Part shown: piece by piece, positions 1 to 64,000 of the stretch
Numbering within the stretch: the stretch's first letter is position 1
Layout: every line of letters begins with the position of its first letter
DNA from: Rhodanobacter humi
GTDB taxonomy: Bacteria > Pseudomonadota > Gammaproteobacteria > Xanthomonadales > Rhodanobacteraceae
Assembly: GCF_041107455.1 (NCBI RefSeq)
Contig: NZ_JBGBPY010000001.1
Coordinates: 1,674,001 to 1,738,000 of the forward strand
DNA length: 64,000 nt
Direction of reading: 5' to 3'
Program-made: the position numbers and the translations under genes
Notes under the pieces: model-generated
Databases searched by the model: none
Told to the model about the DNA's origin: nothing
What the model saw: the letters and a program-made list of their open reading frames with translations, nothing else

Positions 1-143
1 AGGTGGCCGTCGGCGAGCAGCGCCACCAGCAGGCAGTCGACCAGCTTCGGCTGGCCGATGATGCAGGCCTGCAGCTCGTCGCGCAGCCGCGCGAAGGCTT
101 GCTGCAGGCTGCTGCGGGGCGGTGTTTCGGGCATGTCCATCAT
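1..143 (-). CDS. MoxR-type AAA ATPase, N-terminal part (cut by window edge)
   Basis: Reading leftwards from an ATG at 143, the translation begins MMDMPETPPRSS and continues with a helix ending in IIGQPKLVDCLLVALL, then ADGHL at the window edge. The GQ-x-x-LVD-x-LL-x-ALLADGHL pattern is the segment just before Walker A in MoxR-family AAA+ ATPases. These act as chaperones that help insert cofactors or assemble complexes, often next to DUF58 and VWA-domain genes. Walker A and everything after it lie outside the window, so the family call rests on 47 residues. Two ATGs (143 and 140) are possible starts. Confidence 0.7.
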   Translation of the reverse strand, partial: MMDMPETPPRSSLQQAFARLRDELQACIIGQPKLVDCLLVALLADGH

Positions 144-223
144 GGGGATTCCGGCGTCAGGTCGCCGCTATCGACCGCAGCGGAGCCCGGAAGTTTAGTC
201 GACGGCACCCGCGCATTCAGGTG

Positions 224-265
224 CGCAACGCAAAGAGGCGGCCGAAGCCGCCTCTTTGCGTTGCG
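224..265 (-). terminator. Intrinsic terminator of the pilMNOPQ operon
   Basis: A perfect 18-bp inverted repeat (224-241 with 248-265) encloses a 6-nt loop. Read on the minus strand the loop is cTTCGg, the very stable UUCG tetraloop, and the distal arm contains CTCTTT. It lies 13 nt past the pilQ stop codon, where the operon transcript would end. Confidence 0.8.
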
Positions 266-277
266 CGAACGCGACGC

Positions 278-2587
278 TTATTGCAGCGAATCGTTGAGGA
301 TGCGCGGCGTCACGAAGATCAGCAGTTCCGCCTTGGTGTTGTTGCGGTAGGTGTTGCGGAACAGGTAGCCGATGCCCGGGATGTCGCCGAGACCCGGCAC
401 CTTGGTGACCGTGTTGTTCTTGTTGATCTCGTAGATGCCGCCCAGCACCACGGTCTGGCCGTTGTCCACCAGTACCGAGGTGTTCACCGACTGGGTGTTG
501 ATCTGCGGCACCGTGCCGTTCGGCGTGGAGAGGAACTTCGCCAACGAGTCCTTCTTCACGTTGATCGCGAGGTAGACGCGGTTGTCCGCGGTGATCGTCG
601 GCGTGACCTTGAGCTCCAGCACCGCATCCTTGAATTGCACCGAGGCCGTGGGTGCGGCGGTGCCGCCGATGCCGCCCTGGTAGGTGACGTAGCCGATCTC
701 CTGGCCTTGGCGGATCACTGCCTCCTGCTGGTTCGCGGTGACCACGCGCGGGCTGGAGATCACCTCGCCACGGCCCTCGGTCTGCGCCGCCGACAGCTCC
801 AGGTCCAGTGCGTAGTTCTTGCCGAGGATGGCCAGGCCCAGTACTCCCGAGGCCGCCGAATTCGTCACCGGCAGGTTCACGTTGAGGCCGGTGCCGCCGC
901 CCAGGGTGGTATTGGCGGCTGAGCTCCCGGAGTTATTGAGGGTGGTACCACCGCCAGGATTGTTGTACGAGACGGTGGGGGGCGTGGTGCCGTTGTTGCC
1001 CAGCGCGCTGCCGTTGGCGCCGCCGATCTGCAGCACCTGGCCGCTGGGATTGGTGCGCTGGCCGTTCGCACCCCACTTCACGCCCAGCTCGCGGGTGAAG
1101 TCGTCGCTGGCAATCACCACGCGCGACTCGATCAGCACCTGCTGCACCGGCTTGTCCAGCACCGCGACCAGCTGGCGGATCTGCTCGGTCTTCTCGGCGG
1201 TGTCGTTGAGCAGCAGGGTGTTGGTGCGCTCGTCGTAGGAGACGCTGCCGCGTGCCGACAGGAAGCCGCGCGAGACACCGGCGCCGCCGGCGCTCGCACC
1301 ACCACCGCCAGTGCTCTGCTTGCTGTCGGTGGTGAGCAGCTTGGCGATATCGGCCGCCTTGCCGTAGCTGATCGGGATATAGGTGGTGACCAGCGGCGCG
1401 TTGTCCTCGGCCTTCATGCGGGCCGCGGCAAGGTCTTCCTCATACTTCGCCAGCTCCTGCTGCGGCGCCACCCAGATCACGTTGCCGTCGCGCCGCTTGT
1501 CCAGGCCCTTGGCGCGCAGGATCACGTCCAGCGCCTGGTCCCAGGGCACGTTCACCAGACGCAGCGTGATGCTGCCGGTGACGCTGTCGGCCGCCACGAT
1601 GTTGAGGTGCGAGGTATCGGCGATCAGCTGCAGCACCGAGCGCACCGGGATGTCCTGGAAGTTGAAGGTGGCGCGCGTGCCGCTGTAGGCCGCGTGCTGG
1701 TCCGGCGCCAGCCGGCCGCCGGCTGCGGTGCTCTCGCCCTTCTTGGCCGCCACCTCGACCACGTACTGGTTGCCTTCCTGGTACGCCGAGGTATCCACCA
1801 CGCCCTTGGTGGTAATCGTCATCTGCACGCCGCCGGCGGCGCCGGTGCGGGTGTTGATCGATTGCACCGGGGTGGCGAAGTCCAGCGTATCCAGCCGCTG
1901 CGCGAGGTTCGCCGGCACGCTGACATTGGGAATGCTGACCTCGACCTTGTCGCCGATCGTGCGCATCTGTGCATCGGCACCCGGACCGCTGAAGCTGACC
2001 AGCACGCGGCCCTGGCCGTTCGCGCCGCGGCGGAAGTCGACGGCGGTGACGCTGAGGCCGCCGGAGGCGGTCGCCGGCAGGTGCTTGGACGGATCGATGT
2101 TCGCCGCGGTAGTGACGCTGCGCTGCACCGGCGCCGGGGCGGCGGCGGTCTGCGGCGCACTGCCGTTGGCCACGGTGATCACCAGACTATTGCCTTCGAC
2201 CGCCGACTGGTACGACGCCGGACGCATCAGCTCCACGATGACCCGGGTGCGGTTGCCGGCCGACACTGCCGAGACGCCGGAGGTGGCGCCCTGGCCGATG
2301 TCCGTATGCCGCTGCGCGGTGGTGCCGGTGTCGGCGAAATCGATCGCGATGCGCGCCGGGCTGTCGGTGGTGAAGATGCGCGGCTGCGGCACCGCACCGG
2401 CGAAGTTCAGGTGCAGCTGCACGCTGCCGCCGGGCAGCGTGGTGTAGCTGATGTCCTTCAGCGTGCTGCTGGAGGCAGCCAGCACGGTCTGGCTGAAGCC
2501 CGCACCGGCGAGCAGCAGCAACGACAGGAGACAGCGAATGGTGTGGCGCATGACCCGGCCCCGGACAGATTGAATGTGGTTGCTCAT
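278..2587 (-). CDS. pilQ: PilQ, type IV pilus outer-membrane secretin
   Basis: PilQ forms the outer-membrane ring through which the type IV pilus passes. The 769-residue product starts with a signal peptide (hydrophobic core LLSLLLLAGAG, cleavage near VLAAS). Two AMIN-type peptidoglycan-binding regions follow (about 42-135 and 180-280), then a secretin N domain (about 305-375, FNFQDIPVRSVLQLIAD) and a C-terminal secretin domain containing VPGLGDIPGIGYLFR. A Gly/Asn/Ser/Thr-rich stretch near 530-590 is probably a loop inside the secretin region. It is the last gene of pilMNOPQ. An internal ATG at 2551 (MRHTIRC) would give a more typical signal-peptide start; AGGGG precedes the upstream ATG, so the start is uncertain by 12 residues. 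Confidence 0.96.
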   Translation of the reverse strand: MSNHIQSVRGRVMRHTIRCLLSLLLLAGAGFSQTVLAASSSTLKDISYTTLPGGSVQLHLNFAGAVPQPRIFTTDSPARIAIDFADTGTTAQRHTDIGQGATSGVSAVSAGNRTRVIVELMRPASYQSAVEGNSLVITVANGSAPQTAAAPAPVQRSVTTAANIDPSKHLPATASGGLSVTAVDFRRGANGQGRVLVSFSGPGADAQMRTIGDKVEVSIPNVSVPANLAQRLDTLDFATPVQSINTRTGAAGGVQMTITTKGVVDTSAYQEGNQYVVEVAAKKGESTAAGGRLAPDQHAAYSGTRATFNFQDIPVRSVLQLIADTSHLNIVAADSVTGSITLRLVNVPWDQALDVILRAKGLDKRRDGNVIWVAPQQELAKYEEDLAAARMKAEDNAPLVTTYIPISYGKAADIAKLLTTDSKQSTGGGGASAGGAGVSRGFLSARGSVSYDERTNTLLLNDTAEKTEQIRQLVAVLDKPVQQVLIESRVVIASDDFTRELGVKWGANGQRTNPSGQVLQIGGANGSALGNNGTTPPTVSYNNPGGGTTLNNSGSSAANTTLGGGTGLNVNLPVTNSAASGVLGLAILGKNYALDLELSAAQTEGRGEVISSPRVVTANQQEAVIRQGQEIGYVTYQGGIGGTAAPTASVQFKDAVLELKVTPTITADNRVYLAINVKKDSLAKFLSTPNGTVPQINTQSVNTSVLVDNGQTVVLGGIYEINKNNTVTKVPGLGDIPGIGYLFRNTYRNNTKAELLIFVTPRILNDSLQ

Positions 2588-2607
2588 TGCATCAGCCCCT
2601 GTGTCCC

Positions 2608-3144
2608 CTATTTCTCGCCGAGTGCGATGCTGGCCGGACGTTCCATCCAGCCACCATTGCCGTTGGATACCAGTTCGGTCAGATCGATGTGGTCATCGCT
2701 GATGGCGTTGATGCGGCCGTAGTTCTGGCCCATGTATTCGCCGCGGTGCACCGGGTGGATCACGCCACTGGGATCCTTGATAAGTGCCTCGATGCCCGGA
2801 CCGGTGCCGATCGTGCCGACCATCTTCAGGCTGTCCAGCGCGAACATCTCCAGCGGCTGCTTGGGCCGGTTCTGGTCCGGTCGCGGCCCGCTGGTGGCGA
2901 CCGACTGTTCCGCAGCGCTGGGACCGAACGGATCGCGAAGATCCTGGTCCGCGTAGGTGAAGGTCTCGAAGGTCTTGATCACCGGCAGCGGCGGGATCGG
3001 CGCACCCTTCTTCGCCTTCTGCTGGGCGATCCATTCGCGCAGGTCCGAGGTGCCGCGGGTGCAGCCCCCCAGCATCAGCGCGACGAGCAGCAGCAGGGCG
3101 ACACGCGCCAGCACGGATGGCTTGATGGCAGTGGACAGCTTCAT
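2608..3144 (-). CDS. pilP: PilP, type IV pilus alignment-complex lipoprotein
   Basis: PilP links the inner-membrane PilN/PilO dimer to the periplasmic part of PilQ. The protein of about 178 residues carries a lipoprotein signal with lipobox LGGC, a flexible segment, and a C-terminal beta domain (around SLKMVGTIGTG and AIDD-like turns, ending in GGWMERPASIALGEK). The start is read at the ATG at 3144, whose A is the last base of the pilO stop (TGATG); a GTG at 3147 also exists. A G-rich Shine-Dalgarno-like run lies about 9 nt upstream. The 20-nt gap to pilQ and the overlap with pilO indicate translational coupling. Confidence 0.95.
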   Translation of the reverse strand: MKLSTAIKPSVLARVALLLLVALMLGGCTRGTSDLREWIAQQKAKKGAPIPPLPVIKTFETFTYADQDLRDPFGPSAAEQSVATSGPRPDQNRPKQPLEMFALDSLKMVGTIGTGPGIEALIKDPSGVIHPVHRGEYMGQNYGRINAISDDHIDLTELVSNGNGGWMERPASIALGEK

Positions 3145-3806
3145 CACTTGCGCCCCCCTGCCTTGGCCGGATTCTTCTTCGCCTCGGCGGCGGCCTCGTC
3201 CTCGTCCAGATAGCGATAGGTCTTCACCGTGCCCTGCAGCACCAGCTGGCCATCGGTGGAGGTGCCGTCCTTGCTTGCGTGTTCAGGCGTCAGCGACACG
3301 TCGTGCATGGTCAGGATCACCACGCGCGGCAGCGAGGCGACGCCGCTGATGAAGGTGCCGAACTGGTGGTAGGAGCCCACCATCTTCAGTTGGATCGGCT
3401 TCTCGGCGTAGAAGTCCTTCGGCACCTCGGGCTGCGGCACGAAGGAGTCGACCTGCAGGCCGGCCGACAGCGCGGTCTGCGAGATGTCGATCAGCAGCTC
3501 GGGCATCTCGGTCTTGCTGGGCAGCTGGCGCAGCAGCTGGCGCAGCATGTCCTTCATCTCGTCAAGCTGCTGCTGCAGCGCGTCGAGGTTCACCGCCTTG
3601 GCCTGCTTGGTGGTGAACTCCTGCCTGAGCTGGGTCTCCTTGCCCGCCAGCGAGGCCAGATCGTCCTGCTGGCTGCTGACGTAGAAGTACCAGCCGAGCA
3701 GCACCACCAGCCCGAACAGCAGCACGCTGAAGAAGATCTTGACCGACTGCGGCCAGCCACCGATGTTGTTGCGGTCGAGACCGCGCAGATCGTCGAGGAG
3801 TTTCAT
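3144..3806 (-). CDS. pilO: PilO, type IV pilus inner-membrane alignment protein
   Basis: PilO pairs with PilN in the inner membrane to build the pilus alignment complex. The 220-residue product has one N-terminal transmembrane helix (about 24-43, FFSVLLFGLVVLLGWYFYV), then a periplasmic coiled coil (about 50-95, with QLDEMKDMLRQLLRQLPSKTEMPELL), then a ferredoxin-like fold. The C-terminal tail is Ala/Lys/Glu-rich. Its ATG overlaps the pilN stop as ATGA, giving tight coupling in the pilMNOPQ order. Confidence 0.95.
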   Translation of the reverse strand: MKLLDDLRGLDRNNIGGWPQSVKIFFSVLLFGLVVLLGWYFYVSSQQDDLASLAGKETQLRQEFTTKQAKAVNLDALQQQLDEMKDMLRQLLRQLPSKTEMPELLIDISQTALSAGLQVDSFVPQPEVPKDFYAEKPIQLKMVGSYHQFGTFISGVASLPRVVILTMHDVSLTPEHASKDGTSTDGQLVLQGTVKTYRYLDEDEAAAEAKKNPAKAGGRK

Positions 3807-4533
3807 GCCTTGGCTCCTCCCTTGACGGCTGCGGCGGCCGGTTTGTTTTCAGGCGCCGGCGCGGCCGCCGGCTTGACGGCAGGCGCGACGGCATGCGCGG
3901 GCGGCAGGGAGTCGGGGACGCTGGCGGCATGTGCCGATGCCGCCGCCGACCCCGCTTCGGCCGGCGCGCCAGCGGCGCCGGCATCGTCCGGCTTCGGCTT
4001 GCTCAGCTTCACGCTCACGCCGAAGCCGTAGGGCATGCGCGAGGCATCGTGGTTGTTGATCGTGCTGCGCAGGTCGACGTGGCCCATCCACGGCGACACC
4101 TCGATGTTGCGCATGTATTCGGCCACGCTGGCGTTGGATTGCGCCACGCCGTCCAGCGACATGGTGTCGCCGGCCTGCTTGAGCGAGGTGAGGCGCACGC
4201 TGGAGGGAATCGTCTTCACCAGCTCGTCGAACAGGTGCACCATCTTCGAGCGGTCGGACTGCAGCTGCTCGATGATCTGCTTGCGCGCCAGCAGGTGCTC
4301 GCGCACCTTCTCCAGATCCTTGATCTTGTCGATCTTGACGTCGAGCTGCTTGATCTCGCCCTGCAGGATCGCGTTGCGGTCGTTCTGGTTGTCGACGCGC
4401 GCGCTCATCCAGATCGCCCACAGCAGCACGAAGCCCAGCCCGGCCACGAAGGCGCCGCCGAGCTGGCCGTAGAACTCGCGTTCGCGCAGCTTGCGCCGCT
4501 CCGCACGCCAGGGAAGGAGGTTGACGTGGGCCA

Positions 4534-4534
<1 letters not shown>
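3803..4534 (-). CDS. pilN: PilN, type IV pilus inner-membrane alignment protein
   Basis: PilN binds cytoplasmic PilM through its N-terminal motif and dimerises with PilO in the periplasm. The product begins MAHVNLLPWR, the conserved INLLPWR-type PilM-binding motif, followed by a transmembrane helix at about 25-45 and a coiled coil (about 50-100). At 243 residues it is longer than usual for PilN. The excess is a C-terminal Ala/Pro-rich tail (from about residue 185), likely disordered. The gene overlaps pilM by one base and pilO by four. Confidence 0.95.
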
Positions 4535-5680
<1,146 letters not shown>

Positions 5681-5850
5681 TGGCCTGCCGCAGTTTTCTC
5701 AAGTGTTTCCCGTGATGGCCCCCACATTTGGGCTACCGCCTTCGCACAGCGTGACGGAGGCCTCGTTTCGGTCTCGACGCACGATTTTGCGGCCAAGGCG
5801 GGTCTGCTACCGCAGATATACCCCTCCAAGGTGGTCTGCGGCACAACCCC

Positions 5851-5856
5851 TATACT
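5851..5856 (+). promoter_or_regulatory. Candidate -10 element of mrcA
   Basis: TATACT lies 33 nt upstream of the mrcA ATG. No good -35 is seen at 16-18 nt spacing, so the promoter may be weak or rely on an activator. The pilM-mrcA intergenic region (5593-5889) holds nothing else I could identify. Confidence 0.35.
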
Positions 5857-5889
5857 CTGTCGGGTTTCGATACGGGCCATTCCCCACAC

Positions 5890-8418
5890 ATGCGTATTCT
5901 CAAGCGTCTGCTGCGCTGGGCTCTGATCCTGGCGTTCTCGGGTTTTCTGCTGGCAGTTCTCGCGGTCGGGGTGGCGTACTGGCTGGTGGCGCCGCGGCTG
6001 CCCTCGGTGGCGGTGCTGAAGGATTACCACATGCAGGTGCCGCTGCGCGTGGAAAGCGCCGACGGCAAGCTGATCGCCAGCTTCGGCGAGACCCGGCGCA
6101 TCCCGGTGGCGATCGCCGGGGTGCCGGCCAACCTCAAACACGCGGTGCTGTCGGCCGAAGATGCCGATTTCTACCACCACCCCGGCGTCGACTGGCGCGG
6201 TATCGCGCGCGCAGGCTGGCACGTGCTCATCACCGGCGGCGACAAGGGTCCCGGCGGTTCCACCATCACCCAGCAGGTCGCGCGGAATTTCTTCCTGAGC
6301 CCGGAGAAGCTGTACTCGCGCAAGCTCACCGAAATCTTCATCGCGTTGCGCATCGAGCATGAGCTCTCGAAGGATCAGATCCTCGAGCTCTACCTCAACA
6401 AGATGTTCCTAGGCCACCGCTCCTACGGCGTGGCCGCGGCGGCCTCGTACTACTACGGCAAGACGCTGGACCAGCTCACGATCGCGCAGTGCGCGGCGAT
6501 CGCCTCCACCTTCCAGCTGCCCTCGGTGGTGAATCCGCTGAACAGCCCGCCGCGCCTGCTGGCGCGGCGCAACTGGGTGCTGGGCGAGATGTTCAAGCAC
6601 CGCTACATCACCGAGGCGCAATACCAGGCCGCGATCGCCGAGCCGAACGACGCGGCGCCGCACGAGGCGCCGATCCAGGTGGATGCGCCCTACCTCGCCG
6701 AGATGGTGCGCCGGCAGGTGCTGGACCGCCTCGGCAACGACGCGCTCACCGAGGGCTACGTGGTGAAGACCACGATCCAGAGCGCGCGTCAGCAGGCCGC
6801 GGTGGAAGCGGTGCGCAAGGGCCTGATCGACTACGACCAGCGCCACGGCTGGCGCGGCCCGGAGGCGCACCAGGACCTGGCCGCCGACGCCGGCGCGCAG
6901 GACTACCAGCATGCGCTCGCCGGCTACACCGACATCTCCGGCCTCGACCCGGCACTGGTCGTCGCCAGCACCGCCGACGCGGCCACGCTGTTCCTGCCCT
7001 CGGGCCAGAACATCCGGCTCGACCTCGCCACGCTGGCGTGGGCACGGCCGTACGTCAACGACAGTCGCACCGGTCCCGCGCCGACGCGGGTGGACGCGGT
7101 GCTCAAGCGCGGCGACATCGTGCGCGTGGCGCAGGACGCCAAGGGCGCCTGGCAACTGACGCAGATTCCCGCCGTGCAAGGTGCGCTGGCCTCGATCCGA
7201 CCGGAGGACGGCGCGGTCGAGGCGCTGGTGGGCGGTTTCAGCTTCACCCGCAGCAAGTTCAACCGCGCGGTGATGGCGGCGCGCCAGCCCGGCTCCAGCT
7301 TCAAGCCCTATCTGTACTCGGCGGCGTTCGACCACGGCTTCACGCCCGCGTCGATCATCAACGACGCGCCGATCGCGCTGCCCGACCCCTCGCGCCCCGG
7401 CGGCCTGTGGACGCCGAACAACGACGACGACAAGTTCGCCGGCCCGATGCGCCTGCGCGAGGCGCTGGTGCAGTCGAAGAACCTGGTCTCGGTCCGCCTG
7501 CTCGACGCGATCGGCGTGCGCTACGCGCGCGAGTTCATCACCCGCTTCGGCTTCCCGCTCGACGCGCTGCCGGCGAACCTGTCGATGGCGCTGGGCACCG
7601 CCTCGGTGTCGCCGATGAACATGGCGCGCGGTTACGCGGTGTTCGCCAACGGCGGCTACCTGGTCACGCCCTACTTCATCAGCGAGATCGACGACCGCAG
7701 CGGCAAGCCGGTCTACCTCGCCAACCCCGCGCGCGCCTGCCGCGAATGCCAGGAACGCCTGCTGGAAAACACGCCGCCCGGACCGCCGCCGGCGGACATG
7801 GGCAAGCGCCCGGCCAACAGCCTCGCGGAGACTTCCAGCGCCGCGGCGCCGGCCAGCGCCGCCAGCGTCGACGACTCCGGCGTGGAGACCCTGCCGGCCG
7901 ACGCCCACGGCACCGGCGCGCATCCGCCGGTGCTGGCGCCGCACGTGCTCGGCCCGCGCACCGACTTCCTGATCACCTCGCTGATGAAGGACGTGATCCT
8001 GCGCGGCACCGGCGCCGCCGCCAAGGCGCTGGATCGCCCCGACCTCGCCGGCAAGACCGGCTCCACCAACGACCACCGCGACGCCTGGTTCGTGGGCTTC
8101 GACGGCAACATCTCCACTTCGGTGTGGGTGGGCTTCGACAATTACGGCTCGCTGGGCCGTGGCGAGTTCGGCGCCAAGGCCGCGCTGCCGATCTGGATGG
8201 ACTACATGGGCACGGCGCTCAAGGACGTGCCGGAGAACTCGCTGCCGATGCCGCCGGGCATCGCCACCGTGCTGATCGACCGTTCCAGCGGCCTGCCGAC
8301 CACGTCGGACGATCCGGACAGCATGAACGAATTCTTCAAGGTCGAGGACGTGGACCGCCTGCGCAGCCAGGCCACCCAGCAGCAGCAGGAACAGCAGAAC
8401 CCGTACAACATCTTCTGA
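5890..8418 (+). CDS. mrcA: Penicillin-binding protein 1A (bifunctional peptidoglycan synthase)
   Basis: This inner-membrane enzyme polymerises lipid II (glycosyltransferase GT51) and cross-links stem peptides (transpeptidase). The 842-residue product has a short cytoplasmic start, a membrane anchor (about 11-35), and a GT51 domain (about 55-230, with the catalytic-Glu motif SAEDADFYHHPGVD and the segment GGSTITQQVARN). The transpeptidase domain runs from about 430 to 770: SxxK as SSFK in QPGSSFKPY, SxN as SKN, and KTG in AGKTGSTNDHRDAWFVGF. An Ala/Pro-rich loop with a CRECQ element interrupts the transpeptidase domain, as in many gammaproteobacterial PBP1A proteins. It is divergent from the pilM operon. 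Confidence 0.97.
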   Translation: MRILKRLLRWALILAFSGFLLAVLAVGVAYWLVAPRLPSVAVLKDYHMQVPLRVESADGKLIASFGETRRIPVAIAGVPANLKHAVLSAEDADFYHHPGVDWRGIARAGWHVLITGGDKGPGGSTITQQVARNFFLSPEKLYSRKLTEIFIALRIEHELSKDQILELYLNKMFLGHRSYGVAAAASYYYGKTLDQLTIAQCAAIASTFQLPSVVNPLNSPPRLLARRNWVLGEMFKHRYITEAQYQAAIAEPNDAAPHEAPIQVDAPYLAEMVRRQVLDRLGNDALTEGYVVKTTIQSARQQAAVEAVRKGLIDYDQRHGWRGPEAHQDLAADAGAQDYQHALAGYTDISGLDPALVVASTADAATLFLPSGQNIRLDLATLAWARPYVNDSRTGPAPTRVDAVLKRGDIVRVAQDAKGAWQLTQIPAVQGALASIRPEDGAVEALVGGFSFTRSKFNRAVMAARQPGSSFKPYLYSAAFDHGFTPASIINDAPIALPDPSRPGGLWTPNNDDDKFAGPMRLREALVQSKNLVSVRLLDAIGVRYAREFITRFGFPLDALPANLSMALGTASVSPMNMARGYAVFANGGYLVTPYFISEIDDRSGKPVYLANPARACRECQERLLENTPPGPPPADMGKRPANSLAETSSAAAPASAASVDDSGVETLPADAHGTGAHPPVLAPHVLGPRTDFLITSLMKDVILRGTGAAAKALDRPDLAGKTGSTNDHRDAWFVGFDGNISTSVWVGFDNYGSLGRGEFGAKAALPIWMDYMGTALKDVPENSLPMPPGIATVLIDRSSGLPTTSDDPDSMNEFFKVEDVDRLRSQATQQQQEQQNPYNIF

Positions 8419-8500
8419 TCCGTACGGGGCCTCGAACAACCGCCGTCCCGACAGTTGCTCGAGTCAGCGAGCCCGGCACATGTCCGGACTCGCTTCCGCC

Positions 8501-8548
8501 GATCAAGCACGTACGTGCTTGATCGCGCGCGGCACATCCCTGTGCCGC
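8501..8548. repeat. Perfect 24-bp palindrome followed by an 8-bp hairpin
   Basis: Positions 8501-8512 (GATCAAGCACGT) and 8513-8524 form a perfect 24-bp palindrome with no spacer. Directly downstream, 8529-8536 pairs with 8541-8548 (arm GCGGCACA, loop TCCC). Together they sit in the 210-nt gap between mrcA and the next gene. They may be a REP-like element, a protein-binding site or an mRNA-stabilising structure at the 3' end of mrcA. There is no T-tract, so it is not a standard terminator. Confidence 0.6.
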
Positions 8549-8628
8549 AGGGCAGCCAGGGGTAGCAGGCTGTTCCCGCATTCCACCGCTTGCGCTAGTC
8601 TGGACGCGCAAGCGGCGGAGGAATCGAC

Positions 8629-9315
8629 ATGGCCCGAGGCGAACATCACCGCATCCATGCAAGCGACCGCCAGCAGCGCAACCGGCGGCGCGTGGCGCAG
8701 GAAGCGGCCCGCCTGATGAGCGAGCACGGCATCCGCGACTTCCACCGCGCCAAGCTCAAGGCCGCCGAGCGGCTGGGCATCCTCGATACCCAGGCGCTGC
8801 CGCGCAACCAGGAGATCGAGCAGGCGTTGCGCGAGCACCAGCGCCTGTTCCTCGCCGACAGCCAGCCGCAGCTGCTGCGCGCGCGCCGCGAGGCGGCGCT
8901 GGAGGCGATGCGCTTCCTCGCCCGCTTCGAGCCGCGCTTGGTCGGCGCCGTACTGGACGGCACCGCCGACGCGCATTCGGCGATCTGCCTGCACGTGTTC
9001 AGCGACGATCCCGACGCGGTGCACCGCTACCTGCACGAGCACGGCGTGCCGTACGAGACGCAGACGCGCCGCCTGCGCACCAGCCGCGACGAGCAGGCCG
9101 AATTCCCGGTGCTGTTGTTCGCCGCCGACGCGCTGCCGTTCGACCTCACCGTGCTGCCGCGCGACGCGTTGCGCCAGGCGCCGCTGGACCGCGTGGACGA
9201 GAAGCCGATGCACCGCGCCGGGCTGGCCGCGGTGGAGGCCCTGCTGGCCGAGGACGGCGACACGGACGAGCTGGAGCGCATGCTGGCGCGGGCTCAGTGT
9301 TGCAATCGTCCCTGA
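8629..9315 (+). CDS. Conserved hypothetical protein, nucleotidyltransferase-like features
   Basis: I recognise this as a conserved proteobacterial protein of unknown function but cannot assign a role. The 228-residue soluble product has a basic, helical N-terminus (HRIHASDRQQRNRRRVAQEAARLM), a helix rich in Glu/Arg ending in FEPRLVGAVLDGTADAHSAI, then an alpha/beta half with CLHVFSDDPDAVHRYL and FDLTVLP. The GAVLDGTADAHS and FDLTVLP segments resemble the core of nucleotidyltransferase-fold proteins. There is no signal peptide or membrane segment. A GGAGG Shine-Dalgarno 7 nt before the ATG supports the start. It stands alone between mrcA and a repeat next to gltA. Confidence 0.7.
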   Translation: MARGEHHRIHASDRQQRNRRRVAQEAARLMSEHGIRDFHRAKLKAAERLGILDTQALPRNQEIEQALREHQRLFLADSQPQLLRARREAALEAMRFLARFEPRLVGAVLDGTADAHSAICLHVFSDDPDAVHRYLHEHGVPYETQTRRLRTSRDEQAEFPVLLFAADALPFDLTVLPRDALRQAPLDRVDEKPMHRAGLAAVEALLAEDGDTDELERMLARAQCCNRP

Positions 9316-9320
9316 TCGCG

Positions 9321-9395
9321 AAAAAATCGCCCGGAGCGATTTTTGACATCGCGCCAGCGATGGCCCGAAGGGCGACCGTCAAGGATGGTGGTCGC
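9321..9395. repeat. 75-bp structured intergenic repeat, copy 1 (downstream of gltA)
   Basis: This element matches 10961-11035 over exactly 75 bp with 8 differences and no gaps. It contains an A/T-tailed hairpin (AAAAATCGC / GCGATTTTT, loop CCGGA) and a second 9-bp stem (9372-9380 with 9387-9395). Several differences between the copies fall in this stem and preserve pairing, so the RNA or DNA hairpin appears to be under selection. Confidence 0.8.
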
Positions 9396-9454
9396 AGAAT
9401 CAAACGGGCGGCCATCCATGGCCGCACTTTTCAAAAACCCACGATCACCCGTGC

Positions 9455-9484
9455 AAAAAAACGCCCGGCATGCCGGGCGTTTCG
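9455..9484 (-). terminator. Intrinsic terminator of gltA
   Basis: A perfect 20-bp palindrome (9461-9480, half-site ACGCCCGGCA) is followed on the minus strand by a run of T residues (A-tract at 9455-9460 on the plus strand). It lies about 20 nt past the gltA stop. Confidence 0.85.
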
Positions 9485-9504
9485 TCGGGCTGGCAAGCTG
9501 CGGA

Positions 9505-10800
9505 TCAGCGCTTGTCCGACGCCACGTAGTCGCGCACGTCGTGGCCGGTGTAGATCTGGCGCGGACGGCCGATGCGGGCGCCGGGGGTTTCGTGCTGCTC
9601 GATCCAGTGCGCGATCCAGCCAGCGGTGCGGGCGATCGCGAACATCACGGTGAACATCTCGGTGGGGATGCCCAGCGCCTTGTAGATGATGCCCGAGTAG
9701 AAGTCCACGTTCGGATACAGCTTGCGCTCGACGAAGTACTCATCCTTCAACGCGGCCTCCTCCAGCTTCATCGCCACGTCCAGCAGCGGGTCGCTGACGC
9801 CCAGCTCGGCGAGCACCTTGTGGCACATCTCGCGGATGATCTTCGCGCGCGGGTCGAAGTTCTTGTACACCCGGTGGCCGAAGCCCATCAGGCGGAAGCT
9901 GTCGTTCTTGTCCTTCGCGCGCAGGATCGCCGACTCGACGTTGTCCGGCGTGCCGATTTCCTTGAGCTGCTTGAGCACCGCCTCGTTGGCGCCGCCGTGC
10001 GCGGGACCCCACAGCGCGGTGATGCCCGCGGCAATCGAGGCGTACGGGTTGGCACCGGTGGAGCCGACCAGGCGCACGGTCGAGGTCGACGCGTTCTGCT
10101 CGTGGTCGGCGTGCAGGATGAACAGCAGGTCCAGCGCCCTGGCCGCCACCGGACTCATCTGCAGCGGCTCGCTCGGCACCTCGAACATCATGTGCAGGAA
10201 GCGGTCGACGTACTCGAGGTTGTTGCGCGGATAGCGGAACGGCCAGCCGATCGAATAGCGGTAGCAGGCGGCGGCGATCGTCGGCATCTTCGCGATCAGA
10301 CGGATCGCGGCGAGCTTGCGGTCGGCCGGGTTCTCGACGTCGAGATCGTCGTGGTAGAACGCCGACAGCGAGGCCACCGCGGCAGCCAGCATGGCCATCG
10401 GATGCGCGTCGTGGTGGAAGCCCTGGAAGAAGTTCTTCAGCGACTCGTGCATCATCGTGTGATGCGCGACGTCGTGCTCGAAGCCGGCGAACTCGGCCGG
10501 CTTCGGCAACTCGCCGTTGAGCAGCAGGTAGGCCACCTCGAGGAAACTGGACTTCTCGGCCAGCTGCTCGATCGGGTAGCCGCGGTACAGCAGCACGCCC
10601 TGGTCGCCGTCGATGTAGGTGATCGCGCTCTTGGTGCTGGCGGTCGAGCCGTAGCCCACGTCGTAGGTGAAGTGGCCGGTGTCCTTGTACAGCGTGCCGA
10701 TGTCGATGCAAGCCGGACCGAGGGTGCCGGTGACCAGCGGCAACGTGCTGCTGCGCTGAGTCGACTCATCCACCAGCTTGACAGTCTTGGGATCGGACAC
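9505..10800 (-). CDS. gltA: Citrate synthase (type II)
   Basis: It condenses acetyl-CoA and oxaloacetate to citrate, the entry step of the TCA cycle. The 431-residue product shows family motifs including [25 protein letters not shown] with a catalytic-type His, [29 protein letters not shown] and the C-terminal PRQIYTG. An ATG further upstream would add 24 Pro-rich residues, but the GTG at 10800 has a perfect AAGGAGG 5 nt away (10806-10812 on the plus strand) and gives MSDPKTVKL, the usual N-terminus. Two copies of a 75-bp repeat lie on either side of the gene. Confidence 0.97.
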
Positions 10801-10904
10801 GGGAACCTCCTTAGCATGGGTCGTCGTCGACCGGAGCCACGGGGCAGCACCAACCGGCGGGGGAACGGGCATCGTGCCGGGGAAAGCATCGATGCGATCC
10901 GGGC

Positions 10905-10913
10905 ATTATCGCA
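10905..10913 (-). promoter_or_regulatory. Candidate extended -10 promoter of gltA
   Basis: Read on the minus strand, TGCGATAAT matches an extended -10 element (TGN-TATAAT). It lies about 105 nt ahead of the gltA GTG start, which implies a leader of roughly 95 nt. No clear -35 is visible, as is allowed for extended -10 promoters. The rest of 10801-10960 shows no other feature. Confidence 0.4.
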
Positions 10914-10960
10914 TATCGATCGACCAGACATGCGTCCGCGGATGGTCGTACGCGGGACGC

Positions 10961-11035
10961 AAAAAATCGCCTGGAGCGATTTTTGACATCGCGCCAACGA
11001 TGGCCCGAAGGGCGCCTGCCACGGATGGCGGGCGC
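10961..11035. repeat. 75-bp structured intergenic repeat, copy 2 (upstream of gltA)
   Basis: Same orientation as the copy at 9321-9395 and 67/75 identical by eye. The second stem (11012-11020 with 11027-11035) keeps nine base pairs despite substitutions. For example, the A-T pair at 9375/9392 is C-G here (11015/11032), and two G-T wobbles in copy 1 become G-C here. It lies between the gltA promoter and the rpmE terminator. Confidence 0.8.
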
Positions 11036-11071
11036 AAAAACGCACGGGGCAGGCCATGCCTGCCCCGTGCG
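11036..11071 (-). terminator. Intrinsic terminator of the L31 gene
   Basis: A 13-bp perfect stem (11041-11053 with 11059-11071, arm CGCACGGGGCAGG) is followed on the minus strand by five T residues (11036-11040). It lies about 40 nt past the rpmE stop and directly abuts repeat copy 2. Confidence 0.8.
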
Positions 11072-11111
11072 CGAATGCATCCAGCGGTCGCCGCGATGCG
11101 GCGGCGCGCGC

Positions 11112-11357
11112 TTACTTCTGCGCGTAACGCTTGCGGAACTTGTCCACGCGGCCACCGACGTCCAGCGTCTTCTGCTTGCCGGTGTAGAACGGGTGCGAAT
11201 GGCTGGAGATATCCACCTTGATCAGCGGGTACTCGTTGCCGTCCTGCCACTTGACGGTGTCCTTGGCGCTGATCGTCGAACGCGTCAGGAACGCGAAGTC
11301 GGACGACAGATCCTGGAACACCACCGGGCGGTAATTCGGATGGATATCGGGCTTCAT
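11112..11357 (-). CDS. rpmE: 50S ribosomal protein L31 type B
   Basis: L31 bridges the ribosomal subunits at the central protuberance. The 81-residue protein begins [16 protein letters not shown] and contains [21 protein letters not shown], the conserved L31 core. It lacks the CxxC zinc ligands of the type A paralogue, which marks it as the zinc-independent type B form (rpmE2/ykgM-like). In many bacteria type B is induced under zinc limitation, but no Zur-like site stands out upstream and it may be the only L31. It is a single-gene unit. Confidence 0.95.
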
Positions 11358-11430
11358 GACGGGCTCAATGCAACGTGAAAAGAGGACAAGTTTACCCAGC
11401 CGTGCGGCGTTGCGTCAACCACCGCGGCCG

Positions 11431-12363
11431 TCACGCCACCCCCAGCGCCTTGCGCACCATCGCCGCGAACCGGGCCTGGTCCACCTCCAGCACGATGCGC
11501 GCCTGCGCGGGCCGACCCAGCCGGTTCGCCCAGTCCACCACGGTGGCGCCACGGGTGAGCCGACCGTCCAGCTCCACCGCCACCGCCCGGATCTCGCTGC
11601 GCGTGACGATGGAGGGATCGATCGCCACCGCCATCGCCAGCGCATCGGCGGCGACCACGCCGCTGCGGTCGTGCTTGGCGTTGTAGTCGCGCGCGGTGCG
11701 GAACACCTTGCCGAAAAACGCCGCGCGCTGGTCGCCCGTCGCCAGCCAGGCATCGAATTCGGCGTCGTCGAAGCCGTGGCGCAGGGTGGCCTCCCAGTCG
11801 ACCAGGTCGAACCGGGAAAACGCCTCGAACACCACGTGTGCGGCTTCGGGGTCGAAGCCGATGTTGAACTCCGCAGGAATCCTGCCGGTGTTGCCATGGC
11901 CGGTCACAGCACCACCCATCACCACCAACCGTTTGACCCGCTGCGGCAAGGTCGGATCGAGCCGCAACGCCAGCGCGAGATTGGTCAGCGGCGCCAGCGC
12001 CACCAGGGTCAGTTCGCCGGGACGTTCGCGGGTGAGCCTGAGCAGCGCCAGCGCAGCCACCTCGCCTTCTGCCGCAGCCTTCGGCTCGGGAAAGCCCACG
12101 TCGCCGAGACCGTCCATGCCGTGCACGAAGGCAGCATCTTCGTCCGGCGCGCGCACCAGCGGCGTGGCGCAGCCGGCGAACACCGGGAACGTCGCGCCCA
12201 GCAGGTCGCGCAAGGTGCGTGCGTTGCGCACGGTATGGCCCAGGCCCACGTTGCCGGCGGCCACGCTCAGCGCCGCGATGTCGGCATGCGCGTGCGCCAT
12301 CATGATGGCCAGCGCGTCGTCCACGCCGGGGTCGGTGTCGATCAGCAGTTGCGGTATGGTCAT
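11431..12363 (-). CDS. Inosine-uridine type nucleoside hydrolase
   Basis: This enzyme hydrolyses the N-glycosidic bond of ribonucleosides for salvage. The 310-residue product starts MTIPQLLIDTDPGVDDALAIMMA; the DTDPGxDDALAI motif carries the calcium-binding aspartates of the family. Further conserved segments are LSVAAGNVGLGHTVRNA, VVMGGAVTGHGNTG and PAEFNIGFDPEAAHVVF. The C-terminal half contains DALAMAVAIDPSIV, with the late metal-ligand Asp. There is no signal peptide. It is transcribed alone, downstream of recG in the same direction. Substrate preference cannot be read from the sequence. Confidence 0.93.
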   Translation of the reverse strand: MTIPQLLIDTDPGVDDALAIMMAHAHADIAALSVAAGNVGLGHTVRNARTLRDLLGATFPVFAGCATPLVRAPDEDAAFVHGMDGLGDVGFPEPKAAAEGEVAALALLRLTRERPGELTLVALAPLTNLALALRLDPTLPQRVKRLVVMGGAVTGHGNTGRIPAEFNIGFDPEAAHVVFEAFSRFDLVDWEATLRHGFDDAEFDAWLATGDQRAAFFGKVFRTARDYNAKHDRSGVVAADALAMAVAIDPSIVTRSEIRAVAVELDGRLTRGATVVDWANRLGRPAQARIVLEVDQARFAAMVRKALGVA

Positions 12364-12458
12364 GGCCGACTTTTCCTCGGAAAAGTCGGCAAGTCTAACT
12401 CAGCATGCTCCAGGCAATTCTGCAGCTACCACTGCCCCGCGCTCGCACAATACCCACG

Positions 12459-14567
12459 CTACGCCCGCGCATAGCGCGCCGCACCGCCGATCCAGCGCGC
12501 GATCAGCCGATCCGCCTCGCGCGGGTGCGCGGCCAGCAGGCGCTCGCCCACCTGCTGCACCGCGGGCAGCAGATGGGCGTCGCGCGACAGGTCGGCGATG
12601 CGGAAGCTGAGCTGGCCGGTCTGTCGCGTGCCCAGCACTTCGCCGGGGCCGCGCAATTCCAGGTCCTTTTCGGCGATGCGGAAGCCGTCGTTGGTCTCGC
12701 GCATCACCGCCAGCCGTTCGCGCGCCAGCTGGCCCAGCGGCGGCTGGTACAGCAGCACGCAGTTCGAAGCCACCGCACCGCGCCCCACCCGTCCGCGCAA
12801 CTGGTGCAGCTGGGCCAGGCCCAGCCGCTCGCTGTTCTCGATCACCATCAGGCTGGCGTTGGGCACGTCCACGCCCACCTCGATCACCGTGGTGGCGACC
12901 AGCACGGCCAGCTCGCCGGCCTTGAACGCATCCATCACCGCCTGCTTGTCTTTGGGCTTCAGGCGACCGTGGATCAGGCCCACCTTGCAGCCGGCGAGCG
13001 CGGCGGAAAGCTCCGCATGCGCCACCTCGGCGGCCTGTGCGCGCAGCTGCTCGGATTCCTCGATCAGGGTGCACACCCAGTAGGCCTGTCGCCCCTCGGC
13101 ACACGCCACGCGGATGCGCTCGATCACTTCGGCACGGCGCGCGTTGGACACCGCCACGGTCTGCACCGGCGTTCGGCCGGGCGGCAGTTCGTCGATCGCG
13201 GAGACGTCAAGGTCGGCATAGGCGCTCATCGCCAGCGTGCGCGGGATCGGGGTCGCGGTGAGTACCAACTGGTGCGGCACCTCGCCACGCGCGCGGTCGA
13301 CGCCCTTGTCGTGCAGCGCGAGGCGTTGCTGCACGCCGAAGCGGTGCTGCTCGTCCACGATCACCAGGCCCAGCCGCGCGAAGGCCACGTCTTCCTGCAT
13401 CAATGCATGCGTGCCCACCGTCACCGGCGCACCCGCGGCCACGCGATGCATCGCCGCCTGCCGCGCCTTGCCCTGCTGCTTGCCGGCCAGCCACTCCACC
13501 TCCACGCCCAGTGGCGTCAGCCAGTGGCGGAAGTTGCGCAGGTGCTGTTCGGCCAGCAGCTCGGTGGGCGCCATCAGCGCCACCTGGCGGCCCGATTCCA
13601 CCGCGGCCAGCGCGGCCAGTGCGGCGACCACGGTCTTGCCCGAGCCCACGTCGCCCTGCACCAGCCGCAGCATCGGGCTCGCTTGCGCGAGATCGCGGCG
13701 CACTTCCGCGTCCACGCGCTGCTGCGCGGCGGTGAGCGCGAACGGCAGCGCGGCGAGCAATTGCCGGCGCAATGCACCGGCGACGGCGAGCGACGGTGCG
13801 CGACGCCGCTGCATCGCGGCGCGCATCCGCTTCAGGCTCAGGTGCTGGGTCAGCAGTTCCTCGAAGGCAAGGCGCTGCTGCGCGGGGTGGCGACCGTGCA
13901 GCAAGAGGTCGAGCCGCGCATCGGGCGGCGGCCGGTGCACGGTGAGCAGCGCCTCGCGCAGCGAGGCGAGGCCGTGCGCCGCGCACAGTTCATGCGGGAT
14001 CAGCTCCAGCACCGGTTCCGGCGGCAGCAGCGCCAGCGCCTTGGCGATCACGCCGGCCAGTCGTTTCTGGCCCAGGCCTTCGGTCGTGGGATAGACCGGG
14101 CTCAACCGGTCCTCCACCGCCACGGCCTCGCCGGCGGCCAGCCGACGATACTGCGGGTGCACCATCTCCAGGCCTTGCGCGGCAAAGCGCGCCTCGCCGA
14201 AGCACAGCAGGCGCGTGCCCGGCGCGAGTTGCTCGGCCTGCGCGCGATTGAAGTGGAAGAAGCGCAGCTGCAGGGTCTGCCGCGAGTCGTCGGCGATCGC
14301 CACCTTCAGTTGCGGGCGGTAGCGGAAGCCGCGCTCCACCGCCTCGACCGTGCCCACCACCTGCGCGCTCTGGCCGGGGCGCAGGTCGGCGATGGCGGTG
14401 ACGCGGGTGCGGTCTTCGTAGCGCAGCGGCAAGTGGAACCACAGGTCCTGCACGCGTTCCAGCCCGAGCTTGTGCAGCAGGGCCGCGAGCGCCGGACCCA
14501 CGCCTGGCAGCGACGACACGGGTTGCGCGCCCGCGTCCGTTGCAGCGGCGGCGACGTTCATCGCCAC
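12459..14567 (-). CDS. recG: RecG, ATP-dependent DNA branch-migration helicase
   Basis: RecG reverses stalled replication forks and migrates Holliday junctions. The 702-residue protein has the N-terminal wedge/OB domain (SLPGVGPALAALLHKLG at about 18-34, then LPLRYEDRT), and the SF2 helicase core with Walker A GDVGSGKTVVAA, DEQH box VIVDEQHRFGVQQR, motif III LTATPIPRT, and motif VI QLRGRVGRG. The RecG C-terminal segment with DLELRGPGEVLGTRQTG is intact. The first codon is GTG at 14567, with an ATG two codons later; no clear Shine-Dalgarno separates them. It closes the rpoZ-spoT-ridA-recG run. Confidence 0.97.
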   Translation of the reverse strand: MAMNVAAAATDAGAQPVSSLPGVGPALAALLHKLGLERVQDLWFHLPLRYEDRTRVTAIADLRPGQSAQVVGTVEAVERGFRYRPQLKVAIADDSRQTLQLRFFHFNRAQAEQLAPGTRLLCFGEARFAAQGLEMVHPQYRRLAAGEAVAVEDRLSPVYPTTEGLGQKRLAGVIAKALALLPPEPVLELIPHELCAAHGLASLREALLTVHRPPPDARLDLLLHGRHPAQQRLAFEELLTQHLSLKRMRAAMQRRRAPSLAVAGALRRQLLAALPFALTAAQQRVDAEVRRDLAQASPMLRLVQGDVGSGKTVVAALAALAAVESGRQVALMAPTELLAEQHLRNFRHWLTPLGVEVEWLAGKQQGKARQAAMHRVAAGAPVTVGTHALMQEDVAFARLGLVIVDEQHRFGVQQRLALHDKGVDRARGEVPHQLVLTATPIPRTLAMSAYADLDVSAIDELPPGRTPVQTVAVSNARRAEVIERIRVACAEGRQAYWVCTLIEESEQLRAQAAEVAHAELSAALAGCKVGLIHGRLKPKDKQAVMDAFKAGELAVLVATTVIEVGVDVPNASLMVIENSERLGLAQLHQLRGRVGRGAVASNCVLLYQPPLGQLARERLAVMRETNDGFRIAEKDLELRGPGEVLGTRQTGQLSFRIADLSRDAHLLPAVQQVGERLLAAHPREADRLIARWIGGAARYARA

Positions 14568-14577
14568 GCGGAACGGA

Positions 14578-14961
14578 TCAGCCCAGCACCATGATCGCGT
14601 CCACTTCCACCTGCACCCCCTTGGGCAGCGCGGAGACCTCGATGGTGGCGCGCGCGGGGTACGGCGCCTGGAAGTACTCGGCCATCACCGCGTTCACCGC
14701 GGCGAAGTTCGCCAGATCGGTGACGTAGATGCCCACGCGCACGAACTGCGCCAGCGAGCCGCCGGCGGCCTGCGCCACCGCCACCAGGTTGTCGAACACG
14801 CGGCGCGTCTGCGCCGTGATGTCACCCTCGACCACGTTGCCGGTGGCCGGATCGAGCGGGATCTGGCCGGAGAAATACACGGTGTCGCCGGCACGCACGG
14901 CCTGCGAATAGGGGCCGATGGCAGCGGGAGCTTCCGTGGTGGCGATGATCTGGCGGGACAT
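14578..14961 (-). CDS. ridA: RidA family enamine/imine deaminase
   Basis: RidA hydrolyses reactive 2-aminoacrylate and related enamines made by PLP enzymes, releasing ammonia. The 127-residue sequence is full length and carries [26 protein letters not shown], the conserved Gly-Pro-Tyr-Ser-Gln N-terminal motif, and [23 protein letters not shown] with the active-site Arg and the terminal Glu region. It lies between spoT and recG on the same strand, a gene order shared with other gammaproteobacteria. Confidence 0.96.
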
Positions 14962-15067
14962 GGGTTTTCCTCAGGGTCAGGGATTGGGGTATCGGAAAGG
15001 CCCAAGCGTAGCGCGCGCGAGTGCGGGCTCGCCAGCCGACGCCCTGTTTCCCATTCCCTATTCCCGG

Positions 15068-17236
15068 CTACAAGGGATATCGATACACCCCGCTCACCAC
15101 GCCGGTGCGGCGCACTCGGCGGATCACGTCGGCGAGATGCTTGCGGTTCTTCACCTCGATCGCGAACAGCAGGGTGGCGGCGGCGAGGTCGCGCTCGGCG
15201 TATTCCACGTTGTCGATGTTGGAGTCGGCCGCCGCGATCGCCGCGGCGATGGTGGCGAGCACGCCGGGGCGGTTGATCACCTCGATGCGCAGCTCGGCAC
15301 GGTAGTCGCCCTGCACGTCGTGGTCCCACTCGATTGCCACGCAGCGCTCCGGCGACTTGCGCAGCTCGGCCACGTTCGGGCATTCCTCGCGGTGCACCAC
15401 GATGCCCTTGCCCGGCGACAGGTAGCCCATGATCGGATCGCCCGGCAGCGGATGGCAGCAGTTCGCGAAGCTGAGCACGCCGCGCTCGGCGCCGGTGATG
15501 CGGATCTTCTCGTGCACCGGGCTGGCGCCGGGCGCCGCGTCGTCGGACTGGCCGTCGCGCAGCGCAAGCAGGTGGCGCGCCACCACGTCGGGCATGCGGT
15601 TGCCCAGCGCGATCTCGGCCAGCAGTTCCTCCAGCCGCTTCAGCCGGATCTCGTGCAGGAAACGGTCCAGCACTTCGGTCGGAATCGCGTCGAGGCTACT
15701 GCTGCGCGCCTCCAGCGCGCGGTCGAGCATGCGATGGCCGAAGTCCACCGCGTCCTCGTGCTGCAGGTGCTTCAGGTACTGGCGGATCGCGGTGCGCGCC
15801 TTGCCGGTGACCACCGACTCCAGCCAGGCCGGGTTCGGCACCGCCGACGGCGCGGTGATGATCTCCACCAGCTGGCCGGATTCCAGCCGCGTGCGCAGTG
15901 GCAGCAGCTTCTTGTCCACGCGCGCGGCCACCGCGTGGTCGCCCACGTCGGTGTGCACGGCGTAGGCGAAATCCAGCGCGGTGGCGTTGCGCGGCAGCGA
16001 GAGGATGTCGCCGCGCGGGGTGAACAGGTAGACCTCGTCGGGGAACAGGTCGATCTTGACGTTCTCGATGAACTCGTCCGACGAGGCGGTGTTGACCTGG
16101 CTGTCGGCCAGCGAGGACAGCCACTCGCGGGCACGCGCCTGCGCGCTGTTGGCCGGACCGGAATCGGTCTTGTACGCCCAATGCGCGGCCACGCCGCGCT
16201 CGGCCACCGAATCCATCTCGGCGGTGCGAATCTGCACCTCGATCGGCGCGCCGAACGGCCCCAGCAGCACGGTATGCAGCGACTGGTAGCCGTTCGCCTT
16301 CGGGATCGCGATGAAGTCCTTGAAGCGGCGGTCGACCGGCTTGTACAGCCCGTGCACCACGCCCAGCGCCATGTAGCAATTCATCGCGCTCTCGACCACC
16401 ACGCGGAAGCCGTACACGTCCATCAGCTGGGCGAAACTCTTGTGCTCGCTGTGCATCTTCGAATAGATGCTCCACGGCGACTTGATGCGCCCCACCACGC
16501 GCGCCGGCAGGTGCTCGGCGGCCAGCCGCTGCGACAGCGCGGTCTCGATCCGGCCCATTGCCTCGCGGCGGTTGCCCAGCGCCGCGCGGATGCGCTCGCT
16601 GATGACGCGGTAGCGGTCCGGGTGCAACGCGCGGAAGCCGAGGTCCTGCAGCTCGGCCTTGATCTTGTTCATGCCCAGGCGCTGGGCGATCGGCGCGTAG
16701 ATCTCCAGCGTCTCGCGCGCGATGCGGCGGCGCGAGGGCGGGTCCTTCGCACCCAGCGTGCGCATGTTGTGCAGGCGGTCGGCGAGCTTGATCAGGATCA
16801 CGCGCAGGTCGCGTGCCATCGCCAGCAGCATCTTGCGGAAGCTCTCCGCATCGGCCTCCTGGCGGCTGCCGAAGCGCATCTTGTCCAGCTTGGTGACGCC
16901 GTCGACCAGTTCGGCCACGGTCTCGCCGAACTCGCCGGCCAGCGCGCTGCGGCTGAGCGCGGTGTCTTCCAGGGTGTCGTGCAGAATCGCCGCGATGATG
17001 GTCTCGGCATCCATGCCCAGCTCGGCGAGGATGCCGGCCACGGCGACCGGGTGGGTGATGTAGGGCTCGCCGCTCTTGCGGGTCTGGCCTTCGTGCGCCT
17101 GCGCGCCGACCTGGAATGCGCGCAGCACGCGCTCAAGTTGCGGCGCCGGCAGATAGCCGAGCTGGTCCTTCAGCGCCTGCACGTAGGGCGGCAGCGCAGC
17201 GGGGTCGATGACGGTTGGCGTGCTGGCGGCGGTCAT
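15068..17236 (-). CDS. spoT: Bifunctional (p)ppGpp synthetase/hydrolase SpoT
   Basis: It makes and degrades the stringent-response alarmone (p)ppGpp. The 722-residue product has an N-terminal HD hydrolase domain (AILHDTLEDT and LADRLHNMRTL intact, so hydrolase activity is expected). The synthetase domain follows (RIKSPWSIYSKM, DVYGFRVVVES), then a TGS domain (VYLFTPRGDILSLPRNATALDFAYAVHTDVG) and a C-terminal ACT domain (YRAELRIEVINRPGVLATIAAAIA). It lies 127 nt downstream of rpoZ on the same strand, the standard rpoZ-spoT linkage. Confidence 0.97.
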   Translation of the reverse strand: MTAASTPTVIDPAALPPYVQALKDQLGYLPAPQLERVLRAFQVGAQAHEGQTRKSGEPYITHPVAVAGILAELGMDAETIIAAILHDTLEDTALSRSALAGEFGETVAELVDGVTKLDKMRFGSRQEADAESFRKMLLAMARDLRVILIKLADRLHNMRTLGAKDPPSRRRIARETLEIYAPIAQRLGMNKIKAELQDLGFRALHPDRYRVISERIRAALGNRREAMGRIETALSQRLAAEHLPARVVGRIKSPWSIYSKMHSEHKSFAQLMDVYGFRVVVESAMNCYMALGVVHGLYKPVDRRFKDFIAIPKANGYQSLHTVLLGPFGAPIEVQIRTAEMDSVAERGVAAHWAYKTDSGPANSAQARAREWLSSLADSQVNTASSDEFIENVKIDLFPDEVYLFTPRGDILSLPRNATALDFAYAVHTDVGDHAVAARVDKKLLPLRTRLESGQLVEIITAPSAVPNPAWLESVVTGKARTAIRQYLKHLQHEDAVDFGHRMLDRALEARSSSLDAIPTEVLDRFLHEIRLKRLEELLAEIALGNRMPDVVARHLLALRDGQSDDAAPGASPVHEKIRITGAERGVLSFANCCHPLPGDPIMGYLSPGKGIVVHREECPNVAELRKSPERCVAIEWDHDVQGDYRAELRIEVINRPGVLATIAAAIAAADSNIDNVEYAERDLAAATLLFAIEVKNRKHLADVIRRVRRTGVVSGVYRYPL

Positions 17237-17363
17237 GGCTGGACGCGCCGACGGGGTCGCGCCGACGGCGCGGTCATGCAGCTGGGTGGAACGCGGCCGG
17301 CCGCGCGTGCAAGCACATCGGCCGCCCCGATGCGATGCGTGCGCGGTCTACAGCCGCCCTCCA

Positions 17364-17654
17364 TCAATCGTCGCCGACCTTGGACAGATCGTCGTCCACC
17401 TCGGCGGCGGCCCATTCCAGCGCCTCGCGTTCGGCGCGCTCGCGTTCGGCCTTGTCGATCTCGTCGATGGTGGCCTGGTCGATGCGGCGACCGGCGATCT
17501 CGCGCAGCGCCAGCACGGAGGGCTTGTCATTGTCGGGATTGACCGCCGGTTCGGCACCCTTGGCGAGCTGACGGGCGCGCTTGGTCGCCATCAGCACCAG
17601 CTCGAATCGGTTGTCGACCACCTCGAGGCAGTCCTCCACGGTAATGCGTGCCAT
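17364..17654 (-). CDS. rpoZ: RNA polymerase omega subunit
   Basis: Omega helps fold beta-prime and, with it, forms a ppGpp-binding site in proteobacteria. The 96-residue product begins [30 protein letters not shown], the highly conserved omega N-terminus, and contains [15 protein letters not shown]. The C-terminal part is acidic and helical. A GAGGA Shine-Dalgarno precedes the ATG. It leads into spoT. In many related genomes gmk lies directly upstream; here the mla genes separate them. Confidence 0.97.
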
Positions 17655-17693
17655 GCCAAATCCTCAAAAAAATAGAGACTTATACAGGTCGCC

Positions 17694-17723
17694 AGTGTAG
17701 AGCAGCCGGCGCTGGCCTGGCAA
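17694..17723 (-). promoter_or_regulatory. Candidate sigma-70 promoter of rpoZ-spoT
   Basis: On the minus strand TTGCCA (17718-17723) and TACACT (17694-17699) are separated by 18 nt, about 40 nt ahead of the rpoZ ATG. A possible opposing -10 for mlaA (TATAAA at 17793-17798) lies in the same divergent region, without a convincing -35. Confidence 0.5.
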
Positions 17724-17862
17724 TGCGAGTCGTGCGTACCATAAGCGGTTTTCGCCGCCGGCCCACGAAAGCAGGGCGAAACGCGTGCAGGATATAAAAC
17801 CAGACAGTACACTATTGAAGCTCCAGCGTTTCCAGCCACGTCCCCATCCTGGCCGCAACCCC

Positions 17863-18708
17863 ATGCCGACGCACTCCCTGCTTCATTCCTCCCTGCTGCG
17901 CCGCGGCCTCGCCCTGCTCGCCGTAGTGCTGCTGGCCGGCTGCGCGATCGCGCCGCCGCGCACCGACGACCCGCTGCAGAAGGTCAACCGCAAGGTCTAT
18001 GCGTTCAACGACACGCTGGACAAGGCGGTGCTGCGCCCGGCTGCGGTGGGCTATCGCAAGGTGACCAACCCGCCGGTGCGGCGCTCGGTCAACAACTTCT
18101 TCACCAACATCGAGTTGCCGATCACGATCGCCAACAACCTGCTGCAGGCGCGGCCTTCCGAAGCGCTGGGTAACACCGGGCGTTTCCTGATCAACCTCAC
18201 CGTCGGCGTGGGCGGCATCTTCGATCCGGCCACCAGGCTGGGCTTGCCGCTGGAGACCACCGACTTCGGCATCACCCTGGCGCGCTGGGGCGTACCCGAA
18301 GGCGACTTCCTGATGCTGCCCTTGCTCGGCCCCAGCACGGTGCGCGACGTCTGGCACTACCCGGTGGACGGCTACTTCTTCGACCCGTTGAGCCTGATCG
18401 CGAAGAACCAAGCCTTCAGCTACGGCCAGTACTACCTGCCGCAGGTGCTGTACGTGGTGTCGATGCGCTCGCAGCTGATCGACGCGGAAGGCTTCCTGCA
18501 GTCGGCCTACGACCCCTACGCCTTCCTGCGCGACGCCTACCGCCAGCGCCGTTTGTACAAGCTGTACGACGGCGACCCGCCGGCCGACGTGATCGAGAAG
18601 ATGCAGGGCGTCGACCAGCCGGGCTTCGATCCCGACGAACTGCTGCAGCAGCAGAAGCAGTGGGAACAGCAGCACGCCACCTCGAAGCCCGCGCCGACGA
18701 AGAACTGA
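17863..18708 (+). CDS. mlaA: MlaA (VacJ), outer-membrane phospholipid-removal lipoprotein
   Basis: MlaA sits in the outer membrane and extracts mislocalised phospholipids from the outer leaflet, passing them to MlaC. The chosen ATG at 17863 gives 281 residues with a lipoprotein signal ending in LLAGC. The mature part has DPLQKVNRKVYAFNDTLDKAVLRP, VNNFFTNIELPITIANNLLQ and RFLINLTVGVGGIFDPAT, which are hallmarks of VacJ. An in-frame upstream extension to 17785 would bury the signal peptide and is unlikely. The C-terminus ends in a Gln/Lys-rich tail. It converges on the mlaB-F genes. Confidence 0.96.
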   Translation: MPTHSLLHSSLLRRGLALLAVVLLAGCAIAPPRTDDPLQKVNRKVYAFNDTLDKAVLRPAAVGYRKVTNPPVRRSVNNFFTNIELPITIANNLLQARPSEALGNTGRFLINLTVGVGGIFDPATRLGLPLETTDFGITLARWGVPEGDFLMLPLLGPSTVRDVWHYPVDGYFFDPLSLIAKNQAFSYGQYYLPQVLYVVSMRSQLIDAEGFLQSAYDPYAFLRDAYRQRRLYKLYDGDPPADVIEKMQGVDQPGFDPDELLQQQKQWEQQHATSKPAPTKN

Positions 18709-18721
18709 GCCGGCTGCACAG

Positions 18722-18764
18722 GTGGACACGAAAACGGGGCCAGCGGCCCCGTTTTCGTGTCCAC
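18722..18764. terminator. Bidirectional terminator between mlaA and mlaB
   Basis: A perfect 20-bp inverted repeat (18722-18741 with 18745-18764) with a 3-nt AGC loop contains an AAAA/TTTT block in its stem. It lies 14 nt past mlaA and 16 nt past the convergent mlaB stop, so it can serve both transcripts. Confidence 0.85.
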
Positions 18765-18779
18765 GTCCGGTTGGCTGCC

Positions 18780-19088
18780 TCAGGCCGGTGCCAGCAAGGC
18801 TTCCACGCCGCTGACCCTGGCCAGCGTGCGCAATCCGTCCGGCACGTGCTGCAGGCTCAGCGCCTGGCCACGGCCACGCGCCTCGGCCAGCACGGCCAGC
18901 AGGCAGGCCAGCCCCGCGCTGTCGCAGCTGCTCACCCCGGCCAGGTCGAGCCTTGCGCGATCGCCCGGCCGCAAGGCCTCGTCCAGCGCCTGCAGCGCCG
19001 CGGCGGCGGTCGCGAAGCTCAGCGCACCGGACAGCACCAGCGTGCCCGGCGTGCCACGGTCCAGCCGCAACGCGGAATCAGCCGCCAT
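18780..19088 (-). CDS. mlaB: MlaB, STAS-domain subunit of the Mla ABC transporter
   Basis: MlaB is the small cytoplasmic STAS protein that stabilises the MlaF ATPase. The 102-residue product is a single STAS domain with the signature LDLAGVSSCDSAGLACLLAVL, including the conserved Asp-Ser pair. Its start overlaps the end of mlaC by 11 nt, supporting translational coupling. Sequence identity in STAS domains is low, so the assignment relies on the operon context. Confidence 0.9.
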   Translation of the reverse strand: MAADSALRLDRGTPGTLVLSGALSFATAAAALQALDEALRPGDRARLDLAGVSSCDSAGLACLLAVLAEARGRGQALSLQHVPDGLRTLARVSGVEALLAPA

Positions 19089-19755
19089 GGGCCTTGCCGC
19101 CTTGCTGCTCCATCGCCTTCAGCGCCTGGTCGCCCTGGGTCTGCAGGTTCTTGATCAGCTGGTCGAGGCCGACCTTGCGGATCTCCGCATCGACCTGGTT
19201 GCGGTAGTTGGTGATGTAGGAAATGCCCTCGATCACCACGTCGTAGGCCTTCCACTCGCCGCTGGCGGTCTTGCGGAACGCGAAGTCCACCGACACCGTC
19301 TTGCCGTCGCCGGTGGCGACCTGGGTGCGCACCAGGCTGCGCTTGGCGTTGAGGTCGCCGGCAAACGGCAGCACCTTCACCGCACCATTGGTGTAGCTGA
19401 GCAGACCCTCGGCGTAGCGGTGGGTGATCGAGTTGTAGAACACCTTGGCGAACCGCGCGCGCTGGTCGGGCGTGGCCTCGCGGGCATGCTGGCCGAGCAC
19501 CAGGATCGCCGCGTAGTCCACGTCGAAGTGCGGCAGGAACACCTGGTTGATGATGCCGACCAGCTTTTCCTTGTTCTGCTGCAGTTCGGCCTTGTGGCCG
19601 GCCACGGCGGTGTCGAGCTGGTGGGCGATCTCCTGCACCACCTGTTCCGGGGTCTGCTGGGCGGCGGCCTGTGGGGCTGCCTGCTGCGTGAAGGCCGGGG
19701 CAGCGAGCATGCCGCCGCAGGCCACGGCAATGGCGAAAGCCAGATGACGCATCAT
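19078..19755 (-). CDS. mlaC: MlaC, periplasmic phospholipid shuttle
   Basis: MlaC ferries phospholipids across the periplasm between MlaA and MlaFEDB. The 225-residue protein has a signal peptide (MMRHLAFAIAVACGGMLAAPAFT) and the Tol-Pal/Ttg2-type core: VFLPHFDVDYAAILVLGQHAREATPDQRARFAKVF, followed by strands with SVDFAFRKTASGEWKAYDVVIEGISYITNYRNQ. Length and motifs match the Ttg2D/MlaC family. It lies between mlaD and mlaB in the transport operon. Confidence 0.95.
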   Translation of the reverse strand: MMRHLAFAIAVACGGMLAAPAFTQQAAPQAAAQQTPEQVVQEIAHQLDTAVAGHKAELQQNKEKLVGIINQVFLPHFDVDYAAILVLGQHAREATPDQRARFAKVFYNSITHRYAEGLLSYTNGAVKVLPFAGDLNAKRSLVRTQVATGDGKTVSVDFAFRKTASGEWKAYDVVIEGISYITNYRNQVDAEIRKVGLDQLIKNLQTQGDQALKAMEQQGGKAHGG

Positions 19756-19784
19756 GCGAAAACTCCTGTGTGCGGGGAACCGGC

Positions 19785-20651
19785 TCAGTGCTTGCCGGCG
19801 GGGGTGGTGGACGAGCCGGCATCCTTTTTCGCGCCGTCGCCGGAACCGTTGACCAAGAACTTGCCGATCAGGTCTTCCAGCTGCATCGCCGACTGGGTCA
19901 GGATCATCTCGTCGCCGTTCTTCAGCATGTCCGGCGAACCGCCGGGCTGGATCGCAACGTACTGGCTGCCGATCAAACCGCTGGTGAACACCGCGGCGGC
20001 GGAATCGTCGGGGATCTGGTTGTAGCGATTGTCGATCGCCAGGGTCACCACGGCATCCAGCTTGGTCGGCTCGGCCTGCACGGACAGCACCCGGCCGATC
20101 GCCACGCCCGCCATCTTCACCGGCGAACCCGCCGACAGCGAACCCACGTTGCTGAAATGCGCGGTGACCTCGTAGCTGCCGCCGATCGCGTCGGCCGAAC
20201 CGCCGGCGCCGAAGAACTTGCCGAGCATCTCCTCCAGTGGCTGGCTGGAACGGGTCAGGCCCAGCTTGCCGCCGGCGGCGACGTACTGCTTCGCGTGGCC
20301 GTACTCGATGCCCACGTACTGGTCGCCGAGCAGGCCGCTGGTGAAGATCGTCGCCACCGAATCCGCGGGGATCGTGGCGTACTGCTTGTCGATGGCCAGC
20401 TTCACGTCGGCCACCGACTTGCCCGGCTCCAACGCGATCGACTCGACCTGGCCCACGCGCACGCCGGCGATCTTCACCGGGGCGCGCTCCTTCAGCTGGC
20501 CGATGTTCTCGAACTGCGCATCCACCGTGTAGCTGGCGCCCTGGTGACGGTTCGCCACCGAGCTGGTCTGGGTGGCGAGATAGGCCAGCGCGGCGAAGCC
20601 GAGCACGATGAACAGGCCGGTGCCGACGGCATAGGATTTTCTCTGGCTCAC
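19785..20651 (-). CDS. mlaD: MlaD with two tandem MCE domains
   Basis: MlaD is the membrane-anchored MCE protein that forms a hexameric lipid channel on MlaE. This copy has an N-terminal transmembrane helix (about 8-27) and two MCE domains rather than one: residues 40-118 (YTVDAQFENIGQLKERAPVK and LLGDQYVGIEYG) and 159-238 (YEVTAHFSNVGSLSAGSPVK and LIGSQYVAIQPG). Each is followed by a similar helix (SSQPLEEMLGKFF and SAMQLEDLIGKFL). E. coli MlaD is 183 residues with one MCE domain; this one is 288. The tail is Gly/Lys/Ser-rich. The duplication looks internal and complete, with no frame disruption. Confidence 0.93.
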   Translation of the reverse strand: MSQRKSYAVGTGLFIVLGFAALAYLATQTSSVANRHQGASYTVDAQFENIGQLKERAPVKIAGVRVGQVESIALEPGKSVADVKLAIDKQYATIPADSVATIFTSGLLGDQYVGIEYGHAKQYVAAGGKLGLTRSSQPLEEMLGKFFGAGGSADAIGGSYEVTAHFSNVGSLSAGSPVKMAGVAIGRVLSVQAEPTKLDAVVTLAIDNRYNQIPDDSAAAVFTSGLIGSQYVAIQPGGSPDMLKNGDEMILTQSAMQLEDLIGKFLVNGSGDGAKKDAGSSTTPAGKH

Positions 20652-20687
20652 GGCGACATCCTCAAAGAAATACGCTTGTTCATGGGG

Positions 20688-21461
20688 TCACATCAGGAAG
20701 GCGGTCAGCACGAAGTCCAGCGCCAGGATCGCGATGGACGAGGCGACCACGGTGCGAGTGGTGGCATAGGCCACGCCCTCGCTGGTGGGCGGCGCGGTAT
20801 AGCCCTGGTACACCGCGATCAGCGCCACCACGGCGCCGAACGCCAGGCTCTTCCAGATCACGCCGTTGATGATGTCCTGCCACACGTCGACGGTGGCGGT
20901 CATGTTCGACCAGAACGTGCCGTTGTCGATGCCCAGCCAGGAGACGCCCACGAGATGACCGCCGAAGATGCCCAGCGCGCAGAACACGCAGCACAGCAGC
21001 GGCATCGCGATCAGCCCGGCGAGGAAGCGCGGCGCCACTACGTAGGCCAAGGGATCGACCGCCATCAGCTCCATCGCGGCGATCTGGTCGGTGGCGCGCA
21101 TCAGGCCGATCTCGGCGGTGATCGCGGTGCCGGCGCGGCCGGCGAACAGCAGCGCGGTGACCACCGGCCCCAGCTCGCGGTAGATCGAGATCGCCACCAC
21201 CGTGCCGGTGGCCGCGGTGCCGCCGAAGATCGACAGCACATGGTACAGCTGCAGCGACAGCACCATGCCCACGAACAGGCCGCAGACCATGATGATGGTG
21301 AGGCTCATCGCGCCCACGAACCACAACTGGCGCACCGTCTCGCGTGCATGGCGCAGGCTGCGCGGGATCGCCGCGAGGATCTGCAGCAGGAACAGGCCGC
21401 AATTGCCGATCTGGCCCAGCGACTGGGTCACGATGTTGTCGCGTCCGATGCGTGCGTTCAT
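20688..21461 (-). CDS. mlaE: MlaE, permease subunit of the Mla ABC transporter
   Basis: MlaE is the inner-membrane permease of the phospholipid transporter. The 257-residue protein has five or six hydrophobic segments and the MlaE-family core ISIYRELGPVVTALLFAGRAG followed by TAITAEIGLMRATDQIAAMELM, which contains the coupling region to MlaF. The start overlaps the mlaF stop by four bases (ATGA). Confidence 0.95.
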   Translation of the reverse strand: MNARIGRDNIVTQSLGQIGNCGLFLLQILAAIPRSLRHARETVRQLWFVGAMSLTIIMVCGLFVGMVLSLQLYHVLSIFGGTAATGTVVAISIYRELGPVVTALLFAGRAGTAITAEIGLMRATDQIAAMELMAVDPLAYVVAPRFLAGLIAMPLLCCVFCALGIFGGHLVGVSWLGIDNGTFWSNMTATVDVWQDIINGVIWKSLAFGAVVALIAVYQGYTAPPTSEGVAYATTRTVVASSIAILALDFVLTAFLM

Positions 21462-22288
21462 GCCTCACCTCGCGGAAAGCCCAGCGCCTCGGCGTAGTCG
21501 CCGGCCGGATACTGGAACGGCACCGGGCCGTCCGCCTCGCCACCGAAGAACTGCCGCGTCCACGGCGAGCCGTCGTCGGCGATGGTCTGCGGATCGCCCT
21601 GCGCCACCACCTTGCCGTTCGCGATCAGGTAGATGTGGTCGGCCACCTGCTTGATCGCGTCCAACTCGTGCGCCACCAGCACGCTGGTGATGCCCAGCGT
21701 CTGGTTGAGCGTGCGGATCAGCTTCAGCACCTGGTTCAGCGCGATCGGGTCCAGGCCCACGAACGGCTCGTCGTACAGGATCAGCATCGGGTCGAACACG
21801 ATCGCGCGCGCCAGCGCCACGCGCCGCGCCATGCCGCCGGACAGCTCGCTCGGCTGCAGCGCCGCCGCACCGCGCAGGCCCACCGCCTGCAGCTTGGTCA
21901 GCACGATGTTGCGGATCAGCACTTCCGGCAGCTTCGTGTGCTGGCGCAGCGGGAAGGCCACGTTCTCGAACACGTCGAAATCGGTGAGCAGGGCCGAGTT
22001 CTGGAACAGGTAGCCGATCTTCTCGCGTAGCGCGTACAGCGCCTCGCGGCTCAGTTCCGGCACGTTCTTCGCGTCCACCAGGACCTGTCCCGCGTCGCCG
22101 CGCATCTGTCCGGTGATGTGCTTGAGCAGGGTGGTCTTGCCCGTGCCGCTGGGCCCCATGATCGCGGTGACCTTGCCGCGCGGGATGTCCATGTCCAGCG
22201 CGTCGAAGACCTTCTTGCCGTTGAGCACGGTAGTGAGGCCGCGGATGCGGATCAGCGTGTCGTCGGAGGGGGCGGCGGCGGCATTCAT
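21458..22288 (-). CDS. mlaF: MlaF, ATPase subunit of the Mla ABC transporter
   Basis: MlaF powers phospholipid transport. The 276-residue sequence has Walker A GPSGTGKTTLLKHI, a Q-loop in GYLFQNSALLTDFDVFENV, the ABC signature LSGGMARRVALARA, Walker B LILYDEPFVGLD, and the H-loop in VLVAHELDAI. The short C-terminal extension after the H-loop is where MlaF proteins contact the neighbouring protomer. It is the first gene of mlaFEDCB. Confidence 0.96.
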   Translation of the reverse strand: MNAAAAPSDDTLIRIRGLTTVLNGKKVFDALDMDIPRGKVTAIMGPSGTGKTTLLKHITGQMRGDAGQVLVDAKNVPELSREALYALREKIGYLFQNSALLTDFDVFENVAFPLRQHTKLPEVLIRNIVLTKLQAVGLRGAAALQPSELSGGMARRVALARAIVFDPMLILYDEPFVGLDPIALNQVLKLIRTLNQTLGITSVLVAHELDAIKQVADHIYLIANGKVVAQGDPQTIADDGSPWTRQFFGGEADGPVPFQYPAGDYAEALGFPRGEA

Positions 22289-22346
22289 AGGCGGGCTACG
22301 TTAGCGGAGCGGCGATACAGCGCCAAGCCGGGGCGCGCGGCGGCAT

Positions 22347-22970
22347 TCAGGCCAGCAGCTCGGCAATCAGCGTCTCGTGCCGCCGGCATTGCAGCGAACT
22401 GCGCAGGCGCACCGCACGCACGATGGCCTGCAGCTCGTCCAGCGCATCCTCGAAGCGGTCGTTGACGATGATGTAGTCGAACTCGTGGGCGTGGGCGATC
22501 TCACCGCGCGAATTGGCGAGGCGGCGCTCGATCACTTCCGGCGCATCCGAGCCGCGGCCGCGCAGGCGGCGCTCCAGCTCGGTGCGCGAGGGCGGCAGGA
22601 TGAACACGCCGACGCAGTCGGGCTTGCCCTTGCGGATCTGTGCCGCGCCCTGCCAGTCGATCTCCAGCAGCACGTCGCGACCCTGCGCCAGCAGCGCCTG
22701 CACCTTGTCGCGCGAGGTGCCGTACAGGTTGCCGTGCACCTCGGCATGTTCGAGGAAGATGCCCTCGGCAGCTTCGCGTTCGAACTCCGCTCGTTCGACG
22801 AAGTAGTAGTGCCGCCCGTACTGCTCGCCCGGTCGCGGCGGCCGCGTGGTGTGCGACACCGACAGCGAGATCGCCGGCTCACGCTCCAAGAGCGCGTTGA
22901 CCAGGGTGGACTTGCCCGCGCCCGAGGGGGCGGCGACGACAAACAGCGTGCCCTGAGCTTCAATTTTCAT
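22347..22970 (-). CDS. gmk: Guanylate kinase
   Basis: It phosphorylates GMP to GDP. From the ATG at 22970 the product is about 207 residues: MKIEAQGTLFVVAAPSGAGKSTLVNALLER with the P-loop APSGAGKST, then the GMP-binding segment VSHTTRPPRPGEQYGRHYYFV, EIDWQGAAQIR, and the Arg-rich lid. A GTG at 22985 would add five residues and has a purine-rich stretch upstream, but that stretch belongs to a repeat. It lies downstream of yicC; rpoZ, the usual next gene, is about 4.7 kb away behind mla. Confidence 0.95.
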   Translation of the reverse strand: MKIEAQGTLFVVAAPSGAGKSTLVNALLEREPAISLSVSHTTRPPRPGEQYGRHYYFVERAEFEREAAEGIFLEHAEVHGNLYGTSRDKVQALLAQGRDVLLEIDWQGAAQIRKGKPDCVGVFILPPSRTELERRLRGRGSDAPEVIERRLANSRGEIAHAHEFDYIIVNDRFEDALDELQAIVRAVRLRSSLQCRRHETLIAELLA

Positions 22971-22992
22971 GAAAGCGCGCAGCACGTTCGCG

Positions 22993-23031
22993 CCCTCTCC
23001 CCGCCGGGGAGAGGGTTGGGGTGAGGGGTCG
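22993..23031. repeat. C-rich palindromic repeat (CCCTCTCCCC family)
   Basis: CCCTCTCCCC (22993-23002) pairs with GGGGAGAGGG (23006-23015) around a GCC loop, followed by TTGGGGTGAGGGG. The same hairpin plus G-rich tail appears inverted at 38110-38147, and hairpin-only relatives occur at 35909-35932 and 36008-36031. This copy fills the gmk-yicC gap. Confidence 0.75.
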
Positions 23032-23048
23032 GGACTTGCCAGACACGC

Positions 23049-23909
23049 TCATTCAATGTTCTGCACCTGCTCGCGCATCTGCTCGATCAGCACCTTGAGC
23101 TCCACCGCGGCATTCGTGCTGCGCGCATCCACCGACTTGGAGCCCAGCGTGTTCGCCTCGCGGTTGAATTCCTGCATCAGGAAATCGAGGCGACGCCCCA
23201 CCGGCTCCTTCAGGCCCAGCACGCGGCGCGTCTCGGTGATATGCGTGCTGAGGCGATCCAGTTCCTCGTCCACGTCGCTGCGGGTGATCTGCAGCACCAG
23301 CTCCTGCTCCAGTCGGCCGGGATCGGCAGGCTGCTTCAGGTCGGCCAGCCGAGCTTCCAGTCGGGTGCGCAGCGCGGCGCGGATCTCCGGCATCCACTCG
23401 CGCACCTGGGCCACGATGCGCTCGATCGCGTCCAGCCGCTCGCGCAGGATCCCGCCCAGCTTGGCGCCCTCGCGTTCGCGGGTGGCGGTGAGCGCGTCCA
23501 GCGCGCGGTCCAGCACCTCGAACAGCGCGGCCTGGCGTGCCTCGGGGTCGGCCGCGTCCTGCTGCAGCACGCCCGGGAAACGCAGCAACTCGGTGAACTG
23601 CACTTGCATGCCGGGGAATGCCGGGATCAACTGCAAGTTCAGCTTGGACAACTGATTCAGAAGCTCATTGTTGATTTGCAGCGATTCGCGTTGCGAATCG
23701 CTGGTGCTGCGCACGGTGACGTCCACCTTGCCGCGCGAGAGCCGCGCCGCGATGCGCTCGCGCAACTGGGATTCCAGGCTGCGCAGCTCGTCCGGCAGGC
23801 GCGGCGAGAGTTCCAGGTAACGGTGATTGACCGTACGCAACTCGCAGCTCAGCGTGCCGGCGGCGCCGCCGGTTTCGGCGGAGGCATAGGCGGTCATGCT
23901 GCGGATCAT
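23049..23909 (-). CDS. yicC: YicC family endoribonuclease
   Basis: YicC is a hexameric endoribonuclease linked to RNA turnover. The ATG at 23909 gives 286 residues starting MIRSMTAYASAE, the conserved YicC start, with LSCELRTVNHRYLELSPRLPDELR next. The C-terminal DUF1732 region ends LEFLMQ-like (RLDFLMQEFNREANTLGSKS) and VELKVLIEQMREQVQNIE, as in the family. An in-frame ORF extends to 23996 but those residues are not typical. It is divergent from rph and upstream of gmk. Confidence 0.95.
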   Translation of the reverse strand: MIRSMTAYASAETGGAAGTLSCELRTVNHRYLELSPRLPDELRSLESQLRERIAARLSRGKVDVTVRSTSDSQRESLQINNELLNQLSKLNLQLIPAFPGMQVQFTELLRFPGVLQQDAADPEARQAALFEVLDRALDALTATREREGAKLGGILRERLDAIERIVAQVREWMPEIRAALRTRLEARLADLKQPADPGRLEQELVLQITRSDVDEELDRLSTHITETRRVLGLKEPVGRRLDFLMQEFNREANTLGSKSVDARSTNAAVELKVLIEQMREQVQNIE

Positions 23910-23980
23910 TGGCGGCCTGCGGTGGGCGGGAAAGGCCGCAATGGTAAACTTTCCCGCCCAGCCTTGCCCAATCGACCTCC

Positions 23981-24709
23981 ATGAACCAGTCCGCACGCCC
24001 CAGCGGCCGCGCCAGCGACCAGTTGCGCGCCGTCGCCATCGAACGCCATTACACCCGCCACGCCGAAGGCTCGGTGCTGGTGAGCTTCGGCGACACCCGG
24101 GTGCTGTGCACCGCCAGCGTGGAGGACCGCGTGCCGCCGTGGCTGCGCGGCAAGGGCGAAGGCTGGGTCACCGCCGAATACGGCATGCTGCCGCGCGCCA
24201 CCCACACTCGCATGCAGCGCGAAGCCGCGCGCGGCGGCCAGGGCGGCCGCACCATGGAGATCCAGCGCCTGATCGGCCGCAGCCTGCGCGCCTGCGTGAA
24301 CCGGCAGGCGCTGGGCGAGCGCGTGATCACGCTGGATTGCGACGTGATCCAGGCCGACGGCGGCACCCGCACCGCGGCGATCACCGGCGCCTACGTGGCC
24401 CTGGTCGATGCGGTGAACGCGCTGATGCAACGCGAGAACCTCAAGCGCAACCCGATCATCGGCGCGGTGGCCGCGGTGTCCGTCGGCATCTACAAGGGCC
24501 AGCCCGTGCTCGACCTCGACTATGCCGAGGACTCCGACTGCGACACCGACATGAACGTGGTGATGAACGACGGTGGCGGCTTCATCGAGGTGCAGGGCAC
24601 CGCCGAAGGCCATGCGTTCCGCCGCGACGAGATGGATGCACTGCTGGCGCTGGCCGAGAAGGGCATAGCCGAGCTGGTCGCCGCGCAGCACGCGGCGCTG
24701 ACGACCTGA
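23981..24709 (+). CDS. rph: Ribonuclease PH
   Basis: RNase PH is the phosphorolytic 3'-5' exoribonuclease that finishes tRNA 3' ends. The 242-residue product is full length and intact, unlike the frameshifted allele of E. coli K-12. Motifs include [28 protein letters not shown] at the N-terminus, [12 protein letters not shown] with active-site Arg residues, the [16 protein letters not shown] phosphate-binding region and [20 protein letters not shown]. It lies divergent from yicC and upstream of the VOC gene and rdgB on the same strand. Confidence 0.97.
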
Positions 24710-24731
24710 CCGTCCACACGATCCCGCGCCC

Positions 24732-25121
24732 ATGGCCCAATACATCGCCAGTTTCGCGCTCGTCGTGGCGGATTACGATGAGGCGATCGCGTATTACACG
24801 CAGGTACTCGGTTTCGAGTTGCGCGAGGATTCGCCGCTCGAAGACGGCAAGCGCTGGGTGCTCGTGGCCCCACCTGGCGCTGCAACCGGCATCCTGCTGG
24901 CCAAAGCGGCGAATGACGCCCAAAGCACGCGCATCGGCAACCAGACCGGCGGGCGCGTAGGGTTCTTCCTCCATACCGACGATTTCGACCATGACTTCGC
25001 CGCGATGAAAGCGCGCGGCGTGCGTTTTGCCGAAGCGCCGCGCCACGAAGATTACGGAACCGTTGCGGTCTTCGAGGATATCTACGGCAATCGCTGGGAT
25101 CTGCTGGAACTGAAGCCATGA
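24732..25121 (+). CDS. VOC (glyoxalase/bleomycin-resistance fold) protein
   Basis: This is a small metalloenzyme-fold protein of unknown substrate. The 129 residues begin [30 protein letters not shown], the first beta-alpha-beta-beta module, and end with [22 protein letters not shown], the second module with the usual late Glu. [24 protein letters not shown] resembles VOC family members annotated as glyoxalase superfamily protein. The stop overlaps the rdgB start (ATGA), so it is co-translated in the rph-VOC-rdgB run. Confidence 0.88.
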
Positions 25122-25708
25122 AACTGGTTCTCGCCAGCGGCAACCCCGGCAAGCTCAAGGAATTCAGTGCACTGCTCGCCGACAGCGGTTTCGAGGTCGT
25201 GCCGCAGGTCAGTCTCGGCGTGGACGACGCCGAGGAAACTGGGCTCAGCTTCGTCGAGAATGCCCTGCTCAAGGCCCGCCACGCCGCACGCGCCAGCGGC
25301 CTGCCCGCGTTGGCGGACGACTCCGGCCTGTGCGTGGACCATCTCGGCGGCGCGCCCGGCCTGTATTCCGCGCGCTACAGCGGCAACCATGGCGACGCCG
25401 CGGCCAACAACGCCAAGCTGCTGCGCGCACTGGAAGGCGTACCGGACGCGCAACGCAGCGCCTTCTTCATCTGCGTGCTGGTGCTGCTGCGCCACGCCGA
25501 GGACCCGGCGCCGCTGATCGCGGAGGGTCGCTGGCACGGTCACGTGCTGCACGCATCGCGCGGCATGCAGGGCTTCGGCTACGACCCGCTGTTCCTGCCG
25601 CAGGGCCAGACGCTTTCCGCCGCCGAACTCGATCCGGTGCTGAAGAACACGCTCAGCCACCGCGCGCTGGCGCTGGCCAGACTGCACGCCCTGCTCAGCG
25701 CGTCCTGA
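25118..25708 (+). CDS. rdgB: dITP/XTP pyrophosphatase
   Basis: This house-cleaning NTPase removes dITP, ITP and XTP from the nucleotide pool. The 196-residue protein begins [16 protein letters not shown], with the SGNxxK triphosphate-binding motif, then [38 protein letters not shown] with the catalytic Asp pair, and [10 protein letters not shown] near the C-terminus, followed by SHRALAL. Its 3' end overlaps the convergent Doc toxin gene by 14 nt. Confidence 0.97.
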
Positions 25709-26159
25709 CCGTCTTCGCCCGGCCCTTCGTCTTGCCTTGGTAATGCGCCGGCGCCTCGTGCACGTGTTGCGTGCGCAGGTGCTCGCGCAGCCAGGCGGCG
25801 AAGGCTTCCGCACTCAGGCGGCCGTCGGCGAGGGCGAGGAAGGTCTGGTACTTGTCCTCGGCATCGGCGGCCAGGCTCGCACCATTCAACGCAGGGAAGG
25901 TGCGGCACACGACGTAAGCCGTGCGCTTGTTGCCATCGACAAACGGATGATTGCGTGCCAAGCCATGTGCCAAGGCAGCAGCAAGGTCAGCCAGATCAGG
26001 TGCCGGCCCGGCGCAGGCCAGCATCTGTTGCGGCCGCGCCAGTGCGGATTCCAGCAAGCCATCGTCGCGCACGCCTTCCGCCCCACCATGCTCGGCCAAC
26101 TGCCGATCATGGATGGCCAGCACCAGTGCGTGGTCGATCCAGGCAAACGCACCCATCAC
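25695..26159 (-). CDS. Doc-like (Fic/DOC fold) toxin
   Basis: This looks like a death-on-curing toxin. The P1 Doc toxin phosphorylates EF-Tu and stops translation. The 154-residue product carries the complete Fic-type core H71-PFVDGNKR-T, and the Doc N-terminal layout ([37 protein letters not shown]). It directly follows an AbrB/MazE-type antitoxin gene (stop at 26160, start at 26159). The C-terminus is a basic Lys/Arg tail that extends past the usual Doc end into rdgB. Whether it acts as a kinase or an AMPylase cannot be told from this. Confidence 0.88.
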
Positions 26160-26390
26160 TCAGCTCGCGGCAAGCCGGCGCAGCACATCGCGATCCTCGC
26201 GCATGATGCCCTCCGCCACCTCCATCCTCGCCGCGAACTCCGGATCGAACGCGGCCAGCTTGATGCCGTCGGGCAGCTCGGTGACGTAGAGCGTGTCGCC
26301 CTTCTCCACCCGCAGGCGCGCCAGCAGCTCGCGCGGCAGCACCACGCCCGCTGAATTGCCGATGCTGGTGATCTTGAGCTTGGTGTTCAT
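26160..26390 (-). CDS. AbrB/MazE-type antitoxin of the Doc pair
   Basis: This is a 76-residue swapped-hairpin DNA-binding antitoxin. It begins MNTKLKITSIGNSAGVVLPRELLARLRVEKGDTLYVTE, the SpoVT/AbrB fold with the typical GNSxGVxLP motif. The C-terminal half (FAARMEVAEGIMREDRDVLRRLA) would be the toxin-neutralising helix. Classical Phd antitoxins have a different fold, so this is the AbrB-Doc combination found on many chromosomes. The gene is immediately upstream of doc and probably represses its own promoter through 26408-26424. Confidence 0.88.
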   Translation of the reverse strand: MNTKLKITSIGNSAGVVLPRELLARLRVEKGDTLYVTELPDGIKLAAFDPEFAARMEVAEGIMREDRDVLRRLAAS

Positions 26391-26407
26391 GGCGCACCCT
26401 CGTCGAA

Positions 26408-26424
26408 GTTATAACCAACGTTAT
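26408..26424 (-). promoter_or_regulatory. Candidate promoter/operator of the AbrB-Doc pair
   Basis: GTTATAAC (26408-26415) is a perfect palindrome and overlaps a second inverted repeat ATAAC-CAAC-GTTAT (26411-26424). On the minus strand TATAAC reads as a -10 about 20 nt ahead of the antitoxin ATG. The location fits autorepression; binding is inferred. Confidence 0.45.
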
Positions 26425-26453
26425 TACAACAAGGGGCTCGTTACAATCGCTGG

Positions 26454-27635
26454 ATGTCCCTCATCGCCCCGCCCCTGTCGCTCTACGTGCACATGCCCTG
26501 GTGCGTGAAGAAGTGCCCGTACTGCGACTTCAACTCGCACGGCCTGCGCAGTGCGCCGCCACCTTACGCGGAGTACGTGGAGCTGCTGCTGGCCGACCTG
26601 GACGCCGACCTCGCCGACTTCGGCGCGGCCGTCCGTGACCACGAGATCGTCAGCCGGCCTTTGATCAGCATTTTCTTCGGCGGCGGCACGCCCAGCCTGT
26701 TCGCACCGGAGCTGGTTGCGCGCTTCCTCGACGGCGCCCGCGCGCGGCTGCCGTTCGCCACCGATTGCGAGATCACGCTGGAGACGAATCCCGGCACGGT
26801 CGAGCACGGCCGCTTCGACGGCTATCTCGCCGCCGGCGTGAACCGGCTGTCCTTCGGCATCCAGAGCTTCGACGACGACAAGCTGCGCCGGCTCGGTCGC
26901 ATCCACTCCGCCGCCGAGGCCGAGGCCGCGGTGAAATCGGCGCAGGATGCCGGCTACGCGAACCTCAACCTCGATCTGATGTATGCGTTGCCGGAGCAGA
27001 CCCTGGACGGCGCGCTGGCCGACGTGGAACGCGCGGTCGCGCTCGCCCCCACGCACCTCTCGCACTACCAGCTCACGCTGGAACCGAACACCGCGTTCGC
27101 CGCCAACCCGCCGCCGCTGCCCGACGACGACCACGCCTGGGCAATGCAGGAAGCCTGCGAGGCGCGACTGGCCGACGCCGGTTACGGCCAGTACGAGATC
27201 TCCGCCTATGCGCAGCCGGGCCGGCGCTGCACGCACAACCTGAACTACTGGCAATTCGGCGACTACCTCGGCATCGGCGCCGGCGCCCATGGCAAGCTCA
27301 GCGACGCGACCGCCGGCAGCGTGCACCGGCGCTGGAAGACCCGCCACCCGCGCGCGTACATGGAAGCTGCCGCGGGACCCGCCCGCATCGGCGGCGACAA
27401 CGTGGTGGGCGCCGACGAACTGCCGTTCGAGTACATGCTCAACGCGCTGCGCCTGGTCGACGGCGTGCCGCTGGCCGACTTCGCCGAGCGCACCGGCCTG
27501 CCGCCGGAACGCATCGCCGCGCCGCTGGCCGAAGGCCGTCGGCGCGGCTGGCTGACCGAGGATCTGCAGCGCCTGCAGACCACCGCGCTGGGCCAGCGCT
27601 TCCTCAACGACGTGATCGCAAGTTTTCTTGCCTGA
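26454..27635 (+). CDS. hemW: HemW, radical SAM heme chaperone
   Basis: HemW is a coproporphyrinogen-oxidase-like radical SAM protein that binds and delivers heme. The 393-residue sequence has the CxxxCxxC cluster motif at C17, C21 and C24 followed by Asp-Phe (CPYCDFNSHG), the GGGTPSLF motif and LETNPGTVE. It lacks the fourth N-terminal Cys feature typical of true HemN, consistent with HemW. The HemN C-terminal domain (FEYMLNALRLVDGV) is present. It is divergent from the toxin-antitoxin pair and 73 nt upstream of the DUF1631 gene. Many annotations call this family oxygen-independent coproporphyrinogen III oxidase, which is likely wrong for this branch. Confidence 0.94.
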   Translation: MSLIAPPLSLYVHMPWCVKKCPYCDFNSHGLRSAPPPYAEYVELLLADLDADLADFGAAVRDHEIVSRPLISIFFGGGTPSLFAPELVARFLDGARARLPFATDCEITLETNPGTVEHGRFDGYLAAGVNRLSFGIQSFDDDKLRRLGRIHSAAEAEAAVKSAQDAGYANLNLDLMYALPEQTLDGALADVERAVALAPTHLSHYQLTLEPNTAFAANPPPLPDDDHAWAMQEACEARLADAGYGQYEISAYAQPGRRCTHNLNYWQFGDYLGIGAGAHGKLSDATAGSVHRRWKTRHPRAYMEAAAGPARIGGDNVVGADELPFEYMLNALRLVDGVPLADFAERTGLPPERIAAPLAEGRRRGWLTEDLQRLQTTALGQRFLNDVIASFLA

Positions 27636-27708
27636 GCAACGTCGCCGCCCATGGCGGCCCTGCGGCAACCAGCCTACACTTCGGCAGGGGAATCGACGGA
27701 AACGCGTC

Positions 27709-30129
27709 ATGGATGCCGAGCATCTGCACCGATACTCGACCACCGCCGCAGGTGGCCGCGCACGCGGCCGCTGGCCCGCGCGCACGCAGCGCCTGCTCAA
27801 CGTGATCGGCCCGCTGTGCGGGCAGTGGCTGGAACCGGCGCTGCAAGCCTGCCTGGACCGCTTCGACCACGAGCTGTACCTGCAGGCCGAACGCTCGCGC
27901 AGCCATCTCGAACAGCAGTACTGCTTCGACAGCCGTGCACAGCTGCAGCTGCAGCGCCCGGCTTTCATGCAAGCCTATGCCGACCACCTGCGCAAGGGTT
28001 TCGCGCAGCTGGGCGAGGTCGACGAGGGCGCGGACGAAGCGCTCGCGCATCAGCCGTTGAGCCTGCTCGAACGCGGCGAACACGAGTTGACCGCCACGCT
28101 GGACAAGCTCGCCGCGCGCGGCGAGGCACATCACGGCCCGGTGCTCACCGAACTCGCCTACCGCTTCGCCGTGCTGGTCGGCGCCGCGCCACTGGAGGGC
28201 ACGGCGCTGCCAATCGCGCCGGCCGGTCTCACCGACGCCCTGCGCACCGCGATCGCCAGCCTGGATCTGCCGCTGGAACACCGGCTGCTGCTGTTGCAGA
28301 GTTTCGAGCAGACGGTGATCGCGGCGGCCGGCCCGCTCTACGAGATCGTCAACACGCAGTTGCGGGACGATGGCCTGTTGCCGCAGCTGCGTCCGTATGC
28401 GCCACCACGCGCCGCGCCTGCCGCGCGCGGCGCGCCCGCGAACGAGGCTCCGGCCACCGCCGCGACGACGCCCGAAACTGCCGCGACCGCCGGCGCACCG
28501 CAGGCGCCGATCACGGTGCTGGAAAACCTGCGCGACCTGCTCGCCCAGCGCCGTGTCGGCGTGAGCGGCACCGCGGCCACGGGGCGCGCGGCCACCGCCG
28601 ATGAGCTGCAGACCGCGCTCGGCGCCCTGCAGCAGCACTTGGCCCAAGTCACCGACCAGGCCAGCCGCGAACTGCGCAGTGCCCAGCGCCTGCGCGACGA
28701 GCTGCTGCTGCAGCTCAACGCCGACAAGCCGCCCGGCGCCGTGCCGACCCGGCTCAGCGCCGAGCAGGACGACACGGTGGAACTGGTGGCGATGCTGTTC
28801 GAGCAGATCGGGCGGCAGCTGCACCACGGCCCGCACGCGCGTTCCCTGCTCGACGACCTGCAACTGCCGATGCTGCGCCTCGCCGTCACCGACCGCGACT
28901 TCTTCGAACAGCAGGAACACCCCGCGCGGCGCCTGCTCGGTGCCGTGGCCGAGGCCGCCGACGACTGGCTGGACGGCCCCGACGGCGAAGCCGACCAGCA
29001 GCTCACCTCGCGACTCAACCAGTTGGTCGAACGCGCGAGGCGCGAGCCGCCCAGCGCCGGCCTCTACACCAGCCTGCTGGCCGACATCGAGCACCACCTC
29101 GGCCAGCTGAGCCGCCGCGCCCAGGCCTCCGAACGCCGCCATGTCGAGGCGATGCAGGGCCGCGAAAAGCTGGACCTGGCGCGCCACCGCGCCGGCGAAC
29201 TGCTGGCCGAACGCTTCAACGCCAGCCCGCCGCGCGGCCTGCTGCGTGCCTTGCTCGACCGCGCCTGGGCCGACGTGCTGGCGCTCACCCTGCTGCAGCA
29301 CGGCGAGGACAGCCCCGCGGTCACCCAGCGCCTGCGCGTCACCGACCAGCTGCTGGGCCGCCTGCCGGTGGACGATGCCGACCTGCTGCGCCGCGAGGTG
29401 CAGGCCGGCCTGCAGCAGATCGGCATGCACGCCGAGGAAGCCGGCCAGGTAGCGCTGCGTCTGGTCGGCGAGGAAGCGGCCCCGCCCATGCCCGCCACCG
29501 TGGCGCCGCTGCCGGTGCCACCCGCGGAGGCGCCTGGAAGGATCGCACCTGCGCCCGCCGCCGCCAGGCCTCGCCCCCCCGCAGCGGCCGTTGCCGTTGC
29601 CCACGCCCCGGACGACCGTCCCGCCACGCCGGCGCCGGTCCCCGTGGTCGCCGCGAGCACCCCGCCACCCACGCCCGCCACGAAGCCAGCCGTCCACGAC
29701 CTGCCCAGCGCCACCGACCTCGCGCTGCGCCTGAAGCAACGCCAGCGGCTGGGCGAATCGCAGCATGCGAAGGCAACGACAGCGACCACCATCCATGAGC
29801 CACCGCTGGGCCCGCAGGAGGCGCGCATCCACAACCGCCTGCGCCAGCTGCCCTACGGCAGCTGGTTCGAATTCACCGACCCGGCCTCGGGCGAAGTCAC
29901 CCGGCGCAAGCTGGCCTGGTTCTCGCCGATCACCGGCAACAGCCTGTTCGTCACCCGGCGTGGCCAGCGCGGCGAGGAGCTGAACCTGCGCGAGCTGGCC
30001 CGCGCGATGGCCGCCGGCCAGGTGCGCGAGCTGCCGCCGCAACGCGATGGCCTTCTCGACCGCGCCTGGCACGCGCTCACCGGCAACCTGCGCACCACCG
30101 TCACGTCCGCGCCCGGAGCCCGCCCATGA
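27709..30129 (+). CDS. DUF1631 family protein
   Basis: This is a large cytoplasmic protein of unknown function, about 806 residues from the ATG at 27709 (MDAEHLHRYST). The N-terminal two thirds are helical and Leu/Arg/Glu-rich, with DUF1631 landmarks such as FDHELYLQAERSRS, DDTVELVAMLFEQI and LPMLRLAVTDRDFFEQQEHPARRLL. A Pro/Ala-rich linker (about 615-690) joins a compact C-terminal beta domain containing LPYGSWFEFTDP and RKLAWFSPITGNSLFVTRRG, which looks PilZ-like. The next gene, overlapping by ATGA, encodes a PilZ protein, so a c-di-GMP-linked role is plausible but unproven. Automated annotation sometimes mislabels this family thymidine phosphorylase. Confidence 0.85.
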   Translation: MDAEHLHRYSTTAAGGRARGRWPARTQRLLNVIGPLCGQWLEPALQACLDRFDHELYLQAERSRSHLEQQYCFDSRAQLQLQRPAFMQAYADHLRKGFAQLGEVDEGADEALAHQPLSLLERGEHELTATLDKLAARGEAHHGPVLTELAYRFAVLVGAAPLEGTALPIAPAGLTDALRTAIASLDLPLEHRLLLLQSFEQTVIAAAGPLYEIVNTQLRDDGLLPQLRPYAPPRAAPAARGAPANEAPATAATTPETAATAGAPQAPITVLENLRDLLAQRRVGVSGTAATGRAATADELQTALGALQQHLAQVTDQASRELRSAQRLRDELLLQLNADKPPGAVPTRLSAEQDDTVELVAMLFEQIGRQLHHGPHARSLLDDLQLPMLRLAVTDRDFFEQQEHPARRLLGAVAEAADDWLDGPDGEADQQLTSRLNQLVERARREPPSAGLYTSLLADIEHHLGQLSRRAQASERRHVEAMQGREKLDLARHRAGELLAERFNASPPRGLLRALLDRAWADVLALTLLQHGEDSPAVTQRLRVTDQLLGRLPVDDADLLRREVQAGLQQIGMHAEEAGQVALRLVGEEAAPPMPATVAPLPVPPAEAPGRIAPAPAAARPRPPAAAVAVAHAPDDRPATPAPVPVVAASTPPPTPATKPAVHDLPSATDLALRLKQRQRLGESQHAKATTATTIHEPPLGPQEARIHNRLRQLPYGSWFEFTDPASGEVTRRKLAWFSPITGNSLFVTRRGQRGEELNLRELARAMAAGQVRELPPQRDGLLDRAWHALTGNLRTTVTSAPGARP

Positions 30130-30455
30130 GCACCCGCGAGCAACGCCGCGCGCCGCGCAAGCCGGTCGACGCCGGCATCGTGGCGATCGACACGATCGCC
30201 GAGCAACCGCTCGGCCACCTGTGCAACCTCTCCGCCAGCGGCCTGATGCTGATCGGCGGCCATGCGCCGCGCAGCGAAGGCATCTACCAGGTGCGCATGC
30301 CACTGCCGGACGCCGGCGGCAGCATCGAGCTCGGCCTGCAGGAACAGTGGCACGAGCCGGCCGCCAGCCCCGGCCAGTACTGGGCCGGCTACCGCATCAT
30401 CGCGATTGGCAACGACCACGGCGAGTTGCTCGAACGGTGGCTGCGGCAAGGCTGA
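30126..30455 (+). CDS. PilZ-domain protein (putative c-di-GMP binder)
   Basis: The 109-residue product is a single PilZ domain: basic RRAPRKPVD at the N-terminus supplies the RxxxR part and NLSASGLML the (D/N)xSxxG part of the c-di-GMP site, with beta strands ending in WAGYRIIAI. There is no signal peptide or membrane segment. It overlaps the DUF1631 stop (ATGA), so the two are made together. It could be a diguanylate-sensing partner that controls the DUF1631 protein. Confidence 0.88.
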   Translation: MSTREQRRAPRKPVDAGIVAIDTIAEQPLGHLCNLSASGLMLIGGHAPRSEGIYQVRMPLPDAGGSIELGLQEQWHEPAASPGQYWAGYRIIAIGNDHGELLERWLRQG

Positions 30456-30532
30456 GCGCCACGCGGATCCGCCGGGACCGCCCGCCGCCGCGCGCTACAC
30501 TGGCAGGCCGACGTCCCCCGCCCGGAACCCGC

Positions 30533-31849
30533 ATGAACGCGCCGCTCGCCTCGCTCTACCCCGCACACCTCGCCACCCTGCGCGCGCGCGCCGACCAGGC
30601 GCTGGCGCTGGGCGGCTTCGACCATCTGCTGGTCGCCGCGAGCACGCCGCTAGGCAAGTTCCTCGACGACCAGGACTACCCCTTCGTCGTGAACCCGCAT
30701 TTCAAGCATTGGCTGCCGCTCACCGATGCGCCCGGCAGCTGGATCGCCTACACGCCGGGCAGCAAGCCGAAGCTGGTGTTCGTGCAACCGCGCGACTACT
30801 GGCACGTGGTGCCGGAGGCGCCACACGGCTACTGGGTGGAGCACTTCGACATCGTCACCGTGCGCAGCGCGGCGGAAGCAGCGGCGCAGCTGCCGCAGGG
30901 GCGCAGCGCGGTGCTGGCGCCAGCCTGCCCGGCCATCGACGGCGTGACGGTGAACAATCCGCAAGCCGTGCTCGATTACCTGCACTGGCATCGCTCGTAC
31001 AAGACGCCGTACGAACTGGCGCTGATGCGCGAGGCCAACCGCATCGGCGCGCGCGCGCACCGCGCCGCCGAGGCGGCGTTCCACGCCGGACGCAGCGAAT
31101 TCGGCATCCACATGATGTATCTCGCGGCGGCACGACAGATCGACGTGGAACTGCCCTACGCCAGCATCGTCGGCCTCAACGAGCACGGCGCGGTGCTGCA
31201 CTACACGCACTTCGACCGCACGCCGCCCGCCGAGCACCGCTCCTTCCTGATCGACGCCGGCGCCAGTTGCGCGGGCTACGCCAGCGACATCACCCGCACC
31301 CATGCCGCCGCCGGCCACGGCGAATTCCAGGCGCTGGTCGCCAGCATGGACGCCGCCCAGCAGGGCTACGCGTCGCAGGTGCGCGCAGGCCAGAGCTACC
31401 CCGAGCTGCACCTGCACGCCCACCGCGTGCTGGCCGGCGTGCTGCGCGAACACGGCTTCATCCGCATGAGTGCGGAAAGCGCGGTGGAGTCGGGCGTGAC
31501 TTCGGCGTTCTTCCCGCACGGCCTCGGCCACCCGATCGGCCTGCAGGTGCACGACGTCGCCGGCTTCCAGCAGAGCGAGCGCGGCGGCAGCATCCCGCGC
31601 CCCGCCGGCCACCCCTACCTGCGCATGACCCGCGTGCTGGAGCCCGGCATGGTGGTGACCATCGAACCGGGCCTGTACTTCATCGACATGCTGCTGGCCG
31701 AGCTGCGCGAGAAACCGGCCGCCGCCGACATCGACTGGGCGAAGGTGGACGCGTTCCGAAAGTACGGCGGCATCCGCATCGAGGACGACGTGGTCTGCAC
31801 CGAGGGCGAGCCGGAGAACCTCACGCGCGACGCGTTCGCGCAGGCCTAA
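30533..31849 (+). CDS. pepQ: Xaa-Pro dipeptidase PepQ
   Basis: It cleaves Xaa-Pro dipeptides in the cytoplasm; members of this family also hydrolyse organophosphate triesters. The ATG at 30533 gives 438 residues, close to E. coli PepQ. The pita-bread metal ligands are visible: the two Asp in LIDAGASCAGYASDITRT, His in HGLGHPIGLQVHD, Glu in TIEPGLYF and Glu in IRIEDDVV. The N-terminus has the PepQ-specific NPHFKHWLPL and EAPHGYWVEHFDI segments. The gene runs convergent to pepP, with a palindromic repeat pair between the two stops. Confidence 0.96.
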   Translation: MNAPLASLYPAHLATLRARADQALALGGFDHLLVAASTPLGKFLDDQDYPFVVNPHFKHWLPLTDAPGSWIAYTPGSKPKLVFVQPRDYWHVVPEAPHGYWVEHFDIVTVRSAAEAAAQLPQGRSAVLAPACPAIDGVTVNNPQAVLDYLHWHRSYKTPYELALMREANRIGARAHRAAEAAFHAGRSEFGIHMMYLAAARQIDVELPYASIVGLNEHGAVLHYTHFDRTPPAEHRSFLIDAGASCAGYASDITRTHAAAGHGEFQALVASMDAAQQGYASQVRAGQSYPELHLHAHRVLAGVLREHGFIRMSAESAVESGVTSAFFPHGLGHPIGLQVHDVAGFQQSERGGSIPRPAGHPYLRMTRVLEPGMVVTIEPGLYFIDMLLAELREKPAAADIDWAKVDAFRKYGGIRIEDDVVCTEGEPENLTRDAFAQA

Positions 31850-31857
31850 ACGCCACT

Positions 31858-31917
31858 GTAGGAGCGGCTTCAGCCGCGATTTCCCCTGCGACTGGTCGCG
31901 GCTGAAGCCGCTGCTAC
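31858..31917. repeat. Inverted pair of REP-like elements (GTAGGAGCGGCTTCAGCC type)
   Basis: A 22-bp unit at 31858-31879 starts GTAGGAGCGGCTTCAGCC; its inverted partner occupies 31896-31917. Each unit is itself a hairpin (GCGGCTTCAGCCGC), and the pair forms a larger stem with a 16-nt loop. The right unit contains the last codons and TAG stop of pepP. A second such pair is at 53467-53523. The GTAG-starting palindrome resembles REP elements mobilised by RAYT transposases in Pseudomonas and Xanthomonadales. Confidence 0.8.
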
Positions 31918-33254
31918 CGCCCGGCCAGCAGCGCCTCGATCTCCTCGGCCTCTTTCGGCACCGCGGCGCTGAGCACCTCGTGGCCGTCGCGGGTCACCGC
32001 CACGTCGTCCTCGATGCGGATGCCGATGCCGCGCCAGCGTTCGTCCACGCCGGCCTCGTCGGGCGGCACGTAGATGCCCGGCTCCACCGTCACCACCATG
32101 CCGGGCTCCAGCACGCGCGAGGCGCCGTCGATGCGGTAGTCGCCCACGTCGTGCACGTCGAGACCCAGCCAGTGGCCGGTCTTGGCGGGGAAGAAACGCT
32201 GGTAGCTGCCCTCGGCGATCGCCGTGTCGGCATCGCCATGAATCAATCCCAGCGCGCACAGGCCTTCGGCGATCACCCGCACCGCGGCGTGGTGGGCGGC
32301 GTCGAACGGCTGGCCCGGACGCACCTCGTCGATCGCGGCAAGCTGGGCGGCCAGCACCACCTCGTACAGCGCACGCTGTTCGCGGTTGTAGCGGCCGTTG
32401 ATCGGGATGCTGCGGCTGATGTCGGAGGCGTAGCAGTCCAGCTCGGCGCCGGCGTCGATCAGCAGCAGGTCGCCGGCGTCCAGCCGCGCGCGATTGTGCT
32501 GGTAGTGCATCGTGCAGGCGTTGCTGCCGGCGGCGACGATGGGAGTGAACGCGGGTACCGCACCACGACTGCGCAACGCGTGCAGCAGCTCGGCTTCCAC
32601 TTCGTACTCGTGCCGGCCCGGCAGCGCGCTGCGCCACGCGGCGAGATGCGCCTCGGCGGCGATGCCGGCGGCGGCGCGCATCAGCTTCAGCTCGGCACGC
32701 GACTTGTACAGGCGCAGGTCGTGCAGCAGGTGCCCCAGCGCCACGAATTCCTTCGGCACCACGCCGCCGCCGCGCAACTGGCGCAGGCGGCGCATCCAGC
32801 CCAGCAGTTGCGCGTCGAACGCGGGCTCGCGGCCGAAGTGGCAGTACACGCGCGCCCGGCCCTCGATCATGCCGGGCAGGATGTCGTCGATGTCGTCGAT
32901 CGGGAACGCGTCGTCCATGCCGTAGTCGGCCACCGCGCGTTCGGTGCCGATCGAGCGGCCGTGCCAGCGCGCCTGCTCGGCATCGCGCTCGCGGCAGAAC
33001 AGCACCACCTCGCCATGCAGGCGGCCGGGCAACAGCGCCAGCACCGCATCGGGCTCGGGGAAGCCGGCGAGGTAATGGAAGTCCGAATCCTGTCGGTACG
33101 GCCAGGCCGCATCGGCGTTGCGCAGGCGCTCGGGCGCGGCGGCGACCAGCAGCACGGCGTCCTCGCCGGCCATCTGCATCAGCTGGCGGCGGCGGCGGGC
33201 GAACTCCTCGCCCGCGATCGCCGGCGCGCCGGCGCGATCGGATAAGGCGCTCAA
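31914..33254 (-). CDS. pepP: Xaa-Pro aminopeptidase PepP
   Basis: It removes N-terminal residues preceding proline. Starting at a TTG (33254) that overlaps the ygfB stop, the product has 446 residues, near E. coli PepP (441). It begins with the family-typical EEFARRRRQLMQMAG, then YRQDSDFHYLAGFPEPDAVL. Metal ligands are in LLLIDAGAELDCYASDISRS, KTGHWLGLDVHDVGDY, VVTVEPGIYV and GIRIEDDVAVT. An ATG-initiated form would start at MQMAGED and lose conserved N-terminal residues, so the TTG start is preferred. The stop codon lies inside a REP-like repeat. Confidence 0.94.
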   Translation of the reverse strand: MSALSDRAGAPAIAGEEFARRRRQLMQMAGEDAVLLVAAAPERLRNADAAWPYRQDSDFHYLAGFPEPDAVLALLPGRLHGEVVLFCRERDAEQARWHGRSIGTERAVADYGMDDAFPIDDIDDILPGMIEGRARVYCHFGREPAFDAQLLGWMRRLRQLRGGGVVPKEFVALGHLLHDLRLYKSRAELKLMRAAAGIAAEAHLAAWRSALPGRHEYEVEAELLHALRSRGAVPAFTPIVAAGSNACTMHYQHNRARLDAGDLLLIDAGAELDCYASDISRSIPINGRYNREQRALYEVVLAAQLAAIDEVRPGQPFDAAHHAAVRVIAEGLCALGLIHGDADTAIAEGSYQRFFPAKTGHWLGLDVHDVGDYRIDGASRVLEPGMVVTVEPGIYVPPDEAGVDERWRGIGIRIEDDVAVTRDGHEVLSAAVPKEAEEIEALLAGR

Positions 33255-33814
33255 TGCAGGCGGTCGCTGCCGGACTGGCCGCGGCCGGCGGACTCGGTGT
33301 ACAGCAGCAGCGCGCCCACGCGCAGGAATTCCTGCACCTCGATCAGTGCGTCCTCGTCCTCGGTGGCGTCGCCGAAGTCGAAGGACGCGGCGGCGATCGT
33401 GCCGAAGTCGCGCAACACTTCCTGCGCGTCGTCCGACAGCTGCGCATGCGCATCGGTGCCGGCGAGGCCGAAGCCGCCGAGGAAGCCGCGGCACCATTCC
33501 GCCACCGCCTCGGCGCGTTCGGCCAGCGGGCGGTCGTCTTCCGGCAGCATCGGCTCGAAGCCCAGCTCGGGATCGGCCAGCGCGTCGCGGCATTGCCGCA
33601 GCAAGGTATCCAGCTTCGCCTGGTCGGCCGGCGACGGCGCCACTTCCTCGCCATCCAGCTGCAACGCGGCGAGCAGGTTGCCGCCCTGCGGCGTGGCGCC
33701 GCCGGCGAGATAGCCGCACAGCGAGCCGTGCAGTTCGCTGGCGTCCACGCCCAGGCGCAGGCGCACGATCAGCGCGTCCAGATCGTCGTGGCTGAGCGGT
33801 TCGGTGGCCGGCAT
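33251..33814 (-). CDS. ygfB: UPF0149 (YgfB/YecA-like) protein
   Basis: A 187-residue acidic, helical protein of the YgfB family. It contains the family landmarks SELHGSLCGYLAGG and EWCRGFLGGFGLAG with a following SDDAQEVLRDFGTIAAASFD segment. YgfB genes sit upstream of pepP in many gammaproteobacteria; in Pseudomonas aeruginosa YgfB modulates ampDh3 expression, but the role here is not known. It overlaps pepP by four bases. Confidence 0.93.
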   Translation of the reverse strand: MPATEPLSHDDLDALIVRLRLGVDASELHGSLCGYLAGGATPQGGNLLAALQLDGEEVAPSPADQAKLDTLLRQCRDALADPELGFEPMLPEDDRPLAERAEAVAEWCRGFLGGFGLAGTDAHAQLSDDAQEVLRDFGTIAAASFDFGDATEDEDALIEVQEFLRVGALLLYTESAGRGQSGSDRLH

Positions 33815-33937
33815 GGGAAGCTCCTCGGGGACGGCCGCTCATTCTACGCCAGGCCCGCCACAGCGCCGTTTCCGGCAGCACTGCGAGACGCCGAACCGCC
33901 CGCTGTCCCCGCGCGCCGTGCTGCTATAGTTCCGCGC

Positions 33938-34177
33938 ATGAACCCTGCCGACACCCTTCCGCCTGACCCCGTCCAGCTGGAGCTGGAGGCGCTCGGCCGC
34001 CAGGTCGACCGCCTGCTCGACACCGTGCGCCGGCTCAGCGAGGAAAATCGCAGCCTGCGGCACAGCCAGGAGCAGCTGTCGGGCGAACGCGCCAACCTGC
34101 TCGCGCGCAACGAACAGGCGCGCAGCCGGGTCGAGGCGATGATCCAGCGACTGAAGTCGCTCGAAGGCAATGGTTGA
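33938..34177 (+). CDS. Small coiled-coil protein (TIGR02449-like)
   Basis: A 79-residue protein made almost wholly of one heptad coiled coil (LELEALGRQVDRLLDTVRRL through MIQRLKSLEGNG). It lies directly upstream of zapA and overlaps it, the usual place of the TIGR02449 family (also named ZapB-like or SlyX-like in some annotations). A role with ZapA in division-site organisation is a guess from context. Confidence 0.85.
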   Translation: MNPADTLPPDPVQLELEALGRQVDRLLDTVRRLSEENRSLRHSQEQLSGERANLLARNEQARSRVEAMIQRLKSLEGNG

Positions 34178-34532
34178 ACCGATGAACGCACCAACCAGCA
34201 ACGATCCGGTCGCGCTGCGACTGATCGACCGCGAATTCCTGATCGCCTGCGCGCCGGAAGAGCGCGATGGCCTCGTCGAGGCCGCCGCCCTGCTCGACCG
34301 CAAGATGCGCGAGCTGCGCGCCAACGCCCGCGCACCCAGCTTCGAGCGCCTCGCCGTGCTCGCCGCCGTGAGCATGACCCACGAGCTGCTGGCGCTGCGC
34401 AAGCAACAGGGCGGCCACGACCAGCAGACCGCGCAGCGCCTCGCGACACTGCGGCAACGGCTGGATATCGCGCTGGAAAGCGCCGTGGCGCGCCAGGGCG
34501 AACCGGTGGCGGATTTGCTGCCGAAAGCCTAG
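34170..34532 (+). CDS. zapA: ZapA, FtsZ-ring stabilising protein
   Basis: ZapA bundles FtsZ protofilaments at mid-cell. The product (120 residues from 34170, or 116 from the ATG at 34182) contains the N-terminal beta-rich part with VALRLIDREFLIACAPEERDGLVEAAALLDRKMRELR and a C-terminal coiled coil (LLALRKQQGGHDQQTAQRLATLRQRLD). The preceding gene overlaps its start by eight bases. It is followed by the 6S RNA gene, the conserved zapA-ssrS-fau arrangement. Confidence 0.94.
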   Translation: MVEPMNAPTSNDPVALRLIDREFLIACAPEERDGLVEAAALLDRKMRELRANARAPSFERLAVLAAVSMTHELLALRKQQGGHDQQTAQRLATLRQRLDIALESAVARQGEPVADLLPKA

Positions 34533-34540
34533 AATCGACC

Positions 34541-34735
34541 TCGGCGTTTTCTGCGATGTGCGCCGGCACACTCTTACATTTGCCTTGTTCCTAAATACGG
34601 CCCCGGGTCGGCTTTTCATCGGTCGTTGTGCATGTCCGCCGCGTGCGGAAAGCCTTGAGACCATGTGGCCCTCCCACCTGATCCATCGTGGATCAAGGTC
34701 GTTCGGTGGGCAGCGGCATCGCGGTTGACGCCACC
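34541..34735 (+). ncRNA. ssrS: 6S RNA
   Basis: 6S RNA mimics an open promoter and sequesters sigma-70 RNA polymerase in stationary phase. The call rests on position (between zapA and fau, as in most gammaproteobacteria) and on sequence: GGAAAGCCTTGAGACCATGT and the GGTGGGCAGCGGCATC stretch match the conserved 3' half. The terminal stem is visible: GGCGT (34543-34547) pairs with ACGCC (34728-34732) and GCGATG (34553-34558) with CATCGC (34717-34722). A GATCCATCGTGGATC-type hairpin lies near 34680. Ends are approximate to within several bases. Confidence 0.88.
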
Positions 34736-34742
34736 TCTTCCA

Positions 34743-34778
34743 CGCCCCGTTCGTCAAGCTGATGGACGGGGCGTTTTT
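34743..34778 (+). terminator. Terminator of 6S RNA
   Basis: CGCCCCGT (34743-34750) pairs with ACGGGGCG (34766-34773), followed by five T residues. It closes the 6S transcript and overlaps an in-frame ATG upstream of fau, which argues against that ATG as the fau start. Confidence 0.7.
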
Positions 34779-34794
34779 CGATGGAGACAGCCCC

Positions 34795-35415
34795 GTGGAC
34801 GCCACCGCCCAGCGCCAGAGCCTGCGGGAGCAGATGGCCGAACGCCGCCGCGCGTTGCCGCCGCCGGCGCGCATGGCCGCCGCGCAAGGCCTGCGCCGCA
34901 CGCTGGAACAGCTGCCCGAATACCTCACCGACCTGCGCGTGGCCGGCTACTGGGCCAGCGGCGGCGAACTGCCGCTGAACCTGGTGATCCCGCCGCTGGC
35001 CGCGCGCGGCCAACGCTTCCTGCTGCCGCTGCTGGCCAAGGGCAAGGAACTGCACTTCGCGCCCTGGCGCGACGGCGACCCGATCGCGCCGAACCGCTAC
35101 GGCATCCCCGAGCCGGTGGCGCCGCGCGAATGGTTCGCGCCGTTCCAGCTCGACCTGGTGCTGGTGCCGCTGCTCGCCTTCGACCGCCGCGGCCACCGCC
35201 TCGGCCACGGCGGCGGCTACTACGACCGCAGCTTCGCCTTCCTGAAAGACCAGGCGCGCCCCACTGAACCGCTGCTGGTGGGCGTCGCCTACGCGTTCCA
35301 GGAAGTCGAGCAACTCGACGTGGAAGCCTGGGACGTGCCGCTGGACTACGTCGCCACCGACCGCGAACTGATCGCCTGCAACACCACCGGACAAGACGGA
35401 GCCGCCCACGCATGA
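34795..35415 (+). CDS. fau: 5-formyltetrahydrofolate cyclo-ligase
   Basis: It converts 5-formyl-THF to 5,10-methenyl-THF with ATP, rescuing a folate storage form. The GTG at 34795 with GGAG eight nt upstream gives 206 residues starting with DATAQRQSLREQMAERRRALP. An ATG at 34762 lies in the 6S terminator and is less likely. Family motifs include GYWASGGELPL, YGIPEP, DLVLVPLLAFDRRGHRLGHGGGYYDRSFAFL and the closing VPLDYVATDRELI. It overlaps the EVE gene by four bases. Confidence 0.94.
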   Translation: MDATAQRQSLREQMAERRRALPPPARMAAAQGLRRTLEQLPEYLTDLRVAGYWASGGELPLNLVIPPLAARGQRFLLPLLAKGKELHFAPWRDGDPIAPNRYGIPEPVAPREWFAPFQLDLVLVPLLAFDRRGHRLGHGGGYYDRSFAFLKDQARPTEPLLVGVAYAFQEVEQLDVEAWDVPLDYVATDRELIACNTTGQDGAAHA

Positions 35416-35879
35416 GCCCCCGCGAGCGCCATTACTGGCTGATGAAATCGGAACCCGACGCGTTCTCCATCGACGACCTCAAACGCAAGAAGCAGGAGGC
35501 GTGGGACGGCGTACGCAACTACCAGGCGCGCAACTACATGCGCGACGGCATGCGCGTGGGCGACAAGGTGTTCTTCTACCACTCCAACTGCGCCGAACCC
35601 GGCATCGTCGGCATCGCCACCGTGGCCACCGACGCCTACCCCGACCCCAGCCAGTTCGACCCCAAGAGCAAATACTTCGACCCCGGCAGCTCGCGCGACA
35701 ACCCGCGCTGGCTGCTGGTCGACGTGAAGTTCGCGAAGAAACTCAAGCGCACCATCACGCTGAAGGAACTGCAGGCCGACGCGGCGCTGGACGGCATGGT
35801 GCTGGTCCGCAAGGGCAGCCGGCTGTCGGTGCAGCCGGTGGACGCGGGGCACTGGGAGCACATCCTCGCGCTGGAGTGA
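35412..35879 (+). CDS. EVE-domain protein
   Basis: This 155-residue protein consists of one EVE (PUA-like) domain: HYWLMKSEPDAFSIDDLKRKK, WDGVRNYQARNYMRD, FFYHSNCAEPGIVGIATV and GHWEHILALE. EVE domains bind modified bases in DNA or RNA and often accompany restriction systems, but here the neighbours are housekeeping genes (fau upstream), as in many proteobacteria. The DNA or RNA ligand is unknown. Confidence 0.93.
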   Translation: MSPRERHYWLMKSEPDAFSIDDLKRKKQEAWDGVRNYQARNYMRDGMRVGDKVFFYHSNCAEPGIVGIATVATDAYPDPSQFDPKSKYFDPGSSRDNPRWLLVDVKFAKKLKRTITLKELQADAALDGMVLVRKGSRLSVQPVDAGHWEHILALE

Positions 35880-35908
35880 TGGCCGGGCGATATGCGCGGT
35901 GCGTTGCT

Positions 35909-35932
35909 CCCTCTCCTGCTTGCAGGGGAGGG
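35909..35932. repeat. C-rich palindromic repeat, hairpin-only copy
   Basis: CCCTCTCCTGC pairs with GCAGGGGAGGG across a TT loop, with one G-T wobble. It belongs to the same CCCTCTCC/GGGAGAGG family as 22993-23031 and lies 30 nt past the EVE-domain stop. Confidence 0.7.
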
Positions 35933-36007
35933 CTGGAGCGGGGTGCTTTTGCTCGCTCATTGTATGCATGACAAAGCGGCGAACGCGCAGAGGCAGAAGC
36001 ATCTCTC

Positions 36008-36031
36008 CCCTCTCCCGCAAGCGGGAGAGGG
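36008..36031. repeat. C-rich palindromic repeat, hairpin-only copy
   Basis: CCCTCTCCCGC (36008-36018) pairs perfectly with GCGGGAGAGGG (36021-36031) around AA, followed by GAAAA. With the copy at 35909 it brackets the gap between the convergent EVE and potassium-channel genes, and may help terminate transcription from either side. Confidence 0.7.
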
Positions 36032-36047
36032 AAAATCGTGTGAGCGC

Positions 36048-37256
36048 TCAGCCCTTGGGCGGCGCCACCGGTGCCTGTTGGAACACCCGCTGCAACACGA
36101 AGTCCCCGGTGACTTCCTCCCCCGACAGCAGCATCGCCATCAGCTCGCCACCCAGCACCTGCGGCGCGATCACCACGTCGGGCTGCACCAGCTTGACGCG
36201 GCTGAGGTGGCTGGCGTCGTTCACCGCGGCGACGGTGCGCGCGTTGCCGGCGAGTTCCTTCACCGCGAGCACCACGAACGCGTTCTCGGAGTCGTCGGCG
36301 AGCATCGCCAGCACGGCCTCGGCCTTGTGCGCGCCGGCCTGGCGCAGCACGTCGAGGTTGCTTGGGTCGCCTACAGCCACGTCGACGCCGACCAGCTCGC
36401 CGTCGGCGGGCGCCTCGCGCAGCAGGCGGGTGACCGGGCGGCCGCGCCGCGCCAGTTCACGCCAGGTGTTGATCGCCAGCGAGGTATTGCCGATCACCAC
36501 GAAGTGGTTTTCCCGTTTCATGTCCGAACCCTTGCGGTTGACGATGCGTTGCAGGCTGCGGCTGACCATCGGCGCGATCACCGCGGTCAGCGAGGTCGCG
36601 AACACCGCCACGCCGAGCACGATCACCGACACCGCGAACAGTTTCGCCTCGGGCGTCACCGGCACGATGTCGCCGTAGCCCACCGTGCTCATGGTGACCA
36701 TCGCGTAGTACAGCGCGGTCGTGAGGTCGGTAATCGCGGGCCGGAAGTCGGCGCCGAGGTAATAGCTGCCGAAGGTGGCGTACATCACCAGCATCGCCAC
36801 CGAGGTCAGCGCGAACAGCGTGCTGGCGGCCACGCTGGAACGGCTGAAATGCCGCCATGCCGTGAGCAGCGCCACCAGCAGCAGCACGAAGTAGACGAGC
36901 AGCACGTGCGCGTGGTGCGCGCCCGCGAGCAAGTTCACCAGCGCGGTGAACGCGAGCAGCAACGCCATCGTCCAGGCCAGCCGCGAACGCAGCAGCAGGC
37001 CGATCGCCATGGTGAGCAGGCCCAGCCCGATCAGCAGCGGCGGCAGCACGCTGGGCCGGAGGTCGAACTGGCCGCCAGCGAGGCGCGCGAGGTAGTGCTG
37101 CCAGTCCGCGCCCAGGTCCAGCCGCAGCAGCGCCAGCGCGCCCAGCCCCAGCAGCAGCGCCAGCGGGACGTGCGGGAACCAGTAGCTGGTATGCAGCAGC
37201 TGCTGCACGCGGTGCCAGAGCGCACGCCAGCGTTGCCGTGTCGTCCTCAGCCACAC
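36048..37256 (-). CDS. Kch-like voltage-gated potassium channel with RCK domain
   Basis: This is an inner-membrane potassium channel subunit. From the GTG at 37256 it has about 402 residues (E. coli Kch 417). Six or so hydrophobic helices occupy the first half, followed by the selectivity filter in YYAMVTMSTVGYGDIVP, then the inner helix LFAVSVIVLGVAVFATSLTAVIA. A cytoplasmic RCK/TrkA-N domain follows (HFVVIGNTSLAINTWREL and VVIAPQVLGGELMAMLLSG). The nucleotide loop reads GNTSLA rather than GxGxxG, so NAD binding is doubtful. The start is uncertain; the frame stays open to 37319 but only with a TTG. Confidence 0.88.
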   Translation of the reverse strand: MWLRTTRQRWRALWHRVQQLLHTSYWFPHVPLALLLGLGALALLRLDLGADWQHYLARLAGGQFDLRPSVLPPLLIGLGLLTMAIGLLLRSRLAWTMALLLAFTALVNLLAGAHHAHVLLVYFVLLLVALLTAWRHFSRSSVAASTLFALTSVAMLVMYATFGSYYLGADFRPAITDLTTALYYAMVTMSTVGYGDIVPVTPEAKLFAVSVIVLGVAVFATSLTAVIAPMVSRSLQRIVNRKGSDMKRENHFVVIGNTSLAINTWRELARRGRPVTRLLREAPADGELVGVDVAVGDPSNLDVLRQAGAHKAEAVLAMLADDSENAFVVLAVKELAGNARTVAAVNDASHLSRVKLVQPDVVIAPQVLGGELMAMLLSGEEVTGDFVLQRVFQQAPVAPPKG

Positions 37257-37384
37257 GATGCATTGATTCCCGGGTTCCGGACCGGCGTTCACCGTAGCAA
37301 CTGCGGCGCATGCTGCCAAATCGCCGCGTGCGGCGCCCGCGCAAATCGGGGATCATGGCGCCCTTTCCAGCTCACGGTGCCGCC

Positions 37385-38026
37385 ATGAACCAGGTCAACG
37401 AAAAGAAACTCGCCGGCGAAGCCGCGCTGCGCTACGTCGAGGACGGCGCCATCGTGGGCGTGGGCACCGGCAGCACGGTGGCGTACTTCATCGACGCGCT
37501 GGCCACGATGAAGGACCGCATCAAGGGCGTGGTGTCCAGCTCGGAGCAGTCCACCGCGCAGCTGAAGAAGCACGGCATCGAGGTGTTCGACCTCAACGCC
37601 ACCGGCCCGCTCGACCTCTACATCGACGGCGCCGACGAATGCGATCCGTTCAAGCGCCTGATCAAGGGCGGCGGCGCGGCGCTCACCCGCGAGAAGATCG
37701 TGGCGGCGGCGGCGAGGAAGTTCGTCTGCATCATCGACTCCAGCAAGCGGGTGGACGTGCTGGGCAAGTTCCCGCTGCCGATCGAGGTGATCCCGATGGC
37801 GCGCAGCCTGGTCAGCCGCGAGATCGTGAAGCTGGGCGGCCAGCCGGTGTGGCGCGACGGCGTGACCACCGACAACGGCAACTGGATCATCGACGTGCAC
37901 GGCTGGCAGATCGCCGACCCGGTAGCGCTGGAGCAGCAGCTCAACCAGCTCGCCGGCGTGGTCACCGTGGGCCTATTCGCGCAGCGCCCGGCGGATGTGG
38001 TGCTGGTGGGTGACAAGGTGATGTGA
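37385..38026 (+). CDS. rpiA: Ribose-5-phosphate isomerase A
   Basis: It interconverts ribose-5-phosphate and ribulose-5-phosphate in the pentose phosphate pathway. The ATG at 37385 gives 213 residues. Motifs: [43 protein letters not shown] with the catalytic Asp, [16 protein letters not shown] with the catalytic Glu-Lys pair and [11 protein letters not shown]. It faces the NPP gene across a C-rich repeat. It is the last clearly housekeeping gene before the glycan locus. Confidence 0.97.
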
Positions 38027-38109
38027 GTTGGGGACGCCAACCGCTTCACGACGCCAGGCCCGCGCAGGCGGGAGGGCTCAGTCGAGGTGAGGCACGACGG
38101 CGTAAAGCA

Positions 38110-38147
38110 CCCTCTCCCCAACCCCTCTCCCGTGCACGGGAGAGGGG
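38110..38147. repeat. C-rich palindromic repeat with perfect 26-bp palindrome
   Basis: Positions 38122-38134 (CCCCTCTCCCGTG) and 38135-38147 form a perfect palindrome, preceded by CCCTCTCCCCAA. This is the inverted counterpart of the copy at 22993-23031 (hairpin plus TTGGGG tail). It lies between convergent rpiA and the phosphodiesterase gene. Confidence 0.75.
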
Positions 38148-38158
38148 CTTCCACGCCA

Positions 38159-39526
38159 TCACTCACCCGGCGCGAGGATCTTCGTCAGCGGCTTGCCCTG
38201 CACGTCGTCGCCGAATTTGATGTGCAGCAGATGCGCGATGGTCGGCGCGACGTCCACGTCGGGGAACGCCGGGATCTCGCCTGCGGGCCGGATGCCTGCT
38301 CCCGCGGCGATGAAGATCGCCTGCATCAGCGGGGCGGTGTTGGGGTAGCCGTGGGCGCCGATTTCCACGGTGGGCGTCTCGTAGCGCGGCGTGTCCTTGT
38401 CGGGGAATTCGTAGTCGTCGGCCGCGTAGAGCAGCAGGTCGGGCGCCTGATTGCTTTGCGCCGGAATTGGCCAGCCCAGTTTCGCGGCCTCGTCCGGGGT
38501 CAGCGCGGCGCGGATGCCAGGCTTGCCCGCGAACAGCTTTTTCAACTCCTGTCGCGAGGCATCGGTGGCATTCTTCTGGAAGACTAGGGCGAAGCCGCCT
38601 TCGGGGAGCGCGAACGCGGGCTGCCTGGCGGTAGCGCCCTGCAACCCGGCCTCGCGCAGCGGCACGTTGGGATTCAGCAGGTGGTGCACGCTTTGCTGGC
38701 CGTGGTCGGAGACGATGATGAAGGTGGTGTTGGCCAGTTCGCCTTCGGCGCGCACCGCGTCGACGACCTCCTTCACGCGGTCGTCGAGGAAGGCGATGGT
38801 GTTGCGTCCCGCATCGTTGCCGTAGCCGGTCGCGTGCTCGATGCTGTCCAATGCCAGCAGGTGCAGCAGCAGCAGGTCGGGATGGTGCTTGCGGATGATG
38901 TCGACCGCGGCGCGGGTGTAGATGCGGTCGCGCCAGGCCTGCGAGGGCCGGCCGAAATGCACCAGTTCGTCGCGCGTGACCACGCCCTCTCGCACCAGCT
39001 CCTGCTCGACCGCGCCATCCGGATCGGGGTGTTCGGGAAAGCGCCAGGCTATGCTCGGCGCGTGCATGATCGCGACCCAGTCCACCTCGGCGGTGACGAG
39101 TCCCGCCGCGTGCGCGGCGTCGTAGACGGTGGGTACGGCAACCAGCTGCGACTTCGGCGCATCCATGTCGATCCGCGGCGGCGTGGCCTCGCGCTGGTTG
39201 ACGATCAGCCCGTTGACCAGCACGTGGTGTCGGCTGGCGTCGACACCGGTGACCATGCTGGTGTGGTTGGGCCAGGTGATGGTGGGGTTGATCGGCTGCA
39301 TCGACACCGCATGCACGCCCTGCTGCATCAGCGCGCGCAGCGTGGGCGCGGGCAGCTCGGGCTCTTTCAGGCTCTCGGCGCCGAACGCGTCGAGGCTGAT
39401 CACGATCACCTTCGGCCGTGGCGTAGTCGTTGTCGCCTGTGCGCCGGGCATCAGCGCGACGAGGCCGGCCAGGAGACCCGCCGCGGCCAACAGGTGCCGC
39501 CACCGCTTGCTGCTTGAGACCATCAC
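38159..39526 (-). CDS. Secreted type I phosphodiesterase / nucleotide pyrophosphatase (alkaline phosphatase superfamily)
   Basis: The 455-residue product has a signal peptide (LLAAAGLLAGLVALMPGAQA) and the alkaline-phosphatase-superfamily metal site: VIVISLDAFGAES with the first Asp, the nucleophile Thr in PTITWPNHTSMVTG, HLLALDSIEHATG, FIIVSDHGQQ and the late His in IGAHGYPN. This NPP/phosphodiesterase type cleaves phosphodiester or pyrophosphate bonds, for example in nucleotide sugars or phosphoglycans; no substrate can be named. It follows the GH30 and TonB-receptor genes on the same strand, 28 nt downstream of GH30, so it may be part of that operon and process phosphate-substituted glycan. 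Confidence 0.9.
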   Translation of the reverse strand: MMVSSSKRWRHLLAAAGLLAGLVALMPGAQATTTTPRPKVIVISLDAFGAESLKEPELPAPTLRALMQQGVHAVSMQPINPTITWPNHTSMVTGVDASRHHVLVNGLIVNQREATPPRIDMDAPKSQLVAVPTVYDAAHAAGLVTAEVDWVAIMHAPSIAWRFPEHPDPDGAVEQELVREGVVTRDELVHFGRPSQAWRDRIYTRAAVDIIRKHHPDLLLLHLLALDSIEHATGYGNDAGRNTIAFLDDRVKEVVDAVRAEGELANTTFIIVSDHGQQSVHHLLNPNVPLREAGLQGATARQPAFALPEGGFALVFQKNATDASRQELKKLFAGKPGIRAALTPDEAAKLGWPIPAQSNQAPDLLLYAADDYEFPDKDTPRYETPTVEIGAHGYPNTAPLMQAIFIAAGAGIRPAGEIPAFPDVDVAPTIAHLLHIKFGDDVQGKPLTKILAPGE

Positions 39527-39554
39527 GCGATCCTCCGTCGGACAAACTGGTCAG

Positions 39555-41141
39555 TCATGGCTCGCCATCTCGCGCCGCATCGGGGCCGGCGGGGTGCAGC
39601 GCGTGTTCGAGCAGCCGGCGCGCCCGCTGCTCCCAGGTTTCCGTGGCGTAGTCCGGATTCCAGGTGAAGGTGGCCACGCTCTCGGGCGGCATCGTGTACC
39701 GGAAATGCAGCTGGCCCTGCTCGACGCCGACCGCGTGCGCGGCCTTCGCGCCGTTCGTCACCACCAGCACCAGCGAGCCGTCTTCGGCATTGCGGAACGC
39801 CACATTGTGGAGGTCCGGGCCGGTGTCGGTGGACCACACCCGCACCGCGCCGGGCAACACGAAGCAGCTGTAGTGGGCGAACGCGTAGTACTCGTCGTTG
39901 CGGCTCACCGCGCCGCTGTGCGAGTCGATCGTGACCATGCCCTTGCAGTTGTCGCAGCCGCCGTAGTGTGGGTCGTGGTTCTCGTCGAGCGCGAGGTTCC
40001 AGTACACCACGCCGCGCGCCCAGTTGCGCAGGCTGCCCAGTAGCAGGTCGCGCGCGAACCACAGCAGTTCGCCGTTCTTCGCGGATTCCCAGTCGCCGCC
40101 CGAGCACTCGGTGACGTAGGCGTCCTTGCGCGGCCAGGCGCGATGCACACGGCTCTGCGCGGCCGGGTCGCCCACATAGCAATGCCAGGCGATGCCGTCG
40201 AGATAGCTCCGGGCGTCGGCGTCGCCCAGCACGGCCAGGGGCTGCGCCGGGTCGTCCCAGTTGTGGTCCCAGCCGAGGATCAGCGGCCGCGTGCTGCGGT
40301 TCGCCAGGGCCGGGCCGAGGTATTGCCCGATGATCCGCGCGCGCGCGTCGGCGGGCAGCGCCATGCCCGGATAAGTCAGCGGCTGGAAGGCCGGTTCGTT
40401 CTGCACGGTCAGCGCCCAGATCGCGATGCCCTGGCCACGCATGGCGTCGACGTACTTGACCAGGTACTGCGCGTAGACCGACTCGTACTGCGCCAGCAGC
40501 GTGCCGCCGATCAGGCTGCCGTTGTTCTTCATCCATGCCGGCGCGCTCCACGGCGTGGCGATCAGGCGCAGCTCGGGATTGACCGCCAGCACCTCGCGCA
40601 GGGTCGGTATCAGGTACTCGAGATTGGCCGCGAGGTTGAAATGCGCCAGTCCGGCATCGACCTGGCCGGCAGGGAGGTCGTCCAGCGTGTACGGCTGGAG
40701 CGAGAAATCCGAAGCGCCGATGGTCACCCGCAGCAGGTTCAGGTTGAGGCCCGGCGGTGGGCCGAACATCTCGCGCAGGAACGCCATGCGCTGCCAGCTG
40801 TTGAGCCGGTTGCGGATCAGCCACGCGGAGGAATCGGTCATCGCCGCGCCGAAACCCACGATGCTCTGGAAGGTCCGGCTGGTGTCGATGACGATGTCGG
40901 CTGCCCCGGTCGCCGGCGACACGCTGATCGGGATGTCCGGTTGCCGCGCCAGGCGCAGCCGGCGATCCTGCGTACTCAGCCACAGCTCCACCGCCGGCCC
41001 GGTGGGCATCGCCAGCGGCAGCTGCAGCACCGGCGCGGCCGGCAGGCGCAAGGGCACGCGCAGCGCGGCCAGCGCGCACACGCTGAGCAGGGTCACCATC
41101 GCAATCGCGATCCGGCCGGATGTGCCCTGCCCTTCCTTCAT
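39555..41141 (-). CDS. GH30-family glycoside hydrolase
   Basis: A 528-residue retaining glycosidase of clan GH-A. An N-terminal hydrophobic helix (IAIAMVTLLSVCALAAL) suggests export or membrane anchoring. The (beta/alpha)8 core has FQSIVGFGAAMTDSSAWLI, LRVTIGASDFS and TPWSAPAWMKNNG, acid/base E249 in ALTVQNEP and nucleophile E345 in YVTECSGG, both intact. A C-terminal beta domain follows. GH30 enzymes include glucosylceramidases, beta-1,6-glucanases, beta-1,6-galactanases and xylanases; residues visible here do not settle which. In this locus a beta-1,6-galactanase or exo-acting role would be consistent. It lies between the TonB receptor and the phosphodiesterase. Confidence 0.92.
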   Translation of the reverse strand: MKEGQGTSGRIAIAMVTLLSVCALAALRVPLRLPAAPVLQLPLAMPTGPAVELWLSTQDRRLRLARQPDIPISVSPATGAADIVIDTSRTFQSIVGFGAAMTDSSAWLIRNRLNSWQRMAFLREMFGPPPGLNLNLLRVTIGASDFSLQPYTLDDLPAGQVDAGLAHFNLAANLEYLIPTLREVLAVNPELRLIATPWSAPAWMKNNGSLIGGTLLAQYESVYAQYLVKYVDAMRGQGIAIWALTVQNEPAFQPLTYPGMALPADARARIIGQYLGPALANRSTRPLILGWDHNWDDPAQPLAVLGDADARSYLDGIAWHCYVGDPAAQSRVHRAWPRKDAYVTECSGGDWESAKNGELLWFARDLLLGSLRNWARGVVYWNLALDENHDPHYGGCDNCKGMVTIDSHSGAVSRNDEYYAFAHYSCFVLPGAVRVWSTDTGPDLHNVAFRNAEDGSLVLVVTNGAKAAHAVGVEQGQLHFRYTMPPESVATFTWNPDYATETWEQRARRLLEHALHPAGPDAARDGEP

Positions 41142-41258
41142 GCGCGGCGCTCACCGCCGCGGGGCGCCGGCAGCCGGGTCGCGCTCATCGCACCCCCACG
41201 CTCGCGCAGGACAGGTCGTGGCAACCGGCCGGCGCCGCGATCCGCCCGGCGGCCTGCG

Positions 41259-41297
41259 TGCCGGCCGCACGAACGACTGTCGCCAGTGCGGCCGGCA
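41259..41297. terminator. Inverted repeat downstream of the first TonB receptor
   Basis: TGCCGGCCGCAC (41259-41270) pairs perfectly with 41286-41297 across a 15-nt loop. It lies in the 267-nt gap between the TonB receptor stop and the GH30 start on the minus strand. No T-tract follows, so it may attenuate transcription or stabilise the receptor mRNA rather than fully terminate. The rest of the gap shows nothing I recognise. Confidence 0.4.
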
Positions 41298-41408
41298 GCC
41301 AGCAAAGGTTTCGGATACGAGTCACGGGAAACCTCGTCGCGTTGATGCACCCACCCTGCAGGAGAATGGCGCCGGGCCGCGGCGAGTGGCCGCCCGACGC
41401 CCCGGCAC

Positions 41409-44354
41409 CTACAGCTTGTAGCTCGCACCCAGCATCACGGTGCGACCCCAGGTGTCGTAGTACTGCGGCATGGTCAACTGCTCGCCGTCGGCCAGACCGG
41501 AGACCTGCACCTTCGCGTCAGGCGAGTTGGTGAGGTTGCTGACCTGGAACAGCAGGGCCAGCCCCTTCCATTTCCCGGCGTCGAACGCGTAGCTCAGCTG
41601 CAGGTCGGTCTGCTTGTTGGGGATGATCCTCGTATAGGAGATCTGGTTGAAATTCGGCAGGATCTCGCCGGTGAACGAGGAGCGGTAGCGCTCGGCGATG
41701 CGTACCGACCAGCCGTACTTTTCGTAGAACAGCGTGAGGTTGGCCACCTTGCGCGACAGGCCGGGCAGGGTGGTCGGCGGGGATCCGGCGCCGCCCGGGA
41801 TGGCGCCAATGACCTTCTGCGACACGGTGCTGTTGGTCAGCGAGAAGTTGGCCTGCACGCCGAAGCCGTCCAGCGCCGGCGTCAGCAGTCCGCCTTCCAG
41901 CGAGCCGGACAACTCCAGACCCTGCATCTTGCCGCCGCTGCCGTTCATCGGCGTGGTATAGGAGCCGATGTTGCTGGTAGGCGTCAGCGTGGGGTCGTTG
42001 TTGATGTAGCCCGTGAAGTCGTGGTTCAACTCGGTCTGCGTGTAGATGTAGTTGAGCAGGTTCTTGTTGAACACGGCCGCCGCGAAGTAGCTGGATTTGC
42101 CGAAGTAGAACTCGTAGGACAGGTCGGTGCCCACGGCCACGTAGGGCTTGAGCTTCGGGTTGCCGCCGCTGCCCGACCACAGTACCTGGCCGGCGGCAGG
42201 GCCTTGCGTCATCTTGGCCACGCCGGCGTAGCTGGACACCTTCTCGTCGTCGATGCGTCCGCGCGCCAGCGTCTTGGCGAAGCCGAAGCGGATGTCCTGG
42301 CGGTCGGTGAGGTGGAACACCAGGTTCAGGCTGGGCAGCCAGTTGGTGTAGCTGGTGCCGCCGTTGAGCTTGCCGATGGCATTGCCGTTGTTGTCGGTCT
42401 GCAGCGCCTGCGAGCTCTGGTTGGTGTGCACCACCTGCACGCCGACGTTGCCGGTCACCGGCACATTGCCGACGCTGGTATCGATGTTGAGCTTCACGTA
42501 GCCGACCGGCACGCGCTCGGTGATCGAATAGTTGCGGCTCCAGTCGCCGGTGCCGTTTGCCTCGGTGAGGTAGAACTGGTTTTGCAGCGCGTCCGCCACG
42601 TTGTAGTACAGGATGCCGGGAATGCCGCCGTAACCCAGCCGCGTGGGCTGGCCCACGAAGCCGGTGATCGGCGCGAAGAAGTTCTGGTCATACGGCGGGG
42701 TCGAGGTGCTGGAGGAGCCGTTGCCGTTCAACCAGGCGTAAAACACATCGGCGGTCTTGCGCTTGACGCGTTCGGAGTAGTTCGCGCCCAGCATGAAGTC
42801 GCTGAAGATCCAGCCCAGCGGATGACTGACCTCGAAGCGCACCGCGCGGATGGTATCGGTCTGCGCGTCGAACTCCTGGCGACCGTTGCGGCCGTAGCCT
42901 CCCGGATCGGTGAACCCGACCGTGCTCGGGTCGGCGAGATTCACGCTGGGGGAGAGGCTCGGGTAGTCGAAGCCGGTGGGGGTATTGAAGTTGACCGAAG
43001 CCGTGGTGCCCGGTGGCAGGCCCATGTAGAGCTGGATGTCACGCAGCTTGTTGCGGGCGCTGGAGTAGGACAGGTCGGTGGTTGCGGTCCAGCCGTTGTC
43101 GAAGAAGAACTGGGTGTTCCAACCCATGGAGAACAGCTTGTCGTGCTCGTGGTTGTATTTGTTCTGCAGGATCGGCTTGATGCCGCTGATCGTGCCCGAG
43201 GTGACGATGGGATAGGGCTGTGCGGGGGTAATGCCCACGCCGCTGTACGCCACGTTGTCCCACGGGTTGTTCGACCACTGCGCGTCGTTGGTGTACTTCT
43301 TGTTGTCGAACGTGGAGTAGTACATGTCCAGCGTGGAGTGGGTGTGCTCGTCGGGCGCCCACTCCAGCACCGCCATCAGGCCGTTGCGCCTCTGCGTTTG
43401 CGACTCCGCGTCCAGTTCCATGCCTTGCTGGTTGATCACGTTGTCGGGCAGGCCCGGCGTGGTCGGCGCGCCCCAGTTCTGGTTCATGCCGGCGCTGCCG
43501 TTGTCCGCGCCCCACCACCAGTAGTTGTACTGCTTGTCCTGGATCGGCGAATCGAGCTGGGCGAAGCCCACCGCGAGGCCCAGGGTGTGGTCGAGGAACT
43601 GGTCGACGTAGGAAATGCTGGCGCGGTGGCCCAGTGTGCCCACGTCGGCGCCAGGGTTGAGATCGCCGTTGGTGGTGTATTCGCCGCGCAGGTTGGCGGT
43701 GATCACCCGGCCAGGCTGATCCAGCGGCCTGATCGTGTGCAGGTCCATCGTGCCCGACAAGCCTTGGCCGACCAGTGTGGCATCGGGGGTCTTGTAGACA
43801 ACCGCGCCGCTGATCAGCTCGGAGGGATACTGGTCGAAGTCCACGCCGCGGTTCTCGCCCACGGTGGCCTGCTCGCGGCCGTTCAGCAGCGTGCCGGAGA
43901 AGTCCGGCGAGAAGCCGCGGATCGAGATCATGTTGGCGCGACCATCCAGGCGCTGGGTGGCCAGGCCGGGCAGACGCGAAAGGCTCTCGGCAATGCTGGC
44001 GTCGGGCAACTTGCCGATGTCCTCGGCGGAAATCGCCTCGACGATTTCATTGGAATTCTTCTTGGTCCTCAGCGAATTCTCGATACTGCCGGCGATGCCG
44101 GTGACGATCACCGCGTTGAGGTTGCTGGCCTCGACCTTCTTCTGCTTTTCGGTGTTGGATTCCGGTTTCGCGTTCTTTTGCGCGGCTGGATTCGGCCGTG
44201 TCTGGTCCGACGATGTCTGGCCCGATGCGTCCTTCGCCAGCGCCGCGACGCCCGGCGCGACGAACAGCCACGCGGCGGCGCACGCCACAACCAGCCGGCG
44301 TCGCCGCAACGCGACGCCATTCCCGACCCATGCCCGATTCTGTCGACGATTCAT
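41409..44354 (-). CDS. TonB-dependent receptor, glycan-uptake type
   Basis: A 981-residue outer-membrane receptor that would import oligosaccharide using TonB energy. The ATG at 44354 has GGGGAGG eight nt upstream; a longer in-frame ORF to 44504 lacks a plausible signal peptide. After the signal (RRLVVACAAAWLFVAPG) comes a TonB-box-like NAVIVTG, then the plug: RTKKNSNEIVEAISAEDIGKLPDASIAESLSRLPGL, RGFSPDFSGTLLNGREQAT and FDQYPSELISGAVVYKTPDATLVGQGLSG. The barrel ends with an aromatic-rich C-terminus (GRTVMLGASYKL). This plug pattern is typical of the Xanthomonas/Caulobacter carbohydrate receptors. It lies upstream of the GH30 and phosphodiesterase genes on the same strand. Confidence 0.93.
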   Translation of the reverse strand: MNRRQNRAWVGNGVALRRRRLVVACAAAWLFVAPGVAALAKDASGQTSSDQTRPNPAAQKNAKPESNTEKQKKVEASNLNAVIVTGIAGSIENSLRTKKNSNEIVEAISAEDIGKLPDASIAESLSRLPGLATQRLDGRANMISIRGFSPDFSGTLLNGREQATVGENRGVDFDQYPSELISGAVVYKTPDATLVGQGLSGTMDLHTIRPLDQPGRVITANLRGEYTTNGDLNPGADVGTLGHRASISYVDQFLDHTLGLAVGFAQLDSPIQDKQYNYWWWGADNGSAGMNQNWGAPTTPGLPDNVINQQGMELDAESQTQRRNGLMAVLEWAPDEHTHSTLDMYYSTFDNKKYTNDAQWSNNPWDNVAYSGVGITPAQPYPIVTSGTISGIKPILQNKYNHEHDKLFSMGWNTQFFFDNGWTATTDLSYSSARNKLRDIQLYMGLPPGTTASVNFNTPTGFDYPSLSPSVNLADPSTVGFTDPGGYGRNGRQEFDAQTDTIRAVRFEVSHPLGWIFSDFMLGANYSERVKRKTADVFYAWLNGNGSSSTSTPPYDQNFFAPITGFVGQPTRLGYGGIPGILYYNVADALQNQFYLTEANGTGDWSRNYSITERVPVGYVKLNIDTSVGNVPVTGNVGVQVVHTNQSSQALQTDNNGNAIGKLNGGTSYTNWLPSLNLVFHLTDRQDIRFGFAKTLARGRIDDEKVSSYAGVAKMTQGPAAGQVLWSGSGGNPKLKPYVAVGTDLSYEFYFGKSSYFAAAVFNKNLLNYIYTQTELNHDFTGYINNDPTLTPTSNIGSYTTPMNGSGGKMQGLELSGSLEGGLLTPALDGFGVQANFSLTNSTVSQKVIGAIPGGAGSPPTTLPGLSRKVANLTLFYEKYGWSVRIAERYRSSFTGEILPNFNQISYTRIIPNKQTDLQLSYAFDAGKWKGLALLFQVSNLTNSPDAKVQVSGLADGEQLTMPQYYDTWGRTVMLGASYKL

Positions 44355-44535
44355 CCGCTTTGCCTCCCCAAAGTGATTACTGTCGTTGTCATCCCCTGTC
44401 TTGCACCCTGCACGACGCCATGTGAAGGAAACGGCCCGCCCCTGCCGGCCGCAGCCCACGCGTCGTCGCGCGCAAGCATCCCCGATCTTTGCCCGCATGC
44501 GCAAACGAGCGGCCGCGTCATGTCGCGCGCATCAC

Positions 44536-44558
44536 GAAAAACGGCCCTCGCGGGCCGT
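44536..44558 (-). terminator. Intrinsic terminator of the ClC channel gene
   Basis: ACGGCCC (44541-44547) pairs with GGGCCGT (44552-44558) and is followed on the minus strand by TTTT (44537-44540). It lies about 50 nt past the channel stop and ahead of the TonB receptor promoter region, isolating the two units. Confidence 0.7.
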
Positions 44559-44607
44559 CGGTCGTCGTGCCTTGCGATCAGGGCCGAGAGGCCGAAATCG
44601 CGGCCCC

Positions 44608-46524
44608 TCAGTGGCGCGAGGCCACGGCCTCTTCCGGTCGCGGCTTGAGGCCATCGCGGAAGCGCAGGTAGCGCGAAGAGTGGCGCGCCTCGCGCAGGCG
44701 CCGCCCGTGCGCGGCGAGGATGTCGCCGCGGGTGAGGATGCCGACCAGCTTGTGCGGGTCGTCCTTGCTCACCACGACCAGCCGGCCCACGCTCTCGGCC
44801 ACCATGTGGTCGGCCGCCTCGCGCAGCGAGTGGCCCTCGTTCACCGCGATCGGCGGCCGCGTCACCAGCTCGCCCAGGGTCAGCGTGTAATGCCACTGCG
44901 GATCGAGCAGGCTGCGGCGGGTCAGCACCCCCTGCACGTGGCCGCGCTCGTCCACCACCGGGAAGCCCTGGTGCTGCGATTCCGGCGTACCGTCGATGAG
45001 CCAGCGGCGCACCTCGGCCAGCGCCTGGGTGGTTTTCAGCGTCACCACGTCGCGCGCGCAGGCGTCGCCCACCACGACCTGATCGAGGTAGTCGGCCGCG
45101 TACTCGGCGGGCACGCGCACGCCGCGGCGGGCGATCTTCTCGGTCATGATGGTGTTGCGCATCATCAGCGCGGAGATCAGGTAGGCCGCGGTGCAGCCGC
45201 CCAGCAGCGGCAGCAGGCCGGCGGGCTGCGCCGTGGTCTCGAACGCGAACACCACCGCGGTGAGCAGCGCGCGCGAGGCGCCGGCGAAGATCGCCGCCAT
45301 GCCCACCAGCGCGGCGATGCGCGGATCGATGCCGAAGTGCGGCGCCAGCGCGGCCACGCCGATGCCCATCATCGCGCCCAGCGCGCCGCCGATCGTGAAC
45401 AACGGCGCCAGCGTGCCGCCGGACGTGCCGCTGCCCAGCGAGATCGACCAGGACAGGAACTTCATCACGCACAGGAAGGCCAGCGCCGCCAGCGTCAGCC
45501 GGCCATTCACGATGTCCTCGATGTTGGTGTAGCCCACGCCCAGGGTCAGCGGCGCGAAGTAGCCGACCACGCCGACCACCACGCCGCCGATCGCCGGCCA
45601 CCACATCCAGTGGATCGACAGCTTCTCGAACCAGTCCTCGATGCCATAGACGATGCGCGTGGTCCACACGCTGAGCAGGCCGACCACCGCGCCGATCAGC
45701 ACGTAGGTGGCCAGCGCCCAGCCGCCGGGCGAGGCCAGCACCGGCATCTGGAACACCGGCGTGGTGCCCATCAGCACGTAACGCATGCCGGTGGCGGCCA
45801 CGCAGGCCAGCGCCACCGGGATCAGCGAGCGCGGGCGCAGCTCGAACAGCAGCAGTTCCACCGCCAGCACGACCGAGGCGATCGGCGCGGAGAAGATCGC
45901 CGACATGCCCGCCGCCGCGCCGGCCGCCAGCAGCACCTTGCGCTCGCTGCCGGTGACCTTCATCACCTGGCCGATGAAGGAACCCAGCGCGCCGCCGGTG
46001 GCGATGATCGGGCCTTCCGCGCCGAACGGGCCACCGGTGCCGATCGCGATCGCCGAGGAGATCGGCTTCAGGAAGGTGATGCGCGGCGGGATCTTCGATT
46101 CGTTGAGCAGCACCTGCTCCATCGCCTCGGGAATGCCGTGGCCGCGGATCGCGCGCGAGCCCCAGCGCGCCATGAAGCCCACGACCACGCCGCCCAGCGC
46201 GGGAATCAGCACCACCCACCAGCCCAGGTGCGGCACCGCGTCGGCGGGCGAGGAGAACGCGGCGGAGACGCGGCCGTAGAACACCAGGTTGGTGATCAGG
46301 CCGATCAGCATGGTGAGGATCTTCGCGATCAGCGCCGCGCCGATGCCCAGCACCACCGACACCGCGGTGATGCGCAGCACGCGGCGATCGACCAGGGTGG
46401 AGCGGCGCGGCATCTTCGCCGCGTCCAGCGTCGTGCCCAGCGCGGGCGAAAACGGCAGCGCGTCGGTGCTGCCCTCGGTGCGCACGTCGGCGTGGCCGGG
46501 GGTGTTGTCAGCGGGGGAAGTCAT
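44608..46524 (-). CDS. ClC-family chloride channel/antiporter with C-terminal CBS pair
   Basis: A 638-residue inner-membrane protein. Selectivity-filter motifs are GHGIPEAM (usually GSGIP), GGPFGAEGPI with the gating Glu in place, and GSGTSGGTLAPLF. About a dozen hydrophobic helices run from residue 45 to about 460. Two cytoplasmic CBS domains follow (around VVGDACARDVVTLKTTQ and LVTRPPIAVNEGHSLREAADHMVAESVGRLVVVS). Bacterial members exchange chloride for protons. No link to the neighbouring glycan genes is evident; it appears to be an unrelated unit between the two arms of the locus. Confidence 0.92.
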   Translation of the reverse strand: MTSPADNTPGHADVRTEGSTDALPFSPALGTTLDAAKMPRRSTLVDRRVLRITAVSVVLGIGAALIAKILTMLIGLITNLVFYGRVSAAFSSPADAVPHLGWWVVLIPALGGVVVGFMARWGSRAIRGHGIPEAMEQVLLNESKIPPRITFLKPISSAIAIGTGGPFGAEGPIIATGGALGSFIGQVMKVTGSERKVLLAAGAAAGMSAIFSAPIASVVLAVELLLFELRPRSLIPVALACVAATGMRYVLMGTTPVFQMPVLASPGGWALATYVLIGAVVGLLSVWTTRIVYGIEDWFEKLSIHWMWWPAIGGVVVGVVGYFAPLTLGVGYTNIEDIVNGRLTLAALAFLCVMKFLSWSISLGSGTSGGTLAPLFTIGGALGAMMGIGVAALAPHFGIDPRIAALVGMAAIFAGASRALLTAVVFAFETTAQPAGLLPLLGGCTAAYLISALMMRNTIMTEKIARRGVRVPAEYAADYLDQVVVGDACARDVVTLKTTQALAEVRRWLIDGTPESQHQGFPVVDERGHVQGVLTRRSLLDPQWHYTLTLGELVTRPPIAVNEGHSLREAADHMVAESVGRLVVVSKDDPHKLVGILTRGDILAAHGRRLREARHSSRYLRFRDGLKPRPEEAVASRH

Positions 46525-46870
46525 GAAAGGGTCCGTCGCGACTCAAAGGCGGAAATTCTACGCCGTCGTCCGCGCGAACCGAAGGCGCACGTTCTTGCGC
46601 CGCCCATCCCGTTCAGACGGCCAAACGCAGGACTCGCATGGCGGCACGCCGGTGAACCGGCGCCAGTGCACCGCATCCGCCCTGCAAGGCAGGGGTCATG
46701 TGTGACGCAACCAAATGGCCCATCATGGATATATTGTCGTACAATTTGATGCAAAGAGGCGTATTGACCCGTGTGACCGTACCTTGACCCATGTCGCTCC
46801 CGTCGCCCGCCAGCAGGCACTGGCCGTTTCCGCGCCGTCCAGCCCCGCTCCATCCAGAGGAGAGAAACTG
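46525..46870 (+). other. Regulatory region upstream of the alpha-galactosidase
   Basis: This 346-nt gene-free stretch separates the divergent ClC and alpha-galactosidase genes. It holds a candidate -10 (TATATT, 46730-46735) overlapping the operator at 46733-46745. Two near-identical direct repeats follow, TTGACCCGTGT (46764-46774) and TTGACCCATGT (46784-46794), spaced 20 bp. An AGAGGAGAG Shine-Dalgarno precedes the ATG. No ORF here looks real. Confidence 0.5.
46733..46745. promoter_or_regulatory. Candidate GntR/FadR-type operator at the alpha-galactosidase promoter
   Basis: ATTGTCGTACAAT is a 13-bp palindrome (arms ATTGT/ACAAT) matching the FadR-subfamily pattern TNGTNNNACNA. It overlaps the TATATT -10 box, as a repressor site would. 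Related sites lie at 48280-48292 and 60558-60570. Confidence 0.6.
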
Positions 46871-48070
46871 ATGAACCGTTCACTTGGACGTTTGCTGCAT
46901 GCCGCGGCGCCGCTCGCCTTCATGCTTGCCGCTTCGGTCGGCGTCGCCCATGCGGACCAGGCCGCACCGGCATTGCCGCAGATGGGCTTCAACAACTGGA
47001 ATTCCACGCACTGCCGCGACGAATTCAACGAGGCCATGATCCGCGGCGTCGCCGACAAATTCATCAGTTTGGGCCTGAAGGACGCCGGCTACCAATACGT
47101 CAACATCGACGACTGCTGGGCCTACTGGAAGCGCGGCAAGGACGGCCGCCTGCAAGCCAATCCCAAGCGCTTCCCCAGCGGCATCAAGGCGCTGGCCGAC
47201 TACATCCACCAGCGCGGCCTCAAGTTCGGCCTGTATTCCAGTGCCGGCACCTCGACCTGCGAGCCACTCGAAGAGAATCGTGGCTTTCCGGGCGGCCTCG
47301 GCCATGAAAAGCAGGATGCGGCGACATTCGCCTCGTGGGGCGTGGACTACCTGAAGTACGACAACTGCAACAACCAGAAGATCGACGCCCGCAAGCGCTA
47401 CGCGGCCATGGCCGAGGCCCTGCGCGCCACGGGCCGGCCCATCTTCTTCGCCGTGTGCGAATGGGGCGAGAACAAGCCGTGGCTGTGGGCAGGCAAACCG
47501 CCGGTCGACGCCGGCTCCTGGCGTACCACCGGGGACATCAGCGACAACTACGCCTCCATGCTGAAGATCTTCAAGGAGAACGTGGTGCTGGATGCCTATG
47601 CCAGCCCGGGCCACTGGAACGATCCGGACATGCTCGAAGTCGGCAACGGCGGCATGACCGACACCGAATACCGCAGCCATTTCAGCCTGTGGGCCATCAT
47701 GGCCGCCCCGCTGCTGATCGGCACCGACCTGCGCACGATCAAGCCGGACGCGCTGCAGATCCTGCTCAACAAGGAAGTCATCGCGGTGGACCAGGACCCG
47801 CTTGGCGTGCAGGGCAAGCAAGTGAGCGATGCAAATGGCATCCACGTGATCGTCAAGCCGCTCAAGGACGGCAGCCGGGCCGTGGCCGTGTTCAATGAAA
47901 CCGGCGCCACCCGCCCCGCTGTCGTCGCCGCCGCCGAGCTGGGCCTGAAAGGTGGCGCCAGCTACGAGGTGCGGGACCTGTGGGCGCATACGCAGGTGAA
48001 AGGCGACGGCTCGCTCAAGGTGACATTGCCGGCGCACGCCACCGCGATGTACCGCATCAGCAACGACTGA
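46871..48070 (+). CDS. Secreted GH27 alpha-galactosidase
   Basis: It releases terminal alpha-galactose from galactosides and galactan side chains. The 399-residue product has a signal peptide (LAFMLAASVGVAHA). The GH27 core follows: LPQMGFNNWNSTHC, YQYVNIDDCW, KFGLYSSAGTSTC, nucleophile D164 in YLKYDNCNN, CEWGENKPW, and acid/base D222 in SWRTTGDI. A C-terminal beta domain ends with PAHATAMYRISND. The ATG at 46871 has an AGGAGAG Shine-Dalgarno; longer in-frame ORFs lack one. The palindrome at 46733 suggests control by the GntR regulator encoded next. Confidence 0.95.
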   Translation: MNRSLGRLLHAAAPLAFMLAASVGVAHADQAAPALPQMGFNNWNSTHCRDEFNEAMIRGVADKFISLGLKDAGYQYVNIDDCWAYWKRGKDGRLQANPKRFPSGIKALADYIHQRGLKFGLYSSAGTSTCEPLEENRGFPGGLGHEKQDAATFASWGVDYLKYDNCNNQKIDARKRYAAMAEALRATGRPIFFAVCEWGENKPWLWAGKPPVDAGSWRTTGDISDNYASMLKIFKENVVLDAYASPGHWNDPDMLEVGNGGMTDTEYRSHFSLWAIMAAPLLIGTDLRTIKPDALQILLNKEVIAVDQDPLGVQGKQVSDANGIHVIVKPLKDGSRAVAVFNETGATRPAVVAAAELGLKGGASYEVRDLWAHTQVKGDGSLKVTLPAHATAMYRISND

Positions 48071-48279
48071 GGATCGGCGGCCCAGCCCCCGTTCTTCCCC
48101 GGACGGGTCCAGGAACGAACGGGCAGGGGGAGGGGCGCGATCGCAAACAGGCTCTCGCCAGGCGCACACAAGGACCGGTATTCACCCATGCCACACGTCG
48201 ATGCGCCAGACTCGATCGCATCCCGGTCGTCATGCAGCCACGGTCATTAGCTGGTAACGCCACGCAAGCAAATTGCTAT

Positions 48280-48292
48280 AAAGTATGACAAT
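48280..48292. promoter_or_regulatory. Candidate GntR operator at the regulator's own promoter
   Basis: On the minus strand the site reads ATTGTCATACTTT, matching the 46733 site at 10 of 13 positions. It overlaps the end of a TATAAA box (48277-48282) upstream of the gntR gene, as expected for autoregulation. ATTGACCCG follows at 48291-48299, a 9-mer also found near the first site (46763-46771). Confidence 0.5.
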
Positions 48293-48340
48293 TGACCCGA
48301 TAACTCCGGGCCACGCAGCGCAACAAGGAGGACAGACACA

Positions 48341-49045
48341 GTGAAGCCCGTCATCGTGCGCAACCTGCATGGCCAGGTAGTCCAGGAGCTGGGCCGGCAG
48401 ATCGTCGGCGGCGAAATCGCCCCCGGCGCAAACCTGCCGCGCGAAGAGCTGCTGGCCGAACGCATGAAGGTCAGCCGCACCGCCCTGCGCGAGGCGATGA
48501 AAGTACTGTCCGCCAAGGGCCTGATCGAGTCGCGCCAGAAGACCGGCACCCGGGTGCGCGACACCATCCACTGGAACCAGCTCGACGCGGACGTGCTGGC
48601 TTGGCGCTGCGCCTCGATGCCCACCGAAGATTTCGTCGAGAAGCTGGTGGAGATGCGCGAGGTGATCGAGCCCGCCGCCGCCGCCGCCGCCGCCCGCCGC
48701 CGCGACGCCGGGCAGCTGGCGCGCATCGAGACCGCCTACGCGGCGATGGCCGCCGCGACCGACCTGGAAGCCTGGTCCACGGCGGATCTGGCCTTCCATG
48801 AGGCCGTGTTGCGTGCCACCAACAACGAGCTGATGACCTCGTTGTTCTCGGTGATCGAAACCGCGCTGGGCGGCTACTTCCAGCTGTCGGCGAGCATCGC
48901 CGGCAACTTCAGCTACTCGCTGCCGCACCACCGGAAGGTGCTCGACGCGATCCGTCGCCGCCAGCCGGAAGTGGCGCGCCAGACGATGCAGAAGATGATC
49001 GCCGATTCGCGCAGCAACATCCGCCGCAACACGAGGAAGGCCTGA
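48341..49045 (+). CDS. GntR/FadR-subfamily transcriptional regulator (DgoR-like)
   Basis: A 234-residue repressor. The N-terminal winged helix has GQVVQELGRQIVGGEIAPGANLPREELLAERMKVSRTALREAMKVL and GLIESRQKTGTRV; the C-terminal FCD ligand domain has EMREVIEPAAAAAAARR, DLAFHEAVLRATNN, LPHHRKVLDAI with His ligands. It starts at GTG with AAGGAGG nine nt upstream. It heads the galactonate operon, the position of dgoR in E. coli, so the effector may be galactonate or a related acid. Three candidate sites in the locus fit its family's operator pattern. Confidence 0.9.
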   Translation: MKPVIVRNLHGQVVQELGRQIVGGEIAPGANLPREELLAERMKVSRTALREAMKVLSAKGLIESRQKTGTRVRDTIHWNQLDADVLAWRCASMPTEDFVEKLVEMREVIEPAAAAAAARRRDAGQLARIETAYAAMAAATDLEAWSTADLAFHEAVLRATNNELMTSLFSVIETALGGYFQLSASIAGNFSYSLPHHRKVLDAIRRRQPEVARQTMQKMIADSRSNIRRNTRKA

Positions 49046-49052
49046 AGGAACC

Positions 49053-49976
49053 ATGGCCGGCCTGATCGGACTCGACTGGGGCACCAGCAGCCTGCGCGCC
49101 TACCGCTACGACGGCACGGGCCGCATCGCGGAGACGCGCGCACGTCCCTGGGGCATCCGCCAGTTGCCGGCCGGCGGTTACGACGCCGCGCTGGCCGACA
49201 TCACCGCCGGCTGGCCGGCGCTGCCGCGGCTGGCCTGCGGCATGGTCGGCAGCCGCGGCGGCTGGCGCGAGGCGCCCTACCTCGACCTGCCCGCCGACGT
49301 GGCGCGCCTCGGTGACGCGCTCGCCGGCCTGCGCGCCGCCGACGGCATGGACGTCCATCTGGTGCCCGGCCTGCGCGACCCAGACGGCCCCGACGTGATG
49401 CGCGGCGAGGAAACCCAGTTGCTCGGCGCGCTGGCGCTGCAACCGGAACTCGCCGCGGCCTCGTCCTTCATCCTGCCCGGCACGCACAGCAAATGGGCCG
49501 TGGTACGCGACGGCGCCGTGTGCGGCTTCCGCACCCGGATGACCGGCGAACTGTTCGCGGTGCTGCGCCAGCACTCGATCCTCGGCGCCACCGGCGTCGA
49601 GGCCGACGACGACGACGCTGCCTTCGAACGCGGCGTCGCCGCGGCGCGCGACAGCGGCGCGGCCGGCGCACTGGGCCGGCTGTTCTCCGCCCGCGCGCTG
49701 ATGCTGGACGGCGCCCTGGCGCCCGCGTCCGTGTCCGACTACCTCTCCGGCCTGCTGGTCGGCGAGGAATTCCGCGCCGCGCTGGCCGACGGCCTCGCCC
49801 GCCGCGATACGCCGCTGCAGCTGATCGGCGACGCGGCGCTGTGCGAACGCTACCGCCGCGCCGCCGCGCTGTTCGATATCGACCTGCCGCCGCCCGTGCA
49901 GGACGCCGCCGCCCGCGGCCTGTGGCGGATCGCCGTGCAGGCCGGCATCGTCTCCGAGGAAATCCACGCATGCTGA
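49053..49976 (+). CDS. dgoK: 2-dehydro-3-deoxygalactonokinase
   Basis: It phosphorylates 2-keto-3-deoxygalactonate (KDGal) with ATP. The 307-residue product begins MAGLIGLDWGTSSLRAYRYD, the DgoK phosphate-1 motif, then GMVGSRGGWREAPY, a central FILPGTHSKWAVVRDGAV segment with the second phosphate motif, and GLLVGEEFRAAL. The length and motifs match DgoK. It begins 7 nt after the regulator stop and overlaps dgoA by seven bases. Confidence 0.94.
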   Translation: MAGLIGLDWGTSSLRAYRYDGTGRIAETRARPWGIRQLPAGGYDAALADITAGWPALPRLACGMVGSRGGWREAPYLDLPADVARLGDALAGLRAADGMDVHLVPGLRDPDGPDVMRGEETQLLGALALQPELAAASSFILPGTHSKWAVVRDGAVCGFRTRMTGELFAVLRQHSILGATGVEADDDDAAFERGVAAARDSGAAGALGRLFSARALMLDGALAPASVSDYLSGLLVGEEFRAALADGLARRDTPLQLIGDAALCERYRRAAALFDIDLPPPVQDAAARGLWRIAVQAGIVSEEIHAC

Positions 49977-50599
49977 CCCCCTGGCTCAAGCCGCTGCCGC
50001 TGGTGGCGATCCTGCGCGGCCTCACGCCCGACGAGGCGGTGGCCACCGGCCACGCCATCGTCGAGGCCGGCTTCCGCATGCTCGAAGTGCCGCTGAACTC
50101 GCCACGGCCGATCGACAGCATCGCCAGGCTCGCCAAGGCGCTGGGTCCCGACGTGCTGGTGGGCGCGGGCACCGTGATGACGCCGGCCAATGTCGTCGCC
50201 GTGGCCGATGCGGGCGGGCGGCTGATCGTGATGCCGCACGCCGACACCATGGTGATCCGCGCCGCCAAGGCCGCCGGCCTGCTCTGCGTGCCCGGCGTGG
50301 CCACACCCACCGAAGCCTTCGCCGCGCTGGACGCCGGCGCCGACGCGCTGAAGCTGTTCCCCGCCGAGCAGTCCGCACCCGCCGTGCTCAAGGCCTGGCG
50401 CGCGGTGCTGCCGCGCGAGGTGCCCGTCATGCCGGTGGGCGGCATCAGCCCCGACAACATGGCGCCTTGGGTCGCCGCGGGCGCCGCCGGCTTCGGCATC
50501 GGCTCGGCACTGTTCGCGCCGGGTCGCAGTCTCGACGACACGATTCAACGAGCCCGCGCCTTCGCGCAGGCCTGGCATGACTTGGAAACACACGCATGA
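49970..50599 (+). CDS. dgoA: 2-dehydro-3-deoxy-6-phosphogalactonate aldolase
   Basis: It splits KDPGal into pyruvate and glyceraldehyde-3-phosphate. The 209-residue class I aldolase has [18 protein letters not shown] with the catalytic Glu region, [25 protein letters not shown], and the Schiff-base Lys in [11 protein letters not shown], then VGGISPDNM. It is closely parallel to E. coli DgoA (205 residues). The start at 49970 overlaps the end of dgoK, and its stop overlaps dgoD as ATGA. Confidence 0.95.
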
Positions 50600-51744
50600 A
50601 GATCACCAAGCTCACCGTCTACAAGGTGCCGCCGCGCTGGCTGTTCCTGCGCATCGACACCGATGCCGGCATCACGGGCTGGGGCGAGCCGGTGGTGGAA
50701 GGCCGCGCGCACACCGTGGCCGCCGCCGTCGATGAACTGGCCGATTACCTGGTCGGCAAGGACCCGCGCCATATCGAGGATCACTGGAACGTGCTTTACC
50801 GCGGCGGCTTCTACCGTGGCGGCCCGGTGCTGATGAGCGCGATCGCCGGCATCGACCAGGCGCTGTGGGACATCAAGGGCAAGGATCTCGGCCGGCCGGT
50901 GTACGAGCTGCTGGGCGGGCCGGTGCGCGAGCGCATCCGCGTGTACTCGTGGATCGGCGGCGACCGTCCCGCCGACACGGCCAAGGCGGCGCAGGACGCG
51001 GTGGCGCGCGGCTTCACTGCGGTGAAGATGAACGCCACCGAGGAAATGCAATACGTCGACACGCACGCCAAGGTCGAACGCGTACTGGAAAACGTGCAAG
51101 CGATCCGCGACGCGGTGGGCCCGGACATCGGCATCGGCGTGGACTTCCACGGCCGCGTGCACAAGCCGATGGCCAAGGTGCTGATGCGTGAGCTGGCACC
51201 GTTCAAGCTGATGTTCATCGAGGAACCGGTGCTGTCCGAATACCTGGAATGCATTCCGGAACTCGCCGCGATCTCGCCGGCGCCGATCGCGCTGGGCGAA
51301 CGCCTGTACTCGCGCTGGGATTTCAAGCGCGTGCTGCAGACCGGCGGCGTGGACATCATCCAGCCCGACCCCTCGCACGCCGGCGGCATCACCGAGACGC
51401 GCAAGATTGCCGCGATGGCCGAAGCCTACGACGTGGCGCTGGCGCTGCACTGCCCGCTGGGGCCCATCGCGCTGGCCGCGAACCTGCAGCTGGACGCGGT
51501 GTGCCACAACGCCTTCATCCAGGAGCAGAGCCTGGGCATCCACTACAACACCGGCAACGACCTGCTCGACTACATCACCGACCGCAATGTGTTCGCCTAC
51601 GCCGACGGCTACGTGGCGATGCCGAAGGGCCCGGGCCTTGGGATCGAGGTGAACGAGGCCTACGTGGCCGAGCGCGCCAAGGTGGGCCACCAGTGGCACA
51701 ACCCGGTCTGGCGCCACGACGACGGCAGCGTGGCGGAATGGTGA
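50596..51744 (+). CDS. dgoD: D-galactonate dehydratase
   Basis: It dehydrates D-galactonate to KDGal. The 382-residue enolase-superfamily member has [23 protein letters not shown] at the start, a capping domain with [27 protein letters not shown], metal ligands Asp in [12 protein letters not shown], Glu in MFIEEPVL and Glu in [13 protein letters not shown], and His in [17 protein letters not shown]. The close match to E. coli DgoD motifs supports galactonate as substrate. It is the centre of the De Ley-Doudoroff route encoded here. Confidence 0.96.
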
Positions 51745-52517
51745 GCGCGATGGCCGACCGCTACGCCAGCTATCCCAGCCTGCGCGATCGCAGCGTGCTG
51801 ATCAGCGGCGGCGCCACCGGCATCGGCGCCGCCTTCGTCGAGCACTTCGCGCGACAAGGCGCGAAGGTGGCCTTCCTCGACGTGGACGAGGCTGGCGCGC
51901 AAGCGCTGCTGGCGACGCTGAATGATGTGGCACATACGCCGCACTTCCTGCCCTGCGACGTCACCGATCTGGCTGCGCTGCAACGCGCGATCGTCGAAGC
52001 ACGCGAACACCTCGGCCCCATCGCGGTGCTGGTCAACAACGCCGCCAACGACGTGCGCCACGCGCTGGCCGACGTGGACGCCGCCGCATTCGAGCGCAAC
52101 GTGGCGGTGAACCTGCGCCATCAGGTGTTCGCCACCCGCGCGGTGATTCCCGACATGCAACGGCTCGGCGGCGGCGCCATCATCTGCCTCGGCTCCACGG
52201 GCTGGATGAAGAAGAACGCCGGCTATCCGCTGTACGCGATGGCCAAGGCCGCGGTGCACGGCTTCGTCAACGGCATGGCGCGTGAGCTGGGCCAGCAGCA
52301 CATCCGCATCAACGCGCTGGTACCCGGCTGGGTAATCACAGAAAAGCAGCGCGCGCTGTGGCTGGACGCCGAAGGCGAGGCCGAGATCGCGCGCGTGCAA
52401 TGCCTGCCCGGCTACCTGATGGCCGAGGACCTGGCGCGCATGGCGCTGTTCCTCGCCGCCGACGACAGCCGCATGTGCACCGGCCAGGATTTCATCGTCG
52501 ACGGCGGCTGGGTATGA
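51738..52517 (+). CDS. SDR-family sugar dehydrogenase (probable galactose 1-dehydrogenase)
   Basis: This short-chain dehydrogenase probably oxidises D-galactose at C1 to galactonolactone. The roughly 259-residue product has the cofactor loop [19 protein letters not shown] with an Asp after the second strand (FLDVDE, NAD-type), NNAAN, the catalytic Ser in LGSTGWM and [11 protein letters not shown] with Tyr and Lys. SDRs of this type also oxidise L-arabinose, so substrate is inferred from the operon. Possible starts are ATG 51738, GTG 51741 and ATG 51750; the first two overlap the dgoD stop. Confidence 0.88.
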
Positions 52518-53428
52518 ACGCGCCATCCGCTCCCATGCAGGTCATCGTGGAAGCGGGCAACGTGCTGGGCGAAGGCATCGTCTGGTGTGAACGTGCGCAG
52601 GCGCTGTACTGGACCGACATCCATGCCGCCACGCTGTGGCGGCACGTGCCCGTCAGCGGCGAAACGAAACAGTGGCGATTGCCCGAGCGACTCGCCTCGT
52701 TTGCGCTCTGCGAAACGGACGGCTGGCTGCTGCTGGCGCTGGCCTCGCGACTGGCGTTCTTCAGGCTCGCCGACGGCGCGCTGCACACATTGTGCGAGGT
52801 GGAACCGGAACTCCCCACGCGCTGCAACGACGGCGCCTGCGACCGCCAGGGCCGCTTCGTGTTCGGCACCCTGCACGAGCCCGTCGACGGTGGCGTGAAG
52901 CAGGCCATAGCCGGCTTCTGGCGCCTGGACGCCGGGCTCCGGCTGGAGAAGCTGCCGCTGGAAGGCGTGGCGATCAGCAACAGTCTCGCCTTCAGCCCCG
53001 ATGGCAGCACGCTGTACTACTGCGATTCGCTGACGCGCACGATCCGCTGTTGCACCTACGGCGACACGCTCGGCCCCTCGCGCCTGTTCGCCGACCTGCG
53101 CGACGCGACGGGCGAACCGGACGGCTCCTGCGTCGACGCCGAGGGCGGGCTGTGGAATGCGCAATGGGGTTCGGGTCGCGTGGTGCGCTATCGCACCGAC
53201 GGTGGCATCGACCGCATCCTGCCGGTGCCGGCCAGCCAGCCCACCCGCCCCGCCTTCGGCGGCGCCGCGCTGGACACGCTCTACGTCACCAGCGCCCGCG
53301 ACGGTCTCGACGCTGCCACACTGGCGCGCGAGCCGCTGGCCGGCGCGCTGTTCGGCACGCGCGTCGGGGTGCGCGGCGTGCCGGAGCCACGCTTTGCCGG
53401 CACGCCGCCTGCGGGCGGTGCGCCATGA
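52514..53428 (+). CDS. SMP-30/gluconolactonase-like sugar lactonase
   Basis: This predicted calcium-dependent lactonase would open galactono-1,4- or 1,5-lactone to galactonate. The 304-residue beta-propeller has GEGIVWCERAQALYWTDIH with the first metal-ligand Glu, LPTRCNDGACDRQGRFVFGT, SNSLAFSPDGSTLYYCDS and EPDGSCVDAEGGLWNAQWG, all SMP-30 motifs. No signal peptide. The start overlaps the dehydrogenase stop as ATGA, placing it right after the enzyme whose product it would use. Confidence 0.92.
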   Translation: MNAPSAPMQVIVEAGNVLGEGIVWCERAQALYWTDIHAATLWRHVPVSGETKQWRLPERLASFALCETDGWLLLALASRLAFFRLADGALHTLCEVEPELPTRCNDGACDRQGRFVFGTLHEPVDGGVKQAIAGFWRLDAGLRLEKLPLEGVAISNSLAFSPDGSTLYYCDSLTRTIRCCTYGDTLGPSRLFADLRDATGEPDGSCVDAEGGLWNAQWGSGRVVRYRTDGGIDRILPVPASQPTRPAFGGAALDTLYVTSARDGLDAATLAREPLAGALFGTRVGVRGVPEPRFAGTPPAGGAP

Positions 53429-53466
53429 ACACGGTCGATGCCCATGGAGGGTCTGGAGAAAACGTA

Positions 53467-53523
53467 TCGCGGCTGTAGCCGCTCCGACGGTCCGATACGG
53501 TGTAGGAGCGGCTTCAGCCGCGA
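53467..53523. repeat. Inverted pair of REP-like elements, second copy
   Basis: The left unit (53467-53487) is the inverse of GTAGGAGCGGCTTCAGCC at 53502-53523, with one A/T change in the loop. It is the same family as 31858-31917. It separates the lactonase stop from the transporter gene, where it may modulate read-through from the dgo operon. Confidence 0.8.
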
Positions 53524-53575
53524 CGGTTGTCCATCCAGCAACACCGCACGCACGCCATTCCACGGGGAGAGACTC

Positions 53576-54967
53576 ATGAGCGCCACCACCGCACCACCCG
53601 CCGCCACGCACGGCAAGGCCACCGCCGTGTTCACCTGCATCCTGGCCGCGCTGGCCGGCCTGATGTTCGGCCTCGACATCGGCGTGATCTCCGGCGCGCA
53701 GCAATTCCTGCAGAAGGATTTCGGCATCGGCGACGACATGCTCGGATGGATCGTCAGCATCATGATGCTGGGCGCCGCACTGGGCGCGCTGGTGGCGGGC
53801 TGGCTGTCCAGCCAGCTGGGCCGCAAACGCACGCTGATCCTCGGTGCCGTGCTGTTCGTGGGCGGCTCGGTGCTGTGCGGCCTGGCCTGGACACCGCACG
53901 TGCTGATCGTCGGCCGCCTCGTGCTCGGCCTGGCGATCGGCCTCGCCAGCTTCACCGCACCGCTGTACCTGGCCGAGATCGCTCCGGAATCGATCCGCGG
54001 CGCGATGATCTCGCTGTACCAGCTGATGATCACCATCGGCATCCTGGTCGCCTTCCTCTCCGACACCGCCTTCAGCTACTCGGGCAACTGGCGCTGGATG
54101 CTGGGCGTGATCGCGATCCCCGGCGCGCTGTTCCTGCTCGGCGTGGCCTTCCTGCCGGAAAGCCCGCGCTGGCTGATGATGAAGGGTCGCCAGCCGGAGG
54201 CCGAGCAAGTGCTGCGCAAGCTGCTCGGCAGCAGCGGCGCCATCGCCAAGGAAATCGGCGAGATCAGCGAACAGCTGAAGACGCCGCAACGCGGCTGGCA
54301 TCTCTTCCAGCAGAACCGCAACTTCCGCCGCTCGGTGGGCTTGGGTGTGCTGCTGCAGATCATGCAGCAGCTCACCGGCATGAACGTGGTGATGTACTAC
54401 GCGCCGCGCATCTTCCAGGACATGGGCTACAACACCGAATCGCAGATGTGGTTCACCGCGATAGTGGGCCTGGTCAACGTGCTGGCCACCTTCATCGCGA
54501 TCGGCCTGGTCGACAAACTGGGCCGCAAGCCGATCCTGTACATCGGCTTCGTGGTGATGGCGATCGGCCTCGGCGTGGTCGGCACGATGATGCACCTGGG
54601 CATCCACAGCCACGGCGAACAGACCTTCACCGTGGTCATGCTGCTGGTCTTCATCGTCGGCTTCGCGATGTCGGCCGGCCCGCTGATCTGGACGCTGTGC
54701 TCGGAGATCCAGCCGCTCAAGGGCCGCGACTTCGGCATCGGCTGCTCCACCTTCACCAACTGGGTGGCGAACTGGCTGGTGGGCCTTTCGTTCCTGCCAC
54801 TGCTCAACGGCATCGGCCAGGCCGAGACGTTCTGGCTGTACGCCGCGTTCAACGTGGTGTTCATCGCGTTCACGATCTGGCTGGTGCCGGAAACCAAGGG
54901 CGTCACGCTGGAACAGATCGAGCGCAAGCTGATGGCGGGCCAGCCGCTGCGGCGGATCGGGCAGTGA
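53576..54967 (+). CDS. MFS sugar/proton symporter (sugar porter family)
   Basis: An inner-membrane carrier of 463 residues and about 12 helices, close in motif content to GalP/AraE. It has LAGLMFGLDIGVISGAQQF, GRKRTLILG, the RLVLGLAIGLAS segment followed by PLYLAEIAPESIRGAM, PESPRWLMMKGR, QQLTGMNVVMYYAPRIFQ, a second GRKPILYIGF and VPETKGVTLEQIERKL. It likely imports galactose or arabinose from the periplasm. The ATG has GGGGAGA five nt upstream. It follows the lactonase gene after a REP pair and may be read from the same operon. Confidence 0.94.
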   Translation: MSATTAPPAATHGKATAVFTCILAALAGLMFGLDIGVISGAQQFLQKDFGIGDDMLGWIVSIMMLGAALGALVAGWLSSQLGRKRTLILGAVLFVGGSVLCGLAWTPHVLIVGRLVLGLAIGLASFTAPLYLAEIAPESIRGAMISLYQLMITIGILVAFLSDTAFSYSGNWRWMLGVIAIPGALFLLGVAFLPESPRWLMMKGRQPEAEQVLRKLLGSSGAIAKEIGEISEQLKTPQRGWHLFQQNRNFRRSVGLGVLLQIMQQLTGMNVVMYYAPRIFQDMGYNTESQMWFTAIVGLVNVLATFIAIGLVDKLGRKPILYIGFVVMAIGLGVVGTMMHLGIHSHGEQTFTVVMLLVFIVGFAMSAGPLIWTLCSEIQPLKGRDFGIGCSTFTNWVANWLVGLSFLPLLNGIGQAETFWLYAAFNVVFIAFTIWLVPETKGVTLEQIERKLMAGQPLRRIGQ

Positions 54968-55380
54968 ATTGCCCGGTGCCGGGCTCGCGCGCTTGTTGCG
55001 ACGGCACGCCAGCGTGGGGTCGCGGGCTGCGCGCCCAATGCCGATCCTCTCGATGCACTCGGTGATGGCGGCACTGCCGGACGACCGCTTCGGCACCCCG
55101 CGGGAAGACGGCAACGACAACCCGGACTGCGTCCGCTTCGACCTCGCCTGGCTGGGCGACTGCTGATTCGACGACATCCCGCCGGCCCAGGCAGACGAGG
55201 CCGGCAGCGCCGCGCGGGATTGTGTATGTCGTCGCAACTGCGCCAGTTCATGCCGCGAGTGGTGCACTCCGGAACCACGTCCGCCCTTTGCAGCATTCCC
55301 GCTGCCGATCCATTCGATGCAATCGCGCGCCATGCCCGCGCATCGTGACGCGGCCGCGATACGCGCCGTTGCGTTGCGAC
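54968..55380. other. Gene-poor stretch after the transporter
   Basis: Together with 55410-55731 this makes a 764-nt gap before the beta-galactosidase. A 65-codon ORF (54969-55166, containing LPDDRFGTPREDG) has no Shine-Dalgarno and no family I recognise; it may be a gene remnant. A long minus-strand ORF across this region is the shadow of the neighbouring genes. No clear terminator hairpin was found after the transporter. Confidence 0.3.
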
Positions 55381-55415
55381 TTGACATGTCGTCGCTCAAG
55401 TTTTACATCATAAAA
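55381..55415 (+). promoter_or_regulatory. Candidate promoter of the GH35-GH51 operon
   Basis: TTGACA (55381-55386) is a consensus -35; TACATC (55404-55409) lies 17 nt on. Overlapping it, TTTTA-CATCA-TAAAA (55401-55415) is a small inverted repeat in a strikingly AT-rich patch. The GH35 ATG is 317 nt downstream, so either the leader is long or a nearer promoter was missed. Nothing else is identified in 55416-55731. Confidence 0.4.
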
Positions 55416-55731
55416 TAATATTTAATGGCGAGCAGACGGCCCATGGAAACCACCCGCCGCAACGGGACAGCCGGAGGACCGATTTGCTTCGCTGCCGGTG
55501 CCTGCCTGGCGTTCGGCGGCATGGTGGACTTGGACCGCAGGTTCGACGAGCGGCTGCACACGCACCGTTTCGGCATGCAGCGTCGGCGCCCATCGCTTGT
55601 GCATGTGTTGACGCGCACACGCATCCATCGGCGCACGCCAGGGGGGATGCAGCCTGCAGGAAGCCGGGCCCCAGGGGCAAGGACGACGGCGCACGCCAGG
55701 CTTTTTTGATCACGATATGGGGAGAATCGCA

Positions 55732-58584
55732 ATGAATCATCGTCCATGGGCCAAGCTCCTGCTGGCCGCTAGCGGCCTCACGTTCGCAGCCGCCATGCCC
55801 ACCGACGTGCGCGCCGAAACCACGGCATCCACCCCGGCGGATCACCGCATCAGCTTCGACCAGTACAGCTTCCTCATCGACGGCAAGCGCACCTATATCT
55901 GGTCGGGTGAAGTCCACCCCTATCGCCTGCCCAGCCCCGATCTATGGCCGGACGTCTTCCAGAAGATGAAGGCGGCCGGGTTCAACACCGCATCGATCTA
56001 TTTCTCCTGGGGCTATCACTCGCCGCGCGACGGCCAGTACGACTTCAGCGGCATCCGCAACGTCGACAAGCTGCTCGACGACGCGCGTGATGCCGGCATC
56101 TACGTGATCGCCCGCCCGGGCCCCTACATCAACGCCGAGGTCGACAGCGGCGGGTTCCCGTTGTGGATGACCGAAAAGCCAGTCAAGAACCGCAGCCCCG
56201 ATCCCGCCTACCTCAAGCTGGCCGACCAGTGGATGACGCAGATCGACCGCGTCCTCGCCCGCCACCAGCTCACCAACGGGCGCGGCACGGTGATCGCCTA
56301 CCAAGTCGAGAACGAGTACTACAACGGCTCGCCTGCAGGCCGCGACTACATGCAGCACCTCGAGGACAAGGCGCGCGCCGACGGCATCACCGTCCCGCTG
56401 GTTGGCAACCACGACGCGACCTTCGTCAGCGGCAAGGGCGCGGTGCAGGTCAGTGGTTCGGATTATTACCCGCAAGGCTTCGACTGCTCGCATCCGACGC
56501 AATGGAAGCCCGCCCCGGACTTGGCCGCAAATCACTTCGCCGGCGAACCGCTGTTCACCGCCGAATTCCAAGGTGGCGCATTCGATCCCTGGGGCGGCCC
56601 CGGCTACCCCAAGTGCGCGCAGCTGATCAACGACCGCTTCGCCAACGTGTTCTACAAGGAGAACATCGCGGCGGGGGCGACGGCGCAGAACTTCTACATG
56701 CTGTTCGGCGGCACCTCGTGGGGCTGGCAGGCGATCCCGCAGAACTACACCTCCTACGATTACGGCGCCGCGATCACCGAAGCCCGCCAGTTCGACCCCA
56801 AGTACTACGAGGACAAGCGGATCGGCTATTTCCTCCACGCGGTCGCGCCGATCACCAAGACCGATGCGCTGGCGCCCGACCGACTCGACAACCCGGTTCT
56901 CGTCGACCGCGCGCGGATCAATCCGGATACGGGCACGCAATTCCATCTCGTCCGCCACGGCGATACCACCGCGTCGACCGTCGAAACCACGCATCTCTCG
57001 CTGGCGCTGAAGGAAGGCAAGTTCGACATCCCGCAGCAGCCCGGCACCGCCATCGCCATCGACGGGCGCGACAGCAAGTTGCTGCTGGCCGACTACATGC
57101 TTGGCACAACGCGCATGGACTATTCGACCTCCGAGCTGATGACGAACGCTGCGATAGGCGGCCGCGACATCGCCGTGCTTTACGGTCGCCACGGCAGCGA
57201 CGGCGAAACCCTGCTCGACTACGCCGCCAAGCCGAAGGTGACGGTGCTGTCCGGCAACGTGACGCAGCATTGGGGCAAGGACGGCCTGCGGCTGGACTAC
57301 CGGCATGACGGCCTGGCGCGCGTGCTGGTCGACGGCGGCCAGCGGCCGCTGCTGCTGCTGATCGGCGACGACCAGGCCACGCAACGCGTCTGGCGACAGG
57401 ACACACCGCAGGGTGCCGTGTTGCTGCTCGGCTCGCACCTGCTGCGCAGCGCGCACTACACCGACGGCACGCTGGCATTGACCGGCGATGGCGACAGCGA
57501 TGCCAACGCGGAATTGTTCGCCGGCGACGCGACCAAGGTGACCTGGAACGGCCAGCCGCTCGCCGCCGCACACACTGCTTCGGGCAGCTTGGCCGTGAGC
57601 CTGCCGGTACCGCAACCGGTCACGCTACCGCAGCTCGATCACTGGACGCAGCGCGCCGGCGCACCGGAGATCGCCCGTGGCTTCAACGACTCTCAATGGC
57701 GCGTCGCCAACCGCACCACCACCAGCAGCGTCACCAAGCCCGGCACGCTGCCGGTACTGTTCGCCGACGATTACGGTTTCCATACTGGCAACACCTGGTA
57801 TCGCGGCCACTTCACCGTCGATGCCACTCACACCGCCCCCACGGGCCTCAAGCTCGCGGTGAAGAGTGGCGGCGTCGCGGGCGCCTTCTCGGTGTGGTTC
57901 AACGGGCACTTCCTCGGCAGCGTGACACGCAACGAGCTCGGCGCGTTCGGCTTCCCCTCCGCGATGCTGGTGCCGGGCGACAACGTCGTCTCGGTCCTGA
58001 CCGTCGACATGGGCCACGAGGAGGACTACAACTCCACCGGCGAGAACCGCACCGCGCGCGGCATCGTCTCGGCCGAGCCGCTCGGCGCCGACGCCAAGGC
58101 GATCACCTGGCGCCTGCAGGGCGCGCTCGTCGACGAGAGCCCGCAACGCGGCCCGTACAACTTCGGTGGTCTGTATGGCGAGCGTCAGGGCTGGCCGCTC
58201 AAGCCCGGCCCTGCCGCGGACTGGCAGTCCGCGACCCTGCCGTCGGACTCCGCCCAGCCCGGCGTGACGTGGTACCGCACGAACATCCAGCTCAGCCTGC
58301 CCAAGGGCCAGGACACGTCGCTGGGACTGGAGATCACGGATCCGCCGGGTCGGCATTACCGCGCGACGATCTTCGTCAACGGCTGGCAGATGGGCAACTA
58401 CGTGGCCGAGCTCGGCCCGCAGCATCGCTTCCCGATTCCCAACGGCGTGATCGACCCGCACGGCAACAACGACATCACCATCGCCGTCTGGAAGACCGAC
58501 GCCACACCCGGTGGCCTCGGCACCGTCTCGCTCATCAATTTCGGTTCGTACACGTCGCCGGTCGATGTCGGGGCGATCCGGTAA
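55732..58584 (+). CDS. Secreted GH35 beta-galactosidase
   Basis: It removes terminal beta-galactose from galactans or galacto-oligosaccharides. The 950-residue protein begins with a signal peptide (LLLAASGLTFAAAMPTDVRA). The catalytic barrel has IWSGEVHPYRLPSPDLW, FSWGYHSPRDGQYDF, YVIARPGPYINAEVDSGGFPLWM, acid/base E195 in AYQVENEYYNG and nucleophile E278 in FTAEFQGGAFDPWGG. C-terminal jelly-roll domains complete the large GH35 architecture. GGGGAGA precedes the ATG. The GH51 gene follows after 9 nt. Confidence 0.95.
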   Translation: MNHRPWAKLLLAASGLTFAAAMPTDVRAETTASTPADHRISFDQYSFLIDGKRTYIWSGEVHPYRLPSPDLWPDVFQKMKAAGFNTASIYFSWGYHSPRDGQYDFSGIRNVDKLLDDARDAGIYVIARPGPYINAEVDSGGFPLWMTEKPVKNRSPDPAYLKLADQWMTQIDRVLARHQLTNGRGTVIAYQVENEYYNGSPAGRDYMQHLEDKARADGITVPLVGNHDATFVSGKGAVQVSGSDYYPQGFDCSHPTQWKPAPDLAANHFAGEPLFTAEFQGGAFDPWGGPGYPKCAQLINDRFANVFYKENIAAGATAQNFYMLFGGTSWGWQAIPQNYTSYDYGAAITEARQFDPKYYEDKRIGYFLHAVAPITKTDALAPDRLDNPVLVDRARINPDTGTQFHLVRHGDTTASTVETTHLSLALKEGKFDIPQQPGTAIAIDGRDSKLLLADYMLGTTRMDYSTSELMTNAAIGGRDIAVLYGRHGSDGETLLDYAAKPKVTVLSGNVTQHWGKDGLRLDYRHDGLARVLVDGGQRPLLLLIGDDQATQRVWRQDTPQGAVLLLGSHLLRSAHYTDGTLALTGDGDSDANAELFAGDATKVTWNGQPLAAAHTASGSLAVSLPVPQPVTLPQLDHWTQRAGAPEIARGFNDSQWRVANRTTTSSVTKPGTLPVLFADDYGFHTGNTWYRGHFTVDATHTAPTGLKLAVKSGGVAGAFSVWFNGHFLGSVTRNELGAFGFPSAMLVPGDNVVSVLTVDMGHEEDYNSTGENRTARGIVSAEPLGADAKAITWRLQGALVDESPQRGPYNFGGLYGERQGWPLKPGPAADWQSATLPSDSAQPGVTWYRTNIQLSLPKGQDTSLGLEITDPPGRHYRATIFVNGWQMGNYVAELGPQHRFPIPNGVIDPHGNNDITIAVWKTDATPGGLGTVSLINFGSYTSPVDVGAIR

Positions 58585-58593
58585 AGGGATGAC

Positions 58594-60180
58594 ATGTCTC
58601 GACCGCAGTCTCTGAAGGCGAACAACAGCACGCAACGAGCGCTTCTAGCCGCGCTCGCGACCGTCGCCCTGTGCGGGTCGGCGGTCGCGCAGCGCGCGCC
58701 GGCCAATGTCAGGCTGACCATCGACCTGAACCACCCCGGCCCGGTGATCGCGCCGGCAGTCGAAGGCCAGTTCGCCGAGAACCTCGGCCGCGGCATCTAC
58801 GACGGCATCTGGGTCGGGCATCATTCGTCGATCCCCAACCGCAACGGCTATCGCACCGACGTGATGGATGCGCTGAAGGCGCTGCACGTGCCCGTGATCC
58901 GCTGGCCCGGCGGCTGCTTCGCCGACACTTACGACTGGCGCGACGGCGTCGGTCCGGACGCCGGGCGGCCCAGGGGAATCAACACCAACTGGGGCGGCGT
59001 CACCGACGACAACAGCTTCGGCACCAACGAGTTCATGGACTACTCCGTGGCGTTGGGCGCGGACGCCTATGTCTCGCTCAACCTGGGCTCGCTACCGGCT
59101 TACGATGCACGGCAGTGGGTGCAGTACATGACCGCCGGCGGCGATTCCGCACTCGCGCAGGAGCGGCGCACCAACGGTCGCGACAAGCCATGGACCAACC
59201 TGAAGTATGTCGGCTACGGCAACGAACTTTGGGGCTGCGGCGGCAACATGACCGCCGACTACGCCGCCAGCCTGTTCAAACGCTACGCCACGTTCGTGAA
59301 CCCGGCGCCGGGCGCGCCCGACTTCGTCAAGATCGCCTCGGGCCCCAACGAAGCCGACTACGCCTGGACCGACACGATGATGCGCGGCGCGGCCAGGCAG
59401 ATGGGTGCCATCAGCCTGCACTACTACACCATCCCGGGCCCCTCCTGGGAGCACAAGGGATCCGCGACCGGCTTCAGCAAGGACGAATGGGCGACGACGC
59501 TGAGCAAGGCGCGCTACATCGACACACTGATCGCCAAGCATTCGGCGATCATGGACAAGTACGACCCGGGCAAGAAAGTCGCGCTCGACGTCGACGAGTG
59601 GGGCACCTGGTACGACCAGGCGCCCGGCAGCCATCCCGGCTTCCTCTACCAGCAGAACACGTTGCGCGACGCCGAGGTGGCGGCGCTGACGCTGGACGTC
59701 TTCTTCCGCCATACCGACCGGGTGAAGCTCGCGACGATCGCGCAGATGGTCAACGTGCTGCAGGCCATGGTGCTCACCGATGGCGACAGGATGCTGTTGA
59801 CGCCCACCTACCACGTCTTCCACATGTACGTGCCGTTCCAGGGCGCCACGCCCTACCCGGCGACGGTCAGCGGGCCCGATTACGTGGAAGGCAAGCACCG
59901 GCTGCCGATGGTCGATGCATCGGTCGCGCGCGGCACCGACGGCAGACTCTATCTCGCGCTGGTCAACCTCGATCCAGATCGCGGCGCGCATGTCGAGACC
60001 GGGCTGAACGGCACCGCCAGCGGTCAGATCCTGAGCGGACCGAAGATGGACAGCCACAACACGTTCGCGGCGCCGGACACGATTCATCCGGTCGCCTATG
60101 CCGGCCAGGCAGAGCACGGCAGCCTAGCTTTTGAATTGCCGGCCAAGTCGATCGCGGTCGTCGCCGTGGATGAGCCATAG
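58594..60180 (+). CDS. Secreted GH51-type alpha-L-arabinofuranosidase
   Basis: It trims alpha-L-arabinofuranose side chains from arabinogalactan or arabinan. The 528-residue product has a signal peptide (ALLAALATVALCGSAVAQ), the segment VEGQFAENLGRGIYDGIWVG, PVIRWPGGCFADTYDWRDGVGP, acid/base E211 in GYGNELWGCGG, HYYTIPGP and nucleophile E335 in LDVDEWGTWY. The C-terminal beta domain includes LTPTYHVFHMY. It shares an operon with GH35, supporting a galactose-plus-arabinose polymer as target. Confidence 0.94.
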   Translation: MSRPQSLKANNSTQRALLAALATVALCGSAVAQRAPANVRLTIDLNHPGPVIAPAVEGQFAENLGRGIYDGIWVGHHSSIPNRNGYRTDVMDALKALHVPVIRWPGGCFADTYDWRDGVGPDAGRPRGINTNWGGVTDDNSFGTNEFMDYSVALGADAYVSLNLGSLPAYDARQWVQYMTAGGDSALAQERRTNGRDKPWTNLKYVGYGNELWGCGGNMTADYAASLFKRYATFVNPAPGAPDFVKIASGPNEADYAWTDTMMRGAARQMGAISLHYYTIPGPSWEHKGSATGFSKDEWATTLSKARYIDTLIAKHSAIMDKYDPGKKVALDVDEWGTWYDQAPGSHPGFLYQQNTLRDAEVAALTLDVFFRHTDRVKLATIAQMVNVLQAMVLTDGDRMLLTPTYHVFHMYVPFQGATPYPATVSGPDYVEGKHRLPMVDASVARGTDGRLYLALVNLDPDRGAHVETGLNGTASGQILSGPKMDSHNTFAAPDTIHPVAYAGQAEHGSLAFELPAKSIAVVAVDEP

Positions 60181-60527
60181 CCATTGCAACGAGGTGTGCC
60201 CGGCTCGACGCCGGCACCTCGATGGGATGGCGCTGCAGCTCGCCACAGGCACGGTAATGCCGGGCACGCGCGGCGCGCCGTGATCCTTCGAGACCTGACC
60301 GTTCGGTGTCATGCCGCCCTCGTCACCACGGCTTCGCGCATGTCGTCACGGCATGCGCCTCGTCTCCCCATGGACCAGCAATTCGCAGGCTAGAAGTGCC
60401 GCCGACGAACCTGTTCAGCCGACCCGCATGCAAGCCGGCCCCGCCACCGGCGGCGCACCTCCCGATCGCGGACCGGGACGCGCTTCCTCATTCATTCGAT
60501 GCCCTGAGGAAATCGCACAGGGCGTTC
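60181..60527. other. Intergenic stretch after GH51
   Basis: This is the first part of a 612-nt gap. An imperfect hairpin (60191-60220, GAGGTG with CACCTC and GGC with GCC) just past the GH51 stop may terminate the GH35-GH51 transcript, though it has no T-tract. No convincing ORF or RNA was recognised in the remainder, including 60571-60792. Confidence 0.35.
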
Positions 60528-60556
60528 TTGACATACCCTCAAAAGAGGTATAAACG
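60528..60556 (+). promoter_or_regulatory. Candidate promoter of the second TonB receptor
   Basis: Consensus TTGACA (60528-60533) is followed by TATAAA (60549-60554, 15-nt spacer) or TAAACG (60551-60556, 17-nt spacer). The spacer contains an imperfect inverted repeat (TACCCTC-AAAA-GAGGTA). The ATG is about 237 nt downstream, giving a long leader. Confidence 0.5.
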
Positions 60557-60557
60557 T

Positions 60558-60570
60558 AATATACTACAAT
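60558..60570. promoter_or_regulatory. Candidate GntR operator at the second TonB receptor promoter
   Basis: On the minus strand the site reads ATTGTAGTATATT, 10 of 13 identical to ATTGTCGTACAAT at 46733. It lies directly after the predicted -10, where bound repressor would block initiation. Confidence 0.45.
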
Positions 60571-60792
60571 ATGTGTAGATGACCTTCACAGCTGCGCTGA
60601 CGCCATGACGCCGAGTTGGTTTGCCGCGTTTTGCATGTGGATGTCATTGATGGCGTTGTCCGCGGGGACGGATGGCGCGCATGGCACGGATGGATCCGGT
60701 GCGACTGGCTTCTTGCCGTAATGCGGGGTTCGTCCGCGGCAGCAGTAACGCAGCCCCGCAACAAACCATGACATTCACGTGGGAGGGAGAAA

Positions 60793-63700
60793 ATGCAGCA
60801 GAAGTTCTTGGCGTACTCCGTACGCAATGCGTTGCTTGCCGTTGTCGGAACGACGCTGGCTCTGGCCGCAGGTGCGGCCTGCGCAGGTACGCCGGCGGCA
60901 ACCGGCGGCACCGTGCCCGCAGCCATCACGACCAGTGGCCCGGCGGCAACGACGCCCACACCGCAAGACGACACCATGGCAAAGAAGCAAGAGAACAAAA
61001 AGGCCGCGGTTCAACTGCAGGGGGTCACGGTGTCAGCGGGCATCCAGGCTTCGCAACAACGCTCCATCGACATCAAGCGGAACGCCCCCAACATCGAAGA
61101 CAGCATTACGGCCGTCAACATCGGCGAACTGCCGGATGTATCGATCACCGACTCGTTGCAGCGCCTGACCGGCGTACAGATCGACCGCTCGGCGGGCGAA
61201 GGCACCAGCCTCAGCGTGCGCGGCCTGCCGGAAGTGGGCACGACCCTCAACGGCCTGCCGTTCATCACCGCCGACAACATCGATTCCATCCAACCCAACT
61301 ACGGCACGCTCCCCGCCGCCATGTTCAGTGGAGTGGACGTGTTCAAGTCGCCCACCGCGAGCATGCTTGATTCGGGCATCTCCGGCACCGTCAATCTGCG
61401 GACGTATCAACCGTTCGATTTCAATCCCGGCTGGTCCGTCACGGCATCCGCCGAGGGCGCGCGCGGCAGCGTCACCAAGAAGAACGGACCCACTGTCGAC
61501 ACCACCATCAATTTCAACGACGGCGGCATATGGGGCGCGCTGCTGTCGGCCTCGTATTCGGATCTCACGCGAAACAACAGTTCCAACGGGTTTTACGATG
61601 GTGGCCGCATCGGCGGCGAAAACGCCTCCGACGCAAACAATACGGCGAACAACGGCTTCATCTCCGGCTGGGGTTCGGTGCCGGTGCCGCCGAGCATCGT
61701 GCAATTGCCGGACGGCAGCGTGGAGGTGGGCGGCATCAGGAATGCCGCGTTCATGATACCCGGCGACGGCGCCATGACCGCCAACGACGCGAGCATGCAG
61801 CGCAAGCGCCTGGGCCTGCATATGGCGTTTGCCGCCAGCCTGGGCGACAGCTTTCTGCTCAACGTGGACGGCTTCTACACCCACCAGAAGCAGGACTCCT
61901 ACGACGTCAACACCGTCCCGGAGGGGCTGAACCACAACGTGGCCACGCTCATCCCGACCGCGGCGCGCGGCACCGGGATCGACTTCATCAACCCGACGGG
62001 ACCGACCGGCACCCAGGCGGGCGACTGGAACCAGCAGTTCTACACGGTCCAGAGTTTCGACTACTACCTGGGCGGCTTCCGCAGCGCGTCCACGGCGACA
62101 CAAACGACATCCACAGCACGCAATTTCACCGCGAAGCTGACGTACGACAACGGCGGTCCGTTCACCGCGCATCTGGCTCTCGCTGACAACACCGCGACGA
62201 GCGAAAACTCCTATGCGGACATCCAGTTCGTCCAGGACGACGGAACGGCGTGGGGCAACCACCTGATGCCTGGCGTGACGCTGCCCCCCGGCTACTATCC
62301 CGGCCCGACCGGAAGTTACCCGTTCAACCCCGCCGGCATGGTGCCGGGGTCCGAGGTGGTCGGCATCAACATGCGCAGCGACCAGCCCCTCTCCGTTTCG
62401 CCTGGGTTGGCGGCGCGACTCACTGATCCCAGTACCTTCGTCAACAAGGGCTTCGACTCCAGTGGCGGCAACCAGGCGGCAGGCAACTTCTACGCACAGC
62501 TCGACGGGGCGTTCGAGTTCAATCCGGATCTGACCGTCAAGGCCGGCGTTTCCAACAGCGTGCGCAGCGCCAACAACGACTCCTGGGTCGGTCTGACTCC
62601 GCTCTATGCGGGCAACGGGGCCAGCGACCCGAATGGCTGCCTGGTGCGCTGGGTGTACGCGGACCAGATTCTGGATGGCGGTGGCGTACCCGGCGCCTGC
62701 ACCGCCGGCAACGCCGTCGGTTACTTCCACGGCAATCCGCTGGGCAACGCAACTCTTTCCGACCTGCCGGCCTCGATCAGCGATCACCTGCACACTTACA
62801 ACCTGGGCGGCGTATCCATCGTGGGACTGGACCCGCACGCGATGTCGGATCCCGTCGCCTTCATCAACTCGCTGGCGCCTGGCCTGCAGCACGGCGCGGA
62901 TCCCACGGCGAACTGGAACGTGTCGCTCCACACGGTCAAGGCATTCGGTGAGGCGGCATTCGGCGGCACTCTCGGTGGCGTGCCGTTCGACGGCAACTTC
63001 GGCATGCGTTACGTCCACATGAACCTGGGGGTGACCCAGTACCTGTCGGGATCGGCGGCGGCGTACGGCGCGATGGCGCCGGCCGGCGGCTCGGTCATGT
63101 CAAACAACAGCCATGACTATTGGCTGCCCGCATTGAATTTCGCGGTACACATGACACCCTCCCTGACGTGGCGTTTCGCCATGTCCAAGAACATGATGCC
63201 GTTGACCCTGGACCAGTGGGGCGGCGGCATTTCGGAGAGCTTCGAGGCGGTGGCGATCACGCTGCCGAACGGCCAACACGTGCTCCCCGTCAGCGGCGCG
63301 TCGTCCAACGGCAACCCCGACCTGAAGCCGTGGCAATCCACCAATTACGACACCTCGCTGGAGTACTACTTCAACGAAGGCAGCATGGTGAGCCTCGCCC
63401 TGTTCAACATGAGAATCGCAAGCTTCGTGCAAAACAGCGGCACCGTGCAATGCAATCTGCCGGATGCCGACGGTGTCGTCCGCGATCGCTGCGTTCCGGT
63501 ATCCACCCTGGTGCAGGGCGAAGGCGCCCAACTGCATGGCGTCGAGGCGGACTACAAGCAGGCGTTCACTTTCCTGCCCGGGCTGCTGTCGCACACCGGC
63601 GTGGAGATCAACGGCACCTACAGCCCGAGCACGACCGGCAAGCGGGATCTGGCGGGCAATTCGGTGCCCTTCCCCGGCAACTCGGAAAAATCGGGCAACT

Positions 63701-63996
63701 TCATCGTCTGGTACCAGGACGATCACTGGCAGGCGCGACTGGCCTTGAACTACCGCAGCAAGGAGTTGGTCAGCACCAATTGGCTTGGCGTGACGGGCTT
63801 CGACGAATACGCCATGCCGCAGACGTACCTGGCCGCCAGCGTGACGTACAAGGTGAACAAGCACCTGCAGCTCTATGCCCAGGGACAAAACCTGACCAAC
63901 GAGAAACAGAAGTACTACCTCACCTGGCCCGATCAGCTGGTCTCGACGAACTTCTCCGAGCGGTATGTGATGCTTGGTGCACGCGTCCACTTCTGA
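60793..63996 (+). CDS. Large TonB-dependent receptor, glycan-uptake type
   Basis: A 1067-residue outer-membrane receptor, complete in the window. After a signal sequence (VGTTLALAAGAACAG) and a Thr/Ala/Pro-rich spacer it has a TonB-box-like LQGVTVSA. The plug contains IKRNAPNIEDSITAVNIGEL, RLTGVQIDRSAGEGTSLSVRG and GVDVFKSPTASMLDSGISGTVNLRT. The long beta barrel ends in the classical C-terminal Phe (MLGARVHF). GGGAGGGAG lies just before the ATG. The plug belongs to the same Xanthomonas/Caulobacter carbohydrate group as the receptor at 41409-44354 but the two differ clearly, so they may take up different fragments. Confidence 0.93.
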   Translation: MQQKFLAYSVRNALLAVVGTTLALAAGAACAGTPAATGGTVPAAITTSGPAATTPTPQDDTMAKKQENKKAAVQLQGVTVSAGIQASQQRSIDIKRNAPNIEDSITAVNIGELPDVSITDSLQRLTGVQIDRSAGEGTSLSVRGLPEVGTTLNGLPFITADNIDSIQPNYGTLPAAMFSGVDVFKSPTASMLDSGISGTVNLRTYQPFDFNPGWSVTASAEGARGSVTKKNGPTVDTTINFNDGGIWGALLSASYSDLTRNNSSNGFYDGGRIGGENASDANNTANNGFISGWGSVPVPPSIVQLPDGSVEVGGIRNAAFMIPGDGAMTANDASMQRKRLGLHMAFAASLGDSFLLNVDGFYTHQKQDSYDVNTVPEGLNHNVATLIPTAARGTGIDFINPTGPTGTQAGDWNQQFYTVQSFDYYLGGFRSASTATQTTSTARNFTAKLTYDNGGPFTAHLALADNTATSENSYADIQFVQDDGTAWGNHLMPGVTLPPGYYPGPTGSYPFNPAGMVPGSEVVGINMRSDQPLSVSPGLAARLTDPSTFVNKGFDSSGGNQAAGNFYAQLDGAFEFNPDLTVKAGVSNSVRSANNDSWVGLTPLYAGNGASDPNGCLVRWVYADQILDGGGVPGACTAGNAVGYFHGNPLGNATLSDLPASISDHLHTYNLGGVSIVGLDPHAMSDPVAFINSLAPGLQHGADPTANWNVSLHTVKAFGEAAFGGTLGGVPFDGNFGMRYVHMNLGVTQYLSGSAAAYGAMAPAGGSVMSNNSHDYWLPALNFAVHMTPSLTWRFAMSKNMMPLTLDQWGGGISESFEAVAITLPNGQHVLPVSGASSNGNPDLKPWQSTNYDTSLEYYFNEGSMVSLALFNMRIASFVQNSGTVQCNLPDADGVVRDRCVPVSTLVQGEGAQLHGVEADYKQAFTFLPGLLSHTGVEINGTYSPSTTGKRDLAGNSVPFPGNSEKSGNFIVWYQDDHWQARLALNYRSKELVSTNWLGVTGFDEYAMPQTYLAASVTYKVNKHLQLYAQGQNLTNEKQKYYLTWPDQLVSTNFSERYVMLGARVHF

Positions 63997-64000
63997 GGCT

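Follow-up and report, generated by a model that had tools for sequence, protein, structure and literature searches.

The window, that is, the whole 64-kb stretch of Rhodanobacter DNA analyzed here, contains a locus of eleven genes. NCBIfam and Pfam scans of ten of the encoded proteins together, and of the receptor separately, confirmed every member of the gene list proposed in an earlier sequence-only reading (GH27, regulator, dgoK, dgoA, dgoD, SDR, lactonase, MFS, GH35, GH51 and TonB receptor), all on the plus strand (Table 1). A 4-bp overlap was observed at each of the junctions dgoK/dgoA/dgoD/SDR/lactonase, the regulator and dgoK are 7 bp apart, and GH35 and GH51 are 9 bp apart. Upstream gaps precede the regulator (270 bp), the MFS gene (144 bp), GH35 (749 bp) and the receptor (612 bp). 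To the right of the receptor lie a gene remnant and then an IMS-family (dinB-like) gene, indicating that the locus stops at the window edge.

Table 1. Genes and operator-like sites of the locus, with positions in the window
Feature	Position	Strand	Evidence
GH27 alpha-galactosidase, predicted exported	46868-48070	+	Pfam Melibiase_2 260 bits
DgoR-like GntR/FCD regulator	48341-49045	+	Pfam GntR + FCD; 36% to E. coli DgoR over 218 aa
dgoK, 2-keto-3-deoxy-galactonokinase	49053-49976	+	Pfam DGOK 300 bits; 36% to E. coli DgoK
dgoA, 2-dehydro-3-deoxy-6-phosphogalactonate aldolase	49973-50599	+	NCBIfam PRK09140 296 bits, cut-off 207; 49% to E. coli DgoA
dgoD, galactonate dehydratase	50596-51744	+	NCBIfam equivalog 695 bits, cut-off 311; 59% to E. 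coli DgoD
SDR, probable galactose 1-dehydrogenase	51741-52517	+	XylB-type model 305 bits, under cut-off 400; operon position
SMP-30-type sugar lactonase	52514-53428	+	Pfam SGL 242 bits; nearest solved 7plb
MFS sugar porter, start codon uncertain	about 53573-54967	+	TIGR00879 446 bits, cut-off 238
GH35 beta-galactosidase, predicted exported	55717-58584	+	Pfam 295 bits + BetaGal domains 2, 3, ABD2
GH51 arabinofuranosidase, predicted exported	58594-60180	+	nearest solved 6d25, 582 bits
TonB-dependent receptor	60793-63996	+	TIGR01782 490 bits, cut-off 310; Plug + barrel domains
Operator-like site, GH27 promoter	46730-46748		TTGT-N3-ACAA perfect core; window's best site
Operator-like site, regulator/dgo promoter	48277-48295		imperfect left half; second or third best in window
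Operator-like site, receptor promoter, weaker	60555-60573		family matrix fourth; genus regulator matrix second

The downstream enzymes of the De Ley-Doudoroff pathway were all identified, with DgoD and DgoA above their cut-offs and the kinase matching DGOK at 300 bits. The order regulator-K-A-D equals that of E. coli dgoRKADT, with identities of 36, 36, 49 and 59%, respectively, and the regulator exhibits both the GntR and FCD domains and the dgo synteny expected of DgoR. E. coli takes up galactonate by DgoT, whereas the window pathway would begin at galactose with the SDR, the lactonase and the sugar porter. The SDR is the least certain of the enzymes, and its operon position suggests that it is probably a galactose 1-dehydrogenase. 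Its closest solved structures include a sulfoquinovose dehydrogenase, the others being unnamed SDRs. The score of the SDR against its top model, that of XylB-type D-xylose dehydrogenase, lies under the cut-off (305 versus 400 bits), which counts against the galactose-pathway explanation. The lactonase was assigned at the level of the SGL family, and the solved structure nearest to it, 7plb, is described as a xylonolactonase (PMC9795676).

Among the glycosidases, GH27 is closest to alpha-galactosidases, with 1uas as its nearest solved structure (393 bits) and the GH27 beta-L-arabinopyranosidase reaching just 85 bits. For GH35, the nearest solved structure is a beta-galactosidase A (526 bits), and it is assigned to that type. 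The Pfam match of GH51 is limited to the C-terminal arabinofuranosidase domain, and the closest structures are arabinofuranosidases. Judged by eye, signal-like leaders are present on GH27, GH35 and GH51 and absent from dgoK, the SDR and the lactonase.

The genome as a whole (G000; 4.15 Mb, 99.94% complete) was then considered. It contains a single dgoD above cut-off and no match to PF01087 (GalT), PF10509 (galactokinase) or PF02610 (AraA), families which were matched in 6/14, 10/14 and 5/14 control genomes, respectively. With these three families missing, galactose appears to be used mainly by oxidation, and the earlier view of a complete-looking De Ley-Doudoroff set beside genes for galactoside import and trimming was upheld. 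The statement that arabinose-catabolic genes are lacking concerns the locus. At 835 to 875 kb of contig C1, the same genome has a region of sugar genes which includes xylose isomerase, xylulokinase, GH43, GH31, GH51, GH27, three GH29 and GH42, together with a LysR gene, an SDR and a propeller protein assigned to GH74 by eye. The region also encodes a dehydrogenase resembling the alpha-ketoglutaric-semialdehyde models (491 versus 770 bits), an AraD1 protein (379 bits, cut-off 340) and an IlvD-type dehydratase (855 versus 882 bits for L-arabinonate dehydratase; 943 versus a cut-off of 539 for the broader subfamily). The arabinose-type genes, namely, the SDR and the arabinonate-dehydratase-like, AraD1-family and semialdehyde-dehydrogenase-like genes, adjoin a second GH51 at C1:852-863 kb and plausibly form a set for the oxidative catabolism of L-arabinose, which lies about 0.86 Mb away. 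This would correct the view that the genome has no catabolic genes for the arabinose freed at the locus. GamR is the LysR galactose regulator of Xanthomonas, and given the LysR gene beside the arabinose set, the region may also have a galactose role.

The earlier suggestion that arabinose might be used through a promiscuous SDR is not needed, given this plausible separate set. The set has an SDR paralogue of its own, which is 53% identical to the window SDR over 240 residues and 46 to 55% identical to dgo-type SDRs. We consider it quite unlikely that the window SDR is a dual galactose/arabinose dehydrogenase through which the arabinose released by GH51 partly enters. A Herbaspirillum SDR of a related kind is described as preferring L-arabinose just 2.9-fold over D-galactose (PMC6336799), which favors such a dual role, but the downstream enzymes of the window operon are of the galactonate type only, and the paralogous SDR adjoins the arabinose genes elsewhere in the genome.

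The second GH51 copy, near C1:852 kb, is 86% identical to the window GH51 in protein and 90% in DNA. Among 147 genomes of the family, GH51 proteins of more than 80% identity were found in two others, in both cases beside genes of the xyloglucan/arabinose kind. Given this company, the simplest view is that the window GH51 was probably duplicated from a xyloglucan/arabinose region.

To compare the locus organization across relatives, the best 80 of 222 relatives, ranked by similarity to the window SDR, were taken as named loci; these include Rhodanobacter, Dyella, Frateuria, Stenotrophomonas and Pseudoxanthomonas, and 68/80 had full 10-kb flanks. With identity cut-offs of our own choosing, these best 80 of 222 loci contained the regulator in 69/80, dgoK in 64/80, dgoA in 77/80, dgoD in 78/80, the lactonase in 78/80, the MFS gene in 62/80 and, by construction, the SDR in 80/80. 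All seven core genes were together in 53/80, and two Luteibacter loci had the SDR and MFS genes without dgo genes. Within the 10-kb flanks of the same 80 loci, GH27 of at least 70% identity was found in three (81 to 84%), of which two also had a distant GH35. GH35 or GH51 of at least 50% and the receptor of at least 45% were found in none of the 80. The notion that GH35 does not lie near the core in relatives was discarded as partly an artefact of the 10-kb flanks. Across 15 genomes of the genus, dgoD was present in 14, the sole miss being an 87%-complete genome, and GH35 orthologues in 4, our own genome counted. In three of the 14 other genus genomes, the GH35 orthologues (81 to 85%) are flanked by the MFS gene on one side and the dinB-like gene on the other, at 6.2, 8.8 and 10.5 kb from the former, compared with 0.75 kb in the window.

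The content of this interval differed between the relatives. In G117 it was receptor-GH27-GH35; the order in G041 was aldose epimerase, SDR, MFS, GH36, receptor, GH27, GH35 and aldose epimerase, and in G054 it was GH43, GH93-like, receptor, a 341-aa gene, an aldose-epimerase-like gene and GH35. The 341-aa neighbor gene in relatives had no match in Pfam, NCBIfam or solved structures. There are ten further dgoD-bearing genus genomes, in three of which the locus is truncated by contig ends. GH43 and GH93-like or BNR proteins accompany a related receptor in G069, G147, G095 and G137, and a different receptor is found with an MGH1-like glycosidase in G106, G022 and G082; the GH93 label was checked on one protein and the MGH1 label on two, the others being assigned by similarity or eye. 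To the right of the window receptor are two MGH1-like gene pieces (76% and 88% identical) in different frames and with the middle lost, which fits replacement of older locus content. The best match of the window receptor in the 147 family genomes, self excluded, was 49% identical, and the window's combination of glycosidases and receptor had no second instance among the genomes examined. As the relatives keep the dgo core but differ in glycosidases and receptors, the latter part is not fixed. On this genomic comparison, the dgo core is widespread in the family, and the glycosidase/receptor part appears to be an exchangeable addition.

The substrate had been read as galactan or arabinogalactan, with the locus as a self-contained system for its use. 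In a dedicated arabinogalactan or pectic side-chain locus, the receptor would take fragments cut by endo-enzymes encoded elsewhere and the three glycosidases would trim them. GH35, GH27 and GH51 do act on arabinogalactan and pectic side chains, and in several relatives within the genus, GH43 and GH93-like exo-arabinanase genes accompany this dgo core. However, no endo-galactanase was found among the ten locus proteins scanned with NCBIfam and Pfam, the window GH51 is closely related to one from a xyloglucan/arabinose region, and the best relative of the receptor in the 147 family genomes is just 49% identical. We therefore regard such a dedicated locus as rather unlikely, and the self-contained form of the idea is not supported, given the missing endo-galactanase and the variable glycosidase/receptor part. 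Given that absence, arabinogalactan is a possible receptor ligand and just one of those possible. The left-hand GH30, receptor and ClC genes (39555-46524, minus strand) were considered as the endo-galactanase part and rejected, as the nearest solved structures of the GH30 are glucosylceramidases. The two gaps near this GH30 contained no operator-like site, their best scores being reached in 730/1000 and 232/1000 shuffles.

Regulation was approached through the promoters of the DgoR-like regulators. In 66 of the best 80 of 222 loci the regulator promoter could be placed, and of the 67 promoters comprising these relatives and the window, 26 contained TTGT-N3-ACAA, against 0.06 expected from mononucleotide shuffles. 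The perfect form was not found in the window's own regulator promoter. A 19-bp family matrix was built from the 26 sites of relatives, and its top four sites in the 64-kb window were at 46730 (22.7), 48277 (10.4), 35960 (9.1; elsewhere) and 60555 (7.1). In twenty whole-window shuffles, the best score averaged 9.0 and never exceeded 16.2; with this matrix, 46730 alone therefore stands out window-wide. With the family matrix, the scores at the regulator and receptor promoters are not above what the top sites of shuffled whole windows attain, a point against the proposed regulation. When the sequence was shuffled locally by dinucleotides, the observed score was reached in 1/2000 for GH27, 3/2000 for the regulator and 90/2000 for the receptor; the GH35-GH51 promoter had no convincing site, its best score being reached in 1283/2000.

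A genus regulator matrix was made from 12 sites before the regulator in other genomes of the genus, with the window left out of training. The three best distinct sites in the window were then those of GH27 (20.6), the receptor (15.8) and the regulator (15.5), followed by a next score of 9.1. In 50 block shuffles, the best score was at least 20.6 in none and at least 15.5 in one, and the third-best was at least 15.5 in none. A site at 55409, upstream of GH35, scores with the genus matrices (matched in 0/1000 shuffles with the matrix including receptor sites), but it has no GT/AC core and was left out of the count. A sigma-70 promoter scan returned no site, with 1.9 expected. As a control, 18 kb of E. 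coli was scanned with the family matrix, and the top site lies before dgoR and holds the core of the inverted repeat IR1, published as part of the DgoR operator (PMC12288454). The published repeat has the form TTGT-N3-ACAA, as does the perfect core in the GH27 promoter. A second E. coli site 21 bp away ranked fourth with the family matrix and second with the genus matrix including receptor sites. The top-ranked sites in three promoters, combined with the recovery of the E. coli operator, suggest that GH27, the dgo operon and the receptor likely form one DgoR-type regulon. In contrast to E. coli, the operator also seems to serve GH27 and a TonB receptor.

The family matrix was also applied to 22 stretches (381 kb, with L136 outside the scan), in which 30 sites scored at least 10. 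Twelve of these were before the regulator, 13 before the locus receptor, 1 in a shared galM/GH35 promoter and the other 4 in various places (1 distant from a gene start, 1 intragenic and 2 before an unrelated gene), and five other stretches of our own genome (100 kb) had no site of at least 10. Two of the 13 receptor sites are identical, and the genus matrices use 12 regulator and 12 distinct receptor sites. Within the genus, 8/11 stretches with a visible receptor start had a receptor promoter site of at least 10, and in five of those eight, paired sites 16 to 20 bp apart were observed before the receptor. The receptor promoters of G041, G117 and G127 had no site of at least 10 with the family matrix; G041 and G117 are the relatives whose glycosidases are most alike to those of the window, yet the receptor site is missing. 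A receptor-like ORF was found in 50 of the best 80 of 222 loci, and 14/50 had a site of at least 12 within 600 bp upstream. The receptor-operator link is therefore clear in the genus and partial beyond it.

These sites also bear on whether a galactose operon lies by chance beside separately regulated glycosidase and receptor genes. The variable glycosidase/receptor part among relatives and the absence of a clear operator at GH35-GH51 would be consistent with such chance neighbors, but galactosidases recur beside the core (GH27 in 3/80 of the best 80 of 222 loci, GH36 in G041), and operator-like sites are present in the GH27 and receptor promoters, making this explanation most improbable.

With the TonB receptor, glycosidases, predicted inner-membrane porter and regulator co-located, the gene set expected of a CUT locus (carbohydrate utilization with a TonB-dependent transporter) is complete. 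We propose that the locus is a galactoside-utilization locus of the CUT type centered on a De Ley-Doudoroff operon, and on sequence evidence we give this reading, with its full mechanism including regulation and arabinose, a probability of about 0.72. In this mechanism, the receptor would bring galactose-containing oligosaccharides into the periplasm, where the exported GH27, GH35 and GH51 would cut off alpha-galactose, beta-galactose and arabinofuranose, respectively. The MFS porter would move galactose to the cytoplasm, the SDR and lactonase would convert it to D-galactonate, and DgoD, DgoK and DgoA would convert the latter to pyruvate and glyceraldehyde-3-phosphate. The DgoR-like repressor is predicted to control GH27, the receptor and the dgo operon and to be released by D-galactonate, with the result that a pathway intermediate would turn on import. 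The oxidative gene set elsewhere in the genome, near C1:0.86 Mb, would catabolize the arabinose freed by GH51. Of this picture, the protein families, the gene order, the missing GalT, galactokinase and AraA families, the operator-like sites and the pattern of conservation come directly from the sequence; what the SDR, lactonase, porter and receptor act on, the effector of the regulator and the location of the proteins in the cell are predictions.

Marine carrageenan/agar polysaccharide loci are, like the window locus, coupled to non-Leloir galactose catabolism, but they serve sulfated algal galactans with other enzymes. Rhodobacteraceae-type isolates are already known to have De Ley-Doudoroff loci that include an alpha-galactosidase, and a Halomonas DgoR regulon with a COG3386 lactonase and a transporter has been described as well (PMC5507952). 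The loci described there have in common with the window the oxidative galactose genes with a galactosidase; their transporters are of the ABC or SSS type and their alpha-galactosidase is cytoplasmic, whereas the window has a TonB receptor and the predicted exported GH27, GH35 and GH51. The XyGUL of Xanthomonas, in the same bacterial order, is described as combining a TonB receptor and GH35 in one locus, as in the window, but with GH74, GH31, GH95, two receptors and xylose genes in place of GH27, GH51 and the dgo operon (PMC8245568). The window thus matches this gene set in GH35 and one receptor only, and the C1:835-875 kb region of our own genome resembles it more. In the one open-access library searched, nothing was found for Rhodanobacter with galactonate, and DgoR with TonB-dependent yielded only PMC5507952 and a Salmonella egg-white study. 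What is new here is the combination of galactoside import and trimming genes around the shared dgo core, a variant of a familiar locus kind.

Finally, we tentatively suggest, at somewhat less than even odds, that in Rhodanobacter and its kin the dgo operon is a fixed socket for swapped receptor/glycosidase cassettes that serve different galactose-bearing glycans. Each cassette would be wired in through a DgoR-type operator before its receptor gene or, as in the window, before an outlying galactosidase gene, with D-galactonate governing outer-membrane import of the glycan that the resident cassette recognizes. This suggestion is weakened by G041 and G117, which have the glycosidases closest to those of the window but lack the receptor site. 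If it is true, the polysaccharide loci of these soil bacteria would evolve by retaining the core and repressor while swapping the importer and trimming enzymes, and the swapped importers would be reconnected through one short operator.

Immediately beyond the right end of the window, the organism's own genome carries an MGH1-like glycosidase gene in two pieces: the central part is gone, and the two fragments lie in differing frames. An intact version of this gene adjoins the dgo genes in some relatives. To the left of the galactose locus, a glucosylceramidase-like GH30 gene and a second TonB receptor gene stand next to the ClC gene, an arrangement that is also conserved in some relatives.

Locations of features flanking the locus or found in other genomes
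Feature	Stretch	Position	Strand	Remark
GH30 (glucosylceramidase-like) and second TonB receptor	window	39555-44504	-	separate pair
MGH1-like gene remnant	L005 (own genome)	2307-2865		
Operator-like site	L130 (genus genome)	19914		upstream of unrelated 319-343 aa gene
Operator-like site	L131 (genus genome)	1062		upstream of unrelated 319-343 aa gene

The operator-like sites in the two genus genomes possibly mark an additional target, or they may be noise.

At two Luteibacter loci (L054 and L085), the SDR and MFS genes were retained, with no dgoK, dgoA, dgoD or lactonase gene near them. A dgo locus with up to 87% identity to that of the window was observed on a contig titled Candidatus Eremiobacteraeota (L053), which is likely a misassigned metagenome contig. 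A second, solitary dgoD, 92% identical to the window dgoD, was present in one genus genome (G054, contig C14, stretch L137), where its neighbours were xylose-isomerase-like and kinase-like genes as labelled by eye.

When window positions 48320-54965 were compared per 200 bp with the nearest named locus (L009), the identity was found to be uneven. From the regulator to the lactonase it was mostly 83-96%, dropping to 70% in the lactonase-MFS gap and reaching 94-99% in the MFS gene, a pattern consistent with that expected of a recombination mosaic.
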